In this document: positions 1-64,000 of the stretch, in pieces
Layout of the letters: each line of letters begins with the position of its first letter
Numbering within the stretch: position 1 is the stretch's first letter
Virus record (IMG/VR): IMGVR_UViG_3300035698_035310
Location: 1 to 64,000 of that record
From: a virus
Reading direction: 5' to 3' (one strand)
DNA: 64,000 nucleotides
Notes under the pieces: generated by a model
Told to the model about the DNA's origin: nothing
Databases searched by the model: none
The model's input: the letters and a program-made list of their open reading frames with translations, nothing else
Program-made: the position numbers and the translations under genes

Positions 1-171
1 ATGGGAATTATGAAATACATTGTTAAAAAATTAAATGAGAAGAAATTTCGCGAAGAAATGGAACGATTTTATAGAAACGAATATGGTAGTGAATGGAACA
101 GATGCGAGAAAATGTATCCATTTAGAACAACAGAATTATTGGTTGATTCCTGCTTTGCAGGTAAAATCTAA
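1..171 (+). CDS. small hypothetical protein (start may lie upstream)
   Basis: A 56-residue frame is open from the first base and ends at TAA 169-171. It is rich in Lys, Arg, Glu and aromatic residues and has two Cys. I do not recognise a family. The window edge hides the upstream side, so the true start could be earlier. Confidence 0.5.
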   Translation: MGIMKYIVKKLNEKKFREEMERFYRNEYGSEWNRCEKMYPFRTTELLVDSCFAGKI

Positions 172-192
172 CACACAAAGGAGACTACGGTT

Positions 193-282
193 ATGACAAA
201 ATATATTAAATGGTGCATGCGTGCAATATGCGATTCGATTGTTAAAAATAACGTTAGATCATTGCCTAATAGCAGAGGATAA
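193..282 (+). CDS. tiny basic ORF, 29 aa
   Basis: An ATG follows a good ribosome binding site (AAAGGAGACTACGGTT). The product is 29 residues, basic, with two Cys. No family recognised. The ribosome binding site is the main support. Confidence 0.4.
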   Translation: MTKYIKWCMRAICDSIVKNNVRSLPNSRG

Positions 283-287
283 TAACG

Positions 288-344
288 AAAAAACCTCTTT
301 TTTTGGATAAATACATATACTAGTTATTCAAAAAAGAGGTTTTT
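288..344 (+). promoter_or_regulatory. long-stem hairpin covering the Shine-Dalgarno of the next gene
   Basis: A near-perfect inverted repeat (arms at 288-303 and 330-344, core ACCTCTTTT / AAAAGAGGT) ends four bases before the ATG at 348. The right arm contains AGAGG, the only plausible ribosome binding site. The run of T after the left arm also makes it terminator-like. It could end the upstream transcript and also gate translation of the membrane protein. Confidence 0.5.
306..313 (+). promoter_or_regulatory. T4-type late promoter box
   Basis: GATAAATA matches seven of eight bases of the T4 late -10 consensus TATAAATA. It lies inside the hairpin loop, so a transcript started here would lack the left arm and leave the ribosome binding site free. 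Confidence 0.4.
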
Positions 345-347
345 AAT

Positions 348-1532
348 ATGATACCTATGTGGATTTTCATGGGTTTGGGTGCTTTTTCATTAGCGGCGTG
401 TGCTGCTTTTTTTAGTATTACCGGACTTGCTTCATTATATGCCGCCGCGTTTATACCGGTTGTTATAATGGCGACAGTAGTAGAATACGGAAAAGTAACG
501 GCGACTTTTTGGTTACACCAAAATCATAAAAAAGCCCCAAAGATATGGTGTGTATTATTAACACTGGCAGTTTTGGGCGCAATGGCAGTGACAAGTGGTG
601 GTGTTTATGGATATTTGTCTAAAGGACATCTAGAACAAGAAACACCCATCGTTGATACCAATCTTCAGATAGAACGGATAGATGGCAAGGTAACGTCGCA
701 CAAAAATGCGATAAAACGCGCACAGCAACGAATAGATCAGTTGGATGGCGTTGTGGAAAAGTTGATAGAATATTCTAGAATACGTGGCGCAGATGGCGCA
801 ACGGCGACTCGTAAATCACAAACCGGCGAACGTGCAGAAATGCAAGAATCTATTAATATGGCATATGTTGAAATAGATACATTGATGGAAAAACGATTGC
901 CATTAAGGCGAAAAACCGCAGCAATAGAAGCAAAGCTTGGGCCGGTTAAGTATCTAGCAGAGTTATTTGGCGCGGATACAGATACATCGGTGCAATGGTT
1001 TACGTTATTGATTGTTTTATTGCTCGATCCATTTGCTATTGTTATGGTTATAGCAACTAGTATTAATTATAATGAATGGAAAGAAGAAAAGAATAAAGCA
1101 AAAGACAAAGATGAAAAAACTCAAGCAGCGATAGAAACTATCGAAAATATAGTCGAAGTCATAAAAGAAGTTGAAGTCATAAAAGAAGTTGAAGTCATAA
1201 AAGAAGTTGAAGTTATAAAAGAAATTGAAGTTATAAAAGAAGTTGAAGTTATAAAAGAAGTTGAAGTTATAAAAGAAATTGAAGTTATAAAAGAAGTTGA
1301 AGTTATAAAAGAAGTTGAACCATTAACGATGGACACAATGTCTGATTTTCTTAACGATAAACATGTTCAAGCCGAATTGGTTAAAAATCCAGAACTTATT
1401 GCTACGGTGGAAACAATTTTAGATGAAGCTAAAATCAAAGATGAAAAAACAACATCGGATGGATGGATTTCGCGTATTGGTGAAAATATTAATTTTACAG
1501 CTAATCCCACAAGCACTGACGATACGAAATAA
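348..1532 (+). CDS. phage membrane protein with coiled coil and VIKEVE repeats
   Basis: 394 residues. Two hydrophobic segments near residues 10-45 and one near 65-90 are followed by a charged, probably coiled-coil stretch (about 100-200), a fourth hydrophobic segment (about 215-240) and a Lys/Glu-rich tail. The tail carries nine tandem copies of a six-residue unit VIKE(V/I)E, followed by a more ordinary acidic C-terminus. The likely topology is inner membrane with a cytoplasmic rod. Function unknown; proteins of this plan occur in large phages. Confidence 0.75.
   Translation: MIPMWIFMGLGAFSLAACAAFFSITGLASLYAAAFIPVVIMATVVEYGKVTATFWLHQNHKKAPKIWCVLLTLAVLGAMAVTSGGVYGYLSKGHLEQETPIVDTNLQIERIDGKVTSHKNAIKRAQQRIDQLDGVVEKLIEYSRIRGADGATATRKSQTGERAEMQESINMAYVEIDTLMEKRLPLRRKTAAIEAKLGPVKYLAELFGADTDTSVQWFTLLIVLLLDPFAIVMVIATSINYNEWKEEKNKAKDKDEKTQAAIETIENIVEVIKEVEVIKEVEVIKEVEVIKEIEVIKEVEVIKEVEVIKEIEVIKEVEVIKEVEPLTMDTMSDFLNDKHVQAELVKNPELIATVETILDEAKIKDEKTTSDGWISRIGENINFTANPTSTDDTK
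1155..1316 (+). repeat. nine tandem 18-bp repeats inside a coding region
   Basis: The unit GAAGTCATAAAAGAAGTT is repeated nine times with only C/T and G/A third-position or Val/Ile changes. The first three copies use GTC and the later ones GTT, which suggests recent expansion by copying of neighbouring units. It stays in frame in the membrane protein. Confidence 0.9.
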
Positions 1533-1617
1533 TAAATAAAACGATTGACTTGGCGTTAATAACCTGTTATAACTCTATACAATCAAATGATAATAATTTT
1601 AAAGTTAGGAACCAATT

Positions 1618-3735
1618 ATGACTAGAATGACAGACCTAAATCGATATAGGAATATCGGCATCGTCGCACACGTCGATGCAGGAAAAACAACAACAACAGA
1701 ACGTATTCTATATTATACTGGTAAAAATCATAAAATAGGTGAGGTGCATGATGGCGAGTCTAAAATGGATCACATGCCGCAGGAATCTGAGCGCGGTATT
1801 ACCATCACTAGTGCTGCTACTACAGTGTTTTGGAATAATCATCGTATTAACATTATTGATACTCCAGGACATGTTGATTTTACTATTGAAGTCAATCGTA
1901 GTTTACGTGTTTTGGACGGTGCGGTGGTTGTATTTGATGCTGTTGCAGGCGTTGAACCTCAATCAGAAACAAATTGGAGATTAGCGGATCAATATAATGT
2001 CCCGCGTATGTGTTTTGTCAACAAAATGGATCGCGATGGTGCAAACTATATTCGTTGTATTACCATGATTAGAGAACGTCTTGGCGCTAAACCGCTTGTG
2101 ACGCAATTGCCTATTGGTTCTTATGAAAAATTTGCTGGCATCGTGAACCTAGTTAAAATGGAAGCATATATCTATAATTCCGAAGACTTGGGAACAGATT
2201 GGGAAACCTATGATGCTGGATCAGATGAATTTGCTGCGGTTGTAGCAAAAATGGACTTACTTCCAGAAGACCAAGTGTTGATGGATTCTATTGCTGATTA
2301 TCGTGAACAACTTCTTGAAGAAGCGGCTTCCGTTGATGAAAAAGCATTGGAAAAATATTTTGAAAATATGGACTTGGATCATGATACACTTATTGCATGT
2401 TTGCGTAAGGGCACGATTGATGGCGACTTTGTTCCTATCCTTTGTGGTTCCGCATTTAAGAACAAAGGTGTTCAGCCATTATTGGATGCAGTTATTGATT
2501 ATATGCCAGCCCCAACAGATGTTGAATCTATTAACACATTGGATGATGATGGTGAAATCAATGGTGATCGTAAATCACGCGATGATGAACCGTTTTCTGC
2601 ACTTGTGTTTAAGGTGGTTAATAATCAATATGGTGAACTTTCATATGCACGTGTATATTCTGGTTTTATTGCCAAGGGGACAAGTGTATTAAATTCAACT
2701 GTTGGAAAAACAGAACGAGTTGGTCGATTGGTTGAAATGCACGCTAATGACATGAATCCGTTGACGGAATGTTATGCTGGCGATATTATTGCTTTTGTTG
2801 GATTGAAAAATGCAACAACCGGTGATACGTTGTGTGCAGTTAATAAACCATGTACGCTAGAGCGTATGGTTTTCCCTGATCCTGTTATCGATATTGCGGT
2901 TGAACCAAAAACAAAAGCCGACCAAGAGAAATTGGGCGTAGCGCTTAGTAAAATGGTCAAAGAAGACCCGTCTTTGCATCTTAAAACAGATGAAGAAACC
3001 GGACAGGTTGTTCTTTCTGGTATGGGCGAATTGCATCTTGAAATCATCATTGACCGCATTCAGCGTGAATATGGCGTCGAAGCAAACATTGGTGCACCAC
3101 AAGTTGCTTACCGTGAGACTATCACTGATACTATCACGCACGTGCAGACACACAAAAAACAAACTGGTGGGTCTGGACAGTTTGCCGAGATCAAGGTAAT
3201 TCTTTCGCCACAAGAACAAGGCGAGGGATTCTTATTTGAAAACACGATTTCTGGTGGTAATGTTCCTAAAGAATATATACCATCAGTAGAACATGGTTTT
3301 AAAATGGCTGCTAATGGTGGTATTCGCGCAGGATATCCTTGTGTTGATTTCAAAGTTACGTTAACCGATGGTAAATATCACGACGTTGATTCTAGCACCA
3401 TGGCTTTCGAAACCTGTGCAGGAGCAGCGTTCCGTGAAGGTATGAAGAAAGCAGGACCGGTCATTCTAGAGCCTGTGATGAAAATCGAAGTTATCACACC
3501 AGATGAATATACTGGCGATGTTATTGGCGATTTGATGCGCAGACGTGGTATGGTTTCTGGACAAGAAATGAGAGCGAATGCAGTTGTTATTAATGCAAGT
3601 GCACCATTGTCAGAAATGTTTGGATACATGACTACATTGCGTTCTATGACTTCTGGACGTGGCACCTTCGCTATGGAACTTGAGAAATACGCAGAACTAC
3701 CAAAGAGTCTTGCTGAAGCAATGGAGATTGATTAA
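1618..3735 (+). CDS. fusA: elongation factor G
   Basis: 705 residues, full bacterial EF-G length. The GTPase domain shows the P-loop AHVDAGKTT (about residues 17-25), the switch II motif DTPGHVDF and the guanine-specificity motif NKMD. Domains II to V follow without a break, including the domain IV stretch near [10 protein letters not shown]. It would catalyse GTP-driven translocation on the ribosome. The start is the first ATG after AGGAACCAATT. The next gene begins three bases after the stop, so it heads a run of co-directed genes. A virus-encoded EF-G is rare. Confidence 0.95.
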
Positions 3736-3738
3736 CTT

Positions 3739-4248
3739 ATGGCAGATAAAGAGTATGATTATTCTAGCTCACAAATAAACATGAATGAAGAATGGACTTC
3801 TATTTTTCTTGATCGTGGGCGAGAATTAATATCAAAAAAAGATTTATCCGGTACGGGTTTAGAAACTAATCCACATGTAACTGTTTTATATGGGATTCAC
3901 GATCTAGACCCGTCCCCGAAAATCGTAGATATCATTGAAACTTATCCAAGGTTTAATATTACACTTGGTGCCGTTTCGTTATTTAAAGAGGATGCTTTTA
4001 ATGTAGTCAAAGTCGATGTTGAAAGTTCTGATTTATATTCATTGCGTGGCGCATTCATGAATAATTGTTATTTTACAGACAAACATCCTGAATATATTCC
4101 ACATATGACAGTGGGTTTCGTTAAACCAGAGTCGTGCAATCATTTAGATGGCAGTCTTGCATTTAAAGGTATGTCGTTTGTGGCAGAAGAAGTAGTTTAT
4201 AGTTGTAAAGATGGTGTCAAACGATTTTTAACATTGGGTTTGCGATAA
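3739..4248 (+). CDS. 2H phosphoesterase / 2'-5' RNA ligase-like protein
   Basis: 169 residues. Two motifs of the 2H superfamily are visible: PHVTVLYG (about residue 45) and PHMTVGFV (about 122), each supplying a catalytic His in an H-x-T-h motif. Members act on RNA 2'-3' cyclic phosphates or 2'-5' bonds (LigT/ThpR, phage T4-type and AKAP-like branches). It lies directly between EF-G and a nucleotide enzyme, and its stop TAA is directly followed by the ATG of the next gene. A role in RNA end processing is inference. Confidence 0.75.
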   Translation: MADKEYDYSSSQINMNEEWTSIFLDRGRELISKKDLSGTGLETNPHVTVLYGIHDLDPSPKIVDIIETYPRFNITLGAVSLFKEDAFNVVKVDVESSDLYSLRGAFMNNCYFTDKHPEYIPHMTVGFVKPESCNHLDGSLAFKGMSFVAEEVVYSCKDGVKRFLTLGLR

Positions 4249-4764
4249 ATGAATGAAGCGTGGAATAACGAAGTTAAAGTAAATTTTACAACAGTAACAG
4301 TCCCCATACTATACACGCCAAATAATGGTGTTAAAATATTTTTAGCAGGAAGTATTGATCCTGATAACGATAACCATTGGCGCAATTTAATCCAAAAATA
4401 TATTAAAGGTTATTGGTTTGATGCTGAAGATAATAACGACAGTATCACTATATATAGCCCACGAAGAGATGAAGATTGGTCTGATGACTTTGAGACAGAG
4501 CAGGCAACGTGGGATGTCGCCATGATGAAATCTGCGGATTATATAATAATGCATTTGACTGGAGAATCGGTTTCGCCGGTATCTTTATTAGAACTTGGAT
4601 TATTTTTATCAAATGATAAAATGTTTGTGACTATTGATGATGATTATGTAAGAAAACATATTGCAGATTTGCATGTTTCCTGTTATGGTTATAATACGAT
4701 ATCTAAATCATTGTATCATACGGTAGAACGTATTAAGAATAATTGGAATAACAGAACGAGGTAA
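4249..4764 (+). CDS. nucleoside 2-deoxyribosyltransferase-like protein
   Basis: 171 residues. The motif IFLAGSI near residue 28, the central block YSPRRDEDW, the acidic/tryptophan pattern EQATWDVAMMKSADYII and the block SPVSLLELGLF are typical of the Nuc_deoxyri_tr2 fold. The family cleaves or transfers 2-deoxyribosyl groups between bases. It has no gap to the 2H gene before it, so translation is probably coupled. Confidence 0.7.
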   Translation: MNEAWNNEVKVNFTTVTVPILYTPNNGVKIFLAGSIDPDNDNHWRNLIQKYIKGYWFDAEDNNDSITIYSPRRDEDWSDDFETEQATWDVAMMKSADYIIMHLTGESVSPVSLLELGLFLSNDKMFVTIDDDYVRKHIADLHVSCYGYNTISKSLYHTVERIKNNWNNRTR

Positions 4765-4767
4765 CTA

Positions 4768-5928
4768 ATGAGCAATAATGAAAATGACGAAATGAAAGAT
4801 TTTTTTGGTAAAGCCGGTACACAATCATCTGGTAGATCGCCATCACCGAAAGCACAAGGAAGTTCCGCCGAGACCGTAGAAGTAGCATCAGACGGCGATG
4901 TATCGATGACACATGGTGGCATTGTAACAGAAGATGCAGAACGCCGTTGGGCTGCTAACGATCAAAATTTTTGGGCATGTTCAGCAACGTATGATAATAT
5001 ACCCGCTGGATTGTATAAACCAAAGCATAGTAACAATATTGGTCACTATTTAGAAAAACAAATTGTAGATACTGACGAGTTGTTATATTTACCAGACACT
5101 GCAAGTGAATCAGTGATTGAAGAAATTGAAAAATTTTGGACTTTAAAAGATCAATTCAACGAGCGTGGATTTATTCACAAACGTGGCATATTGATGTGGG
5201 GCGACCCTGGTTCTGGAAAAACCGCAACCATTCAACTTATGATTAAAAGCATTATTGAATCTGGTGGCTTGGCTATCTTTGCACAGCATCCAGATATCAC
5301 AACTGCGTGTTTGCAAATGATTCGTCGCATCGAACCAGACCGCAAAATCATCGTAGTTTTAGAAGACTTTGAATCAATGGTTCGTGAATTCGGCGATTCT
5401 GAATTCCTTGCTATGTTGGACGGTGAAAGTCAAGTTGGCGACGTTGTATTTGTCGCAACTACCAATTATCCAGAAAAACTCGATAAGCGTTTCATTGACC
5501 GACCAAGTCGTTTTGATACAATTAAGAAAATTGGTATGCCGACTGCCGCTGCTAGAGAATTCTACCTATCACACAAAGAAAGCACTTTGGTTGGCGAAGA
5601 ATTGGCACATTGGGTTAAGAGTTCTAAGGGTATGAGTATTGCACACCTTAAAGAAATGATCATATCCAATAGATGTTATGGTATTCCTATCGAAAAAGTT
5701 ATCAAGCGTTTGGACTTCATGAAAAAGCGTGATATTTCTAGCGATGACGCTATAGATAAAAATGGTGATAAATTTGGTTTCGATAACGCATCAGCAAATG
5801 ATGACGATTCTGATTCTGGTGGTTCTGTTGGTTTTACACCACCTGCTACAAAACCTAAAAAAACACCAAAAATAGAAAAAAAGCCGAAAAAATCTAAAAC
5901 AACAAAGACGACGAAGAAAGCCGCTTAA
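4768..5928 (+). CDS. AAA+ ATPase with basic tail
   Basis: 386 residues. Walker A is GDPGSGKT (about 146-153), Walker B is IIVVLEDFE (about 193-201), sensor 1 is VATTNYPE and an arginine-rich stretch RFIDRPSRFD follows. This is a classic AAA module related to Bcs1/FtsH-type ATPases. The N-terminal 60 residues are low complexity and the last 40 are Lys/Thr/Pro-rich, probably disordered and nucleic-acid binding. Substrate unknown. It sits directly upstream of clpX. Confidence 0.85.
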   Translation: MSNNENDEMKDFFGKAGTQSSGRSPSPKAQGSSAETVEVASDGDVSMTHGGIVTEDAERRWAANDQNFWACSATYDNIPAGLYKPKHSNNIGHYLEKQIVDTDELLYLPDTASESVIEEIEKFWTLKDQFNERGFIHKRGILMWGDPGSGKTATIQLMIKSIIESGGLAIFAQHPDITTACLQMIRRIEPDRKIIVVLEDFESMVREFGDSEFLAMLDGESQVGDVVFVATTNYPEKLDKRFIDRPSRFDTIKKIGMPTAAAREFYLSHKESTLVGEELAHWVKSSKGMSIAHLKEMIISNRCYGIPIEKVIKRLDFMKKRDISSDDAIDKNGDKFGFDNASANDDDSDSGGSVGFTPPATKPKKTPKIEKKPKKSKTTKTTKKAA

Positions 5929-5981
5929 CCGGTTGAAATAATAAATAAAAATAGTATAATAACGTATAAAAAAGGTATTTC

Positions 5982-7241
5982 ATGACGGATAATGATGCGA
6001 ATGTTAAATGTTCTTTTTGTGAAAAAACAAAAGAAGACGTAAAAAAAATAATAGCAGGACACAGTGTTTATATATGCGATGAATGTGTAGACGTTTGTCA
6101 TCAGATAATATTAGAGGATGTCGTTCCTTCTGTTAAGTTGGACGGATCGGTTCCAAGCCCAAGACAAATTAAAGAGTTCTTGGATATGTACGTTATTGCG
6201 CAAGATTATGCTAAAACTGTATTAGCGGTGGCGGTACACAATCATTATAAGCGGCTAGAACATCCGGTTATTGATGATGTGGAAATCCAAAAAAGTAATG
6301 TTTTACTTATCGGACCAACTGGTTGTGGTAAAACATTACTGGCGCAAACTATATCACGCATGTTAGATGTACCATTTGCTATGGCGGATGCAACAAGTTT
6401 AACCGAGGCTGGATATGTTGGCGATGATGTAGAAAATATAATTGTGAAATTATATCAATCTGCTGATGGAGATATTGAGAAGACACAGCGTGGGATTGTA
6501 TATATCGATGAAATCGATAAACTTTCCCGACGCGGTGATTCAGCAAGCATTACACGCGATGTTGGCGGTGAAGGTGTCCAGCAAGCAATTCTTAAAGTTA
6601 TTGAAGGAACTGTTTGTAGAATTCCACCAGAAGGTGGAAGAAAGCACCCGAATCAAGAAATGGTAGAAATCGATACTACAAATATATTGTTTATTTTGGG
6701 TGGTGCATTTGTAGGATTGGATAAATTAATAGAAAGTCGTTCAAATGATGGAGTAAATATTGGCTTTGGTGCTGATGTTAAAGAAGTTCAAACAACTCAT
6801 AAAGATTTGAGCCATTTCTTAGAAGATATACAATCAACCGATTTACATAAGTTTGGCATGATACCGGAATTTGTTGGCAGAGCGCCAGTTCGTGCACCAT
6901 TGCGCGAATTGACTGAACCACAATTGGTATTAGTTCAACAAGAACCAAAAAATGCGATAACGCGCCAGTTTATAAAAATGTTTAGTTTAGAAAATATTGA
7001 ATTGGAATTCAGTGATGATGCATTGAAGTCTATTGCTAAAATGTGTATCGAAGATGGAACAGGTGCCCGTGGACTTAGAAGTATATATGAAAAACGATTA
7101 TTGCAAGTTCAATATGATCTACCAGAATTATCACAAAAAGGGTTAGAAAAAATAATTATCACCAATGAATTCATCAATGGTGATACTGATACCCCTATTA
7201 TGGTTTATGATACTAACACGCAGGATCAACCCGCCAATTAA
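5982..7241 (+). CDS. clpX: ATP-dependent Clp protease ATP-binding subunit ClpX
   Basis: 419 residues, full ClpX length. The N-terminal zinc-binding domain has the four cysteines CSFC...CDEC. Walker A is GPTGCGKT, the pore loop GYVG follows, Walker B is YIDEIDK, and the sequence GRKHPNQE matches the RKH loop region. The ClpP-docking IGF tripeptide is kept (VNIGFGAD, about residue 262), so the protein could dock onto host ClpP; no clpP is seen here. An upstream ATAAATA box lies at 5941-5947. Confidence 0.95.
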   Translation: MTDNDANVKCSFCEKTKEDVKKIIAGHSVYICDECVDVCHQIILEDVVPSVKLDGSVPSPRQIKEFLDMYVIAQDYAKTVLAVAVHNHYKRLEHPVIDDVEIQKSNVLLIGPTGCGKTLLAQTISRMLDVPFAMADATSLTEAGYVGDDVENIIVKLYQSADGDIEKTQRGIVYIDEIDKLSRRGDSASITRDVGGEGVQQAILKVIEGTVCRIPPEGGRKHPNQEMVEIDTTNILFILGGAFVGLDKLIESRSNDGVNIGFGADVKEVQTTHKDLSHFLEDIQSTDLHKFGMIPEFVGRAPVRAPLRELTEPQLVLVQQEPKNAITRQFIKMFSLENIELEFSDDALKSIAKMCIEDGTGARGLRSIYEKRLLQVQYDLPELSQKGLEKIIITNEFINGDTDTPIMVYDTNTQDQPAN

Positions 7242-7244
7242 TCC

Positions 7245-7272
7245 TTGACAATAAATTTTATATATGTATAAT
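7245..7272 (+). promoter_or_regulatory. sigma70-type promoter
   Basis: TTGACA, 16 bases, TATAAT, placed just after clpX. A strong ribosome binding site (GGAGACC) precedes the ATG at 7313. Confidence 0.7.
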
Positions 7273-7312
7273 GAAATGATTGTATAATATTAATTGATCG
7301 AGGAGACCTAAT

Positions 7313-7804
7313 ATGAAACGGATTTATATGTTTCCGCTTTTTGGCATCATTGCATTGTTTTTTGCTATTACGCCACAAAAAGTGCAAGTTACACAAACTG
7401 TTGACGCCGGAGTATCAATTTCGGTTGAAGACAATACAGCAGAGGCAGGCAAGCGTTCAAGTAAACGTTCGAAGCCAAGGCGTGCGACCAAAAAACGAAC
7501 TTCGCGACCCAAATCGCGACCCACCAAACGAAAGACAACTAAGAAAAAAAAGGGTTGTACTTCTAATTGCACCAAAGGTGGTAGTGCAGGCAAGTTGAAT
7601 ACCAAAAAACTTTTCAAAAAAGGTGATTCAAAAGGTAAAGCAACGGCTGCAAAAGAACGCAAAAAAGCACCAAAGGCAGTTAAGACGACTAAAGCGAAAT
7701 CCACTTCAAGACCAACGGCTAAGAAGTCAAAACCCGTTGCTAAGGTTGGTTCTAAATCACGTCCTGTGATGAAAAAGTCTAAAAAGAAAGCGGTTACAGC
7801 ATAA
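7313..7804 (+). CDS. basic secreted/membrane protein, first part (in-frame TAA at 7802)
   Basis: 163 residues. An N-terminal hydrophobic segment (about 5-20) looks like a signal peptide or anchor. The rest is extremely Lys/Arg/Ser/Thr-rich with one CTSNC pair. The frame stays open past the TAA at 7802-7804 with the same basic composition for about 40 codons and then joins the 7847 piece, so both pieces look like one interrupted gene. Confidence 0.7.
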   Translation: MKRIYMFPLFGIIALFFAITPQKVQVTQTVDAGVSISVEDNTAEAGKRSSKRSKPRRATKKRTSRPKSRPTKRKTTKKKKGCTSNCTKGGSAGKLNTKKLFKKGDSKGKATAAKERKKAPKAVKTTKAKSTSRPTAKKSKPVAKVGSKSRPVMKKSKKKAVTA

Positions 7805-7846
7805 CGTGCTAAATCAGTTTCAGCGCCACAGGCAAGAAAATCACGT

Positions 7847-8488
7847 ATGACTGCGAATAAGACTCGCGCAAGTAAGACGATGCGTTCACGAACACGTGCA
7901 CAAAGCCGAAATATGCGTTCTACGCGAGGTTATTACCCATCACGCTATCAATATAGCCGAAATCGACATTATGCCTCTTATGATAACTATGGTTGGGGTT
8001 ATGGATATATGCCAGGTAGAACTTATCACAGAGGTTGGGGCAATTATGGTTATGGTTATACGCGTGGCGGATTAGGCGTTGTTGACTATATGGTATTGTA
8101 TTCCATCTTTGGACACAGCAATACTTCAAGTGGTGATACGGTTGTTAACAACACATATGTTATCAACGGTGAAGAATCAGAAGTTACTGCGGTTCCAGAA
8201 GGTTCACATCTTGCCGGATTCGGTGATAAGAAAACATTGACTGTTCCTTCTGAGGATGGTGATGAAGTTATCGAAATCCCTGCTGGAAGCACGTATACAC
8301 AAACCGACAATGGTTTGCTGATTACTACACCAGACGGCGTTTCGGTGTTAGTGCCAAATGGCGATGATGCATATAAAGCGGAAGATGGATATGAAGTTCC
8401 AGAAGAAGCCGCTGAACCAATGGTATACGACGAACTTAAAGAAGCGAGTGCCGCAGAAGCGGATGAGCCTTGGTATAAGGTTTGGTAG
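7847..8488 (+). CDS. Tyr/Gly-rich protein, second part of the interrupted gene
   Basis: Same frame as 7313-7804. A basic start is followed by a Tyr/Arg/Gly-rich block (residues 25-75), a hydrophobic segment VVDYMVLYSIFG and an acidic C-terminal half of beta-like repeats (SEDGDEVIEIPAG, TTPDGVSVLVPNG). No good ribosome binding site precedes the first ATG, which supports read-through, decay or error rather than a separate gene. I do not recognise a family. Confidence 0.55.
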   Translation: MTANKTRASKTMRSRTRAQSRNMRSTRGYYPSRYQYSRNRHYASYDNYGWGYGYMPGRTYHRGWGNYGYGYTRGGLGVVDYMVLYSIFGHSNTSSGDTVVNNTYVINGEESEVTAVPEGSHLAGFGDKKTLTVPSEDGDEVIEIPAGSTYTQTDNGLLITTPDGVSVLVPNGDDAYKAEDGYEVPEEAAEPMVYDELKEASAAEADEPWYKVW

Positions 8489-8497
8489 AATAAAAAT

Positions 8498-8530
8498 GGG
8501 TGATCGCAATAAATGTGATCACCCACAATT
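8498..8530 (+). terminator. hairpin terminator
   Basis: GGGTGATC (8498-8505) pairs with GATCACCC (8517-8524), followed by ACAATTTTA. The T run is weak, so efficiency is uncertain. Confidence 0.55.
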
Positions 8531-8552
8531 TTAATAAAAAGGAGAATAGTTT

Positions 8553-9137
8553 ATGGAACCTGCATTTATAGTGTTTGGTGGTACGGTGTTTTATACAATA
8601 GTGGCAATTGTTTTTGTTGCATTGTTGGTGTTTATTGAATATGATATGGGTTGGGGTGCCTCGATAGTTACGCTAGCCGCAGTTTTGGCATTGACGTTCG
8701 GTGTAGAGATTAATATTTTTGTTTGGACATTGGCAAATCCATGGCTTGCGTTTAAATATTTGGTATATTATTTTGCCCTTGGAACTGGTTGGGCAATCGC
8801 TAAATGGTGCTTTTACTGTTTCAAATTGCGTCCGATTATTAAAGATGCAAAGATTAAATTTTTGAATACCCATAAGATAGCTGGTGATAAAATTCCTGTT
8901 GATAAAAAAGACGAATTTGCTAAAACAGTGACAGGCGATCCTTATTATACTGATAAAAATTATCCGCCACAATCAATGGAACATAAATCGGATTGGTTAA
9001 TGTGGGCAACTTGGTGGCCTACATCATTTTTCTGGACCATATTGAATCAACCGATTAAAAATGCATGGTTATTCATATATTCAAGAATTGCTGGAACAAT
9101 GCAACATATTGCAAATAAAATAACGTTGGTTGATTAA
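8553..9137 (+). CDS. multi-pass membrane protein
   Basis: 194 residues. Hydrophobic segments fall near residues 5-30, 38-65 and 70-90, followed by a hydrophilic Lys-rich part and a Trp-rich segment (about 150-175). The ribosome binding site AAAGGAGAATAG precedes the ATG. It shares its organisation with no named family I can recall. Confidence 0.7.
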   Translation: MEPAFIVFGGTVFYTIVAIVFVALLVFIEYDMGWGASIVTLAAVLALTFGVEINIFVWTLANPWLAFKYLVYYFALGTGWAIAKWCFYCFKLRPIIKDAKIKFLNTHKIAGDKIPVDKKDEFAKTVTGDPYYTDKNYPPQSMEHKSDWLMWATWWPTSFFWTILNQPIKNAWLFIYSRIAGTMQHIANKITLVD

Positions 9138-9149
9138 TATAACTGAATA

Positions 9150-9240
9150 TGAGTTAGGTAAGTCCTTGGGATCACGTGCCGAGAGTTATTAGCATAAGCA
9201 ACGTGTGTCGTTGCCGCCCCAAGGGACTGCCATGTTCTAT
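9150..9240 (+). ncRNA. compact structured RNA candidate
   Basis: AGTCCTTGGG (9161-9170) pairs with CCCAAGGGACT (9218-9228, one bulge). Nested inside is a perfect hairpin GCAACG/CGTTGC (9198-9214). The two stacked stems in a non-coding spot suggest a folded RNA or the 3' structure of the upstream message. Confidence 0.45.
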
Positions 9241-9763
9241 TATACACTTGAAAAAATTTATTGAGTTTAAAAGGATTTATGCACATTATGGTATCTAGCA
9301 CCCGCATCCATGCATGGATGTTGAAGCCGGTGATTTAATCCAATAAATTTTTTCACTTTTTTATTGACAATGTAATCGATATTTGATATATTATAAGAAC
9401 GTTGGGACTGCGATCCCAATTGCACGGAGATGCAGTTTTCCCCCAATTGTGTTGCTGGGTTAACACACCATTCTGATGATGCACAGATAAAATTGCATTT
9501 CGCTAGGTATTCCGATCAATATACCTCGTTTGGTTTTACGTTAAAAACACTGTATTATGATAACACAGTGAATAATCAATAGTTTTGTTTAGTTTCCCTT
9601 TAAGAATTAAACTAGGTCGTAAGTTCCGAAATCAGTTTAATCATATTAATGGTTAAGACCTTTCGCAAAGGAATAGCTTATATCTAAAATCACGAAAGTG
9701 AGCATGGTGATTGAATCCGATATCAGATTAATTACCATGTAGATCGAACAAAGGAGATAATTA
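9241..9763 (+). other. gene-free stretch with palindromes and a promoter
   Basis: No convincing ORF. It holds a 16-bp palindrome at 9305-9320 (CATCCATG and its complement), a promoter at 9364, and further small hairpins such as TTGGGACTGCGATCCCAA near 9403. The transcript from 9400 would carry a leader of about 360 bases before the zinc-ribbon gene at 9764. Confidence 0.5.
9364..9392 (+). promoter_or_regulatory. sigma70-type promoter
   Basis: TTGACA (9364-9369), 17-base spacer, TATATT (9387-9392). It drives the long structured leader and the small zinc-ribbon gene. Confidence 0.65.
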
Positions 9764-9994
9764 GTGGAATTAAAATATGCAAAAGAACGATTTGGTGATA
9801 GTTTAACGTGTGGTTATTGTGGGATTGATCCTTTTGAAGAATTGTCATGGTTCGAAAAATTTTTTAATACACGCGGTGATAATTTTTCTTTTTTATATAA
9901 ACAATTGATGGAAGAAAGTTGTGTTATAGATTTGACGTGTGATAAATGTGGAAATAAATCATCGTTAACAAAAGATATGATTAATCATGATTAA
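9764..9994 (+). CDS. small zinc-ribbon protein
   Basis: 76 residues. Two Cys pairs, CGYCG (about 18-22) and CDKCG (about 58-62), fit a four-Cys zinc site. The start is GTG after a good ribosome binding site (AAAGGAGATAATTA). Both sides are long non-coding stretches, so it may regulate or bind the flanking RNAs; that is inference. Confidence 0.65.
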   Translation: MELKYAKERFGDSLTCGYCGIDPFEELSWFEKFFNTRGDNFSFLYKQLMEESCVIDLTCDKCGNKSSLTKDMINHD

Positions 9995-10047
9995 TCAAAA
10001 AAGCAAAAAAATGCATTTGATAAAACACGATTAATCAAAAATAACTG

Positions 10048-10076
10048 TTGACAATGCATTAATTTTATGGTATTTT
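10048..10076 (+). promoter_or_regulatory. sigma70-type promoter in front of long non-coding region
   Basis: TTGACA (10048-10053), 17 bases, TATTTT (10071-10076). The only gene downstream for 800 bases is the small one at 10896. Confidence 0.6.
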
Positions 10077-10155
10077 AGTCAAAATGAACAAAACAACGGG
10101 TATTTTAGCGTATTTTAATATACGGTTATAAATACCCACTAGATCGATCATTGCT

Positions 10156-10178
10156 GCGTAGTTATTGGTTACTTCGAT
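10156..10178 (+). repeat. GCGTAG-N6-GTTACTTCG element, copy 1
   Basis: Short dispersed repeat found four times in the window (also 10742, 23781, 24370). This copy is the loop of a TTGCTG/CAGCAA hairpin. Confidence 0.6.
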
Positions 10179-10741
10179 ATAAAACAGCAAAGACATGGTG
10201 GAAATCCATGACGGTAGGGGAAACCCAACTATGAGAATTGCGCTATACTGATTGTTGACAAAACTGTTTTTTTAAGTGGCGAATGCGCTTAATAAGATAG
10301 GGATGAGATTCTCGGGAAGTAATTCGAAATCACTCAGAAGAGTGGGTCCAATTGCGATATTTCACAATGGTCGAACAAATTTATTAAGAAGTTGCCTGAA
10401 TTTGAAATAACGGTAACAGATGACAAGCATATCAAAATGCTCTGGTTGTAGGCGGTAGGAAGTATAGACTCTCTTATCATGTCATGGAGGAACGGGCTTT
10501 AATATAGCTGAAAAGCGTATATAAAGGGTTCATTGGCTGAAAGCCTTTGATGTAGCTGTGGACGTTCAAGGGTGGTGGCACCATGACACTAGATCGAATA
10601 AAAGAACGTGGTCGTGCGATAAGGCGCGGGGTGGGTACCAGGACTCCACCGAAACAGATCGAACACTGGATAGGATAATCGGGACGGCCTCCGACCTATC
10701 GACGGATTAATATCCTTAGCCGATTAATAAATTCTGCCGTT

Positions 10742-10764
10742 GCGTAGAGATAAGATACTTCGAT
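10742..10764 (+). repeat. GCGTAG-N6-GTTACTTCG element, copy 2
   Basis: Matches copy 1 except GATACTTCG in place of GTTACTTCG; followed by AAAACAGC as in copy 1. Confidence 0.55.
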
Positions 10765-10895
10765 TGATGAAAACAGCTTATTTCGTTACTTTCTCGGCGA
10801 TACTAATTAACTGCTAAAGTATACTTTTTCAGTTACAACGTTAGTAAATGATTCACCAGATCATTTACTAACAGATCGATTTTTGAGGAAAATAT

Positions 10896-11153
10896 ATGAT
10901 AATACTCGACCAAAATACAGTAGAAGGCGACTTTGATCTTATAAGCGAAATTCATGGCGAACTTATAAAAGATTTGATGCTTGAAATCGTTGACGAAATA
11001 TCCCCACTGGGTTTAACCGTTATGCAATCATCATTGATATCAGTTGATGTCATCGTTAAAAAACACAAAGACGCAATAAAACCACATCTTGAAAAATATG
11101 ATTATAAAATAGGCGATAAAAAATATAAACTTGAAAATATAACATTCTATTGA
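10896..11153 (+). CDS. small hypothetical protein
   Basis: 85 residues, acidic N-terminal half and basic C-terminal half, alpha/beta pattern. Ribosome binding site TTTTGAGGAAAATAT. No family recognised. It directly precedes the TROVE gene. Confidence 0.65.
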   Translation: MIILDQNTVEGDFDLISEIHGELIKDLMLEIVDEISPLGLTVMQSSLISVDVIVKKHKDAIKPHLEKYDYKIGDKKYKLENITFY

Positions 11154-11192
11154 TATATGATAAAAAATAAATGACATACAGGAGACCAAACC

Positions 11193-11945
11193 ATGTCAAA
11201 ATTTAACAACGCTGGCGTTGCACCAATCAATGTAACTACAATTCCAAATACACGCACCAAAGAAGGTTCACGATCATTTAAGTTTGATCATAAAATGGAA
11301 CTATATCAAACGGTAGTTACTACACTGTTTGGTGAAAGTAATTTTTATGAAAGCAAAGATGAACGCACCAGTCGTATTACACGTCTTGTTCGCAAGTGTG
11401 TAGAAGGCGGCGATGCACAATATGTTGCTAACCTTGCAGTATATGCTCGTGAGAAAATGTATCTTCGTTCTATTCCTGTATTTTTAACCGTTACACTTGC
11501 AAAAGAAATTCGCGCAGTTGATAGTTCCGACTACAACGTTCGATTATTGACAGGTCGTGTTATTCAACGTGCAGATGAAATTCGTGAAATGTTCGCTGCT
11601 GCGGAAGCAGTATTTGGTAATTCAAAGGATAATAAAACATTTAAGAAAGTTGTACCACGTGCGCTTCTTAAAGGTATCGCTGATTCGTTTAATAAATTTG
11701 ACGCTTACCAATTCAAAAAATGGTCCGGTGGAAAAGGTTCAATTAAATTCACCGACGTAATGCGCGTTGTTCATCCAACACCAAAGGATGAAGCACAGAA
11801 CGCAATCTTTAAGAACATCATGGAAGACACCTTGCCAGCAATCGATACTTGGGAAACCAATATCTCTGGTGATGGTTCTAATACAGAAAACTGGCAGTTA
11901 GTTGCTGATGCCAAAATAGAAAAAACTGCTTGGATTAGGGTATAA
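11193..11945 (+). CDS. TROVE/Ro60 protein, N-terminal part
   Basis: 250 residues. It matches the first half of the TROVE module of Ro60/Rsr, the RNA-binding HEAT-like ring: the block SRTIRLVRKCVEGGDAQYV is nearly as found in the family, followed by the pattern KEIRAVDS and PRALLKGIAD. The frame ends where Ro60 would continue into the region G(L/Y)MALLRNLRN; that motif is found 1.1 kb downstream. The start has the ribosome binding site GGAGACCAAACC. Ro60 proteins bind misfolded RNA and Y RNA and are often linked to RNA repair. Confidence 0.8.
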   Translation: MSKFNNAGVAPINVTTIPNTRTKEGSRSFKFDHKMELYQTVVTTLFGESNFYESKDERTSRITRLVRKCVEGGDAQYVANLAVYAREKMYLRSIPVFLTVTLAKEIRAVDSSDYNVRLLTGRVIQRADEIREMFAAAEAVFGNSKDNKTFKKVVPRALLKGIADSFNKFDAYQFKKWSGGKGSIKFTDVMRVVHPTPKDEAQNAIFKNIMEDTLPAIDTWETNISGDGSNTENWQLVADAKIEKTAWIRV

Positions 11946-11978
11946 TCAGTTATATTTTTGTTTCTTTACTGCTTTATT

Positions 11979-11986
11979 GATAAATA
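11979..11986 (+). promoter_or_regulatory. T4-type late promoter box before a homing endonuclease
   Basis: GATAAATA lies 33 bases before the endonuclease ATG. It gives the inserted gene its own late expression, independent of the TROVE message. Confidence 0.4.
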
Positions 11987-12019
11987 GATATAACAGGTTA
12001 TCATAAAGGCGGTAAAAAC

Positions 12020-12973
12020 ATGAAGACAATAAAAGAATGGATTGAATGCAATCTTATAAAAGAAAATGGTTCATTGAATGAACGACGAATGGGAAAGTTG
12101 TCCAAAAAAGATAGTAGAACGTGGGTGGAAAAACATCATATCGATAGATTTGATGTTATAATAAAATGGGGAAATGGAAGGTCGTTTAAAGAATGCGTCT
12201 ATATGATATTACAAAATATAATAAACATACCATCATGTAAGATATGTGATAATGATGTAGCATTTATAGATAATAAAAATGGTTATAGATTATATTGTTC
12301 AACTGTATGTATGAATAATGACCCAGAAAGAATAATAGAAATAGAAAAAACTAAAAGATCAAATGGTTCATATGATCAAAAAAGAAAACGATTAGAAGAA
12401 ACTAATATAAAAAAATATGGAAAACCGTTTTTTGTTAATAGAAAAAAAGGAAAAGACACATTAAGAAAAAACTTTGGCGTTGATCATCCGGCACAATCGT
12501 CTATCGTTAAAAAGAAAATGAAAGATACAATGGTTAAAAAATGGGGCGTAGAAAATCCCATGTATATATCAACTTTTGTTGATAAAATGATACAAAGTAG
12601 AGGAAATAAAATAACCGGAAGTATCAGGTGTAGAATAAAACGATTTGGTGATAAAGAGATTCCATATCAAGGAACATATGAAAAAATATTTTTAGAAAGT
12701 TTATCGAATAAAAATATCGAACGAATAAAAAGAGGTAATAAAGCAGTTTATTTTATAGACGGGAAACAAAAAACATATTATCCAGATTTTGTTATAGAAA
12801 ACACAGTTTATGAAATAAAATCGAAATGGACGTGGGATAATAAAGGTAAGAATAAAAGATTAAGAGTAATAAACAAGTTGAAGTTGAGATCGGCTAAACG
12901 GCAAGGTCATAATGTCATTTTGGTATTAGATCATAAACAGTTAACTTACAACGAAGCAATACGCTTGTTATAA
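12020..12973 (+). CDS. homing endonuclease-like protein inside the TROVE gene
   Basis: 317 residues, very basic. An N-terminal zinc-type CKICDN...CSTVCM region is followed by two related DNA-binding repeats (KKYGKPF, KNFGVDHPAQS, KKWGVENPMY) and a C-terminal nuclease core of the VSR-like restriction fold: TYYPDFVIENTVYEIKSKW shows the D-x(n)-E-x-K catalytic pattern. This layout is common in free-standing homing endonucleases of large phages. It interrupts the TROVE reading frame. Confidence 0.8.
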   Translation: MKTIKEWIECNLIKENGSLNERRMGKLSKKDSRTWVEKHHIDRFDVIIKWGNGRSFKECVYMILQNIINIPSCKICDNDVAFIDNKNGYRLYCSTVCMNNDPERIIEIEKTKRSNGSYDQKRKRLEETNIKKYGKPFFVNRKKGKDTLRKNFGVDHPAQSSIVKKKMKDTMVKKWGVENPMYISTFVDKMIQSRGNKITGSIRCRIKRFGDKEIPYQGTYEKIFLESLSNKNIERIKRGNKAVYFIDGKQKTYYPDFVIENTVYEIKSKWTWDNKGKNKRLRVINKLKLRSAKRQGHNVILVLDHKQLTYNEAIRLL

Positions 12974-12987
12974 AGGAGACCAAACCA

Positions 12988-13437
12988 ATGCAAGTTATAG
13001 ATAAGAAATTTTTAAAAGATAAAGATAATGTTGTATTCACAGATGAATTTGATATTATTAATGGTGTAAAATACCAAAAAGTTAAATGGGATATAGAGCA
13101 TCCAAAAATGGGTCTGATGGCAAGAGTTCGAAATCTTCGTAATTTAACCAAGCATGATGTTGATTTGGATTACACTATAAAATGTTTGACTGATGCTAAC
13201 GCAGTCAAAAAATCAAAGATGCTCCCGTTTCGCTGGTATTCGGCGTATAGAGAACTTGGTGGTTCTGGAATAGAAGCAAACAATCATTGGTATTATAAAG
13301 AACCAGCTAAACCAGACGTTATGGCTTCACCACATTTGTTGGCTGCATTGGAAGATGCATTTGACATGAGTGTATCCAATTTGCCAGACTTGGGCGATGA
13401 TGTACTTATCGTAGTTGACCAAAGTGGTTCTATGTAA
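12988..13437 (+). CDS. TROVE/Ro60 protein, middle part ending at the MIDAS motif
   Basis: 149 residues. After about 35 unique residues it resumes TROVE sequence (GLMARVRNLRNLT, KMLPFRWYSAY) and runs into the von Willebrand A domain, stopping exactly at VVDQSGSM, the metal-site (DxSxS) motif, through a TAA at 13435. Its own ribosome binding site (AAAGGAGACCAAACC) is almost the same as that of the N-terminal piece, so it may be made as a separate polypeptide. Confidence 0.75.
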   Translation: MQVIDKKFLKDKDNVVFTDEFDIINGVKYQKVKWDIEHPKMGLMARVRNLRNLTKHDVDLDYTIKCLTDANAVKKSKMLPFRWYSAYRELGGSGIEANNHWYYKEPAKPDVMASPHLLAALEDAFDMSVSNLPDLGDDVLIVVDQSGSM

Positions 13438-13983
13438 GACACTATCAGCCAACATAGCACAGTAACATGTGCTGAAATCGCTAGTGTGCTTGGTGCTGCG
13501 GTGTGGTTCAATCAGATTCGCCAAGGTAAAAAAGCTATGGTAGCAGGTTTTGCATCCACTGGAAAGGTTTACAATTGGAGTGCACGAACTAGTGCGCTTG
13601 CTGCGGCTAAAGAAATGATGAACACCAGTTTGGGTGGTGCAACGAATATCGGCACTGCGTGGGGTGCTGCAAAAATGGCTAATCTTAAACCATCAACTAT
13701 TGTGGTTCTTAGTGATATGCAAATGACTGGCGATAGCCGCGCTCGTTATAATACAATTATGGTTCCAGAGCAATACGGTCTTGCTGATGATGACACTTTG
13801 AAAATAAGTATCAACATTAAAGGTTATGATAATAGCCCGTTGGCTATGAACAATGGCTGGATTCAAATTGCTGGATGGTCAGAAAAAATATTTGATCTTA
13901 TTGACGCAATGCGCAAACCAGGTGATGCTGTTAAGTTGATTAATGATCTTGATTTAAACTTGACAAAGTCGCAACAGGTATAG
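13438..13983 (+). CDS. TROVE/Ro60 protein, VWA C-terminal part
   Basis: In the same frame as the middle part, right after the TAA. It reads DTISQHSTVTCAEIASVLGAAVWFNQ and on through VVLSDMQMTG, the rest of the VWA fold. The first in-frame start candidate is GTG at 13486 without a ribosome binding site, so this part would need read-through of one TAA to be made. All three parts summed give the usual Ro60 length. Confidence 0.65.
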   Translation, partial: DTISQHSTVTCAEIASVLGAAVWFNQIRQGKKAMVAGFASTGKVYNWSARTSALAAAKEMMNTSLGGATNIGTAWGAAKMANLKPSTIVVLSDMQMTGDSRARYNTIMVPEQYGLADDDTLKISINIKGYDNSPLAMNNGWIQIAGWSEKIFDLIDAMRKPGDAVKLINDLDLNLTKSQQV

Positions 13984-14022
13984 TAATATGAATATTATAA
14001 ACATAGACATAAGGAGATTTTG

Positions 14023-14538
14023 TTGAACAATAATACTACTTTGCTTAATGAGCAAATAAATTTACATTTGATTCGTTTAGTCAGTGATGACGGTGAACAG
14101 GATGGAATAATGACATCCAGTGCAGCGTATACTATAGCGCAATCGAAAGGATTGGATTTAGTTTTAATATCACCCGAAGCAATTCCACCTGTATGTAAGG
14201 TGCTTAATTGGGGCAAACATTTATTTGATTTAAAGAAACGACAAAAAGAATCTAAATCAAAACAAACCGTAGTTGATACAAAAGAAGTTCAATTAAGACC
14301 AACTACTGATGTTCATGATTTGGAAACAAAAATGAATAAAGCAAAGAAGTTTTTAGAGAAAGGCAAACATGTTCGTTTTCATATGCGTTTCCGTGGACGA
14401 GAAGCATCACATGCTGAAATAGGCATGGAAATGATGAATGGCATCCTTGAAACGTTAGGAGATACTGTTGTTATTGACAAGAAACCCATATTAAAAGGTA
14501 AGAATATCATAATGTTAGTGGCTCCAGCGACTAAATAG
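14023..14538 (+). CDS. infC: translation initiation factor IF-3
   Basis: 171-172 residues, normal IF3 length. Both domains are present: the N-terminal NEQINLHLIRLV...DGIMTSSAAYTIAQSKGLDLVLISPEAIPPVCKVLNWGK and the C-terminal KEVQLRPTTDVHDLETKMNKA...VRFHMRFRGRE. IF3 binds the 30S subunit and proofreads start codons. The start is a rare TTG (14020 or 14023) spaced correctly from AAGGAG, echoing the non-AUG start of bacterial infC. Confidence 0.92.
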   Translation: MNNNTTLLNEQINLHLIRLVSDDGEQDGIMTSSAAYTIAQSKGLDLVLISPEAIPPVCKVLNWGKHLFDLKKRQKESKSKQTVVDTKEVQLRPTTDVHDLETKMNKAKKFLEKGKHVRFHMRFRGREASHAEIGMEMMNGILETLGDTVVIDKKPILKGKNIIMLVAPATK

Positions 14539-14570
14539 TTATAATACTATTTAACCAGTTGGAGTATGTT

Positions 14571-14789
14571 ATGAATTTATACGGTCAAGCACAATTAACT
14601 AAAACAATAACCGATCAAAAAAATATAGAACGTAATTATTGGCGCATTTTTAGCGAATTGGAAGAAGCAAACAAAAAAATAAAAACATTAGAAGCAGAAA
14701 ATAAAAAATTAAAAGAGAGTGCTAAAAAAGTGCCAAAGAAAAATATATTAACATCAACAAGTGCTGATATATTTTCATCTGATGACTAA
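14571..14789 (+). CDS. small coiled-coil protein
   Basis: 72 residues. A leucine/glutamate/lysine heptad stretch covers about residues 25-55. ATG 14571 is preferred because of TTGGAG nine bases upstream. No family recognised. Confidence 0.6.
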   Translation: MNLYGQAQLTKTITDQKNIERNYWRIFSELEEANKKIKTLEAENKKLKESAKKVPKKNILTSTSADIFSSDD

Positions 14790-14795
14790 CAAAGT

Positions 14796-15090
14796 TTAGT
14801 TTAACGGCGGCGAGTGTTTTTACACTTGTATTTCAAAGATGGTCTCCTGATTGTCGTTAAACTAATAGGGGCGATGATTGTGGCAAAACAGTTCATCGTC
14901 CCTTCTACATTACCTGCGGATGGAATAATATTCTTTATCGCTCGCCCACCATCCTTTCTTCGGAATGCACTGATGAGTAAGGGATTAAAAATAACAAACC
15001 TATTGTACGGTGGTTCTAGAACATCTAATCGGCGATAGACAAATGGTTTTTATAAAGGCGAGACTACACAAGAGGTAGTCTCGCCTATTT
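14796..15090 (+). ncRNA. structured RNA candidate with terminator
   Basis: A chain of strong stems without a plausible gene: TTAGTTTAACG (14796-14806) pairs perfectly with CGTTAAACTAA (14855-14865); GGGGCGATGA (14868-14877) pairs with TCATCGTCCC (14893-14902); a terminator hairpin closes the stretch. About 290 nt. It could be a processed small RNA or the 3' UTR of the infC transcript. Confidence 0.5.
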
Positions 15091-15095
15091 CATTT
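15057..15095 (+). terminator. strong hairpin terminator
   Basis: GGCGAGACTAC (15057-15067) pairs perfectly with GTAGTCTCGCC (15075-15085), then TATTTCATTT. Confidence 0.75.
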
Positions 15096-15100
15096 AGCCC

Positions 15101-15128
15101 TTGACATATTATATTAATCGTATATAAT
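15101..15128 (+). promoter_or_regulatory. sigma70-type promoter
   Basis: TTGACA (15101), 16 bases, TATAAT (15123-15128). It follows a terminator and starts the small-gene run at 15157. Confidence 0.7.
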
Positions 15129-15156
15129 AATAAAAATTGCACGAAAGGATTTAATA

Positions 15157-15582
15157 ATGACATATAGAAATATTAATGTGAATGGCACTGATTACAAATA
15201 TGTGATCGGTAAGACTTATATTAAAGTTGTCGGCATTGGATCGATATTAAAATATCGTGTGGGCACACCGGCTGGTATAACATATAAAACATATCTTGAG
15301 TGGATGAAATTGTCCGATTCAGAGTTACAAGAAAAAACTAAAGGTCATAGAGTTCAAACTGGACCCGGTGATGTTAAAAAGTTTATATTAAATCCAGACG
15401 GCAACATTCCTTTATTGGAACCGTTTCGCTGCAATGGATATAGATATATCCATGAAGAGTCGGGACGAGTTCAGGATGATGTAAGATTAAGATCCGACCC
15501 ATTTGATGGTGAAATCTATCGCAAACTTAATTTTTCATTTTATTGCCAAGAATGCCACGATGAACGCGCAATGGATATTTAA
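15157..15582 (+). CDS. hypothetical protein
   Basis: 141 residues. Ribosome binding site GAAAGGATTTAATA. A beta-rich first half is followed by a CQECHDE motif near the C-terminus that, with Cys 100, might bind metal. First gene after the promoter at 15101. Confidence 0.65.
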   Translation: MTYRNINVNGTDYKYVIGKTYIKVVGIGSILKYRVGTPAGITYKTYLEWMKLSDSELQEKTKGHRVQTGPGDVKKFILNPDGNIPLLEPFRCNGYRYIHEESGRVQDDVRLRSDPFDGEIYRKLNFSFYCQECHDERAMDI

Positions 15583-15594
15583 AGGAGTTAAATT

Positions 15595-15897
15595 ATGAAT
15601 AAAAATAAAGCAGTGCGAAATCTTCAGTTGATGATTGATATCAGAGAAGGCAAGCCACCGGTTAGAACTACGGAGAAATCTGCGTTCAACAAAGGCATTG
15701 AAGTAAATCAACCAAAGCACGATGTTTCACGATATCAATATTTTTCTTCGTATACAGGAAGAATGTTATCGCAGCATGAAATGGGCATGATTCGGAGATT
15801 TCAACAAGCAGAAAATCTTATGTTTGATGGATCGCATACGCAGATTTTTGCAAATGCAATTCGTGGGCATCAAGTTGAAGCAGTTAATAGGGGATAA
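15595..15897 (+). CDS. hypothetical protein
   Basis: 100 residues, basic. Ribosome binding site AAAGGAGTTAAATT. Twelve bases after the previous stop, so same operon. No domain recognised. Confidence 0.6.
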   Translation: MNKNKAVRNLQLMIDIREGKPPVRTTEKSAFNKGIEVNQPKHDVSRYQYFSSYTGRMLSQHEMGMIRRFQQAENLMFDGSHTQIFANAIRGHQVEAVNRG

Positions 15898-15905
15898 TTA
15901 TTATA

Positions 15906-16187
15906 ATGCATATTGATAAAATACTTAATCTGCCAATGCAAGAAAATGATGCTGAAGCGAAAACAATACGGGATTATTTGAAAGAGTTGCTTAAAGAACT
16001 TTGGGTGGAGGGTGAAGGATTTTCGGGTAAACGTCCTTTCGGAAATAGCGGCTGGCATCACGAACTCTATACTACATTAATTATACATAAAGTGATTGAT
16101 GGAACGTTGGACGAAGATGGATATATAGATCATTGTGATGATGCACAAGGAGATACCATTATAATTGCTGTGATAAATGCTTTATAA
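15906..16187 (+). CDS. hypothetical acidic protein
   Basis: 93 residues, acidic, with the aromatic/His stretch FGNSGWHHELYTTLI that is typical of small conserved phage proteins. The ATG is eight bases after the previous stop. Confidence 0.6.
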   Translation: MHIDKILNLPMQENDAEAKTIRDYLKELLKELWVEGEGFSGKRPFGNSGWHHELYTTLIIHKVIDGTLDEDGYIDHCDDAQGDTIIIAVINAL

Positions 16188-16213
16188 TTATTTAAAAATG
16201 AGGAATGTTTTAT

Positions 16214-16483
16214 ATGTTGTATGAAAAGTTATCAGATCATGAAACACTTGATTTAAACAGTGTTGTTTATATTCATTATAGACAGGGTGTGATTTTTAAA
16301 AAACCGCCATTTTGGGTTAGATGGATTCCAATGGTAATGATCGGCGAAGATATACCTGCTCGAATTCAAATATTACTTGACAATAAGGAACGGTTGATGT
16401 ATTATTATGAAACTAACGAAGAAGCAAATACAGCTTATAATGATGTAGTTGCTAATTGGAAAAAGATCGCGGGACCGTTGTAG
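16214..16483 (+). CDS. hypothetical protein
   Basis: 89 residues from ATG 16214 (alternative ATG 16205 lies too close to GAGG). It contains a proline/tryptophan hydrophobic block (FKKPPFWVRWIPMVMI). Ends at TAG. No family recognised. Confidence 0.55.
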   Translation: MLYEKLSDHETLDLNSVVYIHYRQGVIFKKPPFWVRWIPMVMIGEDIPARIQILLDNKERLMYYYETNEEANTAYNDVVANWKKIAGPL

Positions 16484-16523
16484 ACCTTGTATTATGGTTT
16501 TGTATTTCATACCCCGCAAAAAG

Positions 16524-16562
16524 ACCATGTAATTGCGGATACTGAACATGGTAATTTTTTTT
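16524..16562 (+). terminator. hairpin terminator
   Basis: ACCATGT (16524-16530) pairs with ACATGGT (16546-16552), followed by AATTTTTTTT. Confidence 0.7.
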
Positions 16563-16578
16563 AATAAAAGGCGACAAT

Positions 16579-17001
16579 ATGGTTAATACTAAAACACTTA
16601 ATAAAATAGCCACCGACATAGAAAAAAATAAAAAACGTAAAGAACGACGTCGCGAGTTATATGCTTTAAAAAAAGAAGAAATAAGAAAAGAAGCAGTGAT
16701 ACAAAAAGGTGTTAAAAAGGCATTAAGACGATTGGGACCACGTTGCGAAGAATCCGCAAAAAACGGCGAAAAATATCTTCCGTTGATTACAACAAGATCA
16801 ACAAGCGGAAATGACTCTATTGATTTTTGGCATCCAAGTGAACGCGACGAGCCAGAATGTTTTCATGAAATTGCTTCTAGGATAGAAGAACATTTAGAAA
16901 AGAAAAATATTGATCATGACTGGCGGCATTGGGATGATAGTGGAGTGGCAACTTGGAGCAATTATGCGCTTTGTGTTGTATGGGATGGTATAAATAAATA
17001 A
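16579..17001 (+). CDS. hypothetical protein, basic start and acidic end
   Basis: 140 residues. The first 50 are Lys/Arg-rich and helical; the rest has conserved-looking His/Trp pairs (HDWRHWDDSG). No family recognised. The ATG follows AGGCGACAAT. Confidence 0.6.
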   Translation: MVNTKTLNKIATDIEKNKKRKERRRELYALKKEEIRKEAVIQKGVKKALRRLGPRCEESAKNGEKYLPLITTRSTSGNDSIDFWHPSERDEPECFHEIASRIEEHLEKKNIDHDWRHWDDSGVATWSNYALCVVWDGINK

Positions 17002-17095
17002 GATGTTTGGCACCGGTTGTAAGTCACCTGACGACATAGGGCGGATCGGCTAAGAGAGTGCATGTAGGACTACCAAATATTTTCAAGGAGTTAAT

Positions 17096-17287
17096 ATGAA
17101 CGATAAAGATGAAATGCTACAAATTATTGGCGAACTTAAAAATGGTGCGATGGATATTCTTAAAAAAATACAAAATCATGAATTATCAGAAGACGAGTTG
17201 TTATACTATATGAATATAGCAGATGATGCAAACAGCATACTTGCTGGAACAATTAAAAAAATAGATGAAGCGCAAAAAACTACTTGA
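17096..17287 (+). CDS. small helical protein
   Basis: 63 residues, strongly helical and acidic. Ribosome binding site CAAGGAGTTAAT. Ends within the promoter at 17284. Confidence 0.55.
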   Translation: MNDKDEMLQIIGELKNGAMDILKKIQNHELSEDELLYYMNIADDANSILAGTIKKIDEAQKTT

Positions 17288-17312
17288 CAATCTAAAAAGG
17301 GTGTTGTATAAT
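17284..17312 (+). promoter_or_regulatory. sigma70-type promoter
   Basis: TTGACA (17284-17289), 17 bases, TATAAT (17307-17312), near-consensus. It drives a leader of about 160 nt and the 53-aa gene at 17485. Confidence 0.75.
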
Positions 17313-17484
17313 GCCTAAAGTTAAAAAATGATAAATACTTTTACGGTGAACATCTTCGCCATGGTGAAATACCCAAAACCCAATTAAGTGGATGTGAAAA
17401 AACATAGAACAAAACGCCATGGTGGCGTATTATTTGAATCGGCTTTAAAAACTTTTTAAGCCTAACGAGAAAAGGAACCGAGAT

Positions 17485-17646
17485 ATGACTTCTACTTTTA
17501 AACATAAACATATAGATACAGGGACCATTTGTAATGGTAACGGTATTGTTGTGTTTATGCGCAATGTAGTGAGAAATACAAATGATACAAAACGAGGTTG
17601 GGATTTTACCAACTTTATCAAAGGCAAAGGAGTTAACGGGCATTAA
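17485..17646 (+). CDS. small hypothetical protein, 53 aa
   Basis: Bounded by a strong promoter and a strong terminator, with a GAAAAGGAACCGAGAT ribosome binding site. It is basic and has an NGNGIVVFMRN core. The isolated unit resembles an early phage host-takeover gene, but function is unknown. Confidence 0.6.
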   Translation: MTSTFKHKHIDTGTICNGNGIVVFMRNVVRNTNDTKRGWDFTNFIKGKGVNGH

Positions 17647-17674
17647 AACCTAAAATTCCAGTTCAAACAGAACT

Positions 17675-17708
17675 AAAAGCCTTTGATAGAAATATCAAAG
17701 GCTTTTTT
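17675..17708 (+). terminator. strong hairpin terminator
   Basis: AAAGCCTTTGAT pairs with ATCAAAGGCTTT around an AGAAAT loop and is followed by a T run. Confidence 0.85.
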
Positions 17709-17710
17709 TA

Positions 17711-17997
17711 TTGAGCAAACGAGATCGAATACAGTGTTAACGCGGAACGAGACTGCTAGGAACACTTAAAATATACCTAATATGGGCGCGTTGTGGATGG
17801 ATTTCCTTTTGTGGAATGATAAAAGCAATGGTAGGAAGCAAAGCGACCTACTAGGGAAAGCGTTATATGCTTTCCTGATAAGTTATTTTGTATGGAAGTG
17901 CCATTAAAGCAGAACAATTGGTTTGGCGACCAAGCACCTTCGGGGCATAAAATCTGCTACTACTATACTATTTTAATCATAACTAAGTGTCACAAAA
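17711..17997 (+). other. gene-free stretch before the tRNA array
   Basis: No ORF of note. The phrases AGCAAAGCGACC and AGGGAAAGCGTTATATGCTTTCC form small hairpins. Nothing identifiable beyond that. Confidence 0.4.
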
Positions 17998-18066
17998 TAT
18001 TGTATGGTGTAGTGGTAACACGCTGCCTTTATCGGCGGAGCCGTGGGTTCGAGTCCTACTATGATA
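17998..18066 (+). tRNA. tRNA-like, probably Ile(UAU), six-base anticodon loop
   Basis: Acceptor TATTGTA/TATGATA, D stem GTGT/ACAC, T arm GTGGG/CCTAC and stem CTGCC/GGCGG all pair, but the anticodon loop TTTATC has six bases and no CCA is encoded. A lost A37 would give UAU; a lost T would give the ochre anticodon UUA, which fits less well. Confidence 0.4.
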
Positions 18067-18168
18067 TTTGGATTACGTTCAGTGTGCACACCGAACGCCA
18101 CAAATTATCTGTTATTATCGCGATAGTGATAGATAATGTTGGGTCACTTAGTTATGATTAAAGTTTTT

Positions 18169-18236
18169 AGGGTGTTCGTCTAGTGGATTAGGACGCGCCG
18201 CCTTGGGTAGTTGGAGTTCGATTCTCCTTAGCAACG
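18169..18236 (+). tRNA. degenerate tRNA-like sequence
   Basis: D arm (GTCTAGTGGATTAGGAC) and T arm (GGAGTTCGATTCTCC) are clear, but acceptor arms do not pair and the anticodon arm is short. Probably a decayed tRNA. A further T-arm-only remnant lies at 18262-18290 and another near 18310-18385. Confidence 0.35.
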
Positions 18237-18425
18237 GTTACGTAAATCCGCACGGTGAGACATTGGTTCGAATCCAATACATGTTAAAATAACGATTTCA
18301 CATGAGATGTATAGTTTTAATGGATAAATCAGGCATGAGCCTTGTGCGGCAAGATAGTGGGTTCGATTCCCCTTGCGTTGAATGTGAAATGATGCTATAT
18401 TGGTTTTTTAATATAGGAGATAATA

Positions 18426-18980
18426 ATGGAACTAGAAACATATCTTAAAGATTATGGCTTAACTGATGATATTATACGTTATGCTATATTCACTGGTACA
18501 TTAACCAAATATAGTATTTCAGATTGGCGTGTTATATGTTATATAATCGACGATCCTGATTTAGATCGTGAAACAAAAGTAGCCATGATTGAAAAAGCAT
18601 TTAAAGATGATAAATGGCGTGCCAAAGAATTATTTGTTTTTATTGAAACATTAAATCAATTTGTAAAAGCAGATGATATTCTTTCAGGGGCACACGAAAA
18701 AGATTCATGGGGAAAAGGTACACCATCTGAGCAATTTGCCATATCAGTGTCGCTCTGTGAAGCACTTAAAAAAATGAAAACCGAAAATAAATTAAACAGC
18801 GATGAACAAATTGATGTTTTTGACCGATTTGTTGTATACATTATGGATATGTTTTCACCCGAAATGGTTGTGTTGACATTCAGACATGCTATCAAACAAT
18901 ATGGTATAAAATTCGATATACATAAACATTCCGAATTTAAAAAAGCAATGAAAGCATATAATCGTATAATATTAGCATGA
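18426..18980 (+). CDS. hypothetical protein
   Basis: 184 residues, mostly helical and charged. Ribosome binding site ATAGGAGATAATA. The next gene starts inside its last codon (ATGA overlap), so translation is coupled. No family recognised. Confidence 0.65.
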   Translation: MELETYLKDYGLTDDIIRYAIFTGTLTKYSISDWRVICYIIDDPDLDRETKVAMIEKAFKDDKWRAKELFVFIETLNQFVKADDILSGAHEKDSWGKGTPSEQFAISVSLCEALKKMKTENKLNSDEQIDVFDRFVVYIMDMFSPEMVVLTFRHAIKQYGIKFDIHKHSEFKKAMKAYNRIILA

Positions 18981-19282
18981 AAGCATATAAATTATTCAAA
19001 AAACGAAAAGATGGTTCAATTGGACCACTTTTCATTAATGCCAAAATGCGTATACCATTAAATGTGTGGCTGGATGCTGAAGATCATCCAACCAAAGGTT
19101 ATGCACATAGACCAGGATGGCATGCTGGCGCTGAACCAAATGCACCACACCTAAGTGAAAAAGGACGCGTTTGGTATGAAGTAGAAATAAAAGACTTTGT
19201 GACATTTAAACGACCCATCAATCAAGGTGGTGAATGGTTGATTGCACAAAAAATCAAAGTGATAGGTGAATATCACAAATAA
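18977..19282 (+). CDS. conserved phage hypothetical protein (KAYKLFKKRKDG family)
   Basis: 101 residues. The pattern DGSIGPLFINAKMRIP...HPTKGYAHRPGWHAG...HLSEKGRVWYEVEI...GGEWLIAQKIKV is familiar from conserved uncharacterised phage and bacterial proteins. Role unknown. Overlaps the previous gene by four bases. Confidence 0.7.
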   Translation: MKAYKLFKKRKDGSIGPLFINAKMRIPLNVWLDAEDHPTKGYAHRPGWHAGAEPNAPHLSEKGRVWYEVEIKDFVTFKRPINQGGEWLIAQKIKVIGEYHK

Positions 19283-19285
19283 TAT

Positions 19286-19360
19286 GGACCGGTAACTCAG
19301 AGGCAGAGTGTTCGCCTTTTAAGCGAAACGTCGGGATTTCGAAATTCCCCCGGTCTACCA
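19286..19360 (+). tRNA. tRNA-Lys(UUU)
   Basis: Acceptor GGACCGG/CCGGTCT, A73 and CCA encoded. Anticodon arm TTCGC-CTTTTAA-GCGAA gives UUU. Confidence 0.85.
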
Positions 19361-19369
19361 ATCACTTAT

Positions 19370-19444
19370 GCACGATAGATAACTGGGGTTACGACGGCTT
19401 TTACATGGCTGTTGTGGTGGGTTCGATTCCCACATCGTGTACCA
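19370..19444 (+). tRNA. tRNA-Val(UAC)
   Basis: Acceptor GCACGAT/ATCGTGT with CCA. Anticodon loop TTTACAT gives UAC. Confidence 0.75.
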
Positions 19445-19455
19445 ATACAATATAT

Positions 19456-19530
19456 GGACCGGTAGCTCAGAGGCAGAGCGTTCGCCTCTTAAGCGAAATG
19501 TCGAGATTTCGAAATTCTCCCGGTCTACCA
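19456..19530 (+). tRNA. tRNA-Lys(CUU)
   Basis: Near copy of the tRNA at 19286; loop CTCTTAA gives CUU. The Lys-Val pair at 19286-19444 is duplicated as 19456-19614. Confidence 0.85.
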
Positions 19531-19539
19531 ATACCTTAT

Positions 19540-19614
19540 GCTCGATAGATAACTGGGGTTACGACGGCTTTAACATAGCTGTTGTGGTGGGTTCGATTCC
19601 CACATCGAGTACCA
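19540..19614 (+). tRNA. tRNA-Val(AAC)
   Basis: Near copy of the tRNA at 19370; loop TTAACAT gives AAC. Second half of the tandem Lys-Val duplication. Confidence 0.75.
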
Positions 19615-19697
19615 ATATTTTTGATACACATAATGGTTTAGTGTATTGATAAACCGGCTGTGGGTGAAGCGGTATAACAAATGTCTACCCCCAATAT

Positions 19698-19772
19698 GGT
19701 CGTGTAGCTCAAAGGCAGAGCATTCGCTTTACATGCGAAAGGTTGTGATATCGTAATTCACCACGACTACCA
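19698..19772 (+). tRNA. tRNA-Val(UAC)
   Basis: Acceptor GGTCGTG/CACGACT, CCA encoded. Arm TTCGC-TTTACAT-GCGAA gives UAC. The body resembles the Lys tRNAs nearby more than the other Val genes. Confidence 0.8.
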
Positions 19773-19827
19773 ATATTGCTTTTTAGTTGTATAGTATGCT
19801 ATTATTGTTTTTTATAGGAGATATATA

Positions 19828-20220
19828 ATGGAATATGCATGGAATGATAAAATAGTTGAAGCGAATTTTAATTTTGATTCTGCGTATGAACATACGGAAT
19901 GGGGATGTGATGATGGATATACATCATTATCGGTGTTGATTAATCGATGCCAAAATATGATAAAACTAAGATACACAAATGTTAATCGCATCCCGCCAAA
20001 AGTGCCTATGCCGATAACGCCGTGGTCGTTTGTTCTTGATGACATAGATATAGTAGTATATATGACATTGCGGTGCTATGATATATTTCTTATGGACACA
20101 AAAACGTTTGATTATAGGCAGCATTTTACTATTAAAATCGATGACGATATGGATGATAATATAATAATAGTGTCATCTGTTGATAATGTATATACAGAAG
20201 CAATAAGAATTCTAAAATAA
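19828..20220 (+). CDS. hypothetical protein
   Basis: 130 residues with an acidic N-terminus. Ribosome binding site ATAGGAGATATATA. Lies between tRNA genes. No family recognised. Confidence 0.6.
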   Translation: MEYAWNDKIVEANFNFDSAYEHTEWGCDDGYTSLSVLINRCQNMIKLRYTNVNRIPPKVPMPITPWSFVLDDIDIVVYMTLRCYDIFLMDTKTFDYRQHFTIKIDDDMDDNIIIVSSVDNVYTEAIRILK

Positions 20221-20256
20221 TATCTAACGCAGTGCTAATCACATAAGCCGTTATTT

Positions 20257-20331
20257 GCAGGGGTAGCTCAGTGGTAGAGCGGTTGGTTGAAGCCCAGCGC
20301 GTGAGGAGTTCGATTCTCTTTCCCTGCACCA
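20257..20331 (+). tRNA. tRNA-Phe(GAA)
   Basis: Acceptor GCAGGGG/TCCCTGC with ACCA. Arm GTTGG-TTGAAGC-CCAGC gives GAA. Confidence 0.75.
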
Positions 20332-20343
20332 ATACAATAATAT

Positions 20344-20419
20344 GGAACCCAGGTATATCTGGTGAGTACGCGTGGTTGAAGTTCACGAGGACGCAGTTCG
20401 ATCCTGCGGGGTTCCACCA
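20344..20419 (+). tRNA. tRNA-Phe(GAA), second gene
   Basis: Acceptor GGAACCC/GGGTTCC with ACCA. Arm CGTGG-TTGAAGT-TCACG gives GAA. The D arm is atypical. Confidence 0.65.
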
Positions 20420-20434
20420 ATCAAAGACCATTAT

Positions 20435-20509
20435 GGACCGTAGGTGTAATGGCTGCATCCGAGCCTTTTAAGCTCAGGGGACAGAGTTCGATTCTCTGAT
20501 GGTCTACCA
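20435..20509 (+). tRNA. tRNA-Lys(UUU), second UUU gene
   Basis: Acceptor GGACCGT/ATGGTCT with ACCA. Arm GAGC-CTTTTAA-GCTC gives UUU. Confidence 0.8.
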
Positions 20510-20518
20510 ATAATCAAT

Positions 20519-20594
20519 GCCGTATTAGTGACACTGGCTAACACGCCTGTTTTGTAATCAGGAAAATGGGGATCGATACCTCAATATGGCACCA
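20519..20594 (+). tRNA. tRNA-Thr(UGU)
   Basis: Acceptor GCCGTAT/ATATGGC with ACCA. Loop TTTGTAA gives UGU, with one T-T mismatch closing the loop. Confidence 0.65.
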
Positions 20595-20611
20595 ATAAAT
20601 AATACTATAGA

Positions 20612-20686
20612 GCCTCTGTAGTTAATCTGGTATAACGGTAGATTTGTAATCTTCAATGCGCGGTTCGAGTCCGTGTGGAGGCACCA
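20612..20686 (+). tRNA. tRNA-Thr(UGU), second gene
   Basis: Acceptor GCCTCTG/TGGAGGC with ACCA. Loop TTTGTAA gives UGU. Confidence 0.7.
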
Positions 20687-20692
20687 ATAAAA

Positions 20693-21457
20693 TTAATCAT
20701 TGTGTAGTTGCGTTTTTTCATATTCATCGACATCAAGTTTTAATTGTTTATATGTGATAGATGATGTATTACGTTTTTTTACATTATCTTTCTGAAGCAT
20801 TATTTCACAATTTAATGGATGTGTAATATAATATGGATCATACTTGTTAACAATTGATTCATTTATAGATATTTTATGATCCCTCGCTACACCGTTTGAA
20901 TTTTTCTTTGGGACATACCAACCATGTTTTTTTATTAAATCTAAATTGAGTAGATTGGGATAATCATTGACATCAAATTTGAAATAATATGGACGTTTCG
21001 TAGTTTGAAGTTCTTTTGCTGTTCTACCATATTGTTCAACGCAGCATTGACATTTTGATATATACCGATCTTTGGCGGTGAAAAGTGTAATACAGGTGGA
21101 GCAAGTTCTAAACCATACCATGGAATATTCACCATCGATATATTTTTTTAGTTTATCCCATCTTTTTGGATAATGACCAATATCTTTTATGATTTTGATA
21201 TGACTTTTACTCATTCGTTCTTTAGTTTCATTGCTATGTTTGCGACGGCTATTATTATATTTGGCGGCACAAGATTGATTACAATATTTCTTTTTTATAA
21301 GTGCTTCATCGTATGACCATGATTTGCCGCATTGGTTGCATGTTTTTGGATTTTTATTATATTCGGCAATGCGATGGTTTTTTTGATTTATTTGCGTTTT
21401 TCGTGAAGCTATAAATCCTAATTTACCAGCTTCAGATTTGGACAATTTACATGTCAT
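20693..21457 (-). CDS. HNH-type homing endonuclease in tRNA array
   Basis: 254 residues. An N-terminal zinc finger pair (CNQCGKSW, CNQSCAAKYNNSRR) is followed by the phage HNH core: ARDHKISINESIVNKYDPYYITHPLNCEIM, with DH, N and H in the usual places. The ribosome binding site AAGGA on the minus strand supports the ATG at 21457. It ends six bases from the CCA of tRNA-Thr, antisense to the tRNA genes. Confidence 0.8.
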   Translation of the reverse strand: MTCKLSKSEAGKLGFIASRKTQINQKNHRIAEYNKNPKTCNQCGKSWSYDEALIKKKYCNQSCAAKYNNSRRKHSNETKERMSKSHIKIIKDIGHYPKRWDKLKKYIDGEYSMVWFRTCSTCITLFTAKDRYISKCQCCVEQYGRTAKELQTTKRPYYFKFDVNDYPNLLNLDLIKKHGWYVPKKNSNGVARDHKISINESIVNKYDPYYITHPLNCEIMLQKDNVKKRNTSSITYKQLKLDVDEYEKTQLHND

Positions 21458-21508
21458 GGCATATTTTTCCTTGTTATAAATAACTATGGCGGTAGATCAA
21501 TCCTTGTG

Positions 21509-21540
21509 TCTTTAGTGATAAGTGCTTCAACACTTGTCAC
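21509..21540 (+). other. hairpin
   Basis: AGTGATAAGTG and CACTTGTCAC pair around a CTTCAA loop. It lies between the divergent endonuclease gene and the next tRNA and might terminate or process the tRNA transcript. Confidence 0.4.
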
Positions 21541-21570
21541 GCCGCTACTACTATTTATAACTTATACTAA

Positions 21571-21664
21571 GTCGGATTTCCCTAACTGGTGTGGGTAGAA
21601 TCCATAATATGCACTGGGTGATCCTTATGTGCTGCACGTGGTTCGATTCCACGATCCGGCTCCA
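21571..21664 (+). tRNA. class II tRNA-Ser(AGA)
   Basis: 94 nt. Acceptor GTCGGAT/ATCCGGC and encoded CCA. Anticodon arm TGTGG-GTAGAAT-CCATA gives AGA. The long variable arm has a GCAC/GTGC stem. T73 instead of G73 is unusual for serine. Confidence 0.6.
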
Positions 21665-21707
21665 ATTAATTTTGTTCAATTAAATTCGAATCACTGATTG
21701 AACAATT

Positions 21708-21802
21708 GCTCATCCGGCGGGTTACATGAGCCACGCCATAACGGATTGAAATGAGCCATGCCGTTGGGTATGGATATCAGGAGTTTCGGTGATGAGCTAC
21801 CA
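21708..21802 (+). tRNA. tRNA-like sequence, isotype unclear
   Basis: Ends GCTCATC/GATGAGC pair and CCA is present, about 95 nt apart, but internal arms are poor and the phrase ATGAGCCACGCC is partly repeated. Possibly a decayed or interrupted tRNA. Confidence 0.35.
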
Positions 21803-21910
21803 ATTAACTAAGGTGAACGGTAGTAACCTTTAATGTGCGGCAGTGGTGCAATTCCCTAACTGATTGAGTTCGACTCTCATTCGGGTCTAGATGACAAAAC
21901 ATTATAATAT

Positions 21911-21994
21911 GGACGGTGATGTTAAGACTATGGCTGGGCCAGCGCAAGCCTCTTAAGCTTGTATAAAAGAGTTCGATTCTCTCACCGTCTTCCA
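21911..21994 (+). tRNA. tRNA-Lys(CUU)-like with long D arm
   Basis: Acceptor GGACGGT/ACCGTCT, T73, CCA. Arm CAAGC-CTCTTAA-GCTTG gives CUU. The D region is about ten bases too long. Confidence 0.6.
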
Positions 21995-22060
21995 ATTATG
22001 CAGGCCATAGATGTTCCCTTTGTCCATTATTGGGAACTGTGGATGAAAACAAAAACGAAA

Positions 22061-22130
22061 GCAGGGTTAATGGACTGTGTGTAAGTTTTGTGATTAAAAG
22101 GGATGGTGCAAATCCAATTCCCCTGCGCCA
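22061..22130 (+). tRNA. tRNA-like, degenerate
   Basis: GCAGGG/CCCTGC acceptor with GCCA end. Anticodon region TTTT-GTGATT-AAAA and T arm are poor. A second GCAGG at 22004 could also pair with the end. Confidence 0.35.
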
Positions 22131-22135
22131 AATTT

Positions 22136-22207
22136 GTTTGATCGTCTTTGGAATACAAGATACCGTTGTCGAAGGCGGAGACGTTGGTTCGAATCCAACT
22201 TGAACAC
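22136..22207 (+). tRNA. tRNA-like, degenerate
   Basis: A good T arm (GTTGGTTCGAATCCAAC) and a possible weak acceptor, but the anticodon arm is uncertain and CCA is absent. Confidence 0.3.
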
Positions 22208-22297
22208 TTATTGTTAGTAATGATTTTATGTACATAAATGATTTGCTAGGCGAAAGCCAATAGTTTGCTGGTTCTATTTCTTAAAAATCCTCTTATG

Positions 22298-22373
22298 GTA
22301 GGTGTAGTGTTAACGGTTAGCACGTCAGACTGTGACTCTGAAAGTGCCGGTTCAAATCCGGTCATTTACCCCA
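22298..22373 (+). tRNA. tRNA-His(GUG)
   Basis: Acceptor GTAGGTG/CATTTAC with G at -1 (22297) and C73, the histidine identity pair, then CCA. Arm TCAGA-CTGTGAC-TCTGA gives GUG. A textbook tRNA-His, useful as partner for the HisRS-like gene at 38344. Confidence 0.85.
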
Positions 22374-22457
22374 AATTTAATGCTGCTTGAGTTCAGGGTT
22401 CCAAGTAGATATTGTGGCTAAACCTAGCCGGTTCTAGCGTGATAATAAATTTTTAAT

Positions 22458-22533
22458 GGCTACGTAGTAATCTGGGATTACGGTGCACTGTCGATGCACG
22501 TCGAGGAGGGTTCAATTCCCTTCGTAGCCGCCA
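22458..22533 (+). tRNA. tRNA-Asp(GUC)
   Basis: Acceptor GGCTACG/CGTAGCC, G73, CCA. Arm GTGCA-CTGTCGA-TGCAC gives GUC. Confidence 0.85.
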
Positions 22534-22535
22534 AT

Positions 22536-22607
22536 ACCCCAGCCGATGCATTCGGACTCGAGTTTTCGAAACTTGACGGGAAGGTTTGATTCCTTCTTGG
22601 GGTGCCA
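22536..22607 (+). tRNA. tRNA-Arg(UCG)
   Basis: Acceptor ACCCCAG/TTGGGGT, G73, CCA. Arm CGAGT-TTTCGAA-ACTTG gives UCG. The D arm is short. It begins three bases after the previous CCA. Confidence 0.65.
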
Positions 22608-22723
22608 ATTTAAAGAACGAGGGTGTAAACCGGTAGGAACTTACGTTGAACGGGATTTGCGGCAAAACCTACTTGCCAATTAACCTGTGATTTTAATAGT
22701 CGGTAGCACCCCGCAGAAATAAT

Positions 22724-22798
22724 GGTCTATTCGTATAGTGGCTAATACACCGGATTGTCGATCCGGGAACGAGAGTTCAATTCTCTCATAGACCGCCA
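22724..22798 (+). tRNA. tRNA-Asp(GUC), second gene
   Basis: Acceptor GGTCTAT/ATAGACC, G73, CCA. Arm CCGGA-TTGTCGA-TCCGG gives GUC. A short remnant with GGTAGG/CCTACT ends lies just upstream (22633-22680). Confidence 0.85.
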
Positions 22799-22803
22799 AT
22801 TAA

Positions 22804-22881
22804 GGCCCATCGGTCCAGCATGGAGTGGACATTTCCCTGTCACGGAAAAGATCACCGGTTCAAGTCCGGTATGGGTCGCCA
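22804..22881 (+). tRNA. tRNA-Asp(GUC), third gene
   Basis: Acceptor GGCCCAT/ATGGGTC, G73, CCA. Arm TTTCC-CTGTCAC-GGAAA gives GUC. Confidence 0.75.
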
Positions 22882-22889
22882 AAATTCAA

Positions 22890-22965
22890 TTCAGATGACC
22901 AAGCAAGTGAACGGGACCGCCTGTTAAGCGGATATTGCAGGGAGCGTTACCCTGATCTGGAGCCA
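22890..22965 (+). tRNA. tRNA-Asn(GUU)
   Basis: Acceptor TTCAGAT/ATCTGGA, CCA. Arm CCGC-CTGTTAA-GCGG gives GUU. The T loop is AGCGTTA rather than TTCRANY, as in tRNA-Ile at 26921. The last 19 bases overlap the 3' end of the antisense endonuclease gene. Confidence 0.7.
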
Positions 22966-23594
22966 ATAACTTTATATTTTTTGTCCCATTCATTTATTCG
23001 ATGGTATAAATCATATAATGATAAACTTGAATGACGATTTTTAGATGAATTTTCTGGCTGTGGCATTATCTTGCAGTTCGCTGGATGTGATATATGATTT
23101 GGGTCTATTTTGTTTACAAATCCATCATGTACACTATACATGTGATCTCTTGTTAATCCGTTTTTATTTTTGGTACTATGATACATGCCCTGTTGATGTA
23201 TCATTATAAAATCAAATTCTTCTGGAAATGTTTGAAATGAAAATATAAATTTACATTGTTCTTTATATTTTATCTTCTCAATCATGTATTCTTGTGGTGT
23301 CACCCTCATGGCATTTGTGCAAGTAACTGCACAACTTCTTCCGCAATAATATTCACGAGTTCCGGTTATAGGGCTAAATTTATTATTACATGTTGGATTT
23401 TTACACTCGATTAGTCGTTTTTGATATTTTGTTAAATTTTTTACCGATATTTCTTTTTTGGTGAATATGCAACTACATGTAATATGTGATATTTTACCGT
23501 TGCTTTTGCCATGCATACGTGAATGACCATTCAATGCCATTAAGGATTTAAATTGATTATCGCATATATTACATGTATAAATATCTTTAGACAT
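22947..23594 (-). CDS. HNH-type homing endonuclease in tRNA array
   Basis: 215 residues from ATG 23594, chosen because GGAGG precedes it. A C2H2-like finger CNICDNQFKSLMALNGHSRMH opens it, a Cys pair CNNKF..CGRSC follows, and the HNH core is LTRDHMYSVHDGFVNKIDPNHISHPANCKIM. The reading frame ends inside tRNA-Asn, so the tRNA gene supplies its stop codon. Confidence 0.8.
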   Translation of the reverse strand: MSKDIYTCNICDNQFKSLMALNGHSRMHGKSNGKISHITCSCIFTKKEISVKNLTKYQKRLIECKNPTCNNKFSPITGTREYYCGRSCAVTCTNAMRVTPQEYMIEKIKYKEQCKFIFSFQTFPEEFDFIMIHQQGMYHSTKNKNGLTRDHMYSVHDGFVNKIDPNHISHPANCKIMPQPENSSKNRHSSLSLYDLYHRINEWDKKYKVIGSRSG

Positions 23595-23683
23595 TATCAA
23601 CCTCCATTGGTTGTTATAGTTTAGAAGATATGGGGAATTCCAGTTCTCTATATCTTCGTTAGTATTTATCAATAACATATTAT

Positions 23684-23769
23684 TCGGATATAGGAGAATT
23701 GGTAGACCCAGAAGATTGTTAATCTTCCGCAGCAATGCATTCCAGGTTCGAGTCCTGGTATCCGAGCCA
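23684..23769 (+). tRNA. class II tRNA with Asn anticodon (GUU), serine-like body
   Basis: 86 nt. Acceptor TCGGATA/TATCCGA, G73, CCA. D region AGGAGAATTGGTAGACCC and a long variable arm are those of Ser/Leu tRNAs. Arm GAAGA-TTGTTAA-TCTTC gives GUU. Serine GCU needs only one change at position 35 to become GUU, so this may be a tRNA-Ser reading Asn codons. Confidence 0.7.
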
Positions 23770-23780
23770 ATAACACCGTA

Positions 23781-23803
23781 GCGTAGAAAATAGTTACTTC
23801 GTT
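23781..23803 (+). repeat. GCGTAG-N6-GTTACTTCG element, copy 3
   Basis: GCGTAG AAAATA GTTACTTCG. It overlaps the flank of the permuted tRNA candidate. Confidence 0.55.
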
Positions 23804-23888
23804 TCACTCACGACTGGAATGGGTTCGATTCCCATGCCCTGCGTAAGCAGGGTTTAGTGTAATGGTAGCACAGTATATCTCTATTTTC
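23794..23888 (+). tRNA. candidate permuted tRNA (3' half before 5' half)
   Basis: A T arm ATGGG-TTCGATT-CCCAT and 3' acceptor GCCCTGC (23836-23842) are followed after GTAA by the matching 5' acceptor GCAGGGT (23847-23853) and a D arm. Upstream TCGT/ACGA (799-813) could be a class II variable arm. The outer flanks GAAAATAG (23786-23793) and CTATTTTC (23881-23888) are complementary. It could also be two rearranged remnants. Confidence 0.35.
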
Positions 23889-23956
23889 GTTTTTTACTCG
23901 GTGTTGTTATTAATAAATAGAATTATACAAATTATTAGATTGGAGTTGTTATTTAA

Positions 23957-24280
23957 ATGAGTGACGAACGACGAAATAGTTCCAGATTTTCGACTGGGCG
24001 TGTATCATATTTACGATTGAACGATTATTATTTTCCATTGGTTGATATTAGTGATGATGGATTTTTTGCGGAATGCAGTGATGGTTCATTGAGTATTGGC
24101 GATGTTGTTGATATTGAAATACATATCAGTGATCGACATGGAATAGCTACATTTAACACTGAAACAGAGATACTGCGTGTTGGCGGTAGATTTATTGCAG
24201 GAAAATGGGATTTAGAATTAAACAGGGCTACGGATTGCGTTAAAACTTATTTTGACAATAGGCACGCACAAGTAGCATAA
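23957..24280 (+). CDS. PilZ domain protein
   Basis: 107 residues covering one PilZ domain. The c-di-GMP signature is complete: ERRNSSRF near the N-terminus (RxxxR) and DISDDG (DxSxxG) about 25 residues later, followed by the beta-barrel pattern. PilZ proteins bind cyclic di-GMP and control motility or polysaccharide. A phage copy could sense or sequester the host messenger. An AATAAATA box lies 46 bases upstream. Confidence 0.8.
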   Translation: MSDERRNSSRFSTGRVSYLRLNDYYFPLVDISDDGFFAECSDGSLSIGDVVDIEIHISDRHGIATFNTETEILRVGGRFIAGKWDLELNRATDCVKTYFDNRHAQVA

Positions 24281-24287
24281 TACAAAT

Positions 24288-24362
<75 letters not shown>

Positions 24363-24369
24363 TATCGAT

Positions 24370-24392
24370 GCGTAGTGTTAAGTTACTTCGAT
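24370..24392 (+). repeat. GCGTAG-N6-GTTACTTCG element, copy 4
   Basis: GCGTAG TGTTAA GTTACTTCG, followed by a T run, so this copy looks terminator-like. Confidence 0.55.
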
Positions 24393-24452
24393 TTTTTTTA
24401 AATAAAAAACCCAAAAACTCTTAATATGTCTTTTTCACGATGTTGATTTCAT

Positions 24453-24526
24453 AGGGGTATCGTATAGTGGTAATACGGTGGATTCCAAACTCACAGACCG
24501 GGGTTCGATCCCTCGTTCCCCTGCCA
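24453..24526 (+). tRNA. tRNA-Trp(CCA)
   Basis: Acceptor AGGGGTA/TTCCCCT (one mismatch), G73, CCA. Anticodon loop TTCCAAA gives CCA; class I body. Confidence 0.7.
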
Positions 24527-24542
24527 ATTTAACGAGAATAAC

Positions 24543-25769
24543 ATGCATTTTATAATAAGTATCGATAGTGTATCAACGGATAGTCGGCATTATGACTGTG
24601 CCAAAAGTGATGAAAACTGTTGGCTTGATATATACGATGGCAATATCTATAACGATACTATATTAACCAATGCATTTTCATATAAAAACAAAACGATAAA
24701 ACTTGATAAAGGTTGGCATACATTAGACCGCGACAAAGATGTTGTATGGTTTAAGGGTTATTCAACAGAAGCAAGATTGATTGATAGGGTTGAAGCCCGT
24801 AATTATTCATCAATGGATGGAAATTATTGTTTTATTGTGTTTGATAAAACGACAGAATGTATTAACATATATCATGATACCAATCGTGGATTTGGTATAT
24901 ATTATACAGATTCTATTATAACCAATTTATATACAATCAAAACATGCGTTAAGTTTGACGGGTGTATCATGGTAGATCACAATGACGAAATAATTGTTTC
25001 ATCGTTACAGACAACGTTCACATTGCCTGATATAATTAAAGACAAATCTATTGACGATATGGCTGCTATTATAGCGCCTATGATGATTAAGAAAATCGAA
25101 GGATTTATGAAATATAATAATGTGGTTGATTTAGAAATACAAGCAACTGGCGGTTTAGATACATTAACGGTGCGTGCATTATTAGATATCTGCGCGATTG
25201 ATTATAAATTGATTGATATAAAACCATTTAAAGATGGATGCAACTGGACTAATGATACAAATTCAATGATGGATATATTATCAAAATATCATTGGGGATT
25301 TCAGCAATGCAATTATTATGATGATATTACATATGTTGCCACTGGTTTTTGGGGCGATGAGTTATTGATGCGCAATCCGCTTCAAGTTCATTGGATATTG
25401 AATCATTATGATATTGATTTATCGAATGAATATACAAAGCACCCTGATTCATATATGCTAGGATATTTTCAACAAGCGTATAAAGAGAAACTTATAGAAC
25501 GCGATAAAATATTTTCCAATGAAAATGAATTATATCAATATTCATTAGATTATGCACTTGATGAACCACAGATAACGCATGTTGATAATGTTATAATGTT
25601 TTCACCATTTAAGGGTATTGACATATATATGAAAACACTCAATATGACGAATGAGGCAATATTAGAACAGGTTATAAATGGTGCACTGCAAAAGAAAATT
25701 ATATACGATATTAATCCTAAGTTATTGGATTGCTTAGAAAAATATAAAAATAGAAGAATACCAGTGTAA
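24543..25769 (+). CDS. asparagine-synthetase-like ATP pyrophosphatase
   Basis: 408 residues. The N-terminal half resembles an amidotransferase-type fold without an N-terminal Cys; the C-terminal half has the PP-loop-like motif EIQATGGLDTLTVRALL (normally SGGxDS) and FWGDELLMR. Such asparagine-synthase-related proteins occur in many phages. With the serine of the PP-loop replaced by T and the missing catalytic Cys, it probably uses a different substrate. Confidence 0.65.
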   Translation: MHFIISIDSVSTDSRHYDCAKSDENCWLDIYDGNIYNDTILTNAFSYKNKTIKLDKGWHTLDRDKDVVWFKGYSTEARLIDRVEARNYSSMDGNYCFIVFDKTTECINIYHDTNRGFGIYYTDSIITNLYTIKTCVKFDGCIMVDHNDEIIVSSLQTTFTLPDIIKDKSIDDMAAIIAPMMIKKIEGFMKYNNVVDLEIQATGGLDTLTVRALLDICAIDYKLIDIKPFKDGCNWTNDTNSMMDILSKYHWGFQQCNYYDDITYVATGFWGDELLMRNPLQVHWILNHYDIDLSNEYTKHPDSYMLGYFQQAYKEKLIERDKIFSNENELYQYSLDYALDEPQITHVDNVIMFSPFKGIDIYMKTLNMTNEAILEQVINGALQKKIIYDINPKLLDCLEKYKNRRIPV

Positions 25770-25819
25770 TATACCCCGCCCGAAAAGTAAAAATAGCTGT
25801 TAAGTATTTCATAAATAAG

Positions 25820-25827
25820 CATAAATA
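25820..25827 (+). promoter_or_regulatory. late promoter box four bases before ATG
   Basis: CATAAATA followed by CTAT and ATG 25832. Predicted start of transcription is at or next to the start codon. Confidence 0.5.
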
Positions 25828-25831
25828 CTAT

Positions 25832-26101
25832 ATGGATAATAGTACATTAATAGCGTTAGGAAGTTTGTTGTTTGCCATGATTGGTGGATTTTGGGGTGTC
25901 ATAACATACATCCTTGGAATCATCAAGGTGGAAAACGTTGAACGTCGTGGTGTCCAAGAAAAATTATATATGCGCGATGATGTAGCCAAAGATGTAATGA
26001 ACGAAAGTTTAACAGAAGTAAAAAGTACCATCCGTGATACGAATGATAGACTCATACGTGTAGAAACAATATTATATGAAAGAACTGATAGAACAAAATA
26101 A
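25832..26101 (+). CDS. small membrane protein with coiled coil
   Basis: 89 residues. One hydrophobic segment (about 8-30) and a charged helical tail. The layout is common among phage small membrane proteins. No ribosome binding site; the late promoter box abuts the ATG. Confidence 0.6.
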   Translation: MDNSTLIALGSLLFAMIGGFWGVITYILGIIKVENVERRGVQEKLYMRDDVAKDVMNESLTEVKSTIRDTNDRLIRVETILYERTDRTK

Positions 26102-26134
26102 AATATGGTTTTTAAGCAAAACGGTAATACGTTG

Positions 26135-26142
26135 TATAAATA
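26135..26142 (+). promoter_or_regulatory. late promoter box five bases before ATG
   Basis: Perfect TATAAATA, then GTTAT, then ATG 26148 of an endonuclease gene. Confidence 0.65.
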
Positions 26143-26147
26143 GTTAT

Positions 26148-26711
26148 ATGGTTGATTTAAGAAAGAGTTTGCAAACACCAAAAGTTTGCTGTATTGAATG
26201 TAAAACAATATTTAGAACTAATCATTTTGTTAGACACTCGAAGAAGCGATGTATTGAGTGGAAAAAGAAAAACGGCATGATCCCAAAAGGGAAGCGTGGC
26301 GGTTGGAATAAAGGATTAACGAAAATGACTAGTTCGTTGGTCAAAAAAGGAACCGATACTTATCGTCGCCGTTATGAAAATGGTGAATATACACGACGCA
26401 CACAAACCGATGATATAAAGAAACAATATTGGCAAGATTGTAAATTTAAATTCAATGTTTATAATTATCCTGAAATATTTGACTTAAATTTACTCGATAA
26501 ATTTGGGTGGTATCATCCTGTAGAAAATCCAAGTGGCGTAAGTAGAGATCATATTATTTCTGTATCATATGGATGGAAAAATGGTATAGATTCGAATATT
26601 ATTAATCATATAGCCAATTGTAAATTGATGATTCATTTAGAAAATAACAAAAAAAATAATCGATCTGATTTATTATTAGAAGAATTATTACAAAAAATAC
26701 ACTCTATGTAG
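26148..26711 (+). CDS. HNH-type homing endonuclease
   Basis: 187 residues from ATG 26148, placed five bases after a late promoter box. Cys-Cys finger CCIECKTIF near the start; a basic middle; the HNH core GVSRDHIISVSYGWKNGIDSNIINHIANCKLM at the end. Same family as the genes at 20693, 22947 and 28645. It sits just upstream of a tRNA run. Confidence 0.8.
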   Translation: MVDLRKSLQTPKVCCIECKTIFRTNHFVRHSKKRCIEWKKKNGMIPKGKRGGWNKGLTKMTSSLVKKGTDTYRRRYENGEYTRRTQTDDIKKQYWQDCKFKFNVYNYPEIFDLNLLDKFGWYHPVENPSGVSRDHIISVSYGWKNGIDSNIINHIANCKLMIHLENNKKNNRSDLLLEELLQKIHSM

Positions 26712-26742
26712 GGGTGGTGTGAATCTGAACCCTTACTCCAAT

Positions 26743-26816
26743 GTTCCGTTGACAGAATGGTTATGTGCGTGGCTGCAACCCGCGTTATCCCGGTTCGATT
26801 CCGGGACGGAACTCCA
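26743..26816 (+). tRNA. tRNA-Cys(GCA)
   Basis: Acceptor GTTCCGT/ACGGAAC, T73, CCA. Arm CGTGG-CTGCAAC-CCGCG gives GCA. Confidence 0.8.
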
Positions 26817-26824
26817 ATACATAT

Positions 26825-26899
26825 GCCCGGTTCGTCCAACGGTTAGGACACTCTCCCGATAAGAGAGGAATAGTGGTTCGATTCCACTACTGGGTACCA
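26825..26899 (+). tRNA. tRNA-Ile(GAU) with C33
   Basis: Acceptor GCCCGGT/ACTGGGT, A73, CCA; D stem GTCC/GGAC. Arm CTCTC-CCGATAA-GAGAG gives GAU, but position 33 is C instead of the near-universal U. Confidence 0.8.
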
Positions 26900-26920
26900 A
26901 TCAAACAATTTGACCTTAAT

Positions 26921-26994
26921 GGTCCGTTAGCTTAATAGAAAAGCACATGGCTGATAACCGTGCGACGGTGGAGCGTAACCATCACGGACTACCA
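26921..26994 (+). tRNA. tRNA-Ile(GAU)
   Basis: Acceptor GGTCCGT/ACGGACT, A73, CCA. Arm CATGG-CTGATAA-CCGTG gives GAU. T loop AGCGTAA type, unlike most others. Confidence 0.75.
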
Positions 26995-27110
26995 ATTATG
27001 ACATGATAGTTTAAACAGCTTATTAAATCCATGGATTGTGAGCAAAAGTAGAACATGCCCGTATTCGGGGCAAGATGAGGTGAAATGCCTTGAATGTCGC
27101 CAAGTTTAAT

Positions 27111-27184
27111 GCGGGTATCGTATAATGGAATTACTACACATTGCCTATGTGTAGACGGGGGTTCGATTCCCCCTACCCGCTCCA
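27111..27184 (+). tRNA. tRNA-Gly(GCC)
   Basis: Acceptor GCGGGTA/TACCCGC, T73, CCA. Arm ACACA-TTGCCTA-TGTGT gives GCC. The AATAAAT of a late promoter starts in its CCA tail. Confidence 0.85.
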
Positions 27185-27191
27185 ATAAATA
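27184..27191 (+). promoter_or_regulatory. late promoter box five bases before ATG
   Basis: AATAAATA then GAAAT then ATG 27197. The box begins at the last base of the tRNA-Gly CCA end. Confidence 0.55.
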
Positions 27192-27196
27192 GAAAT

Positions 27197-27451
27197 ATGA
27201 ACAGAGAAACATTTGCCAATGCGTTAGAATACTATAGAAATATCAATATCCCACATGGATTTGATACGTGGGCTTATTTTGATGATATGCCGCCTGTTTT
27301 AAAGGAACGTGTTCGTGAATCGATGTCAAATAGAAATAGTGTAGCCATACATCAGATATTCAATGACGATGGCATGGAAGTGGCTATTGCAGTTCTAAAT
27401 TTTTTAGACGAAACTGAAAAAGCGCAATATTATAAAACATACGACGATTAA
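27197..27451 (+). CDS. hypothetical acidic protein
   Basis: 84 residues, acidic, helical. No ribosome binding site; the late promoter box abuts the ATG. No family recognised. Confidence 0.55.
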   Translation: MNRETFANALEYYRNINIPHGFDTWAYFDDMPPVLKERVRESMSNRNSVAIHQIFNDDGMEVAIAVLNFLDETEKAQYYKTYDD

Positions 27452-27454
27452 TAT

Positions 27455-27541
27455 AGAAGTACTTTGTATTGGTGAACTCAGCAGTCTCCAAAACTGTGTC
27501 GCATTTGTGACTGGTAGGTTCGAATCCTACTACTTCTGCCA
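27455..27541 (+). tRNA. class II tRNA with Trp anticodon (CCA), serine-like body
   Basis: 87 nt. Acceptor AGAAGTA/TACTTCT, G73, CCA. Variable arm GTCGC/TGTGAC type stem. Arm GCAGT-CTCCAAA-ACTGT gives CCA; bacterial tRNA-Ser(CGA) has TCTCGAAAAC here, so one change at position 35 explains it. SerRS reads the variable arm and acceptor, not the anticodon, so this tRNA may carry serine. Confidence 0.7.
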
Positions 27542-27596
27542 ATTTAACTCCCCATGATAAATATCATTTGTGACATAACGCGAATGGGGTAATATC

Positions 27597-27929
27597 ATGA
27601 TGGACGATGATACAAAAAACAGGTTCATAAAAACATTCAGTGATTATATCACAATGATTAAAGGCAAGCATGAATGTGCAAGACTTGTTGATATTAAAAT
27701 GATGGATTTATATACAATTGCGCCACATATATGCATTGTAGATATAGAACATCCATCGTTACGAAAGAAAATTATATTTTTTGGAACACAATTGGTATTA
27801 AACGCTAATGCTGATTTAACTGGAACATACCTCGACTATGATGAATTAAACATTGATGATATATCCTTTCCATTATATGGTGATGGTGATATTATTGATC
27901 ACATTATAAGTGTTTCATTCAAAAATTAA
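27597..27929 (+). CDS. hypothetical protein
   Basis: 110 residues, acidic. Two tandem ATG codons (27597, 27600). A small CCCCAT/ATGGGG hairpin (27550-27589) lies just upstream and may shape initiation. No family recognised. Confidence 0.55.
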   Translation: MMDDDTKNRFIKTFSDYITMIKGKHECARLVDIKMMDLYTIAPHICIVDIEHPSLRKKIIFFGTQLVLNANADLTGTYLDYDELNIDDISFPLYGDGDIIDHIISVSFKN

Positions 27930-27932
27930 TAT

Positions 27933-28003
27933 ACCTCCGCTGATGGTTCAGACATAAGCTTGCGAAGCTTGTTGGGAAAGTTCGATTCTTTTCGGGGGTT
28001 CCA
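27933..28003 (+). tRNA. tRNA-Arg(GCG)
   Basis: Acceptor ACCTCCG/CGGGGGT, T73, CCA. Arm AAGC-TTGCGAA-GCTT gives GCG. Short D arm. Confidence 0.6.
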
Positions 28004-28029
28004 ATATTGTTATAGCTATGGAAATTAGT

Positions 28030-28130
28030 TCCTTCTTATCCCAACCTGTAGGTCGTAGGTTCGAATCCTGCTCCTCGCGCCAATTATGCGGGGATAGCTC
28101 AGTGGTAGAGCAACTGGCAATTTTACTGGT
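28030..28130 (+). tRNA. candidate permuted tRNA (3' half before 5' half)
   Basis: T arm GTAGG-TTCGAAT-CCTGC, 3' acceptor TCCTCGC (28072-28078), G73 and CCA come first; after ATTAT the matching 5' acceptor GCGGGGA (28088-28094) and a normal D arm follow. The 5' half runs to ACTGG, which could pair with CCTGT at 28046-28050 with one mismatch. Two independent remnants are the other explanation. Confidence 0.35.
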
Positions 28131-28165
28131 TCCAATTATTATAGCAATATTTTATTAAATAGGTC

Positions 28166-28360
28166 ATGAACAAGTATGACACGGCGTATAGAAATCGCAT
28201 TGCTGCCCAACGCAAACAGTGGGCAAACAATACGAAACAGCGTTTGTGGAATAAACGAATAAAGATATTGTATATTGCATGTGTATGTATTATAATCTCT
28301 TTATCGGTTGCGGCAGAAGTATTTGGATATTTAAATATAATATTTGGTTTTTTGTTGTAA
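28166..28360 (+). CDS. small membrane protein
   Basis: 64 residues. Basic N-terminal 30 residues and one hydrophobic segment (about 33-60). Ribosome binding site weak (TAGGTC). Confidence 0.5.
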   Translation: MNKYDTAYRNRIAAQRKQWANNTKQRLWNKRIKILYIACVCIIISLSVAAEVFGYLNIIFGFLL

Positions 28361-28368
28361 CATGATAT

Positions 28369-28446
28369 TGACTAGTAGCTCAGTGGTTTAGAGCGGGGAG
28401 TTCTAAACTCTCGACAGCGTTGGTTCAAATCCAACCTGGTCAACCA
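28369..28446 (+). tRNA. suppressor tRNA (CUA, amber)
   Basis: Acceptor TGACTAG/CTGGTCA, A73, CCA; D stem GCTC/GAGC; T arm GTTGG/CCAAC. The anticodon arm GGGAG-TTCTAAA-CTCTC places CUA at 28403-28405, which reads the stop codon UAG. All stems are intact. The amino acid it carries cannot be read from sequence with confidence; glutamine is frequent in phages. Confidence 0.8.
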
Positions 28447-28453
28447 ATACTAA

Positions 28454-28625
28454 GCGGGTATCGTATAATGGTATTATCGCAGCCTTCCATGTGATATGTT
28501 TAACATATCTCAGGTTGAGCCATTTATTGGCTCCTTGAAGGTCGAGGGTTCAGACCCCATCCGGTTTAAGCCCGGTAGACCAACTTAAGCTGATGACGGG
28601 AGTTCGATTCTCCCTACCCGCTCCA
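28454..28625 (+). tRNA. tRNA-Gly(UCC) interrupted at position 37/38
   Basis: Acceptor GCGGGTA/TACCCGC, T73, CCA, same body as the tRNA-Gly at 27111. The loop starts CTTCCA (anticodon 28486-28488), then 98 extra bases (28490-28587), then A38 and the closing stem GCTG. The insertion has its own GAGCC/GGCTC and GAGGGTTCAGACCCC stems. The site is the standard nuclear/archaeal tRNA intron site. Confidence 0.55.
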
Positions 28626-28631
28626 ATATTT

Positions 28632-28639
28632 GATAAATA
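28632..28639 (+). promoter_or_regulatory. late promoter box five bases before ATG
   Basis: GATAAATA then GTTAT then ATG 28645 of an endonuclease gene. Confidence 0.6.
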
Positions 28640-28644
28640 GTTAT

Positions 28645-29421
28645 ATGAAATGTAAACAATGTAAAATATCATTTACCCCTATCCCACAAGCAAAAAAAGG
28701 TATATTTTGTTCGCACGATTGTCATAATGTATACCAGCGCGTAAATACTCGTGAGCAATACTTAAAAAATCCCAAACGGTGTATTTTTTGTGATGATATA
28801 ATATCATATAGAGAAAATATAAAAGTGGCGAAGTTTTGCAATAGGTCTTGCGGGGCAAAATATAATAATAAAAGACGTACAGAATGCGGATACACCCCAA
28901 GTCATAAAAAATGGTCTAGTGGTAAAATATCTGCTAAAATGTCATCAAAAATGCGCCGTGCGGATATCAAATCAAGTGTCGTGTTTGGTGATTTTACTAT
29001 AATAACATTTGCTATATGCAATATTACGAATAAACCATATGTTCTACAAACACCGCATGGTGGTATAAAGCAAATATCACCATATATTAAATCATCTAAA
29101 CAGATATATTATGAGCAAGCCAAATTTCGATTTAATGTATATGACTATCCAGATATATTTGATATAACACTTTTAGAAAAATATGGATGGTATACATGTC
29201 CCGGCAAGAAACGAAAAAATCAAAAAAAGAATATAAATGGTGTAAGTAGAGATCATATAATATCTATCAATGATGGATTTAAGAATGGGTATGATCCATA
29301 TATTTTAGCACATCCTGCTAATTGTCGATTGATTAAACAAGTGGATAATGTTAAAAAATTAGATAAATCTAATATGTCATATGACGAGTTATTGATTAAC
29401 ATAAAACAATGGAATGGATAG
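28645..29421 (+). CDS. HNH-type homing endonuclease
   Basis: 258 residues. Starts with three Cys-rich fingers (CKQCKISF, CSHDC, CIFCDD, CNRSCGAKYNNKRR) and ends with the HNH core GVSRDHIISINDGFKNGYDPYILAHPANCRLI. The clearest member of the family in this window. It lies between tRNA-Gly(UCC) and tRNA-Thr. Confidence 0.85.
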   Translation: MKCKQCKISFTPIPQAKKGIFCSHDCHNVYQRVNTREQYLKNPKRCIFCDDIISYRENIKVAKFCNRSCGAKYNNKRRTECGYTPSHKKWSSGKISAKMSSKMRRADIKSSVVFGDFTIITFAICNITNKPYVLQTPHGGIKQISPYIKSSKQIYYEQAKFRFNVYDYPDIFDITLLEKYGWYTCPGKKRKNQKKNINGVSRDHIISINDGFKNGYDPYILAHPANCRLIKQVDNVKKLDKSNMSYDELLINIKQWNG

Positions 29422-29428
29422 ACTATTC

Positions 29429-29503
29429 GCCCCTATAGTACAATGGTTAATATGATCGCCCGGTAAGCGATAGATGAAAGTTCGATTCTTTCTAGAGGCA
29501 CCA
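29429..29503 (+). tRNA. tRNA-Thr(GGU) with C33
   Basis: Acceptor GCCCCTA/TAGAGGC (one mismatch), A73, CCA. Arm ATCGC-CCGGTAA-GCGAT gives GGU with C at position 33. Confidence 0.7.
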
Positions 29504-29510
29504 ATAAATA
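29503..29510 (+). promoter_or_regulatory. late promoter box five bases before ATG
   Basis: AATAAATA overlapping the CCA end of tRNA-Thr, then ACAAT, then ATG 29516. Confidence 0.55.
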
Positions 29511-29515
29511 ACAAT

Positions 29516-30331
29516 ATGACAATGACACCACCAAATATTATAATTTATAGTAATCCACGTTCAGGAACCACATTGCTTCATCATACATTATTATTATTTT
29601 TTCAAGAATATTATGGTGATTATTATTGTGATTTACATGAATTCTTTACAACATCGCATATGACAACGAGACATCGTAATAATATAGATGAAATAAATTC
29701 CATTACGTATGAACAGAATAACAATATATTAATAAAGACATACAAGCCAGCAGATACCGAAAGCAATGACTTCGAAGAAGAATTGCAACAACGAATTTCA
29801 CAATGGAACAATTGTGTAATAGCTGATAACAATCAGCCGTTTATAACAAAAATATTTCACAAAAATTTGATTGATCACAATTTTTCAAATACAATATTTG
29901 ATCATTCATTAAATTTGGTTCTTGTAAGAAAAAACGTACAAGATATGATATTGAGTTTTATAATATCAAATAGCAACAATAACTGGTTTTATTATGAAAA
30001 TGAAAATATAGAAACATTGCGCGGAAGTTTGATTGGTGATATAGATATAATACGCATTCATTTGGAACGCAATAAATTATTTCTTGAAAATATACCCAAT
30101 ATACCCAATGCATTAATCATTGATTATGATGAACTTAATGACTATGAATATTTTTATCAAGTTATTATAGATATGGGCATTGTTGATATTCGTGAATTGC
30201 ATGCCATGGAAATATTTGATAACATACAGCTAAAACGTAAAATTATTCCAACACCATATACAATGGATCGTATAGATTATTTTAAGAATGCCAATGAAAT
30301 AAAAACACTCATGGATGAATATTGTTCTTGA
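29516..30331 (+). CDS. sulfotransferase-like protein
   Basis: 271 residues. The N-terminal motif IIIYSNPRSGTTLLHHTLLL is the 5'-phosphosulfate-binding loop of PAPS-dependent sulfotransferases, and LVLVRKNVQDMILSFIISNSNN matches the 3'-phosphate-binding (R...S) motif. It would move a sulfuryl group to a sugar, peptide or lipid. In a phage it could alter the host envelope or virion glycans; the substrate is unknown. Start chosen five bases after the late promoter box. Confidence 0.75.
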   Translation: MTMTPPNIIIYSNPRSGTTLLHHTLLLFFQEYYGDYYCDLHEFFTTSHMTTRHRNNIDEINSITYEQNNNILIKTYKPADTESNDFEEELQQRISQWNNCVIADNNQPFITKIFHKNLIDHNFSNTIFDHSLNLVLVRKNVQDMILSFIISNSNNNWFYYENENIETLRGSLIGDIDIIRIHLERNKLFLENIPNIPNALIIDYDELNDYEYFYQVIIDMGIVDIRELHAMEIFDNIQLKRKIIPTPYTMDRIDYFKNANEIKTLMDEYCS

Positions 30332-30355
30332 CAATTTGTATCATTATGTTATTAT
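30328..30355 (+). promoter_or_regulatory. sigma70-type promoter
   Basis: TTGACA (30328), 16 bases, TATTAT (30350). Starts a three-gene operon. Confidence 0.65.
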
Positions 30356-30381
30356 AAACTCTTGAAATATGGAGAATTCCA

Positions 30382-30627
30382 ATGGATGATTATGATAAAA
30401 TGTTTGATAATATGATAGAAGGATTCAAATCTGGTAGATTTAATGCTAAGGATTGGAATTTTTGTATTGATATAAATCTTGCTAATAAAAAAGATGTTTA
30501 TGATGGTTATATCATGGGAACTGGTGCTGAACAATGCGCTGGTTGTAAATCGTTTTCGACAAGGGAAGAACTTGTTGATTTGTTTACCAAAGTAGGCGCA
30601 AGGTTTATAATGAATGGAGTTGGTTGA
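30382..30627 (+). CDS. hypothetical protein with CxxC
   Basis: 81 residues. A Cys pair CAGC near residue 53. Ribosome binding site TATGGAGAATTCCA. Stop overlaps the next start (TGATG), so coupled. Confidence 0.6.
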   Translation: MDDYDKMFDNMIEGFKSGRFNAKDWNFCIDINLANKKDVYDGYIMGTGAEQCAGCKSFSTREELVDLFTKVGARFIMNGVG

Positions 30628-30932
30628 TGGCACCTCATAGAGTACGACAATTGCATCGACCACGAAAAAAACCATATGGATTTGAAATATATGAAGATTC
30701 AACACCACTTAGTCTTGCCAATATTAGAAAGTGGTGCAAAAGTGTTATTGGTAATCTCGGCGAGCCACGCGGATGGTCATTAAAAGATGATACCATTTAT
30801 ATTAGAGGTCAAAAACGTGGTGGAAAACCCATGATTTATTTTATGGAAGAAAAACACGCTTTAGCATTTAAAAAAATGATAAACACAACAAATGTTGATG
30901 ATATACTTCTTTTTAAATTTATGTATTATTAA
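30627..30932 (+). CDS. small protein of the PMIYFMEE family, copy 1
   Basis: 101 residues. A basic N-terminus (RVRQLHRPRKKPYGFEIYED) and the C-terminal block MIYFMEEKHALAFK are shared with the next gene and, at the end, with the gene at 52075. Overlaps by one base with both neighbours. Confidence 0.65.
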   Translation: MAPHRVRQLHRPRKKPYGFEIYEDSTPLSLANIRKWCKSVIGNLGEPRGWSLKDDTIYIRGQKRGGKPMIYFMEEKHALAFKKMINTTNVDDILLFKFMYY

Positions 30933-31189
30933 TGGCAAACCGAATAAGACAAATGGTTCGCCCTAGAATAATGCCGTATGCGTTTAAAATTTATAGTGAT
31001 TTTATGGATCGACGTAATGTACATAAAGATCACAACAAACAAATGGCAATATATGGATGGGTTAAAGACACGTTTGGTGAATCTAACTATGATGTATGGA
31101 CTTCGCGGCGTGAACCCACACGATATGCAACAATGATATATTTTATGGATGATACATCCGCCATGGCATTTAAGCTGCAATGGATGTAA
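30932..31189 (+). CDS. small protein of the PMIYFMEE family, copy 2
   Basis: 85 residues, paralogue of the preceding gene (RIRQMVRPRIMPYAFKIY; TMIYFMDDTSAMAFKLQW). Starts within the previous stop codon (TAATG). Confidence 0.65.
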   Translation: MANRIRQMVRPRIMPYAFKIYSDFMDRRNVHKDHNKQMAIYGWVKDTFGESNYDVWTSRREPTRYATMIYFMDDTSAMAFKLQWM

Positions 31190-31358
31190 ATAAAGCGTGA
31201 TGATCGGGTATCTAGTTCGATTTTTATCGGGATACCAAAATTTTTAACCCAAATAATAGGAGTTCGACATGAAAACGGGATAACTTAGCGGCGGTTTGCC
31301 GCACACATGGATTACAGCTAAAATCAAGAAATTTAAACTTTAATTAAGGAGATACACA

Positions 31359-31732
31359 ATGAGTAATGAAAACTCAAGGGTATCGCAGAAAGTTTAGACA
31401 GTATGGATAAAGCTGCGCTAAAAACACTTTCCGATACTCTTAATCGGATATGGGGAATCCCTGAACCAAGGGTCTATTATCCGAATAAACATTTCGAAAA
31501 ACCTGAACCAGTTGAACAGACAATGTTCTCAGTGTTCATTCTTGACGCTGGTCCTAAACGGATTAACGTCATTAAAGAAATCAGATCAATCTTAGGATTG
31601 ACCCTGAAAGAATCAAAGGATTTTGTTGATAATATAGACAAGAGCCTTGTTCAAGAAGACTTAGAAAAATGGGATGCAGATGCATTAGCCGAAACATTAT
31701 CAAATGTTGGAGCAACTGTTGAAGTTTCTTAA
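31359..31732 (+). CDS. rplL-like: bL12 (L7/L12) C-terminal domain protein, frameshifted near start
   Basis: The clean frame from 31403 encodes 109 residues ending in a whole L7/L12 C-terminal domain: SVFILDAGPKRINVIKEIRSI followed by LGLTLKESKDFVDN and LAETLSNVGATVEVS. That domain recruits GTPases such as EF-G to the ribosome. The ribosome binding site AAGGAGATACACA belongs to ATG 31359, whose frame runs out at once; adding one base near 31376 joins it to GIAESLDSMDKAALKTL. The N-terminal L10-binding part is missing. A GCGGC/GCCGC hairpin sits upstream (31297-31311). Confidence 0.75.
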
Positions 31733-31844
31733 AATATACCAGTTTGGTGTCTGGGGTATAAACAAAACACCACCTTCCTCTTTCGTATAGTGGTTATGAT
31801 CTTTGTGTCGCAATCAGAGGACGATTTTTTGTGGAGGCAATTAT

Positions 31845-31928
31845 GCGCGTAGCCGGTATGTTGGTACTACCACTGGTCTTCCAAACCAGCGCGAAAGCAT
31901 TGGGGTTTGATTCCCCCTACCCGCTCCA
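31845..31928 (+). tRNA. tRNA-Gly(UCC)
   Basis: Acceptor GCGCGTA/TACCCGC (one mismatch), T73, CCA. Arm CTGGT-CTTCCAA-ACCAG gives UCC. The variable region is longer than usual. A degenerate tRNA-like sequence precedes it (31779-31842). Confidence 0.65.
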
Positions 31929-31933
31929 ATCAA

Positions 31934-32008
31934 GCCCCATTCGTATAGTGGTCATTATCTCTGTGTCGTACTCAGAGGACGGCAGTTCGATTCCGCCATG
32001 GGGCACCA
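31934..32008 (+). tRNA. tRNA-like, Asp(GUC)-related
   Basis: Acceptor GCCCCAT/ATGGGGC, A73, CCA and good T arm. The anticodon hairpin CTCTG-TGTCGTACT-CAGAG has a nine-base loop, so the anticodon (GUC likely) is uncertain. Confidence 0.5.
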
Positions 32009-32074
32009 ATTACATATTGCATTATATCCTATTTTTTTATATAATAAATAAAAAGAACAATAGGACACGAAACT

Positions 32075-32626
32075 ATGCGCGGAACATTAGAAGTGATTAC
32101 TGGCCCAATGTTTGCCGGTAAGACGACAGAAATAATAAAACGATTATTATGGTCAAAACATCAAGGTAAATCAACAATTATATACAAACCAGCAATGGAT
32201 GATAGATATAGTGAAACTGAAATAGTTACACATACCAAATTTTCATACGAAGCAACATCCATCATTGATAGTTTTAATATCAATCCAACATACGATCATT
32301 ATTTTTTTGATGAAATACAGTTTCATGATAAAAATATTGTTCCATCTATAACTAAATTATTAGATGAAGGAAAAAATGTAACGGTGGCTGGTTTAGACGC
32401 TGATTATAAAGGTGTTGCATTTGCGAACACTGCTACGTTAATGGCGATGGCAGACGAAGTATTTAAGATAAAATCGCATTGTAGTTTATGTGGCAAAGAT
32501 GCTGCTAAAACATTTAAAACTGGTTCGACAAGCGACCAGCGCATAGAATTGGGTGAAAATGACTTATACCGTGCCAGATGTAATGAGCATTGGTATGTAT
32601 CAGGAACTGACGATAGTTTTTCTTGA
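32075..32626 (+). CDS. tdk: thymidine kinase
   Basis: 183 residues. Walker A GPMFAGKTTEII (about 10-21), the lid/Walker B region FFDEIQF, the aspartate motif VAGLDADYKG and a zinc site CSLCGK...C define type II thymidine kinase. It phosphorylates thymidine for phage DNA synthesis. Late-type box TAATAAATA lies 26 bases upstream. Confidence 0.92.
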   Translation: MRGTLEVITGPMFAGKTTEIIKRLLWSKHQGKSTIIYKPAMDDRYSETEIVTHTKFSYEATSIIDSFNINPTYDHYFFDEIQFHDKNIVPSITKLLDEGKNVTVAGLDADYKGVAFANTATLMAMADEVFKIKSHCSLCGKDAAKTFKTGSTSDQRIELGENDLYRARCNEHWYVSGTDDSFS

Positions 32627-32651
32627 CAATATTTTTTATATAGCATATAAT
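32623..32651 (+). promoter_or_regulatory. sigma70-type promoter
   Basis: TTGACA (32623), 17 bases, TATAAT (32646). It overlaps the end of tdk and drives the desaturase. Confidence 0.75.
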
Positions 32652-32682
32652 GTTAGTATACAAAATTTTTAGGAGATATTAA

Positions 32683-33666
32683 ATGGATAACAACAATTAC
32701 AACGATTTAAAACAGCGTTTGGTTAATGCAGGATGTTTCGAACGAGCGACATCGCATTATGTTCTACGTATTACAGCAATTCTAATTGCTTATGTGGGAG
32801 CATATTTTGTTCTGCTTACACAGCCACTAGGATTGGTTGCAGTGGGTGCATTGATTATTGCAGCCTTTGCCAGCGTTCAGGCTGGTTTCATTTCACACGA
32901 TGCTGGTGATGGCGGTATTACATCAAATAAGATGCTATCTACCGGTATGCGACAATTCTTTTTATCGTTTGTTACTGGTGTGAGTAGTTCATATTTTCAT
33001 GCACTACATAAAGTGCATCACAAAACAATGTTTAAAGGATCATCGAAATCATCCGACACAGTTTCAGAAAATGAATACGAAGGCAAATGGTTGAAGAAAT
33101 TAGTTTCACGTGATGGTTTGTTATTCATGGTAACGATGGTTACATTACGGGGATTCACATTCAAATTTGAAAGTGTAAAATATATGCTTAAACACGCCAA
33201 TAAAACCGCCGCAGATCAACTGTTGGTGGGATTGCACGTTGTAGCATGGCTGATCGTTCCAATGATGATTATTGGACCAGTAGCCATTCTAAACTATGCA
33301 TTATTGACGTTGTTGATTGGACCTTATATCGGAACGGTATTGGTTATTAATCATGCCGGTATGGTAACAGCAAACCGACAAATGCATTTGCCTAAATTTG
33401 AACGCGTAGTAAATACTACACGCAATCTTGGTGACGGCGTTTGGAACAATCTGTTCTTCGGTGGTGTAAACAACCATATTGAACACCATTTGTTTCCGGG
33501 TGTGCCAGTGCCAAATCTAGGTGAAGCTAGAAAGATTACTGAAGCCTTTTGTGAAGAACGTGGTATTAAATACACCAAAGCTTCATATTTCAGCGCATTA
33601 ATCGAAGCCAAAGACCATTTCAAGGGTTTGTCTTCACAGAGATTAGTTGCTGAAGCACTCAACTAA
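32683..33666 (+). CDS. membrane fatty-acid desaturase
   Basis: 327 residues. Three histidine boxes typical of front-end/acyl desaturases: SHDAGD (about 76), HALHKVHHK (about 106-114) and NNHIEHHLFP (about 263-272). Four hydrophobic segments fit the membrane fold. It would introduce a double bond into acyl lipids using di-iron and O2, altering host membrane fluidity. Own promoter and ribosome binding site AGGAGATATTAA. Confidence 0.9.
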   Translation: MDNNNYNDLKQRLVNAGCFERATSHYVLRITAILIAYVGAYFVLLTQPLGLVAVGALIIAAFASVQAGFISHDAGDGGITSNKMLSTGMRQFFLSFVTGVSSSYFHALHKVHHKTMFKGSSKSSDTVSENEYEGKWLKKLVSRDGLLFMVTMVTLRGFTFKFESVKYMLKHANKTAADQLLVGLHVVAWLIVPMMIIGPVAILNYALLTLLIGPYIGTVLVINHAGMVTANRQMHLPKFERVVNTTRNLGDGVWNNLFFGGVNNHIEHHLFPGVPVPNLGEARKITEAFCEERGIKYTKASYFSALIEAKDHFKGLSSQRLVAEALN

Positions 33667-33676
33667 GGGAAACTAT

Positions 33677-34153
33677 ATGTTTAAATTTAATGTATGTAAT
33701 TACAGTGATTCACTGTATTCAATGGACAACTATACCAAGGCTATTGGTATAGTTGATCCAGATGAAAAAGTAACACCATCAGAAAAATATCATGTTGCAC
33801 GATGCCACGATATAGTAATGCAGGAACACCCTTGGGTGGCTCCCACAATAGACCAGTTTGTCGCAATTATGAATTTTGCAGAAGATTTTACAGACGATGA
33901 TGTTGTAATGATTCATTGCTCTGCTGGTATATCACGCAGCACTGCAACTGCCATATTGTTATTAATGTTGCATGGCGCTGACGAAGAAGAAGCATTTAAT
34001 GCTGTTGAACAAAATAGACCAAACATGAATCCAAACACATTGATTCTTCGCTTTGCTGATGAATTATTAGGAATGGATGGCGGTTTGATTGAATATCATA
34101 AACAATGGATGGCGAAACGGGTTATTAAACCAGTTAGTTTCGCAGGACAATAA
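33677..34153 (+). CDS. dual-specificity protein phosphatase
   Basis: 158 residues from ATG 33677. The signature loop VMIHCSAGISRST (Cys-x5-Arg) and the following TATAILLLMLHGADEEEAF helix match the DSP family; a general-acid Asp (DDDVVM) precedes the loop. Substrate could be phosphoprotein or another phosphate ester. Eleven bases after the desaturase stop, probably one operon. Confidence 0.85.
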   Translation: MFKFNVCNYSDSLYSMDNYTKAIGIVDPDEKVTPSEKYHVARCHDIVMQEHPWVAPTIDQFVAIMNFAEDFTDDDVVMIHCSAGISRSTATAILLLMLHGADEEEAFNAVEQNRPNMNPNTLILRFADELLGMDGGLIEYHKQWMAKRVIKPVSFAGQ

Positions 34154-34165
34154 AAAGGAAATAAT

Positions 34166-34300
34166 ATGCATCGCGATAAATTAAAAACAGACCCAGCCAA
34201 TAAAGAGTATATTGACGGTTGGAATAGAATCTTCAATAAAAAAGAAGAAGTAGTTAAACCAAAAAAGAAAACGGCTAAGAAAAAACCTGCTAAGAAATAA
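34166..34300 (+). CDS. small Lys-rich protein
   Basis: 44 residues after AAAAGGAAATAAT. The tail is nearly all Lys, Pro and Ala, suggesting nucleic-acid binding. Same operon as the phosphatase. Confidence 0.6.
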   Translation: MHRDKLKTDPANKEYIDGWNRIFNKKEEVVKPKKKTAKKKPAKK

Positions 34301-34307
34301 AATTCTA

Positions 34308-34335
34308 TTGACATATATCAACAATAGTGTATTAT
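34308..34335 (+). promoter_or_regulatory. sigma70-type promoter, leaderless gene
   Basis: TTGACA (34308), 16 bases, TATTAT (34330-34335). The ATG at 34342 is six bases after the -10 box, so the message probably starts at the start codon. Confidence 0.6.
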
Positions 34336-34341
34336 TAACTT

Positions 34342-34590
34342 ATGATAGATTTAGGATACATATTGGTAGCATTCATATGCTCTACCCCGATTGATACACC
34401 AGATGGGCACCACAAGTGCTACAGTGGTTCATACGGATGGCATGCGACTGTTAGCCAATGTAGGGCTGCTGGCAAGGAGAAGCTAGCAGTATGGGAACAG
34501 CACGGCTTACGTTTAGTCGCGGGAGTATGTAGAACACCCTTACCAGACGATGTTGAATATGAACAAGCGAGAAAAGAAAAATCATTTTAA
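34342..34590 (+). CDS. small Cys-containing protein
   Basis: 82 residues. Hydrophobic N-terminus (about 4-13) and three conserved-looking Cys in HHKCYSG, SQCRAAG and GVCRTPL. Similar small proteins occur in many phages. Possibly exported. No ribosome binding site. Confidence 0.6.
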   Translation: MIDLGYILVAFICSTPIDTPDGHHKCYSGSYGWHATVSQCRAAGKEKLAVWEQHGLRLVAGVCRTPLPDDVEYEQARKEKSF

Positions 34591-34603
34591 AAGGATATTA
34601 TGA

Positions 34604-34882
34604 ATGAATAAAATTTATGAATTTCATTGGGAAGTTGGTAGAATGGGTGACGTTGAAGGTTTGTTCGTTGCCGATGATGCTGACGTTGCTAATTTGATCG
34701 GTAAAGAAATTTACTTTGGTGAAATTCTTGGAAAACATTCCGAAGTTTATGGAACGTTGGAAAAGGGCGATCTTGTTGTGAAATCAGATGATCCAGAATT
34801 TGTTGAAAAATTCATCGAAATAATGGGTTACGGAACAGTATCTGGTTATAATCCATTTGATTATTATGATCCAGATCAATAA
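34604..34882 (+). CDS. conserved phage hypothetical protein
   Basis: 92 residues, acidic. Begins IYEFHWEVGRMGDVEGLFVADD, a pattern common to short phage proteins that have a beta-sandwich-like plan. Ribosome binding site AAGGATATTATGA. Confidence 0.65.
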   Translation: MNKIYEFHWEVGRMGDVEGLFVADDADVANLIGKEIYFGEILGKHSEVYGTLEKGDLVVKSDDPEFVEKFIEIMGYGTVSGYNPFDYYDPDQ

Positions 34883-34931
34883 TAAAATATAGACAAACAC
34901 TTCGTTTGGGTGTATAAATATAGAATAATAT

Positions 34932-35039
34932 TTCCAAGTAGCTCAGATGGTAGAGCGTCTGACTGTGGAACAGATGAGCCTAAAGCTTTGAAGTTCAAAT
35001 TTAATCAGAATGTCGGCGGTTCGATCCCGTCCTTGGAAG
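34932..35039 (+). tRNA. tRNA-His(GUG)-like with 35-nt insertion at position 37/38
   Basis: Acceptor TTCCAAG/CTTGGAA, D stem GCTC/GAGC, T arm GGCGG/CCGTC. Stem TCTGA (34958-34962) pairs with TCAGA (35005-35009) only if the bases 34969-35003 are left out; then loop CTGTGG+A gives GUG. The CCA end is not encoded. No G-1/C73 histidine pair, so identity is uncertain. Confidence 0.5.
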
Positions 35040-35178
35040 CAAATAAAAGTTTTAGGTCGTTCAATAAGCCATGTTTAGCGGCATGGTTAGGACAAGCGGG
35101 TATAACCGCTAAATGGTATGCTGCAATCGGGGTTAACACTTATTGCAACGAGGTGAAAATCCACCCATAGAAATCAAT

Positions 35179-35272
35179 GCCTCGGTAGCTCAGAAAAGCA
35201 ACGTAAGTTGTAGTGTAGTAGCAGGTGACTGAACCTCACCGTGTCGGTAGTTCGAATCTATCCTGGGGCACA
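35179..35272 (+). tRNA. tRNA-Phe(GAA)-like with enlarged D arm
   Basis: Acceptor GCCTCGG/CTGGGGC. Arm GGTGA-CTGAACC-TCACC gives GAA. The D region (35186-35221) is about 19 bases longer than normal. The 3' end reads ACA rather than ACCA. Confidence 0.5.
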
Positions 35273-35314
35273 AATAATACAAAGGAAGATAACAATATCA
35301 AGTGAATAACATAT

Positions 35315-35390
35315 AGTTCCGTAGCTCAGTGGATAGAGCGCAACTTTGCGAAAGTTGAAGTCGGTGGTTCGATCCCACTCGGGACTGCCA
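35315..35390 (+). tRNA. tRNA-Arg(GCG)
   Basis: Acceptor AGTTCCG/CGGGACT, G73, CCA; D stem GCTC/GAGC. Arm CAACT-TTGCGAA-AGTTG gives GCG. Confidence 0.8.
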
Positions 35391-35409
35391 ATAACGATGA
35401 GGATGTGAT

Positions 35410-35910
35410 ATGATCAGATTTTTTGATTACGAAGCAAGTGGATTGGACGCCGAGTCTTATCCTATTCAAGTTGCTTGGTGTGATGTGAATGGTGTTGGCG
35501 AATCGCATTACATTATACCAAAAGATGAATGGACATATTGGGATTTTCACGCACAACGAGATGTGCATCATATTTCCAGAAGTATGCTTTATGAACAAGG
35601 AAAGCCAGTTGAAATAATCATTGAATTAATGGAAAAGGCATTGATGTGCCGTGATGTATATTGCGATGGTGGTCACTTAGATGAACATTGGCATGAACAG
35701 TTATATGGTGATAACACCCCAACATTTTGGCTGAATGATTATTTTGCTTTTTTATATGATGTTGTAGACCCATTTAACAGAAAACCTAAATTACCGCATT
35801 TCTATACAGAAGTGCGTGCCGCTGCTAGATTAGAATGTCCACCTACGCATGATGCCTTGGCTGATTGCCAATTTCTTGCTACTGGATATAGATTAGCAAA
35901 AGCGTTATAA
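35410..35910 (+). CDS. DEDD-type 3'-5' exonuclease
   Basis: 166 residues. Exo I FFDYEASG, Exo II YCDGGHLDEHW and Exo III HDALADCQF give the DEDDh catalytic set of DnaQ/RNase T-like enzymes. It would degrade single-stranded DNA or RNA 3' ends; substrate open. It lies between two tRNA genes, so a tRNA 3'-end role is conceivable. Confidence 0.85.
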   Translation: MIRFFDYEASGLDAESYPIQVAWCDVNGVGESHYIIPKDEWTYWDFHAQRDVHHISRSMLYEQGKPVEIIIELMEKALMCRDVYCDGGHLDEHWHEQLYGDNTPTFWLNDYFAFLYDVVDPFNRKPKLPHFYTEVRAAARLECPPTHDALADCQFLATGYRLAKAL

Positions 35911-35914
35911 CAAT

Positions 35915-35987
35915 GCCTCCGCCGCTGGGTCGGAGTTGGGACTTCTAATCCCAAACTGGATGAGTTCGATTCTCTCCGGGGGCACCA
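35915..35987 (+). tRNA. tRNA-Arg(UCU)
   Basis: Acceptor GCCTCCG/CGGGGGC, A73, CCA. Arm TGGGA-CTTCTAA-TCCCA gives UCU. Confidence 0.8.
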
Positions 35988-36052
35988 ATATTTCCTTGAC
36001 ATTATGATACAATTATGATACATTTATCCTTTAACAGCAAGGAGTTTGTTCA

Positions 36053-36292
36053 ATGTCTAAAAAAGCAAAAAGAGAAAACGCGGCAAAACTTATTGCTGAA
36101 AAAGTAACTGCTGCTGAAAATTTAATCAAAGACGCAGAAAAAATCGCAAATAAGTATGGTTTAAGTTTTCGCCACAGTGTTGCATATGGCATGGGTGGCG
36201 AATATGAAGGTGACAAAAATTTACGAACAGATCGTTGGGGCGACGCTGATCCAGCAGAAGATGGATGGAGTCCTAGTTCACATAGTTGTTAA
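36053..36292 (+). CDS. tandem small-protein family, copy 1
   Basis: 79 residues. A helical first half (AAKLIAEKVTAAENLIKDAEKIANKYGL), then VAYGMGGEY and an end DGWSPSSHSC. Ribosome binding site AAGGAG. Related to the next two genes; a C-terminal Cys ends copies 1 and 2. TTGACA at 35996 may belong to its promoter. Confidence 0.7.
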   Translation: MSKKAKRENAAKLIAEKVTAAENLIKDAEKIANKYGLSFRHSVAYGMGGEYEGDKNLRTDRWGDADPAEDGWSPSSHSC

Positions 36293-36301
36293 GGAGATAA
36301 A

Positions 36302-36532
36302 ATGGCAGATAAAATGACAAACGAAGAAGCAGCAAAGGCGATTTCTGAAAAAGTTTCAGAAGCATATGCTGCTATCAATGCAGCAGAATCAATAGCCGAT
36401 GAATATAAATTGGACTTTAATTTTAGTGTCGCATATGGCATGGGTGGTTATTATAACGGCGATCCAGAAGACCGCGACGACGATGATGATGAAATGAATG
36501 ATGGATGGAGTCCTAGTTCACAGGGCTGCTAA
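36302..36532 (+). CDS. tandem small-protein family, copy 2
   Basis: 76 residues, the closest relative of copy 1: SVAYGMGGYYNGD and DGWSPSSQGC. Ribosome binding site AAGGAGATAAA. Confidence 0.7.
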   Translation: MADKMTNEEAAKAISEKVSEAYAAINAAESIADEYKLDFNFSVAYGMGGYYNGDPEDRDDDDDEMNDGWSPSSQGC

Positions 36533-36548
36533 CAAACGGGATTAAGCG

Positions 36549-36779
36549 ATGACTGAATTTACAATGGAACAAGCTGCGCATGTTATTGCGTTAAATGTCG
36601 AAAAGATTAACAAACTGGCACAAGAAACTAAAAATCTTGCTAATGAGCATGGATTAGAGTTTGAATTACAATTGGGTGATACTACTGATGCGCCCTTGCA
36701 GTTTGACGAGAATTGGGATTCTAGCGACTGTGGTTATGATGACCCACCGCATTGGGATTCATCCGACTGTGAGTATTGA
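36549..36779 (+). CDS. tandem small-protein family, copy 3 (diverged)
   Basis: 76 residues. The helical half is kept (EQAAHVIALNVEKINKLAQE) but the end is replaced by two WDSSDCxY repeats. Weak ribosome binding site. Confidence 0.6.
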   Translation: MTEFTMEQAAHVIALNVEKINKLAQETKNLANEHGLEFELQLGDTTDAPLQFDENWDSSDCGYDDPPHWDSSDCEY

Positions 36780-36795
36780 TTGAAAGGACATCGTT

Positions 36796-37704
36796 ATGCT
36801 TTTTATTGGGTCTACTGCATTTAAACAACATCATAATTTACCGGGAATTTTACCGAAAGATATTGATGTTATGGGAACATACGAAGATGTTTCAAAGTAT
36901 GTAAAAAGTCTTCATGGTGATCTGGTTGCTGCAAGACCATTTGCGGAAGGTAAGAAATATCTTTTCGTTAAGGCTGGTGATCATAAATCACCCGAAACAA
37001 TTATTGAAGCAGAGATTGCGTGGGAAGGATCGTTAGCAGAAGAATTTATCAAATTGATGGATGATACTGCTGGACATACACGATATGCTACATTGAATGG
37101 TTTATATACCCTTAAGATGTCGCATCGATATTTGAGAAACTCGCCACATTTTTTAAAGACAATGCGTGATATTCATTTTATGAGAACACTGAAGGCTAGA
37201 ATTCCAGATGAGTTGAAGGATTTTTACAAACGGCGAATGGCAGCAACGTATGATTATTCTCATCCTAATTTGAGTGTTACGAAAAAGACATTTTTTGATG
37301 GTGATGGTATTGATTATAAATATGACCATGATTCAATCCATGAGACAGTTAAGATTGGTGAACATCCGGCTTATTGGTATTTTAAGCCAGATACAAGTGA
37401 AGTTGCGGTAAGCAAGGATTTGTTTGAAGCACTTGATTATGAATCACGAATCAATTCGGTTTTGGAAGAGGCGTATGTTCTTGCTATTGAACGTTCACAG
37501 GTTCCACATCCGGGTGTATTAACACGTAGAAAGAGTTTTGTTCTTGCATTAAATAAAGTATGCTCAAGCATTACTTCTGGATGGTGGAGAGAGTTCGCAT
37601 GGGAGAATTATGATTCTGTGTATGAACGATATGACGATTCATATATGTATCGTTTTAACGCTGGAATAGATAGTGGATTGGTAAAACCATTCAATGAGGG
37701 ATAG
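36796..37704 (+). CDS. nucleotidyltransferase-like protein
   Basis: 302 residues. The start LFIGSTAFKQHH...LPKDIDVMGTYED fits the GS...DxD signature of the nucleotidyltransferase fold, and EAEIAWEG may supply the third acid. The C-terminal half (His/Tyr/Trp rich) is unfamiliar. It might modify RNA or small molecules; weak assignment. Confidence 0.55.
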   Translation: MLFIGSTAFKQHHNLPGILPKDIDVMGTYEDVSKYVKSLHGDLVAARPFAEGKKYLFVKAGDHKSPETIIEAEIAWEGSLAEEFIKLMDDTAGHTRYATLNGLYTLKMSHRYLRNSPHFLKTMRDIHFMRTLKARIPDELKDFYKRRMAATYDYSHPNLSVTKKTFFDGDGIDYKYDHDSIHETVKIGEHPAYWYFKPDTSEVAVSKDLFEALDYESRINSVLEEAYVLAIERSQVPHPGVLTRRKSFVLALNKVCSSITSGWWREFAWENYDSVYERYDDSYMYRFNAGIDSGLVKPFNEG

Positions 37705-37706
37705 CA

Positions 37707-37955
37707 ATGATATATGTTTCTTTTTATAATTATTCATTGGATGCTTATGCAATAGTAGAAGCAGAAAACGTGGATATAGCAAAAGGCAAGTTTAAAAATT
37801 ATTCTACCAGTGCTGATGGTTGGAGTAGTGGCGATGTGTTAAAATTTCCTAGAGTTAGCGTTCATGGAAATCTTTATACGATAGAAACTATTGAAGCATA
37901 TATATCAGATACTCGTAGAAATTCAAAATCTATAGTTCTAATAAGGGATAAATAA
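37707..37955 (+). CDS. hypothetical protein
   Basis: 82 residues. Starts two bases after the previous stop and its last base overlaps the next ATG, so it is translated with its neighbours. No family recognised. Confidence 0.6.
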   Translation: MIYVSFYNYSLDAYAIVEAENVDIAKGKFKNYSTSADGWSSGDVLKFPRVSVHGNLYTIETIEAYISDTRRNSKSIVLIRDK

Positions 37956-38164
37956 TGAGAGATATAAATCGCATACCAGAAATTCTAGAGGCAATATATA
38001 ATGCTTGGACTATTAATACTGAGTGTAGATTGGGACAAGTGCTTAATAATTCAATTCTTGGCAATCAGAGATTGGTTGATATTGAAGATGAGGAATTGCT
38101 TAAGGGGTTGAATGATTATTATGATAAATTAAATTTTAAGACGCATACAAAGGGTGACGTTTAG
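37955..38164 (+). CDS. hypothetical protein
   Basis: 69 residues, acidic and helical. ATG overlaps the previous TAA (TAATG). Its stop lies inside the acceptor of the tRNA-like sequence that follows. Confidence 0.55.
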   Translation: MRDINRIPEILEAIYNAWTINTECRLGQVLNNSILGNQRLVDIEDEELLKGLNDYYDKLNFKTHTKGDV

Positions 38165-38315
38165 GACGTTAGTCTGGGGGCAGTATAACTAGCACATCAG
38201 ATACCTGTATGTAAGGGTCATTTCAAGGAATGGCTGTTGACGCAGTATTCCGAAGAGAACGACGGTTGGTTGTAGGGCTGATACTGCCTGATGGGTTCGA
38301 TTCCCGCTGTGTCAC
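38154..38315 (+). tRNA. interrupted tRNA candidate
   Basis: GTGACGT (38154) pairs with GTGTCAC (38309-38315); T arm TGGG-TTCGATT-CCCG is good; ATCAG (38196-38200) pairs with CTGAT (38278-38282) across about 77 bases. This could be a third tRNA with an anticodon-loop insertion; the D region is also long. Confidence 0.3.
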
Positions 38316-38343
38316 TAATTAATGTAACAAAAGGAGAAAGACA

Positions 38344-38971
38344 ATGCTTAGAGGAACACGTTTGATGACTGGTGCGGAAGCATCTACATACACGAACACT
38401 GTTGACACACTACGGAGGTGTCTTCATCGATAATAATGTCGAAGAAGTTATAGTTCCGTCGTTATGGGAACAGCAGACATTTATTGATAAAGCAGGAAGT
38501 GAAATTGTAAATCAGATGTGGGCATTTGAAGATAAGAAAAATCGCCCCGTATGTTTGATACCAGAAGTTACTGGTGTTATACAAGAAATGTGGCGCGATG
38601 ATTGGAGTAAATCCAAACCAAAGCCATATTCTATTTTTTATGTGAATCGTTGTTATCGTTATGAACGACCACAGAAGGGTAGATATAGAGAATTCACACA
38701 AATCGGATTAGAAATTCTTGGTGATACATCAGGGAATGATTACGATATGGCAATTAATTTATTGCAAAAGTGTCTCGATTGTTTTACTATAGATTATAAA
38801 CTTACAGAAACGGTACAACGCGGTTTGGCGTATTATGTTGATGATGGGTTTGAAGTCGAATGTGAGAAGTTGGGCGCACAGAAGCAAATTGCTGGTGGTG
38901 GTCGATACAATGAAGGTATTGGTTGGGCTATCGGCGTTGATAGATTAATATTGGGGATTGATGATGACTAG
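38344..38971 (+). CDS. hisS-like: histidyl-tRNA synthetase catalytic core, frameshifted
   Basis: The ribosome binding site AAAGGAGAAAG belongs to ATG 38344, whose product LRGTRLMTGAEASTYT is the HisRS N-terminus but stops early; the frame from 38372 continues with VIVPSLWEQQTF (motif 1), RCYRYERPQKGRYREFTQ (motif 2), RGLAYYVDDGFEVE and a motif 3 region GGGRYNEGIGWAIGVDRL. A small indel near 38405-38415 joins them. The anticodon-binding domain is absent, giving about 205 residues against 420 normally. It may charge tRNA-His or act like HisZ; function unproven. Confidence 0.8.
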
Positions 38972-39377
38972 TTTACACCTTATTACTTCACCGCGTGAAT
39001 ATGTGACAACTATGACACATAACTCGGATTATCTTCAGTCTTGCAAGACTAATAAACCATCATGGAAAAAAGCGGATCGTTCATTTCATACACTCGAAAA
39101 TGGTGACAAATTATTTAATGTGTACTATGATAATGGTAAATTATGCGTGCAAAGATGGTATCAAAAAAGTGCTAAAATTGAATCTAATGATCTTCATCGA
39201 TTGGATGGTCCAGCATATATATCTTATTATGAAAATGGCATGTATTATCGATCTTCGTGGTGGATCAATGGAAATTCTATTTCAGGCAAAGTGATGCGAT
39301 CATGGTTAAAAGAAAATAATATTTCTTCGCCATATTCAGATGAAGATCAAATGGCAATAATATTAAGGTGGGGATGA
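38961..39377 (+). CDS. protein with LHRLDGPA / WWINGN repeat
   Basis: 138 residues. It has the pattern LHRLDGPAYISYYENGMYYRSSWWINGNSIS, the MORN/YwqK-like short repeat common in phages. The gene at 61452 shares it. Start overlaps the HisRS stop. Confidence 0.6.
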   Translation: MMTSLHLITSPREYVTTMTHNSDYLQSCKTNKPSWKKADRSFHTLENGDKLFNVYYDNGKLCVQRWYQKSAKIESNDLHRLDGPAYISYYENGMYYRSSWWINGNSISGKVMRSWLKENNISSPYSDEDQMAIILRWG

Positions 39378-39565
39378 AAACTGATATATCATCAGATGAT
39401 GAAAAAGAATTGATGTATTATATTAAAATGTATAGTCTTGGTTTTCATGGCGCAATTAATTTATTGCGATCTGATGGTATGTTAGAATATTTGGTTGATA
39501 CTGAAACAGTTAAGTTAGATATTTTAACACACGCAATAGCGAAGAAAATACGTGATACTAAATAA
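39374..39565 (+). CDS. small hypothetical protein
   Basis: 63 residues from ATG 39374, overlapping the previous TGA (ATGA). Helical. No family recognised. Confidence 0.55.
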   Translation: MKTDISSDDEKELMYYIKMYSLGFHGAINLLRSDGMLEYLVDTETVKLDILTHAIAKKIRDTK

Positions 39566-39569
39566 CAAT

Positions 39570-39648
39570 GGGCGATTAATCTGGCGAAAATAGGGGTAAA
39601 AGGTGAAGCTCCCCCTTCAGGCGGGTTCAATTCCACGCATCGTCCACA
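39570..39648 (+). tRNA. tRNA-like, possibly Gly(CCC), unusual arms
   Basis: Acceptor GGGCGAT/ATCGTCC and 3' ACA. TGAAG-CTCCCC-CTTCA would be an anticodon arm with a six-base loop. T arm has a mismatch. Probably degenerate. Confidence 0.35.
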
Positions 39649-39658
39649 AATACCCTAT

Positions 39659-39731
39659 GGCTGGGGTGCTAGGAACACAGTTGTCCTTCATATGGATAAT
39701 GCGCAGGGGGCGGAACCCTGACCAGCTACCA
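39659..39731 (+). tRNA. tRNA-Met(CAU)-like
   Basis: Arm TGTCC-TTCATAT-GGATA gives CAU, ends in ACCA. Acceptor pairing is imperfect and the T loop lacks TTC. Confidence 0.55.
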
Positions 39732-39738
39732 ATACCAT

Positions 39739-39813
39739 GCTCTTGTAACATAATGGCTAATGTGAGCGTCTCATAAACGTTTGAAGAAGGTTCGATTCCT
39801 TCCTGGAGTACCA
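39739..39813 (+). tRNA. tRNA-Met/Ile2(CAU)
   Basis: Acceptor GCTCTTG/CTGGAGT (one mismatch), A73, CCA. Arm AGCGT-CTCATAA-ACGTT gives CAU. Confidence 0.7.
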
Positions 39814-39822
39814 ATAAAAGAC

Positions 39823-39851
39823 TTGACATAACTTTCAAGTTTTGATATATT
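39823..39851 (+). promoter_or_regulatory. sigma70-type promoter
   Basis: TTGACA (39823), 17 bases, TATATT (39846-39851). The transcript would begin at the hairpin below. Confidence 0.7.
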
Positions 39852-39856
39852 GTACA

Positions 39857-39952
39857 TAGAAGAAACATACATTACATATCCGCCTAGCGGAAATTTAAAT
39901 CAAGGAGGTGAGCCTAGCTTACTATTCGTGATGTATGTTTCTTCTATTTTTT
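39857..39952 (+). promoter_or_regulatory. large leader hairpin with embedded Shine-Dalgarno
   Basis: ATAGAAGAAACATACAT and ATGTATGTTTCTTCTAT form a perfect 17-bp stem, followed by a T run. The loop holds CCGCCTAGCGG and a strong AAGGAGGTGA. It can act as terminator/attenuator for the phosphatase gene at 39974, or be a small stable RNA of about 100 nt. Confidence 0.7.
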
Positions 39953-39973
39953 TGACTAAAATAAAGGTAACAC

Positions 39974-40621
39974 ATGACGAACAGAGTAGTTTTAGTAAGA
40001 CACGGACAAAGCACCGGAAATGCAGACGGTAGTTTTTATAAACACAATGTAGACGCCGCTGTATGTTTAACGCAACTTGGTGTAAGCCAAGCGTTACATG
40101 CTGGTCAAAAACTTGATGAATTGCGTGGTCATTTAAAATGGCCTTGGCACGGTGTTTTAGCGTTCACCTCAGAATATACAAGAGCGCAACAAACAGGTAG
40201 AATTGTTCTTGATAAAATGGGTCTTAAGCATATTGATATGACAATAACACCCGCGATAAATGAACGCATGTATGGTGATAATGACACGCCACCAGATTGG
40301 CATAAAAACGCTTATGCAGTATGTTCTAATGGTGAATCGTTATTAGCCGCACAGGCAAGATTTAACGGATGGTGGGCAACGATGGAGCCTAATCTATCAC
40401 AGAGAGATATCGTTTTATTTTGTCATGGTGAAATAATGAAAAGTATAACTGCGACATTACTCAATCTATCACCAACAGAATTGGTTAAAGTGTCGACACC
40501 GAATGCGGTCCCAGTTATATTTGAACGAACTGTTGATTCTTTAACGGGACGATCAACATACAATCCATCAATTCATACATTTAAACGTTATGATGATACA
40601 GCAACCGACGTAATTCATTAA
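39974..40621 (+). CDS. histidine phosphatase (phosphoglycerate-mutase-like)
   Basis: 215 residues. The catalytic start VVLVRHGQSTGN (RHG motif) and a later FCHGEIMKS with the second His are present. The family dephosphorylates sugars, nucleotides or proteins. Downstream of the attenuator-like hairpin. Confidence 0.8.
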   Translation: MTNRVVLVRHGQSTGNADGSFYKHNVDAAVCLTQLGVSQALHAGQKLDELRGHLKWPWHGVLAFTSEYTRAQQTGRIVLDKMGLKHIDMTITPAINERMYGDNDTPPDWHKNAYAVCSNGESLLAAQARFNGWWATMEPNLSQRDIVLFCHGEIMKSITATLLNLSPTELVKVSTPNAVPVIFERTVDSLTGRSTYNPSIHTFKRYDDTATDVIH

Positions 40622-40630
40622 GGGGGTAAC

Positions 40631-40840
40631 ATGACAATACCAGTTGCATTATATATAAAAAAGGCTGATGATGGATTTGATTTGGTCGTGAAAACATTAA
40701 ATGATGGCGTTGAGCATTTTGTAAATGATAATACAATAACAACCACGACAGAAGCGTTTGAATTGTTTGAGTTTTTGAAAGATAAATCAAATGAGAATGA
40801 AAATTATGACATTCAATATGTTAGTGATAATATATTATAA
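40631..40840 (+). CDS. small hypothetical protein
   Basis: 69 residues, acidic. Ribosome binding site AAGGGGGTAAC. Converges with the aspartoacylase-like gene, overlapping it by six bases. Confidence 0.6.
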   Translation: MTIPVALYIKKADDGFDLVVKTLNDGVEHFVNDNTITTTTEAFELFEFLKDKSNENENYDIQYVSDNIL

Positions 40841-41386
40841 GATTTTCATAACAGTTAATAACTGTATTATTCCTACGACACCTGCTTCAACACTTTCGTC
40901 ATGCATTTCGTCGACTCCTTCAAATGTTAATGAAGGAATATTATGTTGATCACAAAAATATCTTAAACTGTGTTCGGGTGCAGGTTGATAATAGTGTGGC
41001 AATCCCATTAACGATGCTATATTACTGGCACATTTATTTGGGAATACTGCTATTTCGTCAAGACCCGTTATAGGGGTGCTATGACAATCGATAACCAATT
41101 GTGATTGTTTGGTTTTCTCTTTAATTATATTGACCATATCGTCTAATTCAAGTATATTAGTTGATTGGTCGCCATATGCACGATTTAAGTTAACTCCGTT
41201 GAATTCACGGGTTTTATCGATGAATGCAGGTCGATTGGCGATAGGTATTATATGCACCCCATTATTTGGTGGTATTATTTTTGATAATTCTTGACATATT
41301 TCCACACCTATAGGCTCATTGCCATGTTGTCCGCCAATTATTAAACATTTAGAGGATGGTTTATCATATAATTCAAACAGTTTCAT
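40835..41386 (-). CDS. succinylglutamate desuccinylase/aspartoacylase-like protein
   Basis: 183 residues. Zinc-site pattern GGQHGNEPIG (HxxE), then NLNRAYGD, then VIDCHS, then a Glu in LTFEGVDE: the M14/AstE-AspA core. It would cleave an amide bond in a small substrate such as an N-acyl amino acid. The N-terminus KLFELYDK resembles the short lead shared by several genes here. A late promoter box GATAAATA lies five bases before the ATG on the minus strand. Confidence 0.7.
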   Translation of the reverse strand: MKLFELYDKPSSKCLIIGGQHGNEPIGVEICQELSKIIPPNNGVHIIPIANRPAFIDKTREFNGVNLNRAYGDQSTNILELDDMVNIIKEKTKQSQLVIDCHSTPITGLDEIAVFPNKCASNIASLMGLPHYYQPAPEHSLRYFCDQHNIPSLTFEGVDEMHDESVEAGVVGIIQLLTVMKIL

Positions 41387-41391
41387 ATTTA

Positions 41392-41399
41392 TATTTATC
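41392..41399 (-). promoter_or_regulatory. late promoter box five bases before ATG
   Basis: On the minus strand: GATAAATA, TAAAT, ATG 41386. Confidence 0.6.
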
Positions 41400-41450
41400 G
41401 ATTACATAAATAATAAATAATATAGGATCGTATGAAAACCGGAACAAATT

Positions 41451-42050
41451 ATGAATCAAAAACAATTTAAAAATTATCTTAATGATGTCATCGAAGAGAA
41501 AAGCACCATTGTTGAAGATGATGCCAACAAGAAACCCGATGAAAGCGCTGTCTCCAGCAAAATAACTCCTATTTCTTCCAAGATAAAAAATATCAAAGAA
41601 GCCAACGCAACCGTTGCGTCAGAACGGATACCAATTGAAGAAATTAAAACTGATATTGTCGAAGAAACAAAAAATATTGTTGCTGTTATCGCAGAAAATC
41701 CTGATCTTAATGAACATCAAGAACTTGGCGCTGGAACGGTGTTAATTCTTGAAGCATTAAACAAATTAATAGACAAAGTGGATGTTCTTATCAACACCGC
41801 GCCGCCTGAAATTATCGTCCCTGCACCAATAGTAAAACTTACTTTACCGGAAAGCAAGAATGTTGTTAAAAGAATTGTTCGCAATGAAGAAACTGGTTTA
41901 ATAGACCATATAGTAGAATCACCAGAAGAACCACTTTTAGAACAAGTCGTTGTTACGCCAGAAAAACCAACAATTAAAAAAGCAGTGGCAAAGAAGGCAC
42001 CAGTTAAGAAGGCACCTCCTAAAAAAGCAACAAAGGAAAAAAGTAAATGA
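41451..42050 (+). CDS. hypothetical protein with Lys/Ala/Pro tail
   Basis: 199 residues. Helical, charged first part, a Pro-rich middle (APPEIIVPAPIV) and a tail of KKAPVKK-type repeats. Possibly virion-associated. Its stop overlaps the next ATG (ATGA). Confidence 0.65.
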   Translation: MNQKQFKNYLNDVIEEKSTIVEDDANKKPDESAVSSKITPISSKIKNIKEANATVASERIPIEEIKTDIVEETKNIVAVIAENPDLNEHQELGAGTVLILEALNKLIDKVDVLINTAPPEIIVPAPIVKLTLPESKNVVKRIVRNEETGLIDHIVESPEEPLLEQVVVTPEKPTIKKAVAKKAPVKKAPPKKATKEKSK

Positions 42051-42661
42051 CCTTATTAGTACCAGATGCAGCAGAAACAATAATTTAATCCAATTTTTTG
42101 AATAAAACCCCATCGGAAGATTTAGTCATTAGATTATATGCTAACGATGTGACACCCGCAGAGTCCGATACAGAAGCAGATTACACAGAAGCAACTGGCG
42201 GCGGCTATGTTGATGGAACGGCAGAAGTTAATGATGATAATGTTCTTGAACTTTCGACCTTCGAATTTGTTGCTTCTGGTGGTGTAGATGTTGATGGAAC
42301 TGCTGATATAGACAATACCGATATAGATAATATCAAAATACTTGACGAAGAATATATTGTCGGTGTATATCTTAACGCGAATGATCTGGTAATTGAAGAA
42401 GCATATAGCACAGAAGAAATATTGGCATTAGATGATGAATTCTTATTAAATTATCAATTGTTCGAACATTCTGATTTTGTTAAAAAAGACGAATCACAAA
42501 CCATATTGCAATTCGTTGAAGAGTGTATATTGTTATACGATATGAATGATGAAAAACGTTCTGTCGTTTTAGAAGAAACATTGAATACAATTCAAATTAA
42601 AAACATTAAAAGTGCAAACGATATAGAAAACGAAATATTTGCACTTTACGAACTGCTTTAA
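42047..42661 (+). CDS. virion-type protein with in-frame TAA at codon 14
   Basis: ATG 42047 overlaps the previous stop (ATGA). It reads TLLVPDAAETII, then TAA (42086-42088), then in the same frame SNFLNKTPSEDLVIRLYANDVTPAESD and TEADYTEATGGGY. The N-terminal pattern is that of a phage structural family beginning with xLLVPDxxE. From the TTG at 42098 a 187-residue product is possible. The later part is acidic and repetitive (VDGTAE, VDGTADID). Confidence 0.6.
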
Positions 42662-42951
42662 TATATCACAAATTACATTTAAAGATTGACAATTGTGGCA
42701 ACACGTGATAAAAATATCATGCGTAAGTTTCGAAGAAAACGTCGTGTATAAAATAGATTATAAGATTAGGCGCATGTAGGTACATTGGATATCGAGCGTG
42801 ATATATGATTTATGTAGATGTGAAAAATTAACATAAGTTTCTTGAGCGATAAGTACTATATTTAACTATGTTACTTGAATAAGTGTCCCACTAACCGTCT
42901 AATATTAGAAGAATAAAGTGGGACACTTATCACAATTTAAAGGAGAATAAA
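42662..42951 (+). other. 290-nt gene-free leader with hairpin
   Basis: No ORF of note. Its main feature is the inverted repeat at 42879-42930. Confidence 0.5.
42879..42930 (+). promoter_or_regulatory. perfect 14-bp inverted repeat before small gene and aspS
   Basis: ATAAGTGTCCCACT (42879-42892) pairs with AGTGGGACACTTAT (42917-42930). The loop contains the palindrome TCTAATATTAGA. No T run follows, so regulation of the message or a protein site is more likely than termination. Confidence 0.6.
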
Positions 42952-43155
42952 GTGTTTAATCGTAAAAAGCCACATTGTCATTATTATCGCAACGGTGAAT
43001 ATTTTGATCATGGTAGATATATATTCGATAAAAAACCCAATCGCGGTGATATCATAGCACCATTTAGAAATAATGCGGGTGATATAAAATTTAGAGTATT
43101 ATCAATTGAATTGGATGATGATGTGTTTAAAATAGAAATAGAAACAGTGGAGTAA
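42952..43155 (+). CDS. small hypothetical protein (GTG start)
   Basis: 67 residues, starts GTG after AAAGGAGAATAAA. Basic N-terminus. Directly upstream of aspS with four bases between. Confidence 0.6.
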   Translation: MFNRKKPHCHYYRNGEYFDHGRYIFDKKPNRGDIIAPFRNNAGDIKFRVLSIELDDDVFKIEIETVE

Positions 43156-43159
43156 AAAA

Positions 43160-44974
43160 ATGATTACAAAAACAAACAAACTGCTAATTTGTAAAGCTGG
43201 TGAAGTAGTGACTATTCAGGGTTGGGTTCATAGAACACGCGACCATGGCGGACTTACTTTCATCGATTTCCGCGATTATGAAGGATTGGTGCAGTGTGTT
43301 TTTGACAATTATGGTGGTACGGTTGATTATCATCATTTGCGGGATGAGTCTGTCGTCCGAATGACTGGTGCTGTCAGATTGCGACCAACGGGAACGGAAA
43401 ATCCTAACTTGCGTACAGGCGACATTGAGATTGAAGTTAGTGAGATAGAAATATTGAACGGCGCGGATGTGTTGCCATTTAAGGTGTTTGCTGAAGAAGA
43501 AGAATATACGCCGTCTTTGGAACAACGATTAAAATATCGTTATTTGGACTTGCGTCGTGATGAAAATCAAAAAATGTTGAAGTTGCGGTCTGATGTTCAG
43601 CATTTTATCAGAAACTACATGCATGATCAAGAATTCATAGAAGTTCAAACGCCTACCTTATCGTCGACGTCACCAGAAGGAGCAAGAGATTTTTTGATTC
43701 CGAGCAGAATACACAAAGGTCAAGTATATTCATTAATTCAATCACCACAAATTCAAAAACAATTGCTAATGGCGAGCGGTGTAGAAAAATACTATCAATT
43801 ATGTCGCTGTTGGCGCGATGAGGCGTCACGTTCTGATCGCGCACTTGAATTTACACAGTTGGATTTAGAAATTGGATTTGGCACACAAGAAATGGTGTTT
43901 AGTTTAGTTGAACCATTGTTGACAGAGATGTTTGAATCATATGGACTAGGATGGAAGTTGAATCAATCACCGAGATATGATGATGGCGATCATGGATTTG
44001 TGAGAATACCATATAAAGAATCAATTGAAAAATATGGCACGGATAAACCCGATCTACGGGCGAGTCTTGAAATGACCGATGTGACTATTTTATTCAAGAA
44101 GCAAGGGCCGCAATTCATTGTGGATGCTGTTGAATCAGGACAAATAGTTAAAGCAATACATCTTACGGATGCAGATGGATTAAGTGGTAAATTCTACAAA
44201 GATATTGAAAAATATGCTCAAGAGTTGGGTATGCCGGGATTGGGATATGTCAAATCTGGTTTCAGTGTAGATAATGGCGGAAACCCCGGACCATTGGCTA
44301 AAATGATGAATGCTGGACAATTGACGCAGTTAAGATCAATAGTTGGGTTTAATCCTTTATCTAGTGACACACAGGCAACCTTCCTTATGGTTGGGCATCC
44401 TAAAGCAGTAAACGCATGGGGTGCCGATTTACGGGTTGAGTTATCCAAGCGAACCAAAAACTTTGATGAAGAATCTTATGAGTTTTGTTGGATTGTAGAT
44501 TTTCCATTTTTTGAAGAAAATGAAGAAACGGGAAAGATTGATTTCTCGCATAATCCATTTAGTATGCCAAAAGGTGGCATGGAAGCATTGGAAAATAAAA
44601 ATCTGTTGGATATTTTAGCTTGTCAGTATGACACGGTTCTGAACGGAATGGAAATTAACAGTGGTGGCGAACGAAACTATAATCCAGAAATTATGAAAAA
44701 AGTTTTTGAAATAGTCGGATATGATGAATCGGTAGTTGAAGAAAAGTTTCCTTCGTTGTGGGGGGCGATGAAACTTGGTCATCCCCCTTGCGCTGGTTGT
44801 GCACCGGGTATAGACCGATTGATACAATTATTGATGTTTAAAGATGGTGGGCATATAAGAGATGTGACGGCATTTCCAATAGGTTCAAATGGGATTGATT
44901 TATTAATGGGGGCACCATCTGTGCCATCGGATGAACAAATTAAAGAGTTGGGTATTAAATTTCAGAAGAAATGA
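43160..44974 (+). CDS. aspS: aspartyl-tRNA synthetase
   Basis: 604 residues, bacterial-type length with the extra GAD-like insertion. The OB-fold anticodon-binding domain (GWVHRTRDHGGLTFIDFRD) comes first; class II motif 1 FIEVQTPTLSSTSPEGARDFL, motif 2 YQLCRCWRDEASRSDRALEFTQLDLE and motif 3 GCAPGIDRLIQLL follow. Charges tRNA-Asp; three tRNA-Asp(GUC) genes lie at 22.4-22.9 kb. Confidence 0.95.
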   Translation: MITKTNKLLICKAGEVVTIQGWVHRTRDHGGLTFIDFRDYEGLVQCVFDNYGGTVDYHHLRDESVVRMTGAVRLRPTGTENPNLRTGDIEIEVSEIEILNGADVLPFKVFAEEEEYTPSLEQRLKYRYLDLRRDENQKMLKLRSDVQHFIRNYMHDQEFIEVQTPTLSSTSPEGARDFLIPSRIHKGQVYSLIQSPQIQKQLLMASGVEKYYQLCRCWRDEASRSDRALEFTQLDLEIGFGTQEMVFSLVEPLLTEMFESYGLGWKLNQSPRYDDGDHGFVRIPYKESIEKYGTDKPDLRASLEMTDVTILFKKQGPQFIVDAVESGQIVKAIHLTDADGLSGKFYKDIEKYAQELGMPGLGYVKSGFSVDNGGNPGPLAKMMNAGQLTQLRSIVGFNPLSSDTQATFLMVGHPKAVNAWGADLRVELSKRTKNFDEESYEFCWIVDFPFFEENEETGKIDFSHNPFSMPKGGMEALENKNLLDILACQYDTVLNGMEINSGGERNYNPEIMKKVFEIVGYDESVVEEKFPSLWGAMKLGHPPCAGCAPGIDRLIQLLMFKDGGHIRDVTAFPIGSNGIDLLMGAPSVPSDEQIKELGIKFQKK

Positions 44975-45965
44975 TGTCCCATTCTGATTCCCATATTTCA
45001 ACTAGATTATAACCTGCATTTATTATACGCTGGCGTTTTAGTTGAGTTTCTTCGTGTAAATGACCCATCGTTTTATGGTTTACTTTGTTTATGATATCTG
45101 GGGTATATTTATTTGGATTGCCGTGCCAATAATCGCCCCAGAATTCATATATTGTATTATCTATAAGACCATCAACGCAAATTTTACCAGTTTTTATATT
45201 ATCATTTAACGATATAACGACTTGCCTATTATTATGATTATTTGGCACCGAGATATGATCTAACCAACTATCTTGTTTTTTCCATTTTATCTTACATAGT
45301 TTACATCCTCCTGATGATGTATCCAGCAACGATTTAGAAGCCGTAAGGATGGGCTGGTTGTGTTTTTTGCATACCAAGTTAGTTATAGGATAATGAACGC
45401 CTGTATGCGCCGCATTTGCCCAATCTAGGTTATTGTATTGTTCCATTCCAAACACTGATATGTATCTATTTTTATATTCTTCTAATGTGATTGATTTAAA
45501 TAATGATAACGATTCGTTTCCACACTTAAGACATCCACCAGTAGCAGATTTTAATAAATCTTTTGGGCAAGACATTATAGGTTCATTATGGATTTTACAT
45601 ATTAAATTATCAACGGATGATAACGCCCCGTTATATGATGAATCGCACCAATTTAATTTATCGTGTTTATATATGCCGAATATTTTTATATATTCATTTC
45701 GAAATATAATAAGTGATTTTTTATTGGGATTGCAGTTGGATTTATGTTCAGTTATGCATTGGGGGCAACCACCATTGCCATTATATATCAAATTGTTGGC
45801 ATGCTGTGAAACTAATTGATTGTGTATTATACATAGTAAATTGTTTATTGGTTTATGTATACTAATATATTCAGCATTTGACCAATTTAGATTATCAAAT
45901 TTGTTTTGACCATGCTTTTTAATATAACGTTCTTTTATTGTGTTTAGGTTTATATTTCTTGACAT
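44955..45965 (-). CDS. homing endonuclease-like protein (F-TflIV/VSR-like type)
   Basis: 336 residues. Four repeats of a Cys-containing DNA-binding unit (for example FGIYKHDKLNWCDS, FGMEQYNNLDWANAAHTGVHYP, each with CxxH and CxxC) precede a nuclease core ICVDGLIDNTIYEFWGDYWHGNP...RIINAGYNLVEIWESEW, the restriction-like fold with E and D. Its 3' end overlaps the 3' end of aspS by 20 bases. Ribosome binding site AAGGAAG. Confidence 0.8.
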   Translation of the reverse strand: MSRNINLNTIKERYIKKHGQNKFDNLNWSNAEYISIHKPINNLLCIIHNQLVSQHANNLIYNGNGGCPQCITEHKSNCNPNKKSLIIFRNEYIKIFGIYKHDKLNWCDSSYNGALSSVDNLICKIHNEPIMSCPKDLLKSATGGCLKCGNESLSLFKSITLEEYKNRYISVFGMEQYNNLDWANAAHTGVHYPITNLVCKKHNQPILTASKSLLDTSSGGCKLCKIKWKKQDSWLDHISVPNNHNNRQVVISLNDNIKTGKICVDGLIDNTIYEFWGDYWHGNPNKYTPDIINKVNHKTMGHLHEETQLKRQRIINAGYNLVEIWESEWDIISSEI

Positions 45966-46030
45966 TATTGCTTCCTTGCTTTACTATATAAATAGTTTTG
46001 GGGACACCAGTTACTTCCTTGCAACTGCTG

Positions 46031-46052
46031 TTTAGATGTCCTACCATCTAAA
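46031..46052 (+). other. hairpin between divergent genes
   Basis: TTTAGATG (46031-46038) pairs with CATCTAAA (46045-46052); a second CAGTT/AACTG hairpin lies just before. Confidence 0.4.
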
Positions 46053-46091
46053 CTTACCCTATATCTATTTATCAATAAAATTGGAAATCAA

Positions 46092-46598
46092 ATGCTTAAA
46101 TTAATGGAACAAATTGAAAACTTCAACGATCCACGTAAAGATGGGTTGTTGAAGTTCCATCAAGATAATATGGATTTTGTTAATACCGCAAAAGGGTCTT
46201 CGCATAACCATCAGGCATGGGAAGGTGGATATAAAGATCATATTGCTGAAACCTTGCGTATTGCTGATGTCGTTTATGCTGGAATGTCGCAAATACGTGA
46301 AATGCCATTTGAACTTGATTCGGGCAAAATTTGTTTATTATTGCACGATATTGAGAAAATATGGAAATATTCAACGGGTGAAGATATCAATAAACAGTCT
46401 TGGTATACTAATATCTTACCAACAGTTTATAAAGTTGAATTGACCGATGATGAAATGAATGCATTAGAATATACACATGGCGAAGTTGACGATCACTCTA
46501 AAACAGAGAGAAAAATGGGTCGACTAGCAGCATTTGTTCATGCTTGTGATTGTATGTCAGCAAGATTGTGGCACGATGAAGGTAAAGGATTGGGCTAA
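46092..46598 (+). CDS. HD-domain phosphohydrolase
   Basis: 168 residues. H...H...HD...D pattern: SSHNHQAWEGGYKDHI, LLLHDIEKIW (HD), YTHGEVDDHS and AFVHACDCMSARLW. A metal-dependent phosphohydrolase of nucleotides, cyclic nucleotides or RNA; substrate unknown. Confidence 0.8.
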   Translation: MLKLMEQIENFNDPRKDGLLKFHQDNMDFVNTAKGSSHNHQAWEGGYKDHIAETLRIADVVYAGMSQIREMPFELDSGKICLLLHDIEKIWKYSTGEDINKQSWYTNILPTVYKVELTDDEMNALEYTHGEVDDHSKTERKMGRLAAFVHACDCMSARLWHDEGKGLG

Positions 46599-46701
46599 AT
46601 AAAAACATAGGCGGTAGGATAAGTGCTCCACACATGGTGGTAATGATTATTTAATCGGCAATATGCTATACCCAGCGCCCGTTGATGCGTGGTAACAGAA
46701 A

Positions 46702-47130
46702 TCAACTACTTTCTAATTTTGCTACTTCTGATTCCCAATCGATGGGAAGTATTTCACGAATATGGCTATATTTAAATTTTATAATATGTTTTGCTGGATC
46801 GCTGTCGCCATAATCGAAATCAAGTTTGTGCTCTATGCATTCACTTGATACAAGTTCAATTGAGCAATATGGATTGGATGAACTAGCGAGTGGTTCTACA
46901 TATATTGGTAATGTGTTTTTGACTATGAAATTAACCACATTAATCATCGATAGTTCTACTGATTGTCTAATGGTTACATCAAATGTTTTATTTTTCATGT
47001 CGATTGAGCATTTTTCAATATTTCGTGTAATACATGCTTGATCTTTGTAAAATATAGCATGACCAAAAATCACACGAAATTGATATTTAAGAACAGGCAT
47101 CATCATGCCTTGTTTTTCTTTTTTTGTCAT
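46702..47130 (-). CDS. hypothetical protein, possibly virion component
   Basis: 142 residues. The start MMPVLKYQFRVIFG resembles the first strand of phage tail-tube-type proteins, but only weakly. No ribosome binding site stronger than AGGAATTAAT. Confidence 0.5.
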   Translation of the reverse strand: MTKKEKQGMMMPVLKYQFRVIFGHAIFYKDQACITRNIEKCSIDMKNKTFDVTIRQSVELSMINVVNFIVKNTLPIYVEPLASSSNPYCSIELVSSECIEHKLDFDYGDSDPAKHIIKFKYSHIREILPIDWESEVAKLESS

Positions 47131-47191
47131 TATTAATTCCTATAAAGATGAGGGGGTATAATAATATTTATACTATAAATTAAGTGTGGTT

Positions 47192-47647
47192 TTAAAGGGT
47201 TTCGTCGGATTTATTTTTTTCACGCGATCCCTGTGATAACAAATCAAATAATGCTTCTTTGTTTGCTTTTTTTAGGTCATTGTCGACCATATATGATTTA
47301 TAATCTTTTATGATTTTTTGTACTGCTTGTTTATCACCAGTATGCAATGCTGTTTTATATGCATCATATATATCATCGCGATTTACTTTTTCTAAATTGT
47401 ACTCAGTTCTTATTATATTTCTTAATCGAACGTCGTCTGGAAGGTTTCTGCCGACACCACGACCACGTTCGTTTTTGTCCCATGTTTTACCAGCATACTT
47501 TTTTAACGCTGCTTTGGCGTCGGGTCCGCCAGCCCCCACAATGCCAGCATTTGCTGCATTTGCGGTATTTGCAATACCTTTGCCGACGTTTTTTGCAATA
47601 TCTGCAACGCCTTCATCTATATTTTCAAATAGTTCTATAAGTTTCAT
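47192..47647 (-). CDS. hypothetical protein with KLIELFE lead
   Basis: 151 residues. N-terminal MKLIELFENIDEG, a Gly/Ala/Asn-rich stretch and a basic helical tail. Shares the short N-terminal lead type with 41386(-), 47670 and 50914. Perfect late promoter box five bases before the ATG. Confidence 0.65.
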   Translation of the reverse strand: MKLIELFENIDEGVADIAKNVGKGIANTANAANAGIVGAGGPDAKAALKKYAGKTWDKNERGRGVGRNLPDDVRLRNIIRTEYNLEKVNRDDIYDAYKTALHTGDKQAVQKIIKDYKSYMVDNDLKKANKEALFDLLSQGSREKNKSDETL

Positions 47648-47652
47648 ACTAT

Positions 47653-47664
47653 TATTTATAAATA
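47653..47664. promoter_or_regulatory. bidirectional late promoter palindrome
   Basis: TATTTATAAATA reads TATAAATA on both strands. On each strand exactly five bases separate the box from an ATG (47670 on +, 47647 on -). Confidence 0.75.
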
Positions 47665-47669
47665 ACTAC

Positions 47670-47951
47670 ATGAGAGCAAAAGAATTTATAACAGAATACA
47701 TCGGTGATTTGAGTGATTGGGTAATATTATCCAAAAATGCTATATTGTCGAGAATTGCAAAGGGTGAAATACCCAATAATCCAGATTCCATAAAGAAAGC
47801 CGCTATGGATTTGGCTTCACGTATAAAAGATTCCAATGGTGATCCAATACAAGATGTAAGTCCTGAAATGCTTGCTGCCGAAGTAGAACGTCAGATTGAA
47901 TATGATAATTTGTATGACAATTCTCATCTGGGTGGAAAAATACCACAATAA
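47670..47951 (+). CDS. hypothetical protein with MRAKEFITE lead
   Basis: 93 residues, start ATG 47670 (no ribosome binding site). MRAKEFITEYIGDL, then a helical acidic body. The MRA(K/H)E(F/I) lead recurs at 50914. Confidence 0.65.
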   Translation: MRAKEFITEYIGDLSDWVILSKNAILSRIAKGEIPNNPDSIKKAAMDLASRIKDSNGDPIQDVSPEMLAAEVERQIEYDNLYDNSHLGGKIPQ

Positions 47952-47954
47952 CTA

Positions 47955-47982
47955 TTGACACGTATATATAACGTGTTATTAT
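47955..47982 (+). promoter_or_regulatory. sigma70-type promoter
   Basis: TTGACA (47955), 16 bases, TATTAT (47977). An ACGTATATATAACGT palindrome lies in the spacer and could be an operator. Confidence 0.65.
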
Positions 47983-48015
47983 CATAAACTATTATATCGA
48001 ACAAGGAGAAGTATT

Positions 48016-48444
48016 ATGGCCTTACTTAAGGGTACTGGTGTTCTTGTATACGATCCTCCTCGTCCGGGTATGAAAAATACTGATTGGTGGATTGTAGTGA
48101 ACACCGATAATGAAATTTGCCGCTACTATCGTTGGTGGGTTTGGAAACGGTACATGATCGTTCTGAACCAGCCTTCTTGGGGTGCACACATTTCCGTTCT
48201 TCGTGGTGGTAAGCCACGCGAGGACAAAATTCATTTGTGGAAAAAGTATCAAGGTGAAAAAATTGATTTTGAATATTCACCAAACATTCATCAACAGGGT
48301 GATGACACTGGTGATTTAGGACCACACTGGTTTGTTGATGCATGGTCTGAGCGTCTTAGCGACATTCGCGAAGAACTTGGTTTCACAAACGAATTTGGTG
48401 GGAAAAAGATTAAGTATCACCTAACTTGTGGGCGTACCAACTAG
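48016..48444 (+). CDS. conserved phage protein, possibly 2H-like
   Basis: 142 residues. Trp/Tyr-rich. Two H-x-S/T-h motifs, WGAHISVLRG (about 56-65) and IKYHLTCGR (about 131-139), are spaced as in 2H phosphoesterases. Weak but suggestive. Ribosome binding site CAAGGAGAAGTATT. Confidence 0.6.
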   Translation: MALLKGTGVLVYDPPRPGMKNTDWWIVVNTDNEICRYYRWWVWKRYMIVLNQPSWGAHISVLRGGKPREDKIHLWKKYQGEKIDFEYSPNIHQQGDDTGDLGPHWFVDAWSERLSDIREELGFTNEFGGKKIKYHLTCGRTN

Positions 48445-48460
48445 GTACGTCCTTTTTTCT
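48430..48460 (+). terminator. hairpin terminator overlapping gene end
   Basis: GGGCGTACC (48430-48438) pairs with GGTACGTCC (48444-48452) and TTTTTT follows. The stem begins inside the coding sequence. Confidence 0.85.
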
Positions 48461-48487
48461 TGACTTAATTTAATATGAGTGTATAAT
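48460..48487 (+). promoter_or_regulatory. sigma70-type promoter
   Basis: TTGACT (48460), 16 bases, TATAAT (48482). Drives the tRNA at 48497 and the gene after it. Confidence 0.65.
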
Positions 48488-48496
48488 ATATTTAAT

Positions 48497-48572
48497 GTCG
48501 TGGTGGCGAAATTGGTAACGCGATGGCTTGCAAAGATATTTATTGGGTGTTCGAGTCACCCCCACGACTCCA
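48497..48572 (+). tRNA. tRNA-Cys(GCA)-like
   Basis: Acceptor GTCGTGG/CCACGAC, T73, CCA. Loop TTGCAAA gives GCA; the anticodon stem has one mismatch. Isolated from the main array. Confidence 0.65.
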
Positions 48573-48591
48573 AATTTTAAAGGAGATATTC

Positions 48592-49416
48592 ATGAGTAAC
48601 GTTATTGGTGGGCAACAACGGGTTAGATTAATATTTGATAAACGTGCGTCAAATGTTCTATTTGCGAAAGGTCAAAAACGATTATTCAGTGAACCAAATG
48701 GCACTAATCTTATGTTGACTCCTATTATGGGCGGTGGCATCGAAAAAGCAGGTCGCCGTGGTAGTAATAAAAACGGTAAAGTCAATATGGGTGATGAGAT
48801 ATTTCACGATAAAAAAACTGATTGTGCAGAAACTGTTTTATATTATGGAACAAAAGATGCAATGAATTACTATCCTGTTCGGGGACAAGCGCAAATCTAT
48901 CGATCTGGTTATCAATATTATATTGATGAAGTCGATAAATCAAAATATGCGGAATTTGGAAAAGTAACCATTGATTATATTGACGCGTTCGATGAGGATG
49001 ATATTGAAAAATTAAGTTTCGACTTCAATACACCCGCATCGAATAAATATTTTTCTGATATTTTAAGAAATCGCGCAAATGGCGTAGTTGAACCGGGTCG
49101 TATGGCATTATTTTTATATAACGGCAAACCAGCAATTAATTTTTCACCAACTGGTAATGCCATGGCGTTTGCCAAGGTATGGGCAAAAGGACCAGGTACG
49201 GTAAAGGGTGATTTCCATAAAGATGTTGTTAGAAATTTAAAACTTATCCCTGGATCGAGATATAAATTCATCGTTGATGCTTATGATGCTTATGATGCTG
49301 ATATTGTGTATTTGGAATATTTGTCGGAAGTTACTCATTTTGCACAAGTTGAGAAGTATGATTTTCCAGTTGTGACTGCATCCATTGTTCGTAAAAAAGG
49401 CGATTCTTGGGAGTAA
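48592..49416 (+). CDS. hypothetical protein
   Basis: 274 residues from ATG 48592 after AAAGGAGATATTC. Mixed alpha/beta with a DAYDAYDADIVYLEYL acidic/aromatic stretch at the C-terminal third. Unknown; could be structural or an enzyme. It follows directly a tRNA on the same transcript. Confidence 0.65.
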   Translation: MSNVIGGQQRVRLIFDKRASNVLFAKGQKRLFSEPNGTNLMLTPIMGGGIEKAGRRGSNKNGKVNMGDEIFHDKKTDCAETVLYYGTKDAMNYYPVRGQAQIYRSGYQYYIDEVDKSKYAEFGKVTIDYIDAFDEDDIEKLSFDFNTPASNKYFSDILRNRANGVVEPGRMALFLYNGKPAINFSPTGNAMAFAKVWAKGPGTVKGDFHKDVVRNLKLIPGSRYKFIVDAYDAYDADIVYLEYLSEVTHFAQVEKYDFPVVTASIVRKKGDSWE

Positions 49417-49424
49417 TAGAGTTT

Positions 49425-49853
49425 TTATGCTTGTAGTAAGTGTTTTTCTTGCATAAATTCAATAAATTTCATATCGGTTTTTTTAACATGTTCTTCGACG
49501 ACTAATGCGAACGATGTTAAGACTTCAATGTGTGATAAAGGGTCATTTGGGTCATTTGCGACACTTAATAGCATATCAGTCATAATTTTCATGTATTTAG
49601 CATGTTCAATTATGTGTTCATTAGCATATGGATATTTTTGTTTTTTCATGTATATATTTTCATCATGAAAGTGTATAAGCATAAAATCTATGAGATATAG
49701 TGCTTGTTCTTTGATTGTCGCATGATCTTTATCGTCGGCGAGACATTCCACTAGAATATTATATCTGTTAAATATTTCTTTGTGTGCATCATCGGTTGAT
49801 TTATCGAAGCACGTTAGAGTGTCGTCCCATTTAATCATTTGATAGTTTTCCAT
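49425..49853 (-). CDS. bacteriohemerythrin
   Basis: 142 residues. IKWDDTLTCFDKSTDDAHKEIF, then FMLIHFHDENIYMKKQKYP, then EHIIEHAKYM supply the His and Glu ligands of a di-iron hemerythrin. The fold binds O2 or senses oxygen/iron. A single-domain phage copy is unusual. CAATAAATA lies 12 bases upstream of the ATG. Confidence 0.85.
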   Translation of the reverse strand: MENYQMIKWDDTLTCFDKSTDDAHKEIFNRYNILVECLADDKDHATIKEQALYLIDFMLIHFHDENIYMKKQKYPYANEHIIEHAKYMKIMTDMLLSVANDPNDPLSHIEVLTSFALVVEEHVKKTDMKFIEFMQEKHLLQA

Positions 49854-49871
49854 AGTGCTATAGTTTATTTA

Positions 49872-49900
49872 TTGACATATATAAATAGATTTGTTATAAT
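49872..49900 (+). promoter_or_regulatory. sigma70-type promoter
   Basis: TTGACA (49872), 17 bases, TATAAT (49895). The spacer also carries ATAAATA, so early and late polymerase forms may share it. Confidence 0.7.
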
Positions 49901-49926
49901 TATTTATTAAAAGAGGAGAAATTAAT

Positions 49927-50169
49927 ATGGGATTCCCAATAGTAGCAGCGTTTGGACTTGGAATGGTAGGCGCAGTAGGCGCAAAAGTTGGAACACAGCA
50001 TGTTTATCCATGGTTGGTTGAAAATGCTAGCAAAGGCAAAGAAACATTGAATGATTGGTTAGATTATACACTCGCCAAGGTGGAAACAAAGTTTGATTTC
50101 GAACATGCTGAGTTAAAAGGCGACATTGAAGAAAAAAATATCGAAAGAAATATGAACATCATCAAATAA
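49927..50169 (+). CDS. small membrane protein
   Basis: 80 residues. Gly/Ala-rich hydrophobic N-terminal segment (about 1-25) then an amphipathic helix. Ribosome binding site AGAGGAGAAATTAAT. Confidence 0.6.
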   Translation: MGFPIVAAFGLGMVGAVGAKVGTQHVYPWLVENASKGKETLNDWLDYTLAKVETKFDFEHAELKGDIEEKNIERNMNIIK

Positions 50170-50243
50170 ATGTTGACTAAATGTTGACTATATGCAATAT
50201 TGTGATAATATAAGTAAATATTACAAACATTGGAGTAAAGCGC

Positions 50244-50288
50244 ATGTCTATAAAAAATTTAAAAGAAGGTAAATGTGAATTCCGTTAG
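50244..50288 (+). CDS. possible 14-aa leader peptide
   Basis: ATG after TGGAGTAAAGCGC; SIKNLKEGKCEFR then TAG. It lies between a TTGACT/GATAAT promoter-like pair and the gene at 50315 and could couple expression. Confidence 0.35.
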   Translation: MSIKNLKEGKCEFR

Positions 50289-50314
50289 GTAACTTAACTT
50301 AATGGAGAAAACAC

Positions 50315-50905
50315 ATGAGCAACACAAAAACTACCGACAAGATCATTCTTATACATGAGGATGGCAATCGTTGGGTATTTAATGACATATATGATGCTGC
50401 AATCAAATTGATTGATTGGAAATTAATTTATCATTGGGGGTCTGATTCTCACATTGGTGATCATTTTGGATTGATTTATGATACCGGCATCAATTGTTTT
50501 GGCAAACCAATAGGTCGTGTATCGTATATTTTACGCTCGGAATTTGGCGACGTTATCACCAAAGACGACATATCCGAAGCATTCGCAAAAATACGAACAG
50601 ATTCACGAAATGCTAGAATTGATAAAGAAATAGCACGCGCACAACGAAATTTCCGTTGTGCTCCAGAACCAAGTACTGGTTACAGACGATATGGAAATTG
50701 TTATCGTCATATTAGCACATATTCTGAACATCGCGATAATGATGCACTCAATTACGATGATGATGCAATAGAATACAATATTAAATCTCGTTCAAAACGC
50801 ACTAAGTCATATCTTCCTAATTATTGGGATGATCGCATTCGTTCTGATTATGACGTTAAAAATTGGAAACGACAGCGCAAAACACAGTGGAAGCAAAAGG
50901 ACTAA
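50315..50905 (+). CDS. hypothetical protein with basic C-terminus
   Basis: 196 residues. N-terminal 90 residues alpha/beta, C-terminal half rich in Arg/Lys/Tyr/His. The layout hints at RNA or DNA binding. Unknown. Confidence 0.65.
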   Translation: MSNTKTTDKIILIHEDGNRWVFNDIYDAAIKLIDWKLIYHWGSDSHIGDHFGLIYDTGINCFGKPIGRVSYILRSEFGDVITKDDISEAFAKIRTDSRNARIDKEIARAQRNFRCAPEPSTGYRRYGNCYRHISTYSEHRDNDALNYDDDAIEYNIKSRSKRTKSYLPNYWDDRIRSDYDVKNWKRQRKTQWKQKD

Positions 50906-50908
50906 ATA
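50901..50908 (+). promoter_or_regulatory. weak late promoter box five bases before ATG
   Basis: ACTAAATA then TATTC then ATG 50914; six of eight consensus bases, same spacing as the other cases. Confidence 0.4.
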
Positions 50909-50913
50909 TATTC

Positions 50914-51183
50914 ATGAGAGCACATGAAATACTTATTGAAGCAAATCTTGAAACTTTAAAAAAGAATAAAGTTGTATTGAGCGACGAAGAGCGTACCAAA
51001 GTTATGGATGCTGGCGCAATTTGGCATCATGGGCCTAATGGCGCACCTTCACCAGCTATATGGAAAGGTAAAGATAGTAAAGGTAAAATGTGGTATGCAT
51101 GTAATACACATAGGGCTTGCGCAATAGAAGATTCATTAAGTAAAGCAATTAAAGAATATCCATCAATAGAGGCATCAGCATAA
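50914..51183 (+). CDS. hypothetical protein with MRAHEILIE lead
   Basis: 89 residues. MRAHEILIEANLETLKKNKV, then a compact module with AIWHHGPNGAPSPAIWKG and CNTHRACAIED. No family recognised. Next ATG is one base after its stop. Confidence 0.6.
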   Translation: MRAHEILIEANLETLKKNKVVLSDEERTKVMDAGAIWHHGPNGAPSPAIWKGKDSKGKMWYACNTHRACAIEDSLSKAIKEYPSIEASA

Positions 51184-51184
51184 T

Positions 51185-51661
51185 ATGAGTTTTGTAAAAA
51201 CCATAGAACTTCCACCCAATGCATTGATAATAAACCCAGAAGATAGAAATTCTAATGGTCGTTATGAAATTGCATCAGGTTTTATTAATATATTTCAATT
51301 TGAAATAGTAGCAGATGGTCAATTTCGTGTTCCAGTTAGGCATTTGAACACCAATGAACGATCACATGAATCGTTTTCGTTGCGTGCGTGGATTAGCGTT
51401 GATCCAAACGGAATAGAATTATTTTATAGATTTCATCCAACCTCTGGTGGTTTATCGCATTTAATATACGATGAATCGATAGACCCACCACCAGAACCAA
51501 CAAAACATTCACCGATGCGAAATGAACATTCACCTATAACATTTACACCACAAGACAGCCTTGTTCCATTAGCCCCAGGTGTATATTATTATAATATATT
51601 AAATATGATATTAAAACCAAATGCTTATGAAATATCGTTTGACGTGCCATTCGTATTTTAA
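51185..51661 (+). CDS. hypothetical protein
   Basis: 158 residues, beta-rich with many Pro/His in the C-terminal third. Could be a virion protein. Unknown. Confidence 0.6.
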   Translation: MSFVKTIELPPNALIINPEDRNSNGRYEIASGFINIFQFEIVADGQFRVPVRHLNTNERSHESFSLRAWISVDPNGIELFYRFHPTSGGLSHLIYDESIDPPPEPTKHSPMRNEHSPITFTPQDSLVPLAPGVYYYNILNMILKPNAYEISFDVPFVF

Positions 51662-51664
51662 TTT

Positions 51665-51735
51665 ACCCCCGCCGATGATTCGGACATGACTTTCCTAAAG
51701 TTATTGAAACGGTTTGATTCCGTTCGAGGGTACCA
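51665..51735 (+). tRNA. tRNA-Arg(CCU)
   Basis: Acceptor ACCCCCG/CGAGGGT (one mismatch), A73, CCA. Loop TTCCTAA gives CCU. Short D arm like the tRNA at 27933. Outside the main array. Confidence 0.6.
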
Positions 51736-51741
51736 CAATCA

Positions 51742-51776
51742 AACGCCATCTTTTTTCGGAAGGGTGGCTTTTTTAT
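51742..51776 (+). terminator. hairpin terminator
   Basis: GCCATCTTT pairs with AAGGGTGGC type arm around TTCGG, followed by TTTTTT. Confidence 0.65.
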
Positions 51777-51804
51777 TGACTTTTTTCATACATGTTTGTA
51801 TACT
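51776..51804 (+). promoter_or_regulatory. sigma70-type promoter, leaderless gene
   Basis: TTGACT (51776), 17 bases, TATACT (51799-51804). ATG 51811 is six bases on; no ribosome binding site. Confidence 0.65.
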
Positions 51805-51810
51805 TTGTAA

Positions 51811-52074
51811 ATGATAAAACTACCAAAAAATAAAATAGATTGGATTGATGAAATTGGTTCTTGGACCGGAATAATAAGTGTGCTAATGCTTTCTAGTAAT
51901 ATAGGAATGAATGGATTAGCGTTTACTATATTCACAGTGACGTCTATATGTTTTGTATATGTCGCACATGAAAAAAAACTGAATGGCATGAGGCGAATGA
52001 ATGTTGTCATGTTTTTTATTAATATATGGGGTATATGGAGATGGGCAATTCAACCTTGGATGATTGGTGTTTAA
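51811..52074 (+). CDS. small membrane protein (two segments)
   Basis: 87 residues with hydrophobic segments at about 15-32 and 35-50, and a third at 65-80. Probably leaderless. Unknown. Confidence 0.6.
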   Translation: MIKLPKNKIDWIDEIGSWTGIISVLMLSSNIGMNGLAFTIFTVTSICFVYVAHEKKLNGMRRMNVVMFFINIWGIWRWAIQPWMIGV

Positions 52075-52308
52075 ATGAGTTTGTTTGAATACAAAAAAAT
52101 TGTAAATAAAAAAACGACACTTGAATACGTCGTTAATATGGAAGATGTGCCATATGATGAATTTCATCGATTAAAAAAATGGATTCAAGGTAATATTCCA
52201 TCATCTGATCGATATACACCAGATTGGAATGATCATACGGAAAAAATGGAATTTAGATTTAGGTATGAAGAACACGCAATGGCGTTTAAATTAATAATAC
52301 AATATTGA
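52075..52308 (+). CDS. small protein related to the PMIYFMEE family
   Basis: 77 residues. The end FRFRYEEHAMAFKLIIQY matches the ends of the genes at 30627 and 30932. Starts right at the previous stop. Confidence 0.6.
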   Translation: MSLFEYKKIVNKKTTLEYVVNMEDVPYDEFHRLKKWIQGNIPSSDRYTPDWNDHTEKMEFRFRYEEHAMAFKLIIQY

Positions 52309-52334
52309 CTTTTTAATGATTGATATTGTATAAT
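52305..52334 (+). promoter_or_regulatory. sigma70-type promoter
   Basis: TTGACT (52305), 18 bases, TATAAT (52329). Confidence 0.6.
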
Positions 52335-52364
52335 GAAAGAAATTATAAACAAGGAGAGATTACT

Positions 52365-52631
52365 ATGAAGTGGAATTTAACAAAAGATAGAAGAAGTGTT
52401 GAACGTGATACAGAAGAAGCATCTAATGATCCAGTATGGATTGAAGTGGATTCTAGTTTTGTAGAAGCAATTGCTTATAACGATGATGGTTTGTATGTGA
52501 CGTTGTCGCATGGATCATACCTTTATAACGGTGTTCCTGAACAAGTATTCGAAGATTTCAAGAATGCATCTTCAAAAGGTCAATTTTTTAATTTAAATGT
52601 TAAAGATATATACACATTTAGCAACCGTTAA
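52365..52631 (+). CDS. KTSC-domain protein
   Basis: 88 residues from ATG 52365 after AAGGAGAGATTACT. The C-terminal part LYVTLSHGSYLYNGVPEQVFEDFKNASSKGQFFNLNVKDIYTF is a KTSC domain, found in phage and RNA-related proteins such as lysyl-tRNA synthetase fusions. Function unknown. Confidence 0.8.
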   Translation: MKWNLTKDRRSVERDTEEASNDPVWIEVDSSFVEAIAYNDDGLYVTLSHGSYLYNGVPEQVFEDFKNASSKGQFFNLNVKDIYTFSNR

Positions 52632-52679
52632 GGTATTATAAACTAAATATTAACAGTGGTTATAATACAAGGAATGAAC

Positions 52680-53222
52680 ATGAAATTTTTTCAATGGCTA
52701 GATAATAAAGAAGCTGAAAAAATGCCGGAACGAGATATTGATGACATAAAACCGATATCAAGTAAAAAATCAGAGTTAGATAAAAAGATTTTTGAAGTAG
52801 AAAATGGGGTAATTGATATTACTGCATTGGATAATGATGAAATCATAGAAAAGAAATTTGTTCATGCTGCGACAGGTAAAAAATATAAAACTGAACGTGC
52901 GCTAAAAGCTGGAATAACACGATATAATAAGAAACAGAATGTTTCACCTAGCTCGATAAATCTTGCAGGTAGAAACACACCAGAAGCACGAGATAAAGCA
53001 AAAAAAATTATTAAAAAAATGAATGCTGCTGAGAATCTTACATTGATAAAAACGGGTTTAAAATACGATAAACCCGACGATAGTGTAAATCAAGTTAAAA
53101 CAGATAAAGAATTAAAAATATTTGTCGATGCAGAAACAGGCAAAACGTATAAAACAGCACCTGCTTTAAAAGCAGGTATAACTAGACGATTAAAAAAACA
53201 AAAACAAGGCGATAAAATATGA
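52680..53222 (+). CDS. protein with two ATGKxYKTxxALKAGITR repeats
   Basis: 180 residues from ATG 52680, chosen for the AAGGA seven bases upstream. Residues about 60-85 and 148-172 are repeats of a short DNA-binding-like unit (TGKKYKTERALKAGITR, TGKTYKTAPALKAGITR). Basic. Overlaps the next ATG. Confidence 0.65.
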   Translation: MKFFQWLDNKEAEKMPERDIDDIKPISSKKSELDKKIFEVENGVIDITALDNDEIIEKKFVHAATGKKYKTERALKAGITRYNKKQNVSPSSINLAGRNTPEARDKAKKIIKKMNAAENLTLIKTGLKYDKPDDSVNQVKTDKELKIFVDAETGKTYKTAPALKAGITRRLKKQKQGDKI

Positions 53223-53461
53223 GTAATAGACACGGAAAATGTGAAATCGGTAAAGGATTATCAGTAGCTGTACGCGGCGATGAAATCGAAAAAGCGATGA
53301 AAAAATTCAAAAAAATGATTATCAATGAGGGATTTTTAAAAGAACTAAAAGCCCGTCAAGAATATGAAAAACCAAGTGATAAAAGACGTCTTGCTAAAAA
53401 AGAAGCAGTGCGTAGACAGCAAAAAGCGATAGCGTTACGTATTAAACACGACGGTTATTGA
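53219..53461 (+). CDS. small basic protein, bS21-like in character
   Basis: 80 residues. Basic, helical; VAVRGDEIEKAMKKFKKMIINEGFLKELKARQEYEKPSDKRRLAKKEAVRR has the plan of ribosomal protein bS21 (short strand, then F-K-R-rich helices with YEKPSxKR). Phage bS21 homologues are known. ATG overlaps the previous stop (ATGA). Confidence 0.75.
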   Translation: MSNRHGKCEIGKGLSVAVRGDEIEKAMKKFKKMIINEGFLKELKARQEYEKPSDKRRLAKKEAVRRQQKAIALRIKHDGY

Positions 53462-53466
53462 ACATA

Positions 53467-53991
53467 ATGCGAGTAGGTAGAGAGTTAGACGCGACTATCG
53501 CATTAACTATCATGGGGCTGAAGGCAGTGGAGCCTGAGCATATACCAAAATATTCTTCTGATATATTTGCCGCACATAAAATAATATCTAAATTACAAAC
53601 CATTGGATGGTTTTGCAATGTTGGTTCACGTATAGGCAATGATGGATCGTTGTTTTACAGAGCTAGATTCTTCCAAAATGGACGTGAATGTGAACGATTT
53701 GCAGATACGATTCCTATGGCATTATGTACCGCATCGCTTGCAGTAATAAAAGATGAATATTTTGAATATGTAGATATATTAAAAGACAACGACGATGATT
53801 CCCCCATTGATATAATACCAAGTGCGACCACTGGATTTTCAAAAATAGACGCCGATGATGATATATCTGATATTGTCCAACAAGTGATGTTAAAACATAG
53901 CGATGTGCATCCCAATTGGAATGTTATAACAAAATCATTAATAGATGATTTACGAGAAAAAAATTATATAATAATAAAAAAACCATCATAG
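53467..53991 (+). CDS. phage ABA-sandwich domain protein
   Basis: 174 residues. RVGRELDATIALTIMGL, then PKYSSDIFAAHKIISKL, then ADTIPMALCTASLAVIK is the pattern of the Phage_ABA_S family. Function unknown, widespread in phages. Confidence 0.7.
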   Translation: MRVGRELDATIALTIMGLKAVEPEHIPKYSSDIFAAHKIISKLQTIGWFCNVGSRIGNDGSLFYRARFFQNGRECERFADTIPMALCTASLAVIKDEYFEYVDILKDNDDDSPIDIIPSATTGFSKIDADDDISDIVQQVMLKHSDVHPNWNVITKSLIDDLREKNYIIIKKPS

Positions 53992-53995
53992 TCTA

Positions 53996-54023
53996 TTGAC
54001 CTTTTAGATATATATGGTATTAT
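53996..54023 (+). promoter_or_regulatory. sigma70-type promoter
   Basis: TTGACC (53996), 16 bases, TATTAT (54018). Confidence 0.6.
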
Positions 54024-54047
54024 TACATATATTTAAAGGAGTTGAAA

Positions 54048-55067
54048 ATGTTATTAGAACGTGATAAATTTAGAGAAGGTGTGTTTGAACGCGATAGTCA
54101 TAAGTGCGTCATGTGTGATGCACCTGCTCAAGATGCTCATCACATCATTGAACGTAGGCTCTTTACGGATGGTGGCTATTACTTAGATAATGGGTCTAGC
54201 CTGTGTGGTGAACATCATTTAGCAGCCGAATATACAACGCTTTCGCCACAAGAAATTCGTGAAAAAATAGGCATCACTAAAGTCGTATTACCAGAGCATT
54301 TATACCGCGATCAAGAGTATGACAAATGGGGCAACCCTATGTTACCTAACGGCACACGCCTTAAGGGTGATTTGTTTGATGATTTGTCGGTTCAGAAAGC
54401 ATTAAAGGCTGGTGGCGTTTTGGGAAGTTTTACGCACTTAGTGAAATATCCAAGAACATATCATGTAATGTGGAGTCCCGGTTTAAGTAATGATGACCGT
54501 GCGCATAACTCATTGGATCAGTTTGAAGGAAAAAATGTTGTCGTCCATTTGAAGATGGACGGTGAAAACGCAAGTTTTTATAATGATCATTATCACGCAC
54601 GTTCGTTAGATACTGTTAATCATCCATCTCGCAAATGGGCTAAAATGCTTCATGCGCGTATTATGGGTGATATACCAGAAAGCTGGCGTGTGTGTGCTGA
54701 GAATTTGTATGCTGAACATTCGATTCATTATGACGATCTTGAAGCCTTCGTTCTTGCTTTTTCTATATGGAATGAAAAAAATGAATGCCTTGGTTGGGAT
54801 GAAACCCAAGATTGGTTTGAGTTGTTAGAAGTTCCACAAGTTCCAGTTTTGTATGAAGGATTATTTTCAGAAGAAAAGTTGCATGAAATTGAATCAACGC
54901 TTGATTTTGAAATTGATGAAGGATATGTGATGAGAACGCGAGATAGTTTCCATTATAATGACTTTCGGCAAAATGTCGCTAAATATGTTCGTAAAGGGCA
55001 TGTTCAACATTCAACCGAAGGACACTGGATCAATCGACCAATTACGCCTAATGAACTGAGAAAATAA
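54048..55067 (+). CDS. HNH nuclease-RNA ligase fusion
   Basis: 339 residues from ATG 54048 after AAAGGAGTTGAAA. Residues 1-60 form an HNH-type zinc module (CVMCDAPAQDAHHIIERRLF...CGEHH). Residues about 150-330 are an RNA ligase: motif I HLKMDGENASFY with the nucleotidyl Lys, HARSLD, a motif IV-like EGYVMRTRD and motif V-like VAKYVRKG. The second domain joins RNA ends with ATP. A cutter fused to a sealer is unusual and could serve RNA repair or splicing. Confidence 0.85.
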   Translation: MLLERDKFREGVFERDSHKCVMCDAPAQDAHHIIERRLFTDGGYYLDNGSSLCGEHHLAAEYTTLSPQEIREKIGITKVVLPEHLYRDQEYDKWGNPMLPNGTRLKGDLFDDLSVQKALKAGGVLGSFTHLVKYPRTYHVMWSPGLSNDDRAHNSLDQFEGKNVVVHLKMDGENASFYNDHYHARSLDTVNHPSRKWAKMLHARIMGDIPESWRVCAENLYAEHSIHYDDLEAFVLAFSIWNEKNECLGWDETQDWFELLEVPQVPVLYEGLFSEEKLHEIESTLDFEIDEGYVMRTRDSFHYNDFRQNVAKYVRKGHVQHSTEGHWINRPITPNELRK

Positions 55068-55077
55068 GGAGACTATA

Positions 55078-55386
55078 ATGGGACTTAGAATATGTTTCGA
55101 GCCACACGAAAAAATGGAAATCAACGATGCTGGCGTATTTAGATATTACGCAGAGAACTATTTGTCTGATTTTGATGTAGAATTTGGCGGTTGTTATGCA
55201 ATGGATGCTGGAAAGAAGAAACTCCAACGTTTGGAGCCAGTGTGGCAATTTTTAACAACTTGGCAAATTTATGGCGATTCCGACCTAGTTAGTTTGTTGG
55301 GTTATTTTGACGAGAATCCATTGAATGGTTATTATATTCATGTATTCGAATCAGTGTATAATGGAAATGAAGTAAAAATTTACTAA
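55078..55386 (+). CDS. hypothetical protein
   Basis: 102 residues, follows the ligase gene by ten bases with AAGGAGACTATA. Acidic, aromatic-rich. Unknown. Confidence 0.65.
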   Translation: MGLRICFEPHEKMEINDAGVFRYYAENYLSDFDVEFGGCYAMDAGKKKLQRLEPVWQFLTTWQIYGDSDLVSLLGYFDENPLNGYYIHVFESVYNGNEVKIY

Positions 55387-55529
55387 AATCAATAAAACCA
55401 TGTTTTTCTCTTAAAGTATTAAATACTATTATAATTATATTGCAGTAATGGATATAGTTATAGTAATATAGTGATCGCAGCATTTGTTGGATCACGGAAT
55501 AAGTTCAACTTGCTTTAAAGGAGAAGAAC

Positions 55530-56576
55530 ATGGCAAATACCTATTCAAAGGCGGAGATGACTCCTGCCCTAATAAAACTAAACTTACAATATTTTTTCGA
55601 TAAACCAGCGCGTGAATACAAAGCGGAAATGGATGAAGTATTAGCAAATCACAATCCCGATACACACAATCAAAGTTCGCGTGCCGAAGTAGGGCATATG
55701 CGAAAATGGGCATCTATCACAGGGTTATGGCATAAAAATATGAAAGCTATGCCGTTGACTGAATCCCCGTTCCAAAATATAACTGAAAAACTCGCTGAGT
55801 TAGCAACGGATGAAAATACATCATTGATTCTTGATATATTTGATGATTTTACCGCATTGCTAACAGATGATGTTGATCGTTCAAAAGATGAGCTATTATT
55901 GTTTAAAACTGAGTTGTATGAAACTACAGCCCAAGAAGAATTTGATAAAAAACAACAAAAAATAGATGATGTAAATAAAGTGCACGATGAAGCAGTGAAA
56001 GATATGTTAGCCGCATTGATTGTTGATTTAAAAGAGCGTGATGTTAATAATAAAGCAAACGAATCTACGGAAGACTTGCAGCCACAGATTAATGCCCTCA
56101 TTAAAGTTATGGAAGACATCGACGTTGTTGTTCTAGATGTACGTGATGAAACACCTACGCTTAATACACCAACTGAGGTATTTGATCGTATGATGAAAAT
56201 GTCGAGGATTAAAAATACTGAACTTGCTGATACAAGAGCAAAAGAAATCGCCGATGCGTTAGAAGAAGCAGAAAAGTTGCTCTCCGAACTCAGCAAAGAA
56301 CAAAATCAAGAACGATCTGAAAAACTGATAGAGAACAAAGACGCGATAGATAGTTTTAATGATTGTTGGGACTCGTATGTATTGAAATATACCACCGCGA
56401 GTGAAAAACCAACAGCAACGTTATTTGAAATGTTTTTAATTGACGTCGGTGATATGACCCGAAATCAAGTTAAAATGATGAAAGTTCATGCTGATATCTA
56501 TGACGATAACGGCATTGAAAACTATATAGAATTTCAAGCAGAAATCGATAGAGTTAAAGAAAAATATCCAGAATAA
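55530..56576 (+). CDS. large coiled-coil protein
   Basis: 348 residues, nearly all helical with long Glu/Lys/Asp stretches. Ribosome binding site AAAGGAGAAGAAC. Possibly a scaffold or structural protein. Unknown. Confidence 0.65.
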   Translation: MANTYSKAEMTPALIKLNLQYFFDKPAREYKAEMDEVLANHNPDTHNQSSRAEVGHMRKWASITGLWHKNMKAMPLTESPFQNITEKLAELATDENTSLILDIFDDFTALLTDDVDRSKDELLLFKTELYETTAQEEFDKKQQKIDDVNKVHDEAVKDMLAALIVDLKERDVNNKANESTEDLQPQINALIKVMEDIDVVVLDVRDETPTLNTPTEVFDRMMKMSRIKNTELADTRAKEIADALEEAEKLLSELSKEQNQERSEKLIENKDAIDSFNDCWDSYVLKYTTASEKPTATLFEMFLIDVGDMTRNQVKMMKVHADIYDDNGIENYIEFQAEIDRVKEKYPE

Positions 56577-56587
56577 CAAAATATGAC

Positions 56588-56616
56588 TTGACATGATTCA
56601 TCCCTGATATTATAAT
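56588..56616 (+). promoter_or_regulatory. sigma70-type promoter flanked by inverted repeat
   Basis: TTGACA (56588), 17 bases, TATAAT (56611). ATGATTCATCCC (from 56593) in the spacer and GGGATGAATCAT before the start codon form an inverted repeat around the -10 box, a likely operator. Confidence 0.75.
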
Positions 56617-56642
56617 AGATTTTTTAATATTGGGGATGAATC

Positions 56643-57617
56643 ATGTCCGAAAGAACAAAAATGGATTATTCTATATCGTTTAAAATATTAGTATCTTTTA
56701 TGTTATTGCTTTGGTCGACGTTGATGTATGTATCATATGTAAATCAACCAGAGCCAAAAGTAGTATACAAAACACCAGTTAAAACACACGCGGTTGTAGA
56801 AATTGAAATCGCAGATATTAAACCACTCAATGTTATATCATCAATCAAATCCGAAGATGTAGTGAATAAATTCAATTCTTTGAGATATGATTTAAATGAT
56901 TATATTGTTCCTAGAGTCATTGTGGCAACATTGCCTACTGATTTGAACAAATTGAGTATTCCAGAAAAAAAAGAATTATTTGTAAAAATAGTGCTACCAC
57001 TTATTTTACATGAAAATGAATCAATCAACCACGAACGCAATCTTGCGATTTTTAATATAAATCGAGATACCGAAGGTTCGCGATTGATTATGGCGTATTT
57101 GTATAAAAAATATCGTATATCTACAAATTCTGCCACGAACCCTATTATAAAGACTGATGAAGAATTGCTGACTAAAATTATGCCTATACCTGTATCATTG
57201 GTATTGGCGCAAACAGCAATTGAATCTGGTTGGGGAACGTCGTATTTCGCAAGGCATGGAAATGCACTATTTGGGCAACACGCCTATAAAGGTCAAAAAT
57301 CATTGAAGCCAAGAAACATAGTAGCGCCTCGAGTAGCAGCGTTTAAAACGTTGGGAGTTTCTGTTAGTGCGTATATGAGAAATCTTAACACGCATTTGGC
57401 ATACAGTGATTTTCGAAAAAAACGAATGAATTTGTCAAATTTTAAAGGGGTTATTTTAGCAGAACATTTAGATTTATATTCGGAGCGTGGTGCTGCGTAT
57501 ATTAAAGATGTTAAACAAATGATAAAATATAACAAATTTGACAGATTTGAACGACATGTATTAGAGGATGATACATATCGTGCTAAAAAATCCCTTGACA
57601 TGATATCCGTTCCATAG
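56643..57617 (+). CDS. membrane-anchored glucosaminidase (Bax/FlgJ-like)
   Basis: 324 residues. One N-terminal transmembrane segment (about 11-27). The C-terminal domain has the glucosaminidase hallmarks ALTQTAIESGWGTSYFARHGNALFGQ (catalytic Glu) and a later SAYMRNLNTHLAY. It would cleave peptidoglycan from the membrane side during lysis or entry; start ATG after GGGGATGAATC. Confidence 0.8.
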   Translation: MSERTKMDYSISFKILVSFMLLLWSTLMYVSYVNQPEPKVVYKTPVKTHAVVEIEIADIKPLNVISSIKSEDVVNKFNSLRYDLNDYIVPRVIVATLPTDLNKLSIPEKKELFVKIVLPLILHENESINHERNLAIFNINRDTEGSRLIMAYLYKKYRISTNSATNPIIKTDEELLTKIMPIPVSLVLAQTAIESGWGTSYFARHGNALFGQHAYKGQKSLKPRNIVAPRVAAFKTLGVSVSAYMRNLNTHLAYSDFRKKRMNLSNFKGVILAEHLDLYSERGAAYIKDVKQMIKYNKFDRFERHVLEDDTYRAKKSLDMISVP

Positions 57618-57623
57618 TATAAC
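57595..57623 (+). promoter_or_regulatory. sigma70-type promoter inside gene end
   Basis: TTGACA (57595), 17 bases, TATAAC (57618). It begins the TelA cassette. Confidence 0.65.
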
Positions 57624-57671
57624 TAACAGCATGAATGAATTTATTTTATTAACAATGTAGGAGACTGACCA

Positions 57672-58825
57672 ATGAATGACACTGTAACAGTAGAAGTAGC
57701 AACTGTTGAAGGCAAAGATATTAAAGCCGAAATGGATTTAAGCCTTTCCGAAAGTAAAGGAGCACTTGCGGTTGCTTCTGAAAACACTTCCCCCGCAGAT
57801 CAAAAGCGCGTTAAAGAATTGATATTGGTAGCACCGATTCAATTATCAACTTCGGCGTTGAAGCGCAGGGTGGTTTAAGTAAACAATCTGATGCGATGCT
57901 TAAAGGAGTTCGCAATAAAGATACTGGACCTGCTGGTGAAGTTATGAACGGTCTTATGGTTCAAATTCGTGGTTTGGGTCTTAGTGATCTCGATCCTGGT
58001 GAAAAACGAGGATTTTTCGGCAAAATGTTAGGTAAACTTACACCTGTTCAAAAATTCCTTCAATCATATGAAAGCGTTGAAAGTCAAGTTGACGCCATGG
58101 TTGCGAAATTGACGCAAGAAAAAAACACACTACAGCGCGATGTTATTATGCTTGATGCAATGTATAATGAAGCATTGGTATTTTTTGATGATTTGGCTTT
58201 TTATATTGAAGCCGGTGAATTGAAACTTGCTGATGTTAAAAACGTTGATATTCCAGCATTGGCGGATAAAGCACAGCAATCAGATAATATGCTTGACGCA
58301 CAAGCACTTCGTGATATTAACGAACGCACACTCGATCTTGAACGTAAAATTCAAGACCTTATGCTTACACGCCAAGCAACAATGCAAATGCTTCCGCAAT
58401 TACGCATGATTCAAGATGTTGATAAAGGTCTTGTAACAAAGATTCAATCTTCTATTCTTGTTACCATTCCACTTTGGAAAGGCCAAATTGCTATGGCTAT
58501 CACACTTTGGAGACAGGCTGGTGCAATCAAAACACAAAAAGCAGTTTCCGATGCCACCAATGATATGTTGCTACAAAATTCTGCATTGTTGAAGCAGAAC
58601 AGTGGTGACGCTCGATGCGAAATGGAACGTGGCGTTCTTGACATGGCAACATTGAAGCAGGTTAATGATGATCTTATCGCTACCATCGTGGAAGCCGGTC
58701 AGATTGCTGAAGAAGGCAAACGAGCGCGTATTGCTTCAAGGGTTGAAATGGATAAGTGTGAAACTGAACTTAAAGCTGCTTTGAAAAATTCAGGTGCTAA
58801 TGCCCTGAACGCAATCGCAGCCTAA
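57672..58825 (+). CDS. telA-like: TelA-family (toxic anion resistance) protein, frameshifted
   Basis: First part 57672-57878, second part 57896-58825. The second frame, read back past its first ATG, encodes DIGSTDSIINFGVEAQGGLSKQSDAMLKGV, the conserved TelA N-terminal block; adding one base near 57820 joins the frames. The rest carries the long helical TelA core (ITLWRQAGAIKTQKAVSDATNDML). Proteins of this family belong to Ter-type stress systems. Confidence 0.85.
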
Positions 58826-58855
58826 TTATTGAAAAATAGGAAAGGAGACTATATT

Positions 58856-59719
58856 ATGAATAATCGACTTAAGATGAGTATCTACGCCGCAGCATTGGTA
58901 TTAACCAGTGCTGTGTCGGCGCAGGCGGCTAGCAATTATGTTGGCATGGATTCTGTGAACAACGTTGTCACAGAAGGCGTTCGTGATTGCCGTGGTGGTG
59001 AGGGTAATAATATTCCCATTATCACGTGGGGTGGTGATATGATTACCATTCATGCAAACGGTGATGCGCTTGTAACCAAAGCAGGTAGTGTGTTTGACAA
59101 AGAAGGTCTTGCACTTACCTTGAAACGTGAAGACGTATTCACCAAACAGGTTGCCGGATATCTTCGTTGTGATACGCCATATATTCGTGGCACACAAGGT
59201 CAGTTAAATCTTGCTGCGGCGGTTACTGAAAACGATCCACGCACAAAAATGGTTACTATCTTCCAGCACACATGGTCGAATGGCGGTGATGCGTTGGTTG
59301 TTAAAGATGGCATCAAATCATTGGCGGATTTGAAAGGCAAAACTATCGCGTTGCAAGCATATGGACCACATATTAGTTATTTGTTTAAAATTCTTTCTGA
59401 TGCAGGACTTAAACCAACCGATGTTAAATTGAAATTCACCAAAGATTTAGTTGGACTCGACGAGGATACAACGCCGGGTGTTGCGTTACTTGAAGATAAA
59501 AGCATTGATGCGGCGATGGTTATTATTCCTGATGCATTAACACTTACCTCTGGTGGAACAGTAGGAACTGAAGCCGAAGGTGCTGTAGAAGGGGCAACTA
59601 TTCTTCTTACTACAAAATCAGCAAGTCGTGTTATTTCTGATGTATACGCAGTTCGTCAAGATTATTTTGACGCTCATAAAGCAGAAGTTCAATCTTTTGT
59701 TCATGGGTTGATGGGTTGA
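58856..59719 (+). CDS. substrate-binding/OmpA fusion 1, N-terminal part
   Basis: 287 residues from ATG 58856 after AAAGGAGACTATATT. A signal peptide (about 1-26, cleavage near AQA-AS) precedes a periplasmic substrate-binding fold of the NrtA/SsuA type (GIKSLADLKGKTIALQAYGPHISYL). An eight-base direct repeat GGGTTGAT x2 at its end shifts the frame; with one copy removed it continues into the next piece. Confidence 0.8.
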   Translation: MNNRLKMSIYAAALVLTSAVSAQAASNYVGMDSVNNVVTEGVRDCRGGEGNNIPIITWGGDMITIHANGDALVTKAGSVFDKEGLALTLKREDVFTKQVAGYLRCDTPYIRGTQGQLNLAAAVTENDPRTKMVTIFQHTWSNGGDALVVKDGIKSLADLKGKTIALQAYGPHISYLFKILSDAGLKPTDVKLKFTKDLVGLDEDTTPGVALLEDKSIDAAMVIIPDALTLTSGGTVGTEAEGAVEGATILLTTKSASRVISDVYAVRQDYFDAHKAEVQSFVHGLMG

Positions 59720-60582
59720 TGGTTGCAGAAGAAAATTTAGTTGCTGCCGCACGTGGTAAAACCGCCGCGTTTAAGAGTACTGTTGCTGCTACAGCAACCA
59801 TTCTTCTTGGTGCCCCTACCGCGATTGGTGATGCAGGCGACCTATGGATTGATGCTGAAACCACAGGTATCAACGGGAATGTGAAGTTTTTCACAAATAA
59901 TAATTTTTCACGCAACTTTACGGCTATTACTGCCGAAATTCAACAATCATATGTGGATTTAGGGCTTCTACCAAAAGCAATGGTTTTGGCTGACGCTGGT
60001 TGGGACTACAGTGTATTGGCGATTGACTTGAAAACTGCTGGTAAGATTGAAGCACCCAGGTTTGATACTAAAAAACTTACTGCGGCTGTAACGGCAAAGG
60101 CTGCTACTGGTGATCTTGACAAAGGCGCATTGTTTACCTTCGAAATCAATTTTAAGCCAAACGTTAAGGAATTTCCAGTAGCGTTATACATGGACGCATT
60201 TAAGAAGGTGATTGATCTATCAAACACTTATTCTGGTGCAGTGATTACGGTTGAAGGACATTCCGATCCTTATGGTTATCAGAAAAAGCAGGAAAAAGGT
60301 GTAGGCGAAGGAATTCTTTCTAAAATCAAGCAATCTGGACGCACATTGAGTATTAAACGTGCTGGTGCGGTTCGTGATGCGATTATTGCCCTCGCCGAAC
60401 AAGATGGTATTACGATTGACAAAAGTCAGTTTGTTGCCATCGGACTTGGTATCTCTAGCCCAAAGAATGCAATTATGCCTAAATCCATAGCGGAATGGAC
60501 TACAATTACTGCGCAAAATCGTCGAGTTGTGTTTAAATTGATTAATATCGAAGCAGAATCTTCTGAATTCGAAGCACTTTAA
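59719..60582 (+). CDS. substrate-binding/OmpA fusion 1, C-terminal part
   Basis: Continues the periplasmic domain and ends in an OmpA-like domain (ITVEGHSDPYGYQ...GRTLSIKRAGAVRDAI...IGLG) that binds peptidoglycan. It starts on ATG overlapping the previous TGA. The paralogue at 61830 is a single 517-residue gene, which shows the break is secondary. Confidence 0.8.
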   Translation: MVAEENLVAAARGKTAAFKSTVAATATILLGAPTAIGDAGDLWIDAETTGINGNVKFFTNNNFSRNFTAITAEIQQSYVDLGLLPKAMVLADAGWDYSVLAIDLKTAGKIEAPRFDTKKLTAAVTAKAATGDLDKGALFTFEINFKPNVKEFPVALYMDAFKKVIDLSNTYSGAVITVEGHSDPYGYQKKQEKGVGEGILSKIKQSGRTLSIKRAGAVRDAIIALAEQDGITIDKSQFVAIGLGISSPKNAIMPKSIAEWTTITAQNRRVVFKLINIEAESSEFEAL

Positions 60583-60597
60583 GGGGGGATTAATAAT

Positions 60598-61386
60598 ATG
60601 AAAATATATAACAAACTCTTTATTTCATCTATCCTTGTAGCCAGCGTTCTTTTAGTTGGCTGTGAGGAAAACGCCGCACCTCTTGCCCCAAAAGCGGCAG
60701 TTGCTACAACTCAAACTTCGGATAATACACCACAGGCGGAACAAGCGCCTTGGGTTTGGCCGGGAACATCAAAAGGTGCTATTGCGTTAGCATCAGATTT
60801 GACAGCAAATAACTATATGGTAGTATATGATGGTTCTGGTAGCATGGGTGACCCATCATGTGATAAAAATAGCCAAACATCTAAGCATGCAGAAGGCAAA
60901 ATTGCTCTTAAATCATTTATCAATGCGATACCCGATGAATCTAATATTGGTTTTTACGCATTTGATAATAATGGAAAAGGTGTACGAACACAACTTAATA
61001 CAGGCAACAAATCAAAAATCGTTGCTGAGATTGATAGTGTTAGTCCTGGTGATGGAACTCCGTTAAAAAGTGCGGTTAGAACAGGTTATGATGCATTGAC
61101 TTTACAAGGTCAAAAACAACTCGGTTATGGAAGATATGTGTTAGTTATTGTGACTGATGGTGTTGCAAGTAGCGGTGAAAGTCCAACCAATATTGTTAAT
61201 GACATCATTGACGATACACCAGTTGAAATACATACTGTTGGTTTTTGTTTGGGTGATAAACATACACTTAATCAACCGGGACGAACATTTTATGCTTCTG
61301 CGACAAGTTCCGAGGAAGTGTTGAAATCTCTGGAAGATGTTCTTTCAGAATCTTCGGATGTTGATGATAACGACTTCAGTAACTAA
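60598..61386 (+). CDS. VWA-domain lipoprotein
   Basis: 262 residues. Signal peptide with lipobox LLVGC at about residue 22. VWA MIDAS VVYDGSGSMGDPS, then later DGTPLKSAVRTG and IVTDGVASSG. A membrane-anchored periplasmic VWA protein. It sits between the two substrate-binding/OmpA genes. Confidence 0.85.
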   Translation: MKIYNKLFISSILVASVLLVGCEENAAPLAPKAAVATTQTSDNTPQAEQAPWVWPGTSKGAIALASDLTANNYMVVYDGSGSMGDPSCDKNSQTSKHAEGKIALKSFINAIPDESNIGFYAFDNNGKGVRTQLNTGNKSKIVAEIDSVSPGDGTPLKSAVRTGYDALTLQGQKQLGYGRYVLVIVTDGVASSGESPTNIVNDIIDDTPVEIHTVGFCLGDKHTLNQPGRTFYASATSSEEVLKSLEDVLSESSDVDDNDFSN

Positions 61387-61389
61387 CAC

Positions 61390-61417
61390 TTGACATGTTG
61401 GGTGGTCATGTTAATAT
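61390..61417 (+). promoter_or_regulatory. promoter flanked by inverted repeat
   Basis: TTGACA (61390) and a TAATAT box (61412-61417). TTGGGTGGTCAT (61398-61409) and ATGATCACCCAA (61418-61429) flank the -10 box, like the site at 56588. Confidence 0.6.
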
Positions 61418-61451
61418 ATGATCACCCAATATTATTTTATAAGGAGTTATT

Positions 61452-61802
61452 ATGGAAGAAAATACGTATACTGTAAAACAATCACCAAATGGATCGACGC
61501 ATTGGTATGATGAAGATGGAGCATTGCATTGTATCGGTGCACCTGCTATTATTACACTCAGCAAAGGTTTAATGATTAGTGAAGAATGGTATAAGCATGG
61601 TAGATTGCATAATTTAAACGGACATGCAAGAATTGGCTACAAACAAAACGCCGATGGTGATATGGATGTGACGTGGTCGCAACATTGGATTGATGGTGAA
61701 CAATTGTCGGAAAAAGAATTCACCGAACAGACCACTGTTAAACAAATGACCATGGATGAAATAAACACTAAGTTGGGTTGTATTGTTGATATTGTTGAAT
61801 AA
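61452..61802 (+). CDS. protein with ALHCIGAPA / LHNLNGHA repeat
   Basis: 116 residues. Repeats of the type HWYDEDGALHCIGAPAII and EEWYKHGRLHNLNGHARI, as in the gene at 38961. Ribosome binding site AAGGAGTTATT. Confidence 0.65.
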   Translation: MEENTYTVKQSPNGSTHWYDEDGALHCIGAPAIITLSKGLMISEEWYKHGRLHNLNGHARIGYKQNADGDMDVTWSQHWIDGEQLSEKEFTEQTTVKQMTMDEINTKLGCIVDIVE

Positions 61803-61829
61803 TATTTTTACTAAAGAAAGGATTATAAA

Positions 61830-63383
61830 ATGAAACCATTACATATCGTAATTGCTTTAATTTTAACACTTATTGGTGTTGGAGGAATGGTCGGGTATAA
61901 AGTGTTTGACGATGCTTCGTTGACTGCTTCCACGGATTCCGCTAATGTTCGCGAAACTGTAAATATTGGTGTTGATAGTTGGGCTGGTTATACAGTGTTA
62001 TGTTCAACTGAAACGAGACGATTAGCGCTTGTTGATGGCATTCTTGTAAAGTGTCACGATGATAAAGCCAACTATACAGATCGTATGGCTAAACTAGCCA
62101 GTGAAGAATTGCAAATGGCTGCTGCTGCGGTTGATGGTTATGTTCTTGCAGGTGATGCAGTTAAATATCCGGGCAGTGTTACATTTGTTATCGATGAATC
62201 ACAAGGTGGTGATGTTATTATCGCCAACGCAAGTGTAGCAAAAAATATCAATGATTTGAAAAATCGCAGTGGTGTTAAAATTGCATTTACCCCTGATTCA
62301 CCAAGTCAGACGTTACTTACTAAATGGAGTAGCGACTTTGATGTTAAAATTAATGATCCCAAGGCGATAACATTGGTTCACGCTAATGGTGCAGCAGACG
62401 CTGCTAAAAAACTTCAAAATGGTGAAGTAGATGTTGCAGTTGTTTGGGAACCACACGCATCCAAATTGTTAAGTAATGCAAATTTTGTTAAACTTATTGG
62501 CACAGAAAGCACTAAAAACCTTATCGTTGATGTGTTACTCACCAATCAGCGTTATGCAAAAAGCAATCCAGATGTAATGAAGACGGTTGTTAAATCATAC
62601 TTTTTAGCATTGGAGCATTATAAAACAAACACCAAAGAATTTGATGATGAGATTATTCGTTATGCTGGTGCCAGCCGTGATCAAGTTGACGCAATTAAAG
62701 CGGGTATCAATTGGGTTGATTTACCACACAATGCCGCAGATTGGTTGGGTATTAGTCAAACTGGCGGTAAAGCGCAACGACAGTTGTATGACACCTTCAA
62801 CTCTGCGGTTCGTTTATATGTCAATAGTGGTGATTTTACTACAAGCCCTATTCCTGGTGATGATCCGTTTCGTTTGATTGATTCAAGTGCATTCAATGAC
62901 GTATATACATTGGGAATGACTGGAAAACTTGGTGTTATGTTTCAACCTATCACAGTTATCAAAGACGTTAGTGTTACACGCCCCTTTAAGAAACTTTCAC
63001 CGGGTCGTTGGGCTAAACTTAAAGATATTGGATCATTGAAATTACAAGCTATTACGTTCAAGCGTGGAACATACGAACTTGAATCAACAGGTCAATCCGC
63101 ATTCAAATCATTGGTTGAAATGCTTGAAACATATCCAAATTATCGCATTAAAGTTGTGGGTCATTCGGGCAAGCGCGGAGATCAAGCGGCTAATATGGTT
63201 CTTTCTAAAAAACGTTCTATATCTGCGGCAAAATATTTGATGGACAAATATGGCATTGACAAAAATCGAATTTACGCGTATGGTGTAGGCAATGGACAGC
63301 CACCTCGCCGTGAAACCGGTGAAACGAAACGTGCATATAATGCAAGGTGGCCTCGTGTTGAACTTATTTTAGTGGAAGGATAA
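61830..63383 (+). CDS. substrate-binding/OmpA fusion 2
   Basis: 517 residues. N-terminal membrane anchor (about 7-25), a periplasmic substrate-binding domain (about 45-330, VNIGVDSWAGYTVL...GEVDVAVVWEPHASKL) and a C-terminal OmpA-like domain (about 410-515, RIKVVGHSGKRGDQ...LSKKRSISAAKYL...YGVGNGQPP). Bridges the inner membrane to the peptidoglycan. It is an intact paralogue of 58856-60582. Confidence 0.9.
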   Translation: MKPLHIVIALILTLIGVGGMVGYKVFDDASLTASTDSANVRETVNIGVDSWAGYTVLCSTETRRLALVDGILVKCHDDKANYTDRMAKLASEELQMAAAAVDGYVLAGDAVKYPGSVTFVIDESQGGDVIIANASVAKNINDLKNRSGVKIAFTPDSPSQTLLTKWSSDFDVKINDPKAITLVHANGAADAAKKLQNGEVDVAVVWEPHASKLLSNANFVKLIGTESTKNLIVDVLLTNQRYAKSNPDVMKTVVKSYFLALEHYKTNTKEFDDEIIRYAGASRDQVDAIKAGINWVDLPHNAADWLGISQTGGKAQRQLYDTFNSAVRLYVNSGDFTTSPIPGDDPFRLIDSSAFNDVYTLGMTGKLGVMFQPITVIKDVSVTRPFKKLSPGRWAKLKDIGSLKLQAITFKRGTYELESTGQSAFKSLVEMLETYPNYRIKVVGHSGKRGDQAANMVLSKKRSISAAKYLMDKYGIDKNRIYAYGVGNGQPPRRETGETKRAYNARWPRVELILVEG

Positions 63384-63387
63384 TAAC

Positions 63388-63573
63388 GTGGGCATTTGGA
63401 GAGGTTGCACACAAAAAGATTTGGTCAAGCAGTTTATCATCGATAAAGGCACCCTCGACGCTATATATATTGCTAAACGGTTATGGCCTTCCCATCCACA
63501 ACCATCCGAATGGATTGAGTTTACCGAAGATGATATTAATCAGTTACAACAGTATGAAATGGAGAATAAATGA
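63388..63573 (+). CDS. small hypothetical protein (GTG start)
   Basis: 61 residues, starts GTG five bases after the previous stop region (AAGGATAATAAC). Its stop overlaps the next ATG (ATGA). Confidence 0.6.
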   Translation: MGIWRGCTQKDLVKQFIIDKGTLDAIYIAKRLWPSHPQPSEWIEFTEDDINQLQQYEMENK

Positions 63574-64000
63574 TGGACGCACAATTTATTGATTTATCAC
63601 AGATGACACCGGAAGCGGTTAAAAGCGCAGTGTTTAAAAATACCGCTACTAACCCATTAACGATTTTTCCAATTCTTGCAAGTTTGCCGATATTGGGTGT
63701 TTGGGCGATTTTTGATGCAGGTTTGTTATTTGTTGCGTTAAGTGTTTTATCGGCTGCGGGTGGTGGTAGCATGTTTGCTATAAATTACTTTGGTCGTTAT
63801 GCAGTGTTCTCTAACAAATATTTCATTCAACTTCGAAAAGATAATGAAGCGAAAGCAAAACAGAAACTCGTCGAAGTTGAAGAATTTCTCGATGAACGCG
63901 AATTTGAGCAAGGTGCAAGACAGGTAACTAAATTGCAAGCATCAATGACTGCTTTTGAAAAGGTTCTTGATCGTAAATTTGAACCGCATGAATTTGCACG
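63570..64000 (+). CDS. membrane protein, runs off the window
   Basis: At least 143 residues. Two hydrophobic segments (about 27-50 and 50-72) followed by a charged, coiled-coil-like tail. Position next to TelA and topology recall XpaC-type partners of TelA, but motifs are not diagnostic. 3' end is beyond the window. Confidence 0.7.
   Translation, partial: MMDAQFIDLSQMTPEAVKSAVFKNTATNPLTIFPILASLPILGVWAIFDAGLLFVALSVLSAAGGGSMFAINYFGRYAVFSNKYFIQLRKDNEAKAKQKLVEVEEFLDEREFEQGARQVTKLQASMTAFEKVLDRKFEPHEFA

Follow-up and report, generated by a model that had tools for sequence, protein, structure and literature searches.

T4-type late promoter boxes set against ATG start codons suggest leaderless late messages in a giant phage

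Introduction

Phage T4 late transcription, whose messages carry leaders, serves as the model of gene control coupled to replication. In the phage DNA analysed here, ATAAATA boxes lie exactly five bases before the ATG of several genes, and the question is whether transcription would begin on the A of the start codon and give leaderless late messages, as the initial annotation of the sequence proposed. That reading is supported by the sequence evidence presented below, in the absence of mapped 5' ends.

The DNA is from IMG/VR virus record IMGVR_UViG_3300035698_035310, a 359-kb record described as a giant phage. The window is the whole 64,000-nucleotide stretch at record positions 1 to 64,000; beyond it, the record was covered by profile and pattern searches and by sequence stretches spanning about half of its length. 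No near relatives of the window were found in the phage collection searched. The number of bases between the ATAAATA box and the start codon is given as d.

Results

ATAAATA-N5-ATG occurs eight times in the window, against about one match expected. Seven of these matches lie at gene heads, and the other (37316-37330) is a chance match within a gene that opens an ORF of only 27 codons. The eight are drawn from 40 ATAAATA boxes. Over spacings 0 to 60 the mean was 1.08 ATG per spacing, with a maximum of 3 outside spacing 5 (Poisson p = 2e-5), and in 100 third-order Markov sequences the N5 count averaged 1.08 and reached at most 5. The full record contained 16 ATAAATA-N5-ATG matches, compared to 1 for the reversed pattern. 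The sites and the genes that they precede, here called the short class, are listed below.

25821..25827, + strand: late box, d = 4 to ATG 25832 (gene 25832-26101, 89 aa)
26136..26142, + strand: late box ATAAATA, d = 5 to ATG 26148
26148..26711, + strand: predicted leaderless gene, homing-endonuclease-like, phrog_23051, weak endonuclease VII
27185..27191, + strand: late box, d = 5 to ATG 27197, beginning at the first base past tRNA-Gly (27111-27184)
27197..27451, + strand: predicted leaderless gene, 84 aa, no function assigned
28633..28639, + strand: late box, d = 5 to ATG 28645
28645..29421, + strand: predicted leaderless gene, phrog_23051 / weak HNH endonuclease
29504..29510, + strand: late box, d = 5 to ATG 29516, beginning at the first base past tRNA-Thr (29429-29503)
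29516..30331, + strand: predicted leaderless gene, sulfotransferase-like (PF00685)
40835..41386, - strand: predicted leaderless gene, AstE/AspA-type deacylase domain (PF24827), N-terminus MKLFELYDK
41392..41398, - strand: late box, d = 5 to ATG 41386
47192..47647, - strand: predicted leaderless gene, N-terminus MKLIELFE
47653..47659, - strand: late box of the divergent - gene, ATG 47647
47658..47664, + strand: late box of the + gene, ATG 47670, within the palindrome TATTTATAAATA common to the divergent - gene
47670..47951, + strand: predicted leaderless gene, N-terminus MRAKEFITE (capsid-targeting-like)
50902..50908, + strand: variant late box CTAAATA, d = 5 to ATG 50914 (protein MRAHEILIEA)

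The N5 sites named in the initial annotation (ATG at 26148, 27197, 28645, 29516 and 47670 on the + strand, 47647 and 41386 on the - strand) were all confirmed, and its weaker box at 50914, which is CTAAATA-N5, and its N4 site at 25832 also held. It had further claimed that these genes lack a ribosome binding site, which was borne out: a Shine-Dalgarno motif was found at none of the 14 genes with d = 4-5 in those parts of the genome that were read. The motif is present at 57% of long ORFs in this genome. The sites match the core box (T)ATAAATA of a T4-type late promoter, and the base at -1 of the ATG is T or C in 13 of 13 short-class sites of this genome. The divergent start codons 47647 (-) and 47670 (+) have just 22 bp between them. 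In this genome the link between the short class and the virion is limited to capsid-targeting-like N-termini, and the class also includes endonucleases. The sulfotransferase-like gene (29516) had no homologs in an IMG/VR search.

In this genome the same box also precedes 20 start-site contexts that have a Shine-Dalgarno motif, at a distance of 24-44 bases. Leadered late boxes of this contrasting class in the window are as follows; each of the genes named has a Shine-Dalgarno motif.

307..313, + strand: late box 34 bases upstream of ATG 348
5941..5947, + strand: late box upstream of ATG 5982
11980..11986, + strand: late box upstream of ATG 12020
23913..23919, + strand: late box upstream of ATG 23957
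47165..47171, - strand: late box upstream of ATG 47130
49881..49887, + strand: late box upstream of ATG 49927

At the leadered boxes of this genome the YR (pyrimidine-purine) step peaks at box+5/+6 (14 of 20), the position occupied by T|ATG in the short class. A transcription start about 6 bases past the box is inferred from this step, again without mapped ends. T4 late boxes span about -13 to -6 (PMC2988020), and N5 therefore sets the A of the ATG at +1.

A variable-gap scan of IMG/VR returned 83 matches, with 40 at d = 5, 56 at d = 4-8, none at d = 9-14 and 27 at d = 15-29. The distribution is bimodal, consisting of a spike at 4-8 (mode 5) and a second hump at 15-26, with the spacings 9-14 between them nearly empty. 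In the deduplicated set without MRA genes, 25 sites had d = 4 and 47 had d = 5, each spacing from 9 to 16 held 1-3 sites, and a hump followed at 17-25. The empty zone resembles the mapped leaders of L. cremoris, whose lengths are bimodal with none at 4-14 nt (PMC10986495). The IMG/VR spike was confined to ATG, with none for GTG, TTG or CTG at d = 5; it agrees with the strong AUG preference of leaderless mRNAs (PMC9031893). Shine-Dalgarno motifs were present at 3% of IMG loci with d = 4-5 (6/179) versus 59-66% at d = 15-26, and the base at -1 was T or C in 46 of 47 sites of the IMG set without MRA genes. No conserved -35 element was detected (at most 0.09 bits per position from -50 to -14, 140 distinct IMG sites). 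The IMG/VR sets include related sequences, so the counts are not fully independent. The pattern, its spacing statistics, the ATG-only rule, the initiator bases and the absence of -35 and Shine-Dalgarno elements are direct observations.

Conservation was likewise shown where genes were selected by homology. In one group of environmental phages, genes for the large terminase were picked by protein alone and their distinct upstream sequences counted; the box lay 4-7 bases before the ATG in 58 of 61, with no Shine-Dalgarno motif. In a second large-terminase family the box lay at 4-8 in 47 of 56. In the cultured pelagiphage HTVC008M, N5 ATGs coincide with the annotated CDS starts of the tape measure, gp2, gp48-type and gp25-type genes. 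The short-class box thus precedes virion genes in both the terminase family and the HTVC008M structural genes. A published search for late promoters in pelagimyophages failed (PMC7029224). The N5 class was absent from T4, Syn9, S-PM2 and P-SSM2; the T4 genome has only two N5 matches, neither at an annotated gene start.

Relatives of gp55 were found in HTVC008M and in 3 of 4 large IMG/VR contigs tested, all carriers of the N5 class. Searches of the present record with phrog_234, phrog_12791 and our own alignment did not find gp55, and record searches for sigma-70 region 2, the gp45 clamp and terminase found none; a gp23 search returned only a 41-position fragment. Because neither gp55 nor the clamp was found, the late machinery is unproven here. 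The undetected terminase probably indicates that the record is incomplete or very divergent, and is not proof of absence.

Discussion

We propose, from sequence alone and with no 5' end mapped, that T4-type late promoters of the short class likely make leaderless mRNAs. In the proposed mechanism, ATAAATA boxes would serve as T4-type late promoters, and in one late-gene class the promoter would be placed so that transcription begins on the A of the ATG, giving a leaderless mRNA that is presumably read through direct 70S/AUG recognition. A second late-gene class would have leaders of about 10-35 bases with a Shine-Dalgarno motif, and leaders of 4-9 bases would be avoided. Box-N5-ATG, 15 bp in all, would be a complete promoter and start site, and as such the unit could fit straight after tRNA 3' ends and permit divergent genes 22-32 bp apart. 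The RNA 5' end, taken from the box offset, the form of the polymerase and the leaderless mode of translation are all inferred.

An alternative that we consider unlikely is that the late promoter is real but transcription starts elsewhere, by a shifted start with a short leader or by upstream read-through, with an A/U-rich S1-type site serving translation. In its favour are the A/T richness of the region, genes with d values of 4, 6, 7 or 8 instead of 5, and the many genes that lie behind tRNA or other genes, where read-through could reach them. However, this alternative fails to explain the exact spacing, the empty interval at d = 9-14, the ATG-only rule and the pyrimidine at -1. In addition, the leadered class of the same genome fixes +1 at box+6, and where two divergent ATGs are separated by only 22-32 bp, leaders would not fit as long as each gene relies on its own box.

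ATAAATA-N5 could also be an A/T-rich translation element, as in non-Shine-Dalgarno hosts, and not a promoter; the motif does lie upstream of start codons in place of a Shine-Dalgarno motif. This is very improbable, since 57% of long ORFs in the same genome use Shine-Dalgarno motifs and since the box occurs upstream of the 20 Shine-Dalgarno contexts with a YR initiator at box+5/+6, for which a translation element would have no need. The reading was rejected because the same box precedes Shine-Dalgarno genes with a fixed initiator. RNA processing, in which tRNA 3' trimming would free messages starting beside the gene, is also very improbable. Two boxes (27185, 29504) directly adjoin the 3' end of a tRNA, but a cut there would give 12-base leaders without a Shine-Dalgarno motif, and most sites, here and in relatives, are not behind a tRNA. 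Chance matches in A/T-rich DNA can be almost entirely discounted: of the eight N5 matches in the window, the one at 37316 looks random, yet window, record and relatives are all enriched, and the ATG-only spacing spike together with near-complete conservation at terminase refutes chance for the N5 class.

The leaderless reading joins features of several known systems. T4 late promoters (TATAAATA, gp55/gp33/gp45-dependent) share the core box, the lack of a -35 element and a box position of -13/-12 to -6, and, like the short class, are found on both strands at genes that are late or structural. In T4 the late genes carry leaders and Shine-Dalgarno motifs, whereas here N5 would fuse the promoter with the start codon. 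The leaderless mRNAs known from bacteria and phages (for instance lambda cI, and those of L. cremoris and mycobacteria) likewise have no Shine-Dalgarno motif, AUG only, a leader of a few bases at most and bimodal lengths, but arise from host-type promoters; here they would be tied to a phage late promoter, with essential structural genes included. T4 homing endonuclease genes in tRNA and intron contexts (segB, which sits in the T4 tRNA cluster, and I-TevI) share a late promoter directly upstream, and the adjoining promoter ensures that only late transcripts are translated (PMC2988022). The hairpin-controlled T4 endonuclease genes keep a Shine-Dalgarno motif that is masked in longer transcripts, whereas none is present here. 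Internal head proteins of T4 that carry a capsid targeting sequence share a short basic-x-x-E-F-like N-terminus (MKTFKEF in T4 IpI; MRAKEFITE and MRAHEILIE here), an (I/L)xE-like motif and diverse bodies behind a common N-terminus. The motif MRAxEF(I/L)xE recurs among N5 hits, with no packaging or cleavage data; the likeness was judged by eye over about 9 residues, and packaging or cleavage is inferred at most.

T4-type late promoters are known, as are leaderless mRNAs elsewhere; what is likely new, as inferred here, is a late promoter abutting the start codon and a leaderless late expression not used by T4. No report of leaderless late mRNAs for T4-like phages was found in the open-licence literature, although reports in subscription journals (e.g., cyanophage start-site maps) may have escaped us. 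If the reading is true for a large part of ocean and lake T4-like phages, gene callers based on Shine-Dalgarno motifs may misplace starts. Late-promoter searches that expect a leader would miss these promoters. The phages would also offer a natural high-output system for the study of leaderless translation and a 15-bp promoter-plus-start unit.

The initial annotation had also linked leaderless initiation to a phage IF3. The gene is real:

14020..14538, + strand: phage-encoded translation initiation factor IF3 (IF3_N and IF3_C), TTG start, Shine-Dalgarno AAGGAG

The link itself is unsupported, as no test backs any role of the phage IF3. Leaderless translation is reportedly inhibited by excess IF3 and aided by low amounts (PMC9031893), and the direction of any phage IF3 effect is therefore open. 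A bolder reading, which taken as a whole is no more than possible, is that leaderless late mRNAs serve as a distinct late translation mode for essential virion genes in numerous environmental T4-like phages, among them pelagiphages, with IF3 carriers such as the present phage tuning the balance between leaderless and Shine-Dalgarno translation.

Two genes with sigma-70 promoters had been noted as leaderless in appearance, and both held as sequence patterns:

34308..34335, + strand: sigma-70 promoter TTGACA-16-TATTAT, 6 bases before ATG 34342 (possibly a leaderless early gene)
51776..51804, + strand: sigma-70 promoter TTGACT-17-TATACT, 6 bases before ATG 51811

Late boxes five bases before the start codon

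The initial annotation had listed ATG codons in the window that lie five (N5) or four (N4) bases behind a late box, ATAAATA, and had proposed that their messages are leaderless. The site list held in full, with every listed site present in the sequence.

Late boxes close to ATG in the window (position of ATG, strand, description)
25832, +, N4-spaced box
26148, +, exact ATAAATA-N5-ATG; endonuclease-like
27197, +, exact ATAAATA-N5-ATG
28645, +, exact ATAAATA-N5-ATG; endonuclease-like
29516, +, exact ATAAATA-N5-ATG; sulfotransferase-like
41386, -, exact ATAAATA-N5-ATG; gene at 40835-41386 with an AstE/AspA-type deacylase domain and a capsid-targeting-like N-terminus
47647, -, exact ATAAATA-N5-ATG
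47670, +, exact ATAAATA-N5-ATG
50914, +, CTAAATA-N5-ATG (variant box)

An ATG followed 8 of the 40 ATAAATA boxes in the window at a spacing of 5, while other spacings had a mean of 1.08 and a maximum of 3. The 359-kb virus record containing the window held 16 N5 matches versus 1 for the reversed pattern. In the window plus ~104 kb of the genome, 13 of 99 ATAAATA boxes had an ATG with an ORF of at least 40 codons at exactly 5 bases, and any other spacing up to 28 had 0 or 1. A Shine-Dalgarno motif was present in 0 of 14 genes at spacings of 4-5, compared to 57% of long ORFs, in the stretches of genome read. One additional exact N5 match (37316-37330) is intragenic and was taken as an expected chance match.

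Distribution in IMG/VR and cultured phages

A scan of IMG/VR for ATAAATA-N5-ATGAGAGC returned at least 80 loci; in most of the 80 examined, the encoded N-terminus was MRAxEF(I/L)xE. A second scan, for ATAAATA followed by ATGAGAGCNNNNGAATT at any distance from 0 to 30 bases, listed 83 matches, with 40 at a spacing of 5, 56 at 4-8, none at 9-14 and 27 at 15-29. When genes with the MRAxEF(I/L)xE-type N-terminus were excluded, the remaining genes of the IMG loci fell into the same two classes, with 25 at a spacing of 4, 47 at 5, 1-3 at each of 9-16, and a hump at 17-25. Shine-Dalgarno frequency in the IMG loci was 3% at 4-5 versus 59-66% at 15-26 (chance, 7%), and no spike at 5 was found with other A/T-rich seven-mers. 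Whole-record totals for 23 IMG contigs were 121 N5 matches versus 24 for the reversed pattern; these contigs were selected for carrying an MRAxEF(I/L)xE-type hit, and a small share of the excess is thus by construction.

Large-terminase relatives were also retrieved by protein alone, with the box ignored. NTAAATA lay 4-7 bases upstream in 58 of 61 distinct upstream regions (35 at 5, 21 at 6), none of the 61 had a Shine-Dalgarno site, and the spacers at 5 comprised 26 different sequences. For a small conserved membrane-like protein, the box lay at 4-8 in 47 of 56 distinct upstream regions examined. Both families came to attention because their founding members carry the N5 box; the relatives were not selected for it. 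For the membrane-like family (MWIxSxLPxWVFH...; stretches L218-L297), at least 515 relatives exist in IMG.

In the cultured pelagiphage HTVC008M, seven of the N5 sites within the first 50 kb coincide with the starts of annotated CDSs (tape measure, DNA end protector, baseplate tail-tube cap, baseplate wedge, CsgF, dioxygenase and a hypothetical gene), and two CTAAATA-N5 sites head a head-completion gene and a cyclase-annotated gene. The N5 class was absent from T4, Syn9, S-PM2 and P-SSM2. We found no mention of leaderless late mRNAs for T4-like phages in the open-licence literature (subscription papers were not covered), and one study using cyanomyophage criteria could not find any late promoters in pelagimyophages (PMC7029224).

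Predicted start of transcription

T4 late boxes occupy -13 to -6 (PMC2988020), and N5 therefore places the A of ATG at +1. In 20 late-box contexts of this genome, some of which share a gene, an ATG with a Shine-Dalgarno site lies 24-44 bases downstream. Their pyrimidine-purine step peaked at box+5/+6 in 14 of 20, and was TA in 12 of these 14. This is the position of the T|A of ATG in the short-spaced class, so that the genome itself indicates +1. The base before ATG at a spacing of 5 was T or C in 13 of 13 cases in this genome and in 46 of 47 in the IMG set lacking MRAxEF(I/L)xE-type genes; in Shine-Dalgarno genes it was mostly A or T. No spike was found for GTG, TTG or CTG starts, as expected for leaderless initiation (PMC9031893). 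Leaders of ~4-9 bases would fall in the empty spacing zone; in Lactococcus cremoris, too, mapped leader lengths are bimodal, with 4-14 nt absent (PMC10986495). Nothing upstream of the box was conserved besides a weak preference at -13, so that a -35 element is absent; T4 late promoters likewise lack one. We take the spacing, initiator, start-codon and -35 results, together with the closely spaced divergent starts described next, as tests of the leaderless reading, which remains an inference from sequence alone, as no 5' end has been mapped.

The start codons at 47647 and 47670 are back to back, 22 bp apart, and share the palindrome TATTTATAAATA. Back-to-back start codons also occur in the gp2-type and gp4-type genes of HTVC008M (26 bp apart) and in four IMG loci (25-32 bp apart).

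Late machinery and early genes

Searches of the record for gp55, clamp and terminase found none; because the phage cannot lack a terminase, the record is likely to be incomplete or highly divergent. Of the four large IMG contigs tested, three carry a gp55 relative, as does HTVC008M; the one in contig G001 (stretch L216) apparently contains an intein-like insertion. The search for a gp23-like major capsid gene yielded no more than a 41-position fragment (record positions 209766-209888, L014), in a short ORF with many small ORFs around it; an intron or another insertion may split the gene.

The phage IF3 gene invoked by the initial annotation is real; its link to the predicted leaderless genes remains conjecture. 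Two genes upstream of it, 12988-13437 encodes a short protein that matches the TROVE (Ro60-type) domain. Six bases before the ATG codons at 34342 and 51811, two genes that the initial annotation described as looking leaderless, lie sigma-70 promoters, an arrangement that would fit leaderless early genes as well. At record positions 204776(-), 266839(+), 273457(+) and 273376(-), sigma-70-like promoters again have an ATG 5-8 bases past the -10 hexamer. Judging from promoter spacing, leaderless early genes may likewise be common.

Cargo and tRNA genes

Several short window proteins have MRAxE or MKLxEL N-termini that resemble a capsid targeting sequence, and the AstE/AspA-like protein might be a virion-borne enzyme. 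Two late boxes start at the first base past a tRNA gene. We interpret the compact box-ATG unit as suited to cargo genes inserted into a tRNA cluster. T4 segB also lies among tRNA genes and has a late promoter, but differs in retaining a Shine-Dalgarno site (PMC2988022).

ARAGORN identified 28 tRNA genes within 17997-48572, with Lys, Val, Asp, Phe and Ile each in several copies. One in the cluster (28369-28446), shortly upstream of the predicted leaderless gene at 28645, has the anticodon CUA (amber reading). An aspartyl-tRNA synthetase-like gene (604 aa) lies at 43160-44974, and several of its tblastn matches are annotated aspS.
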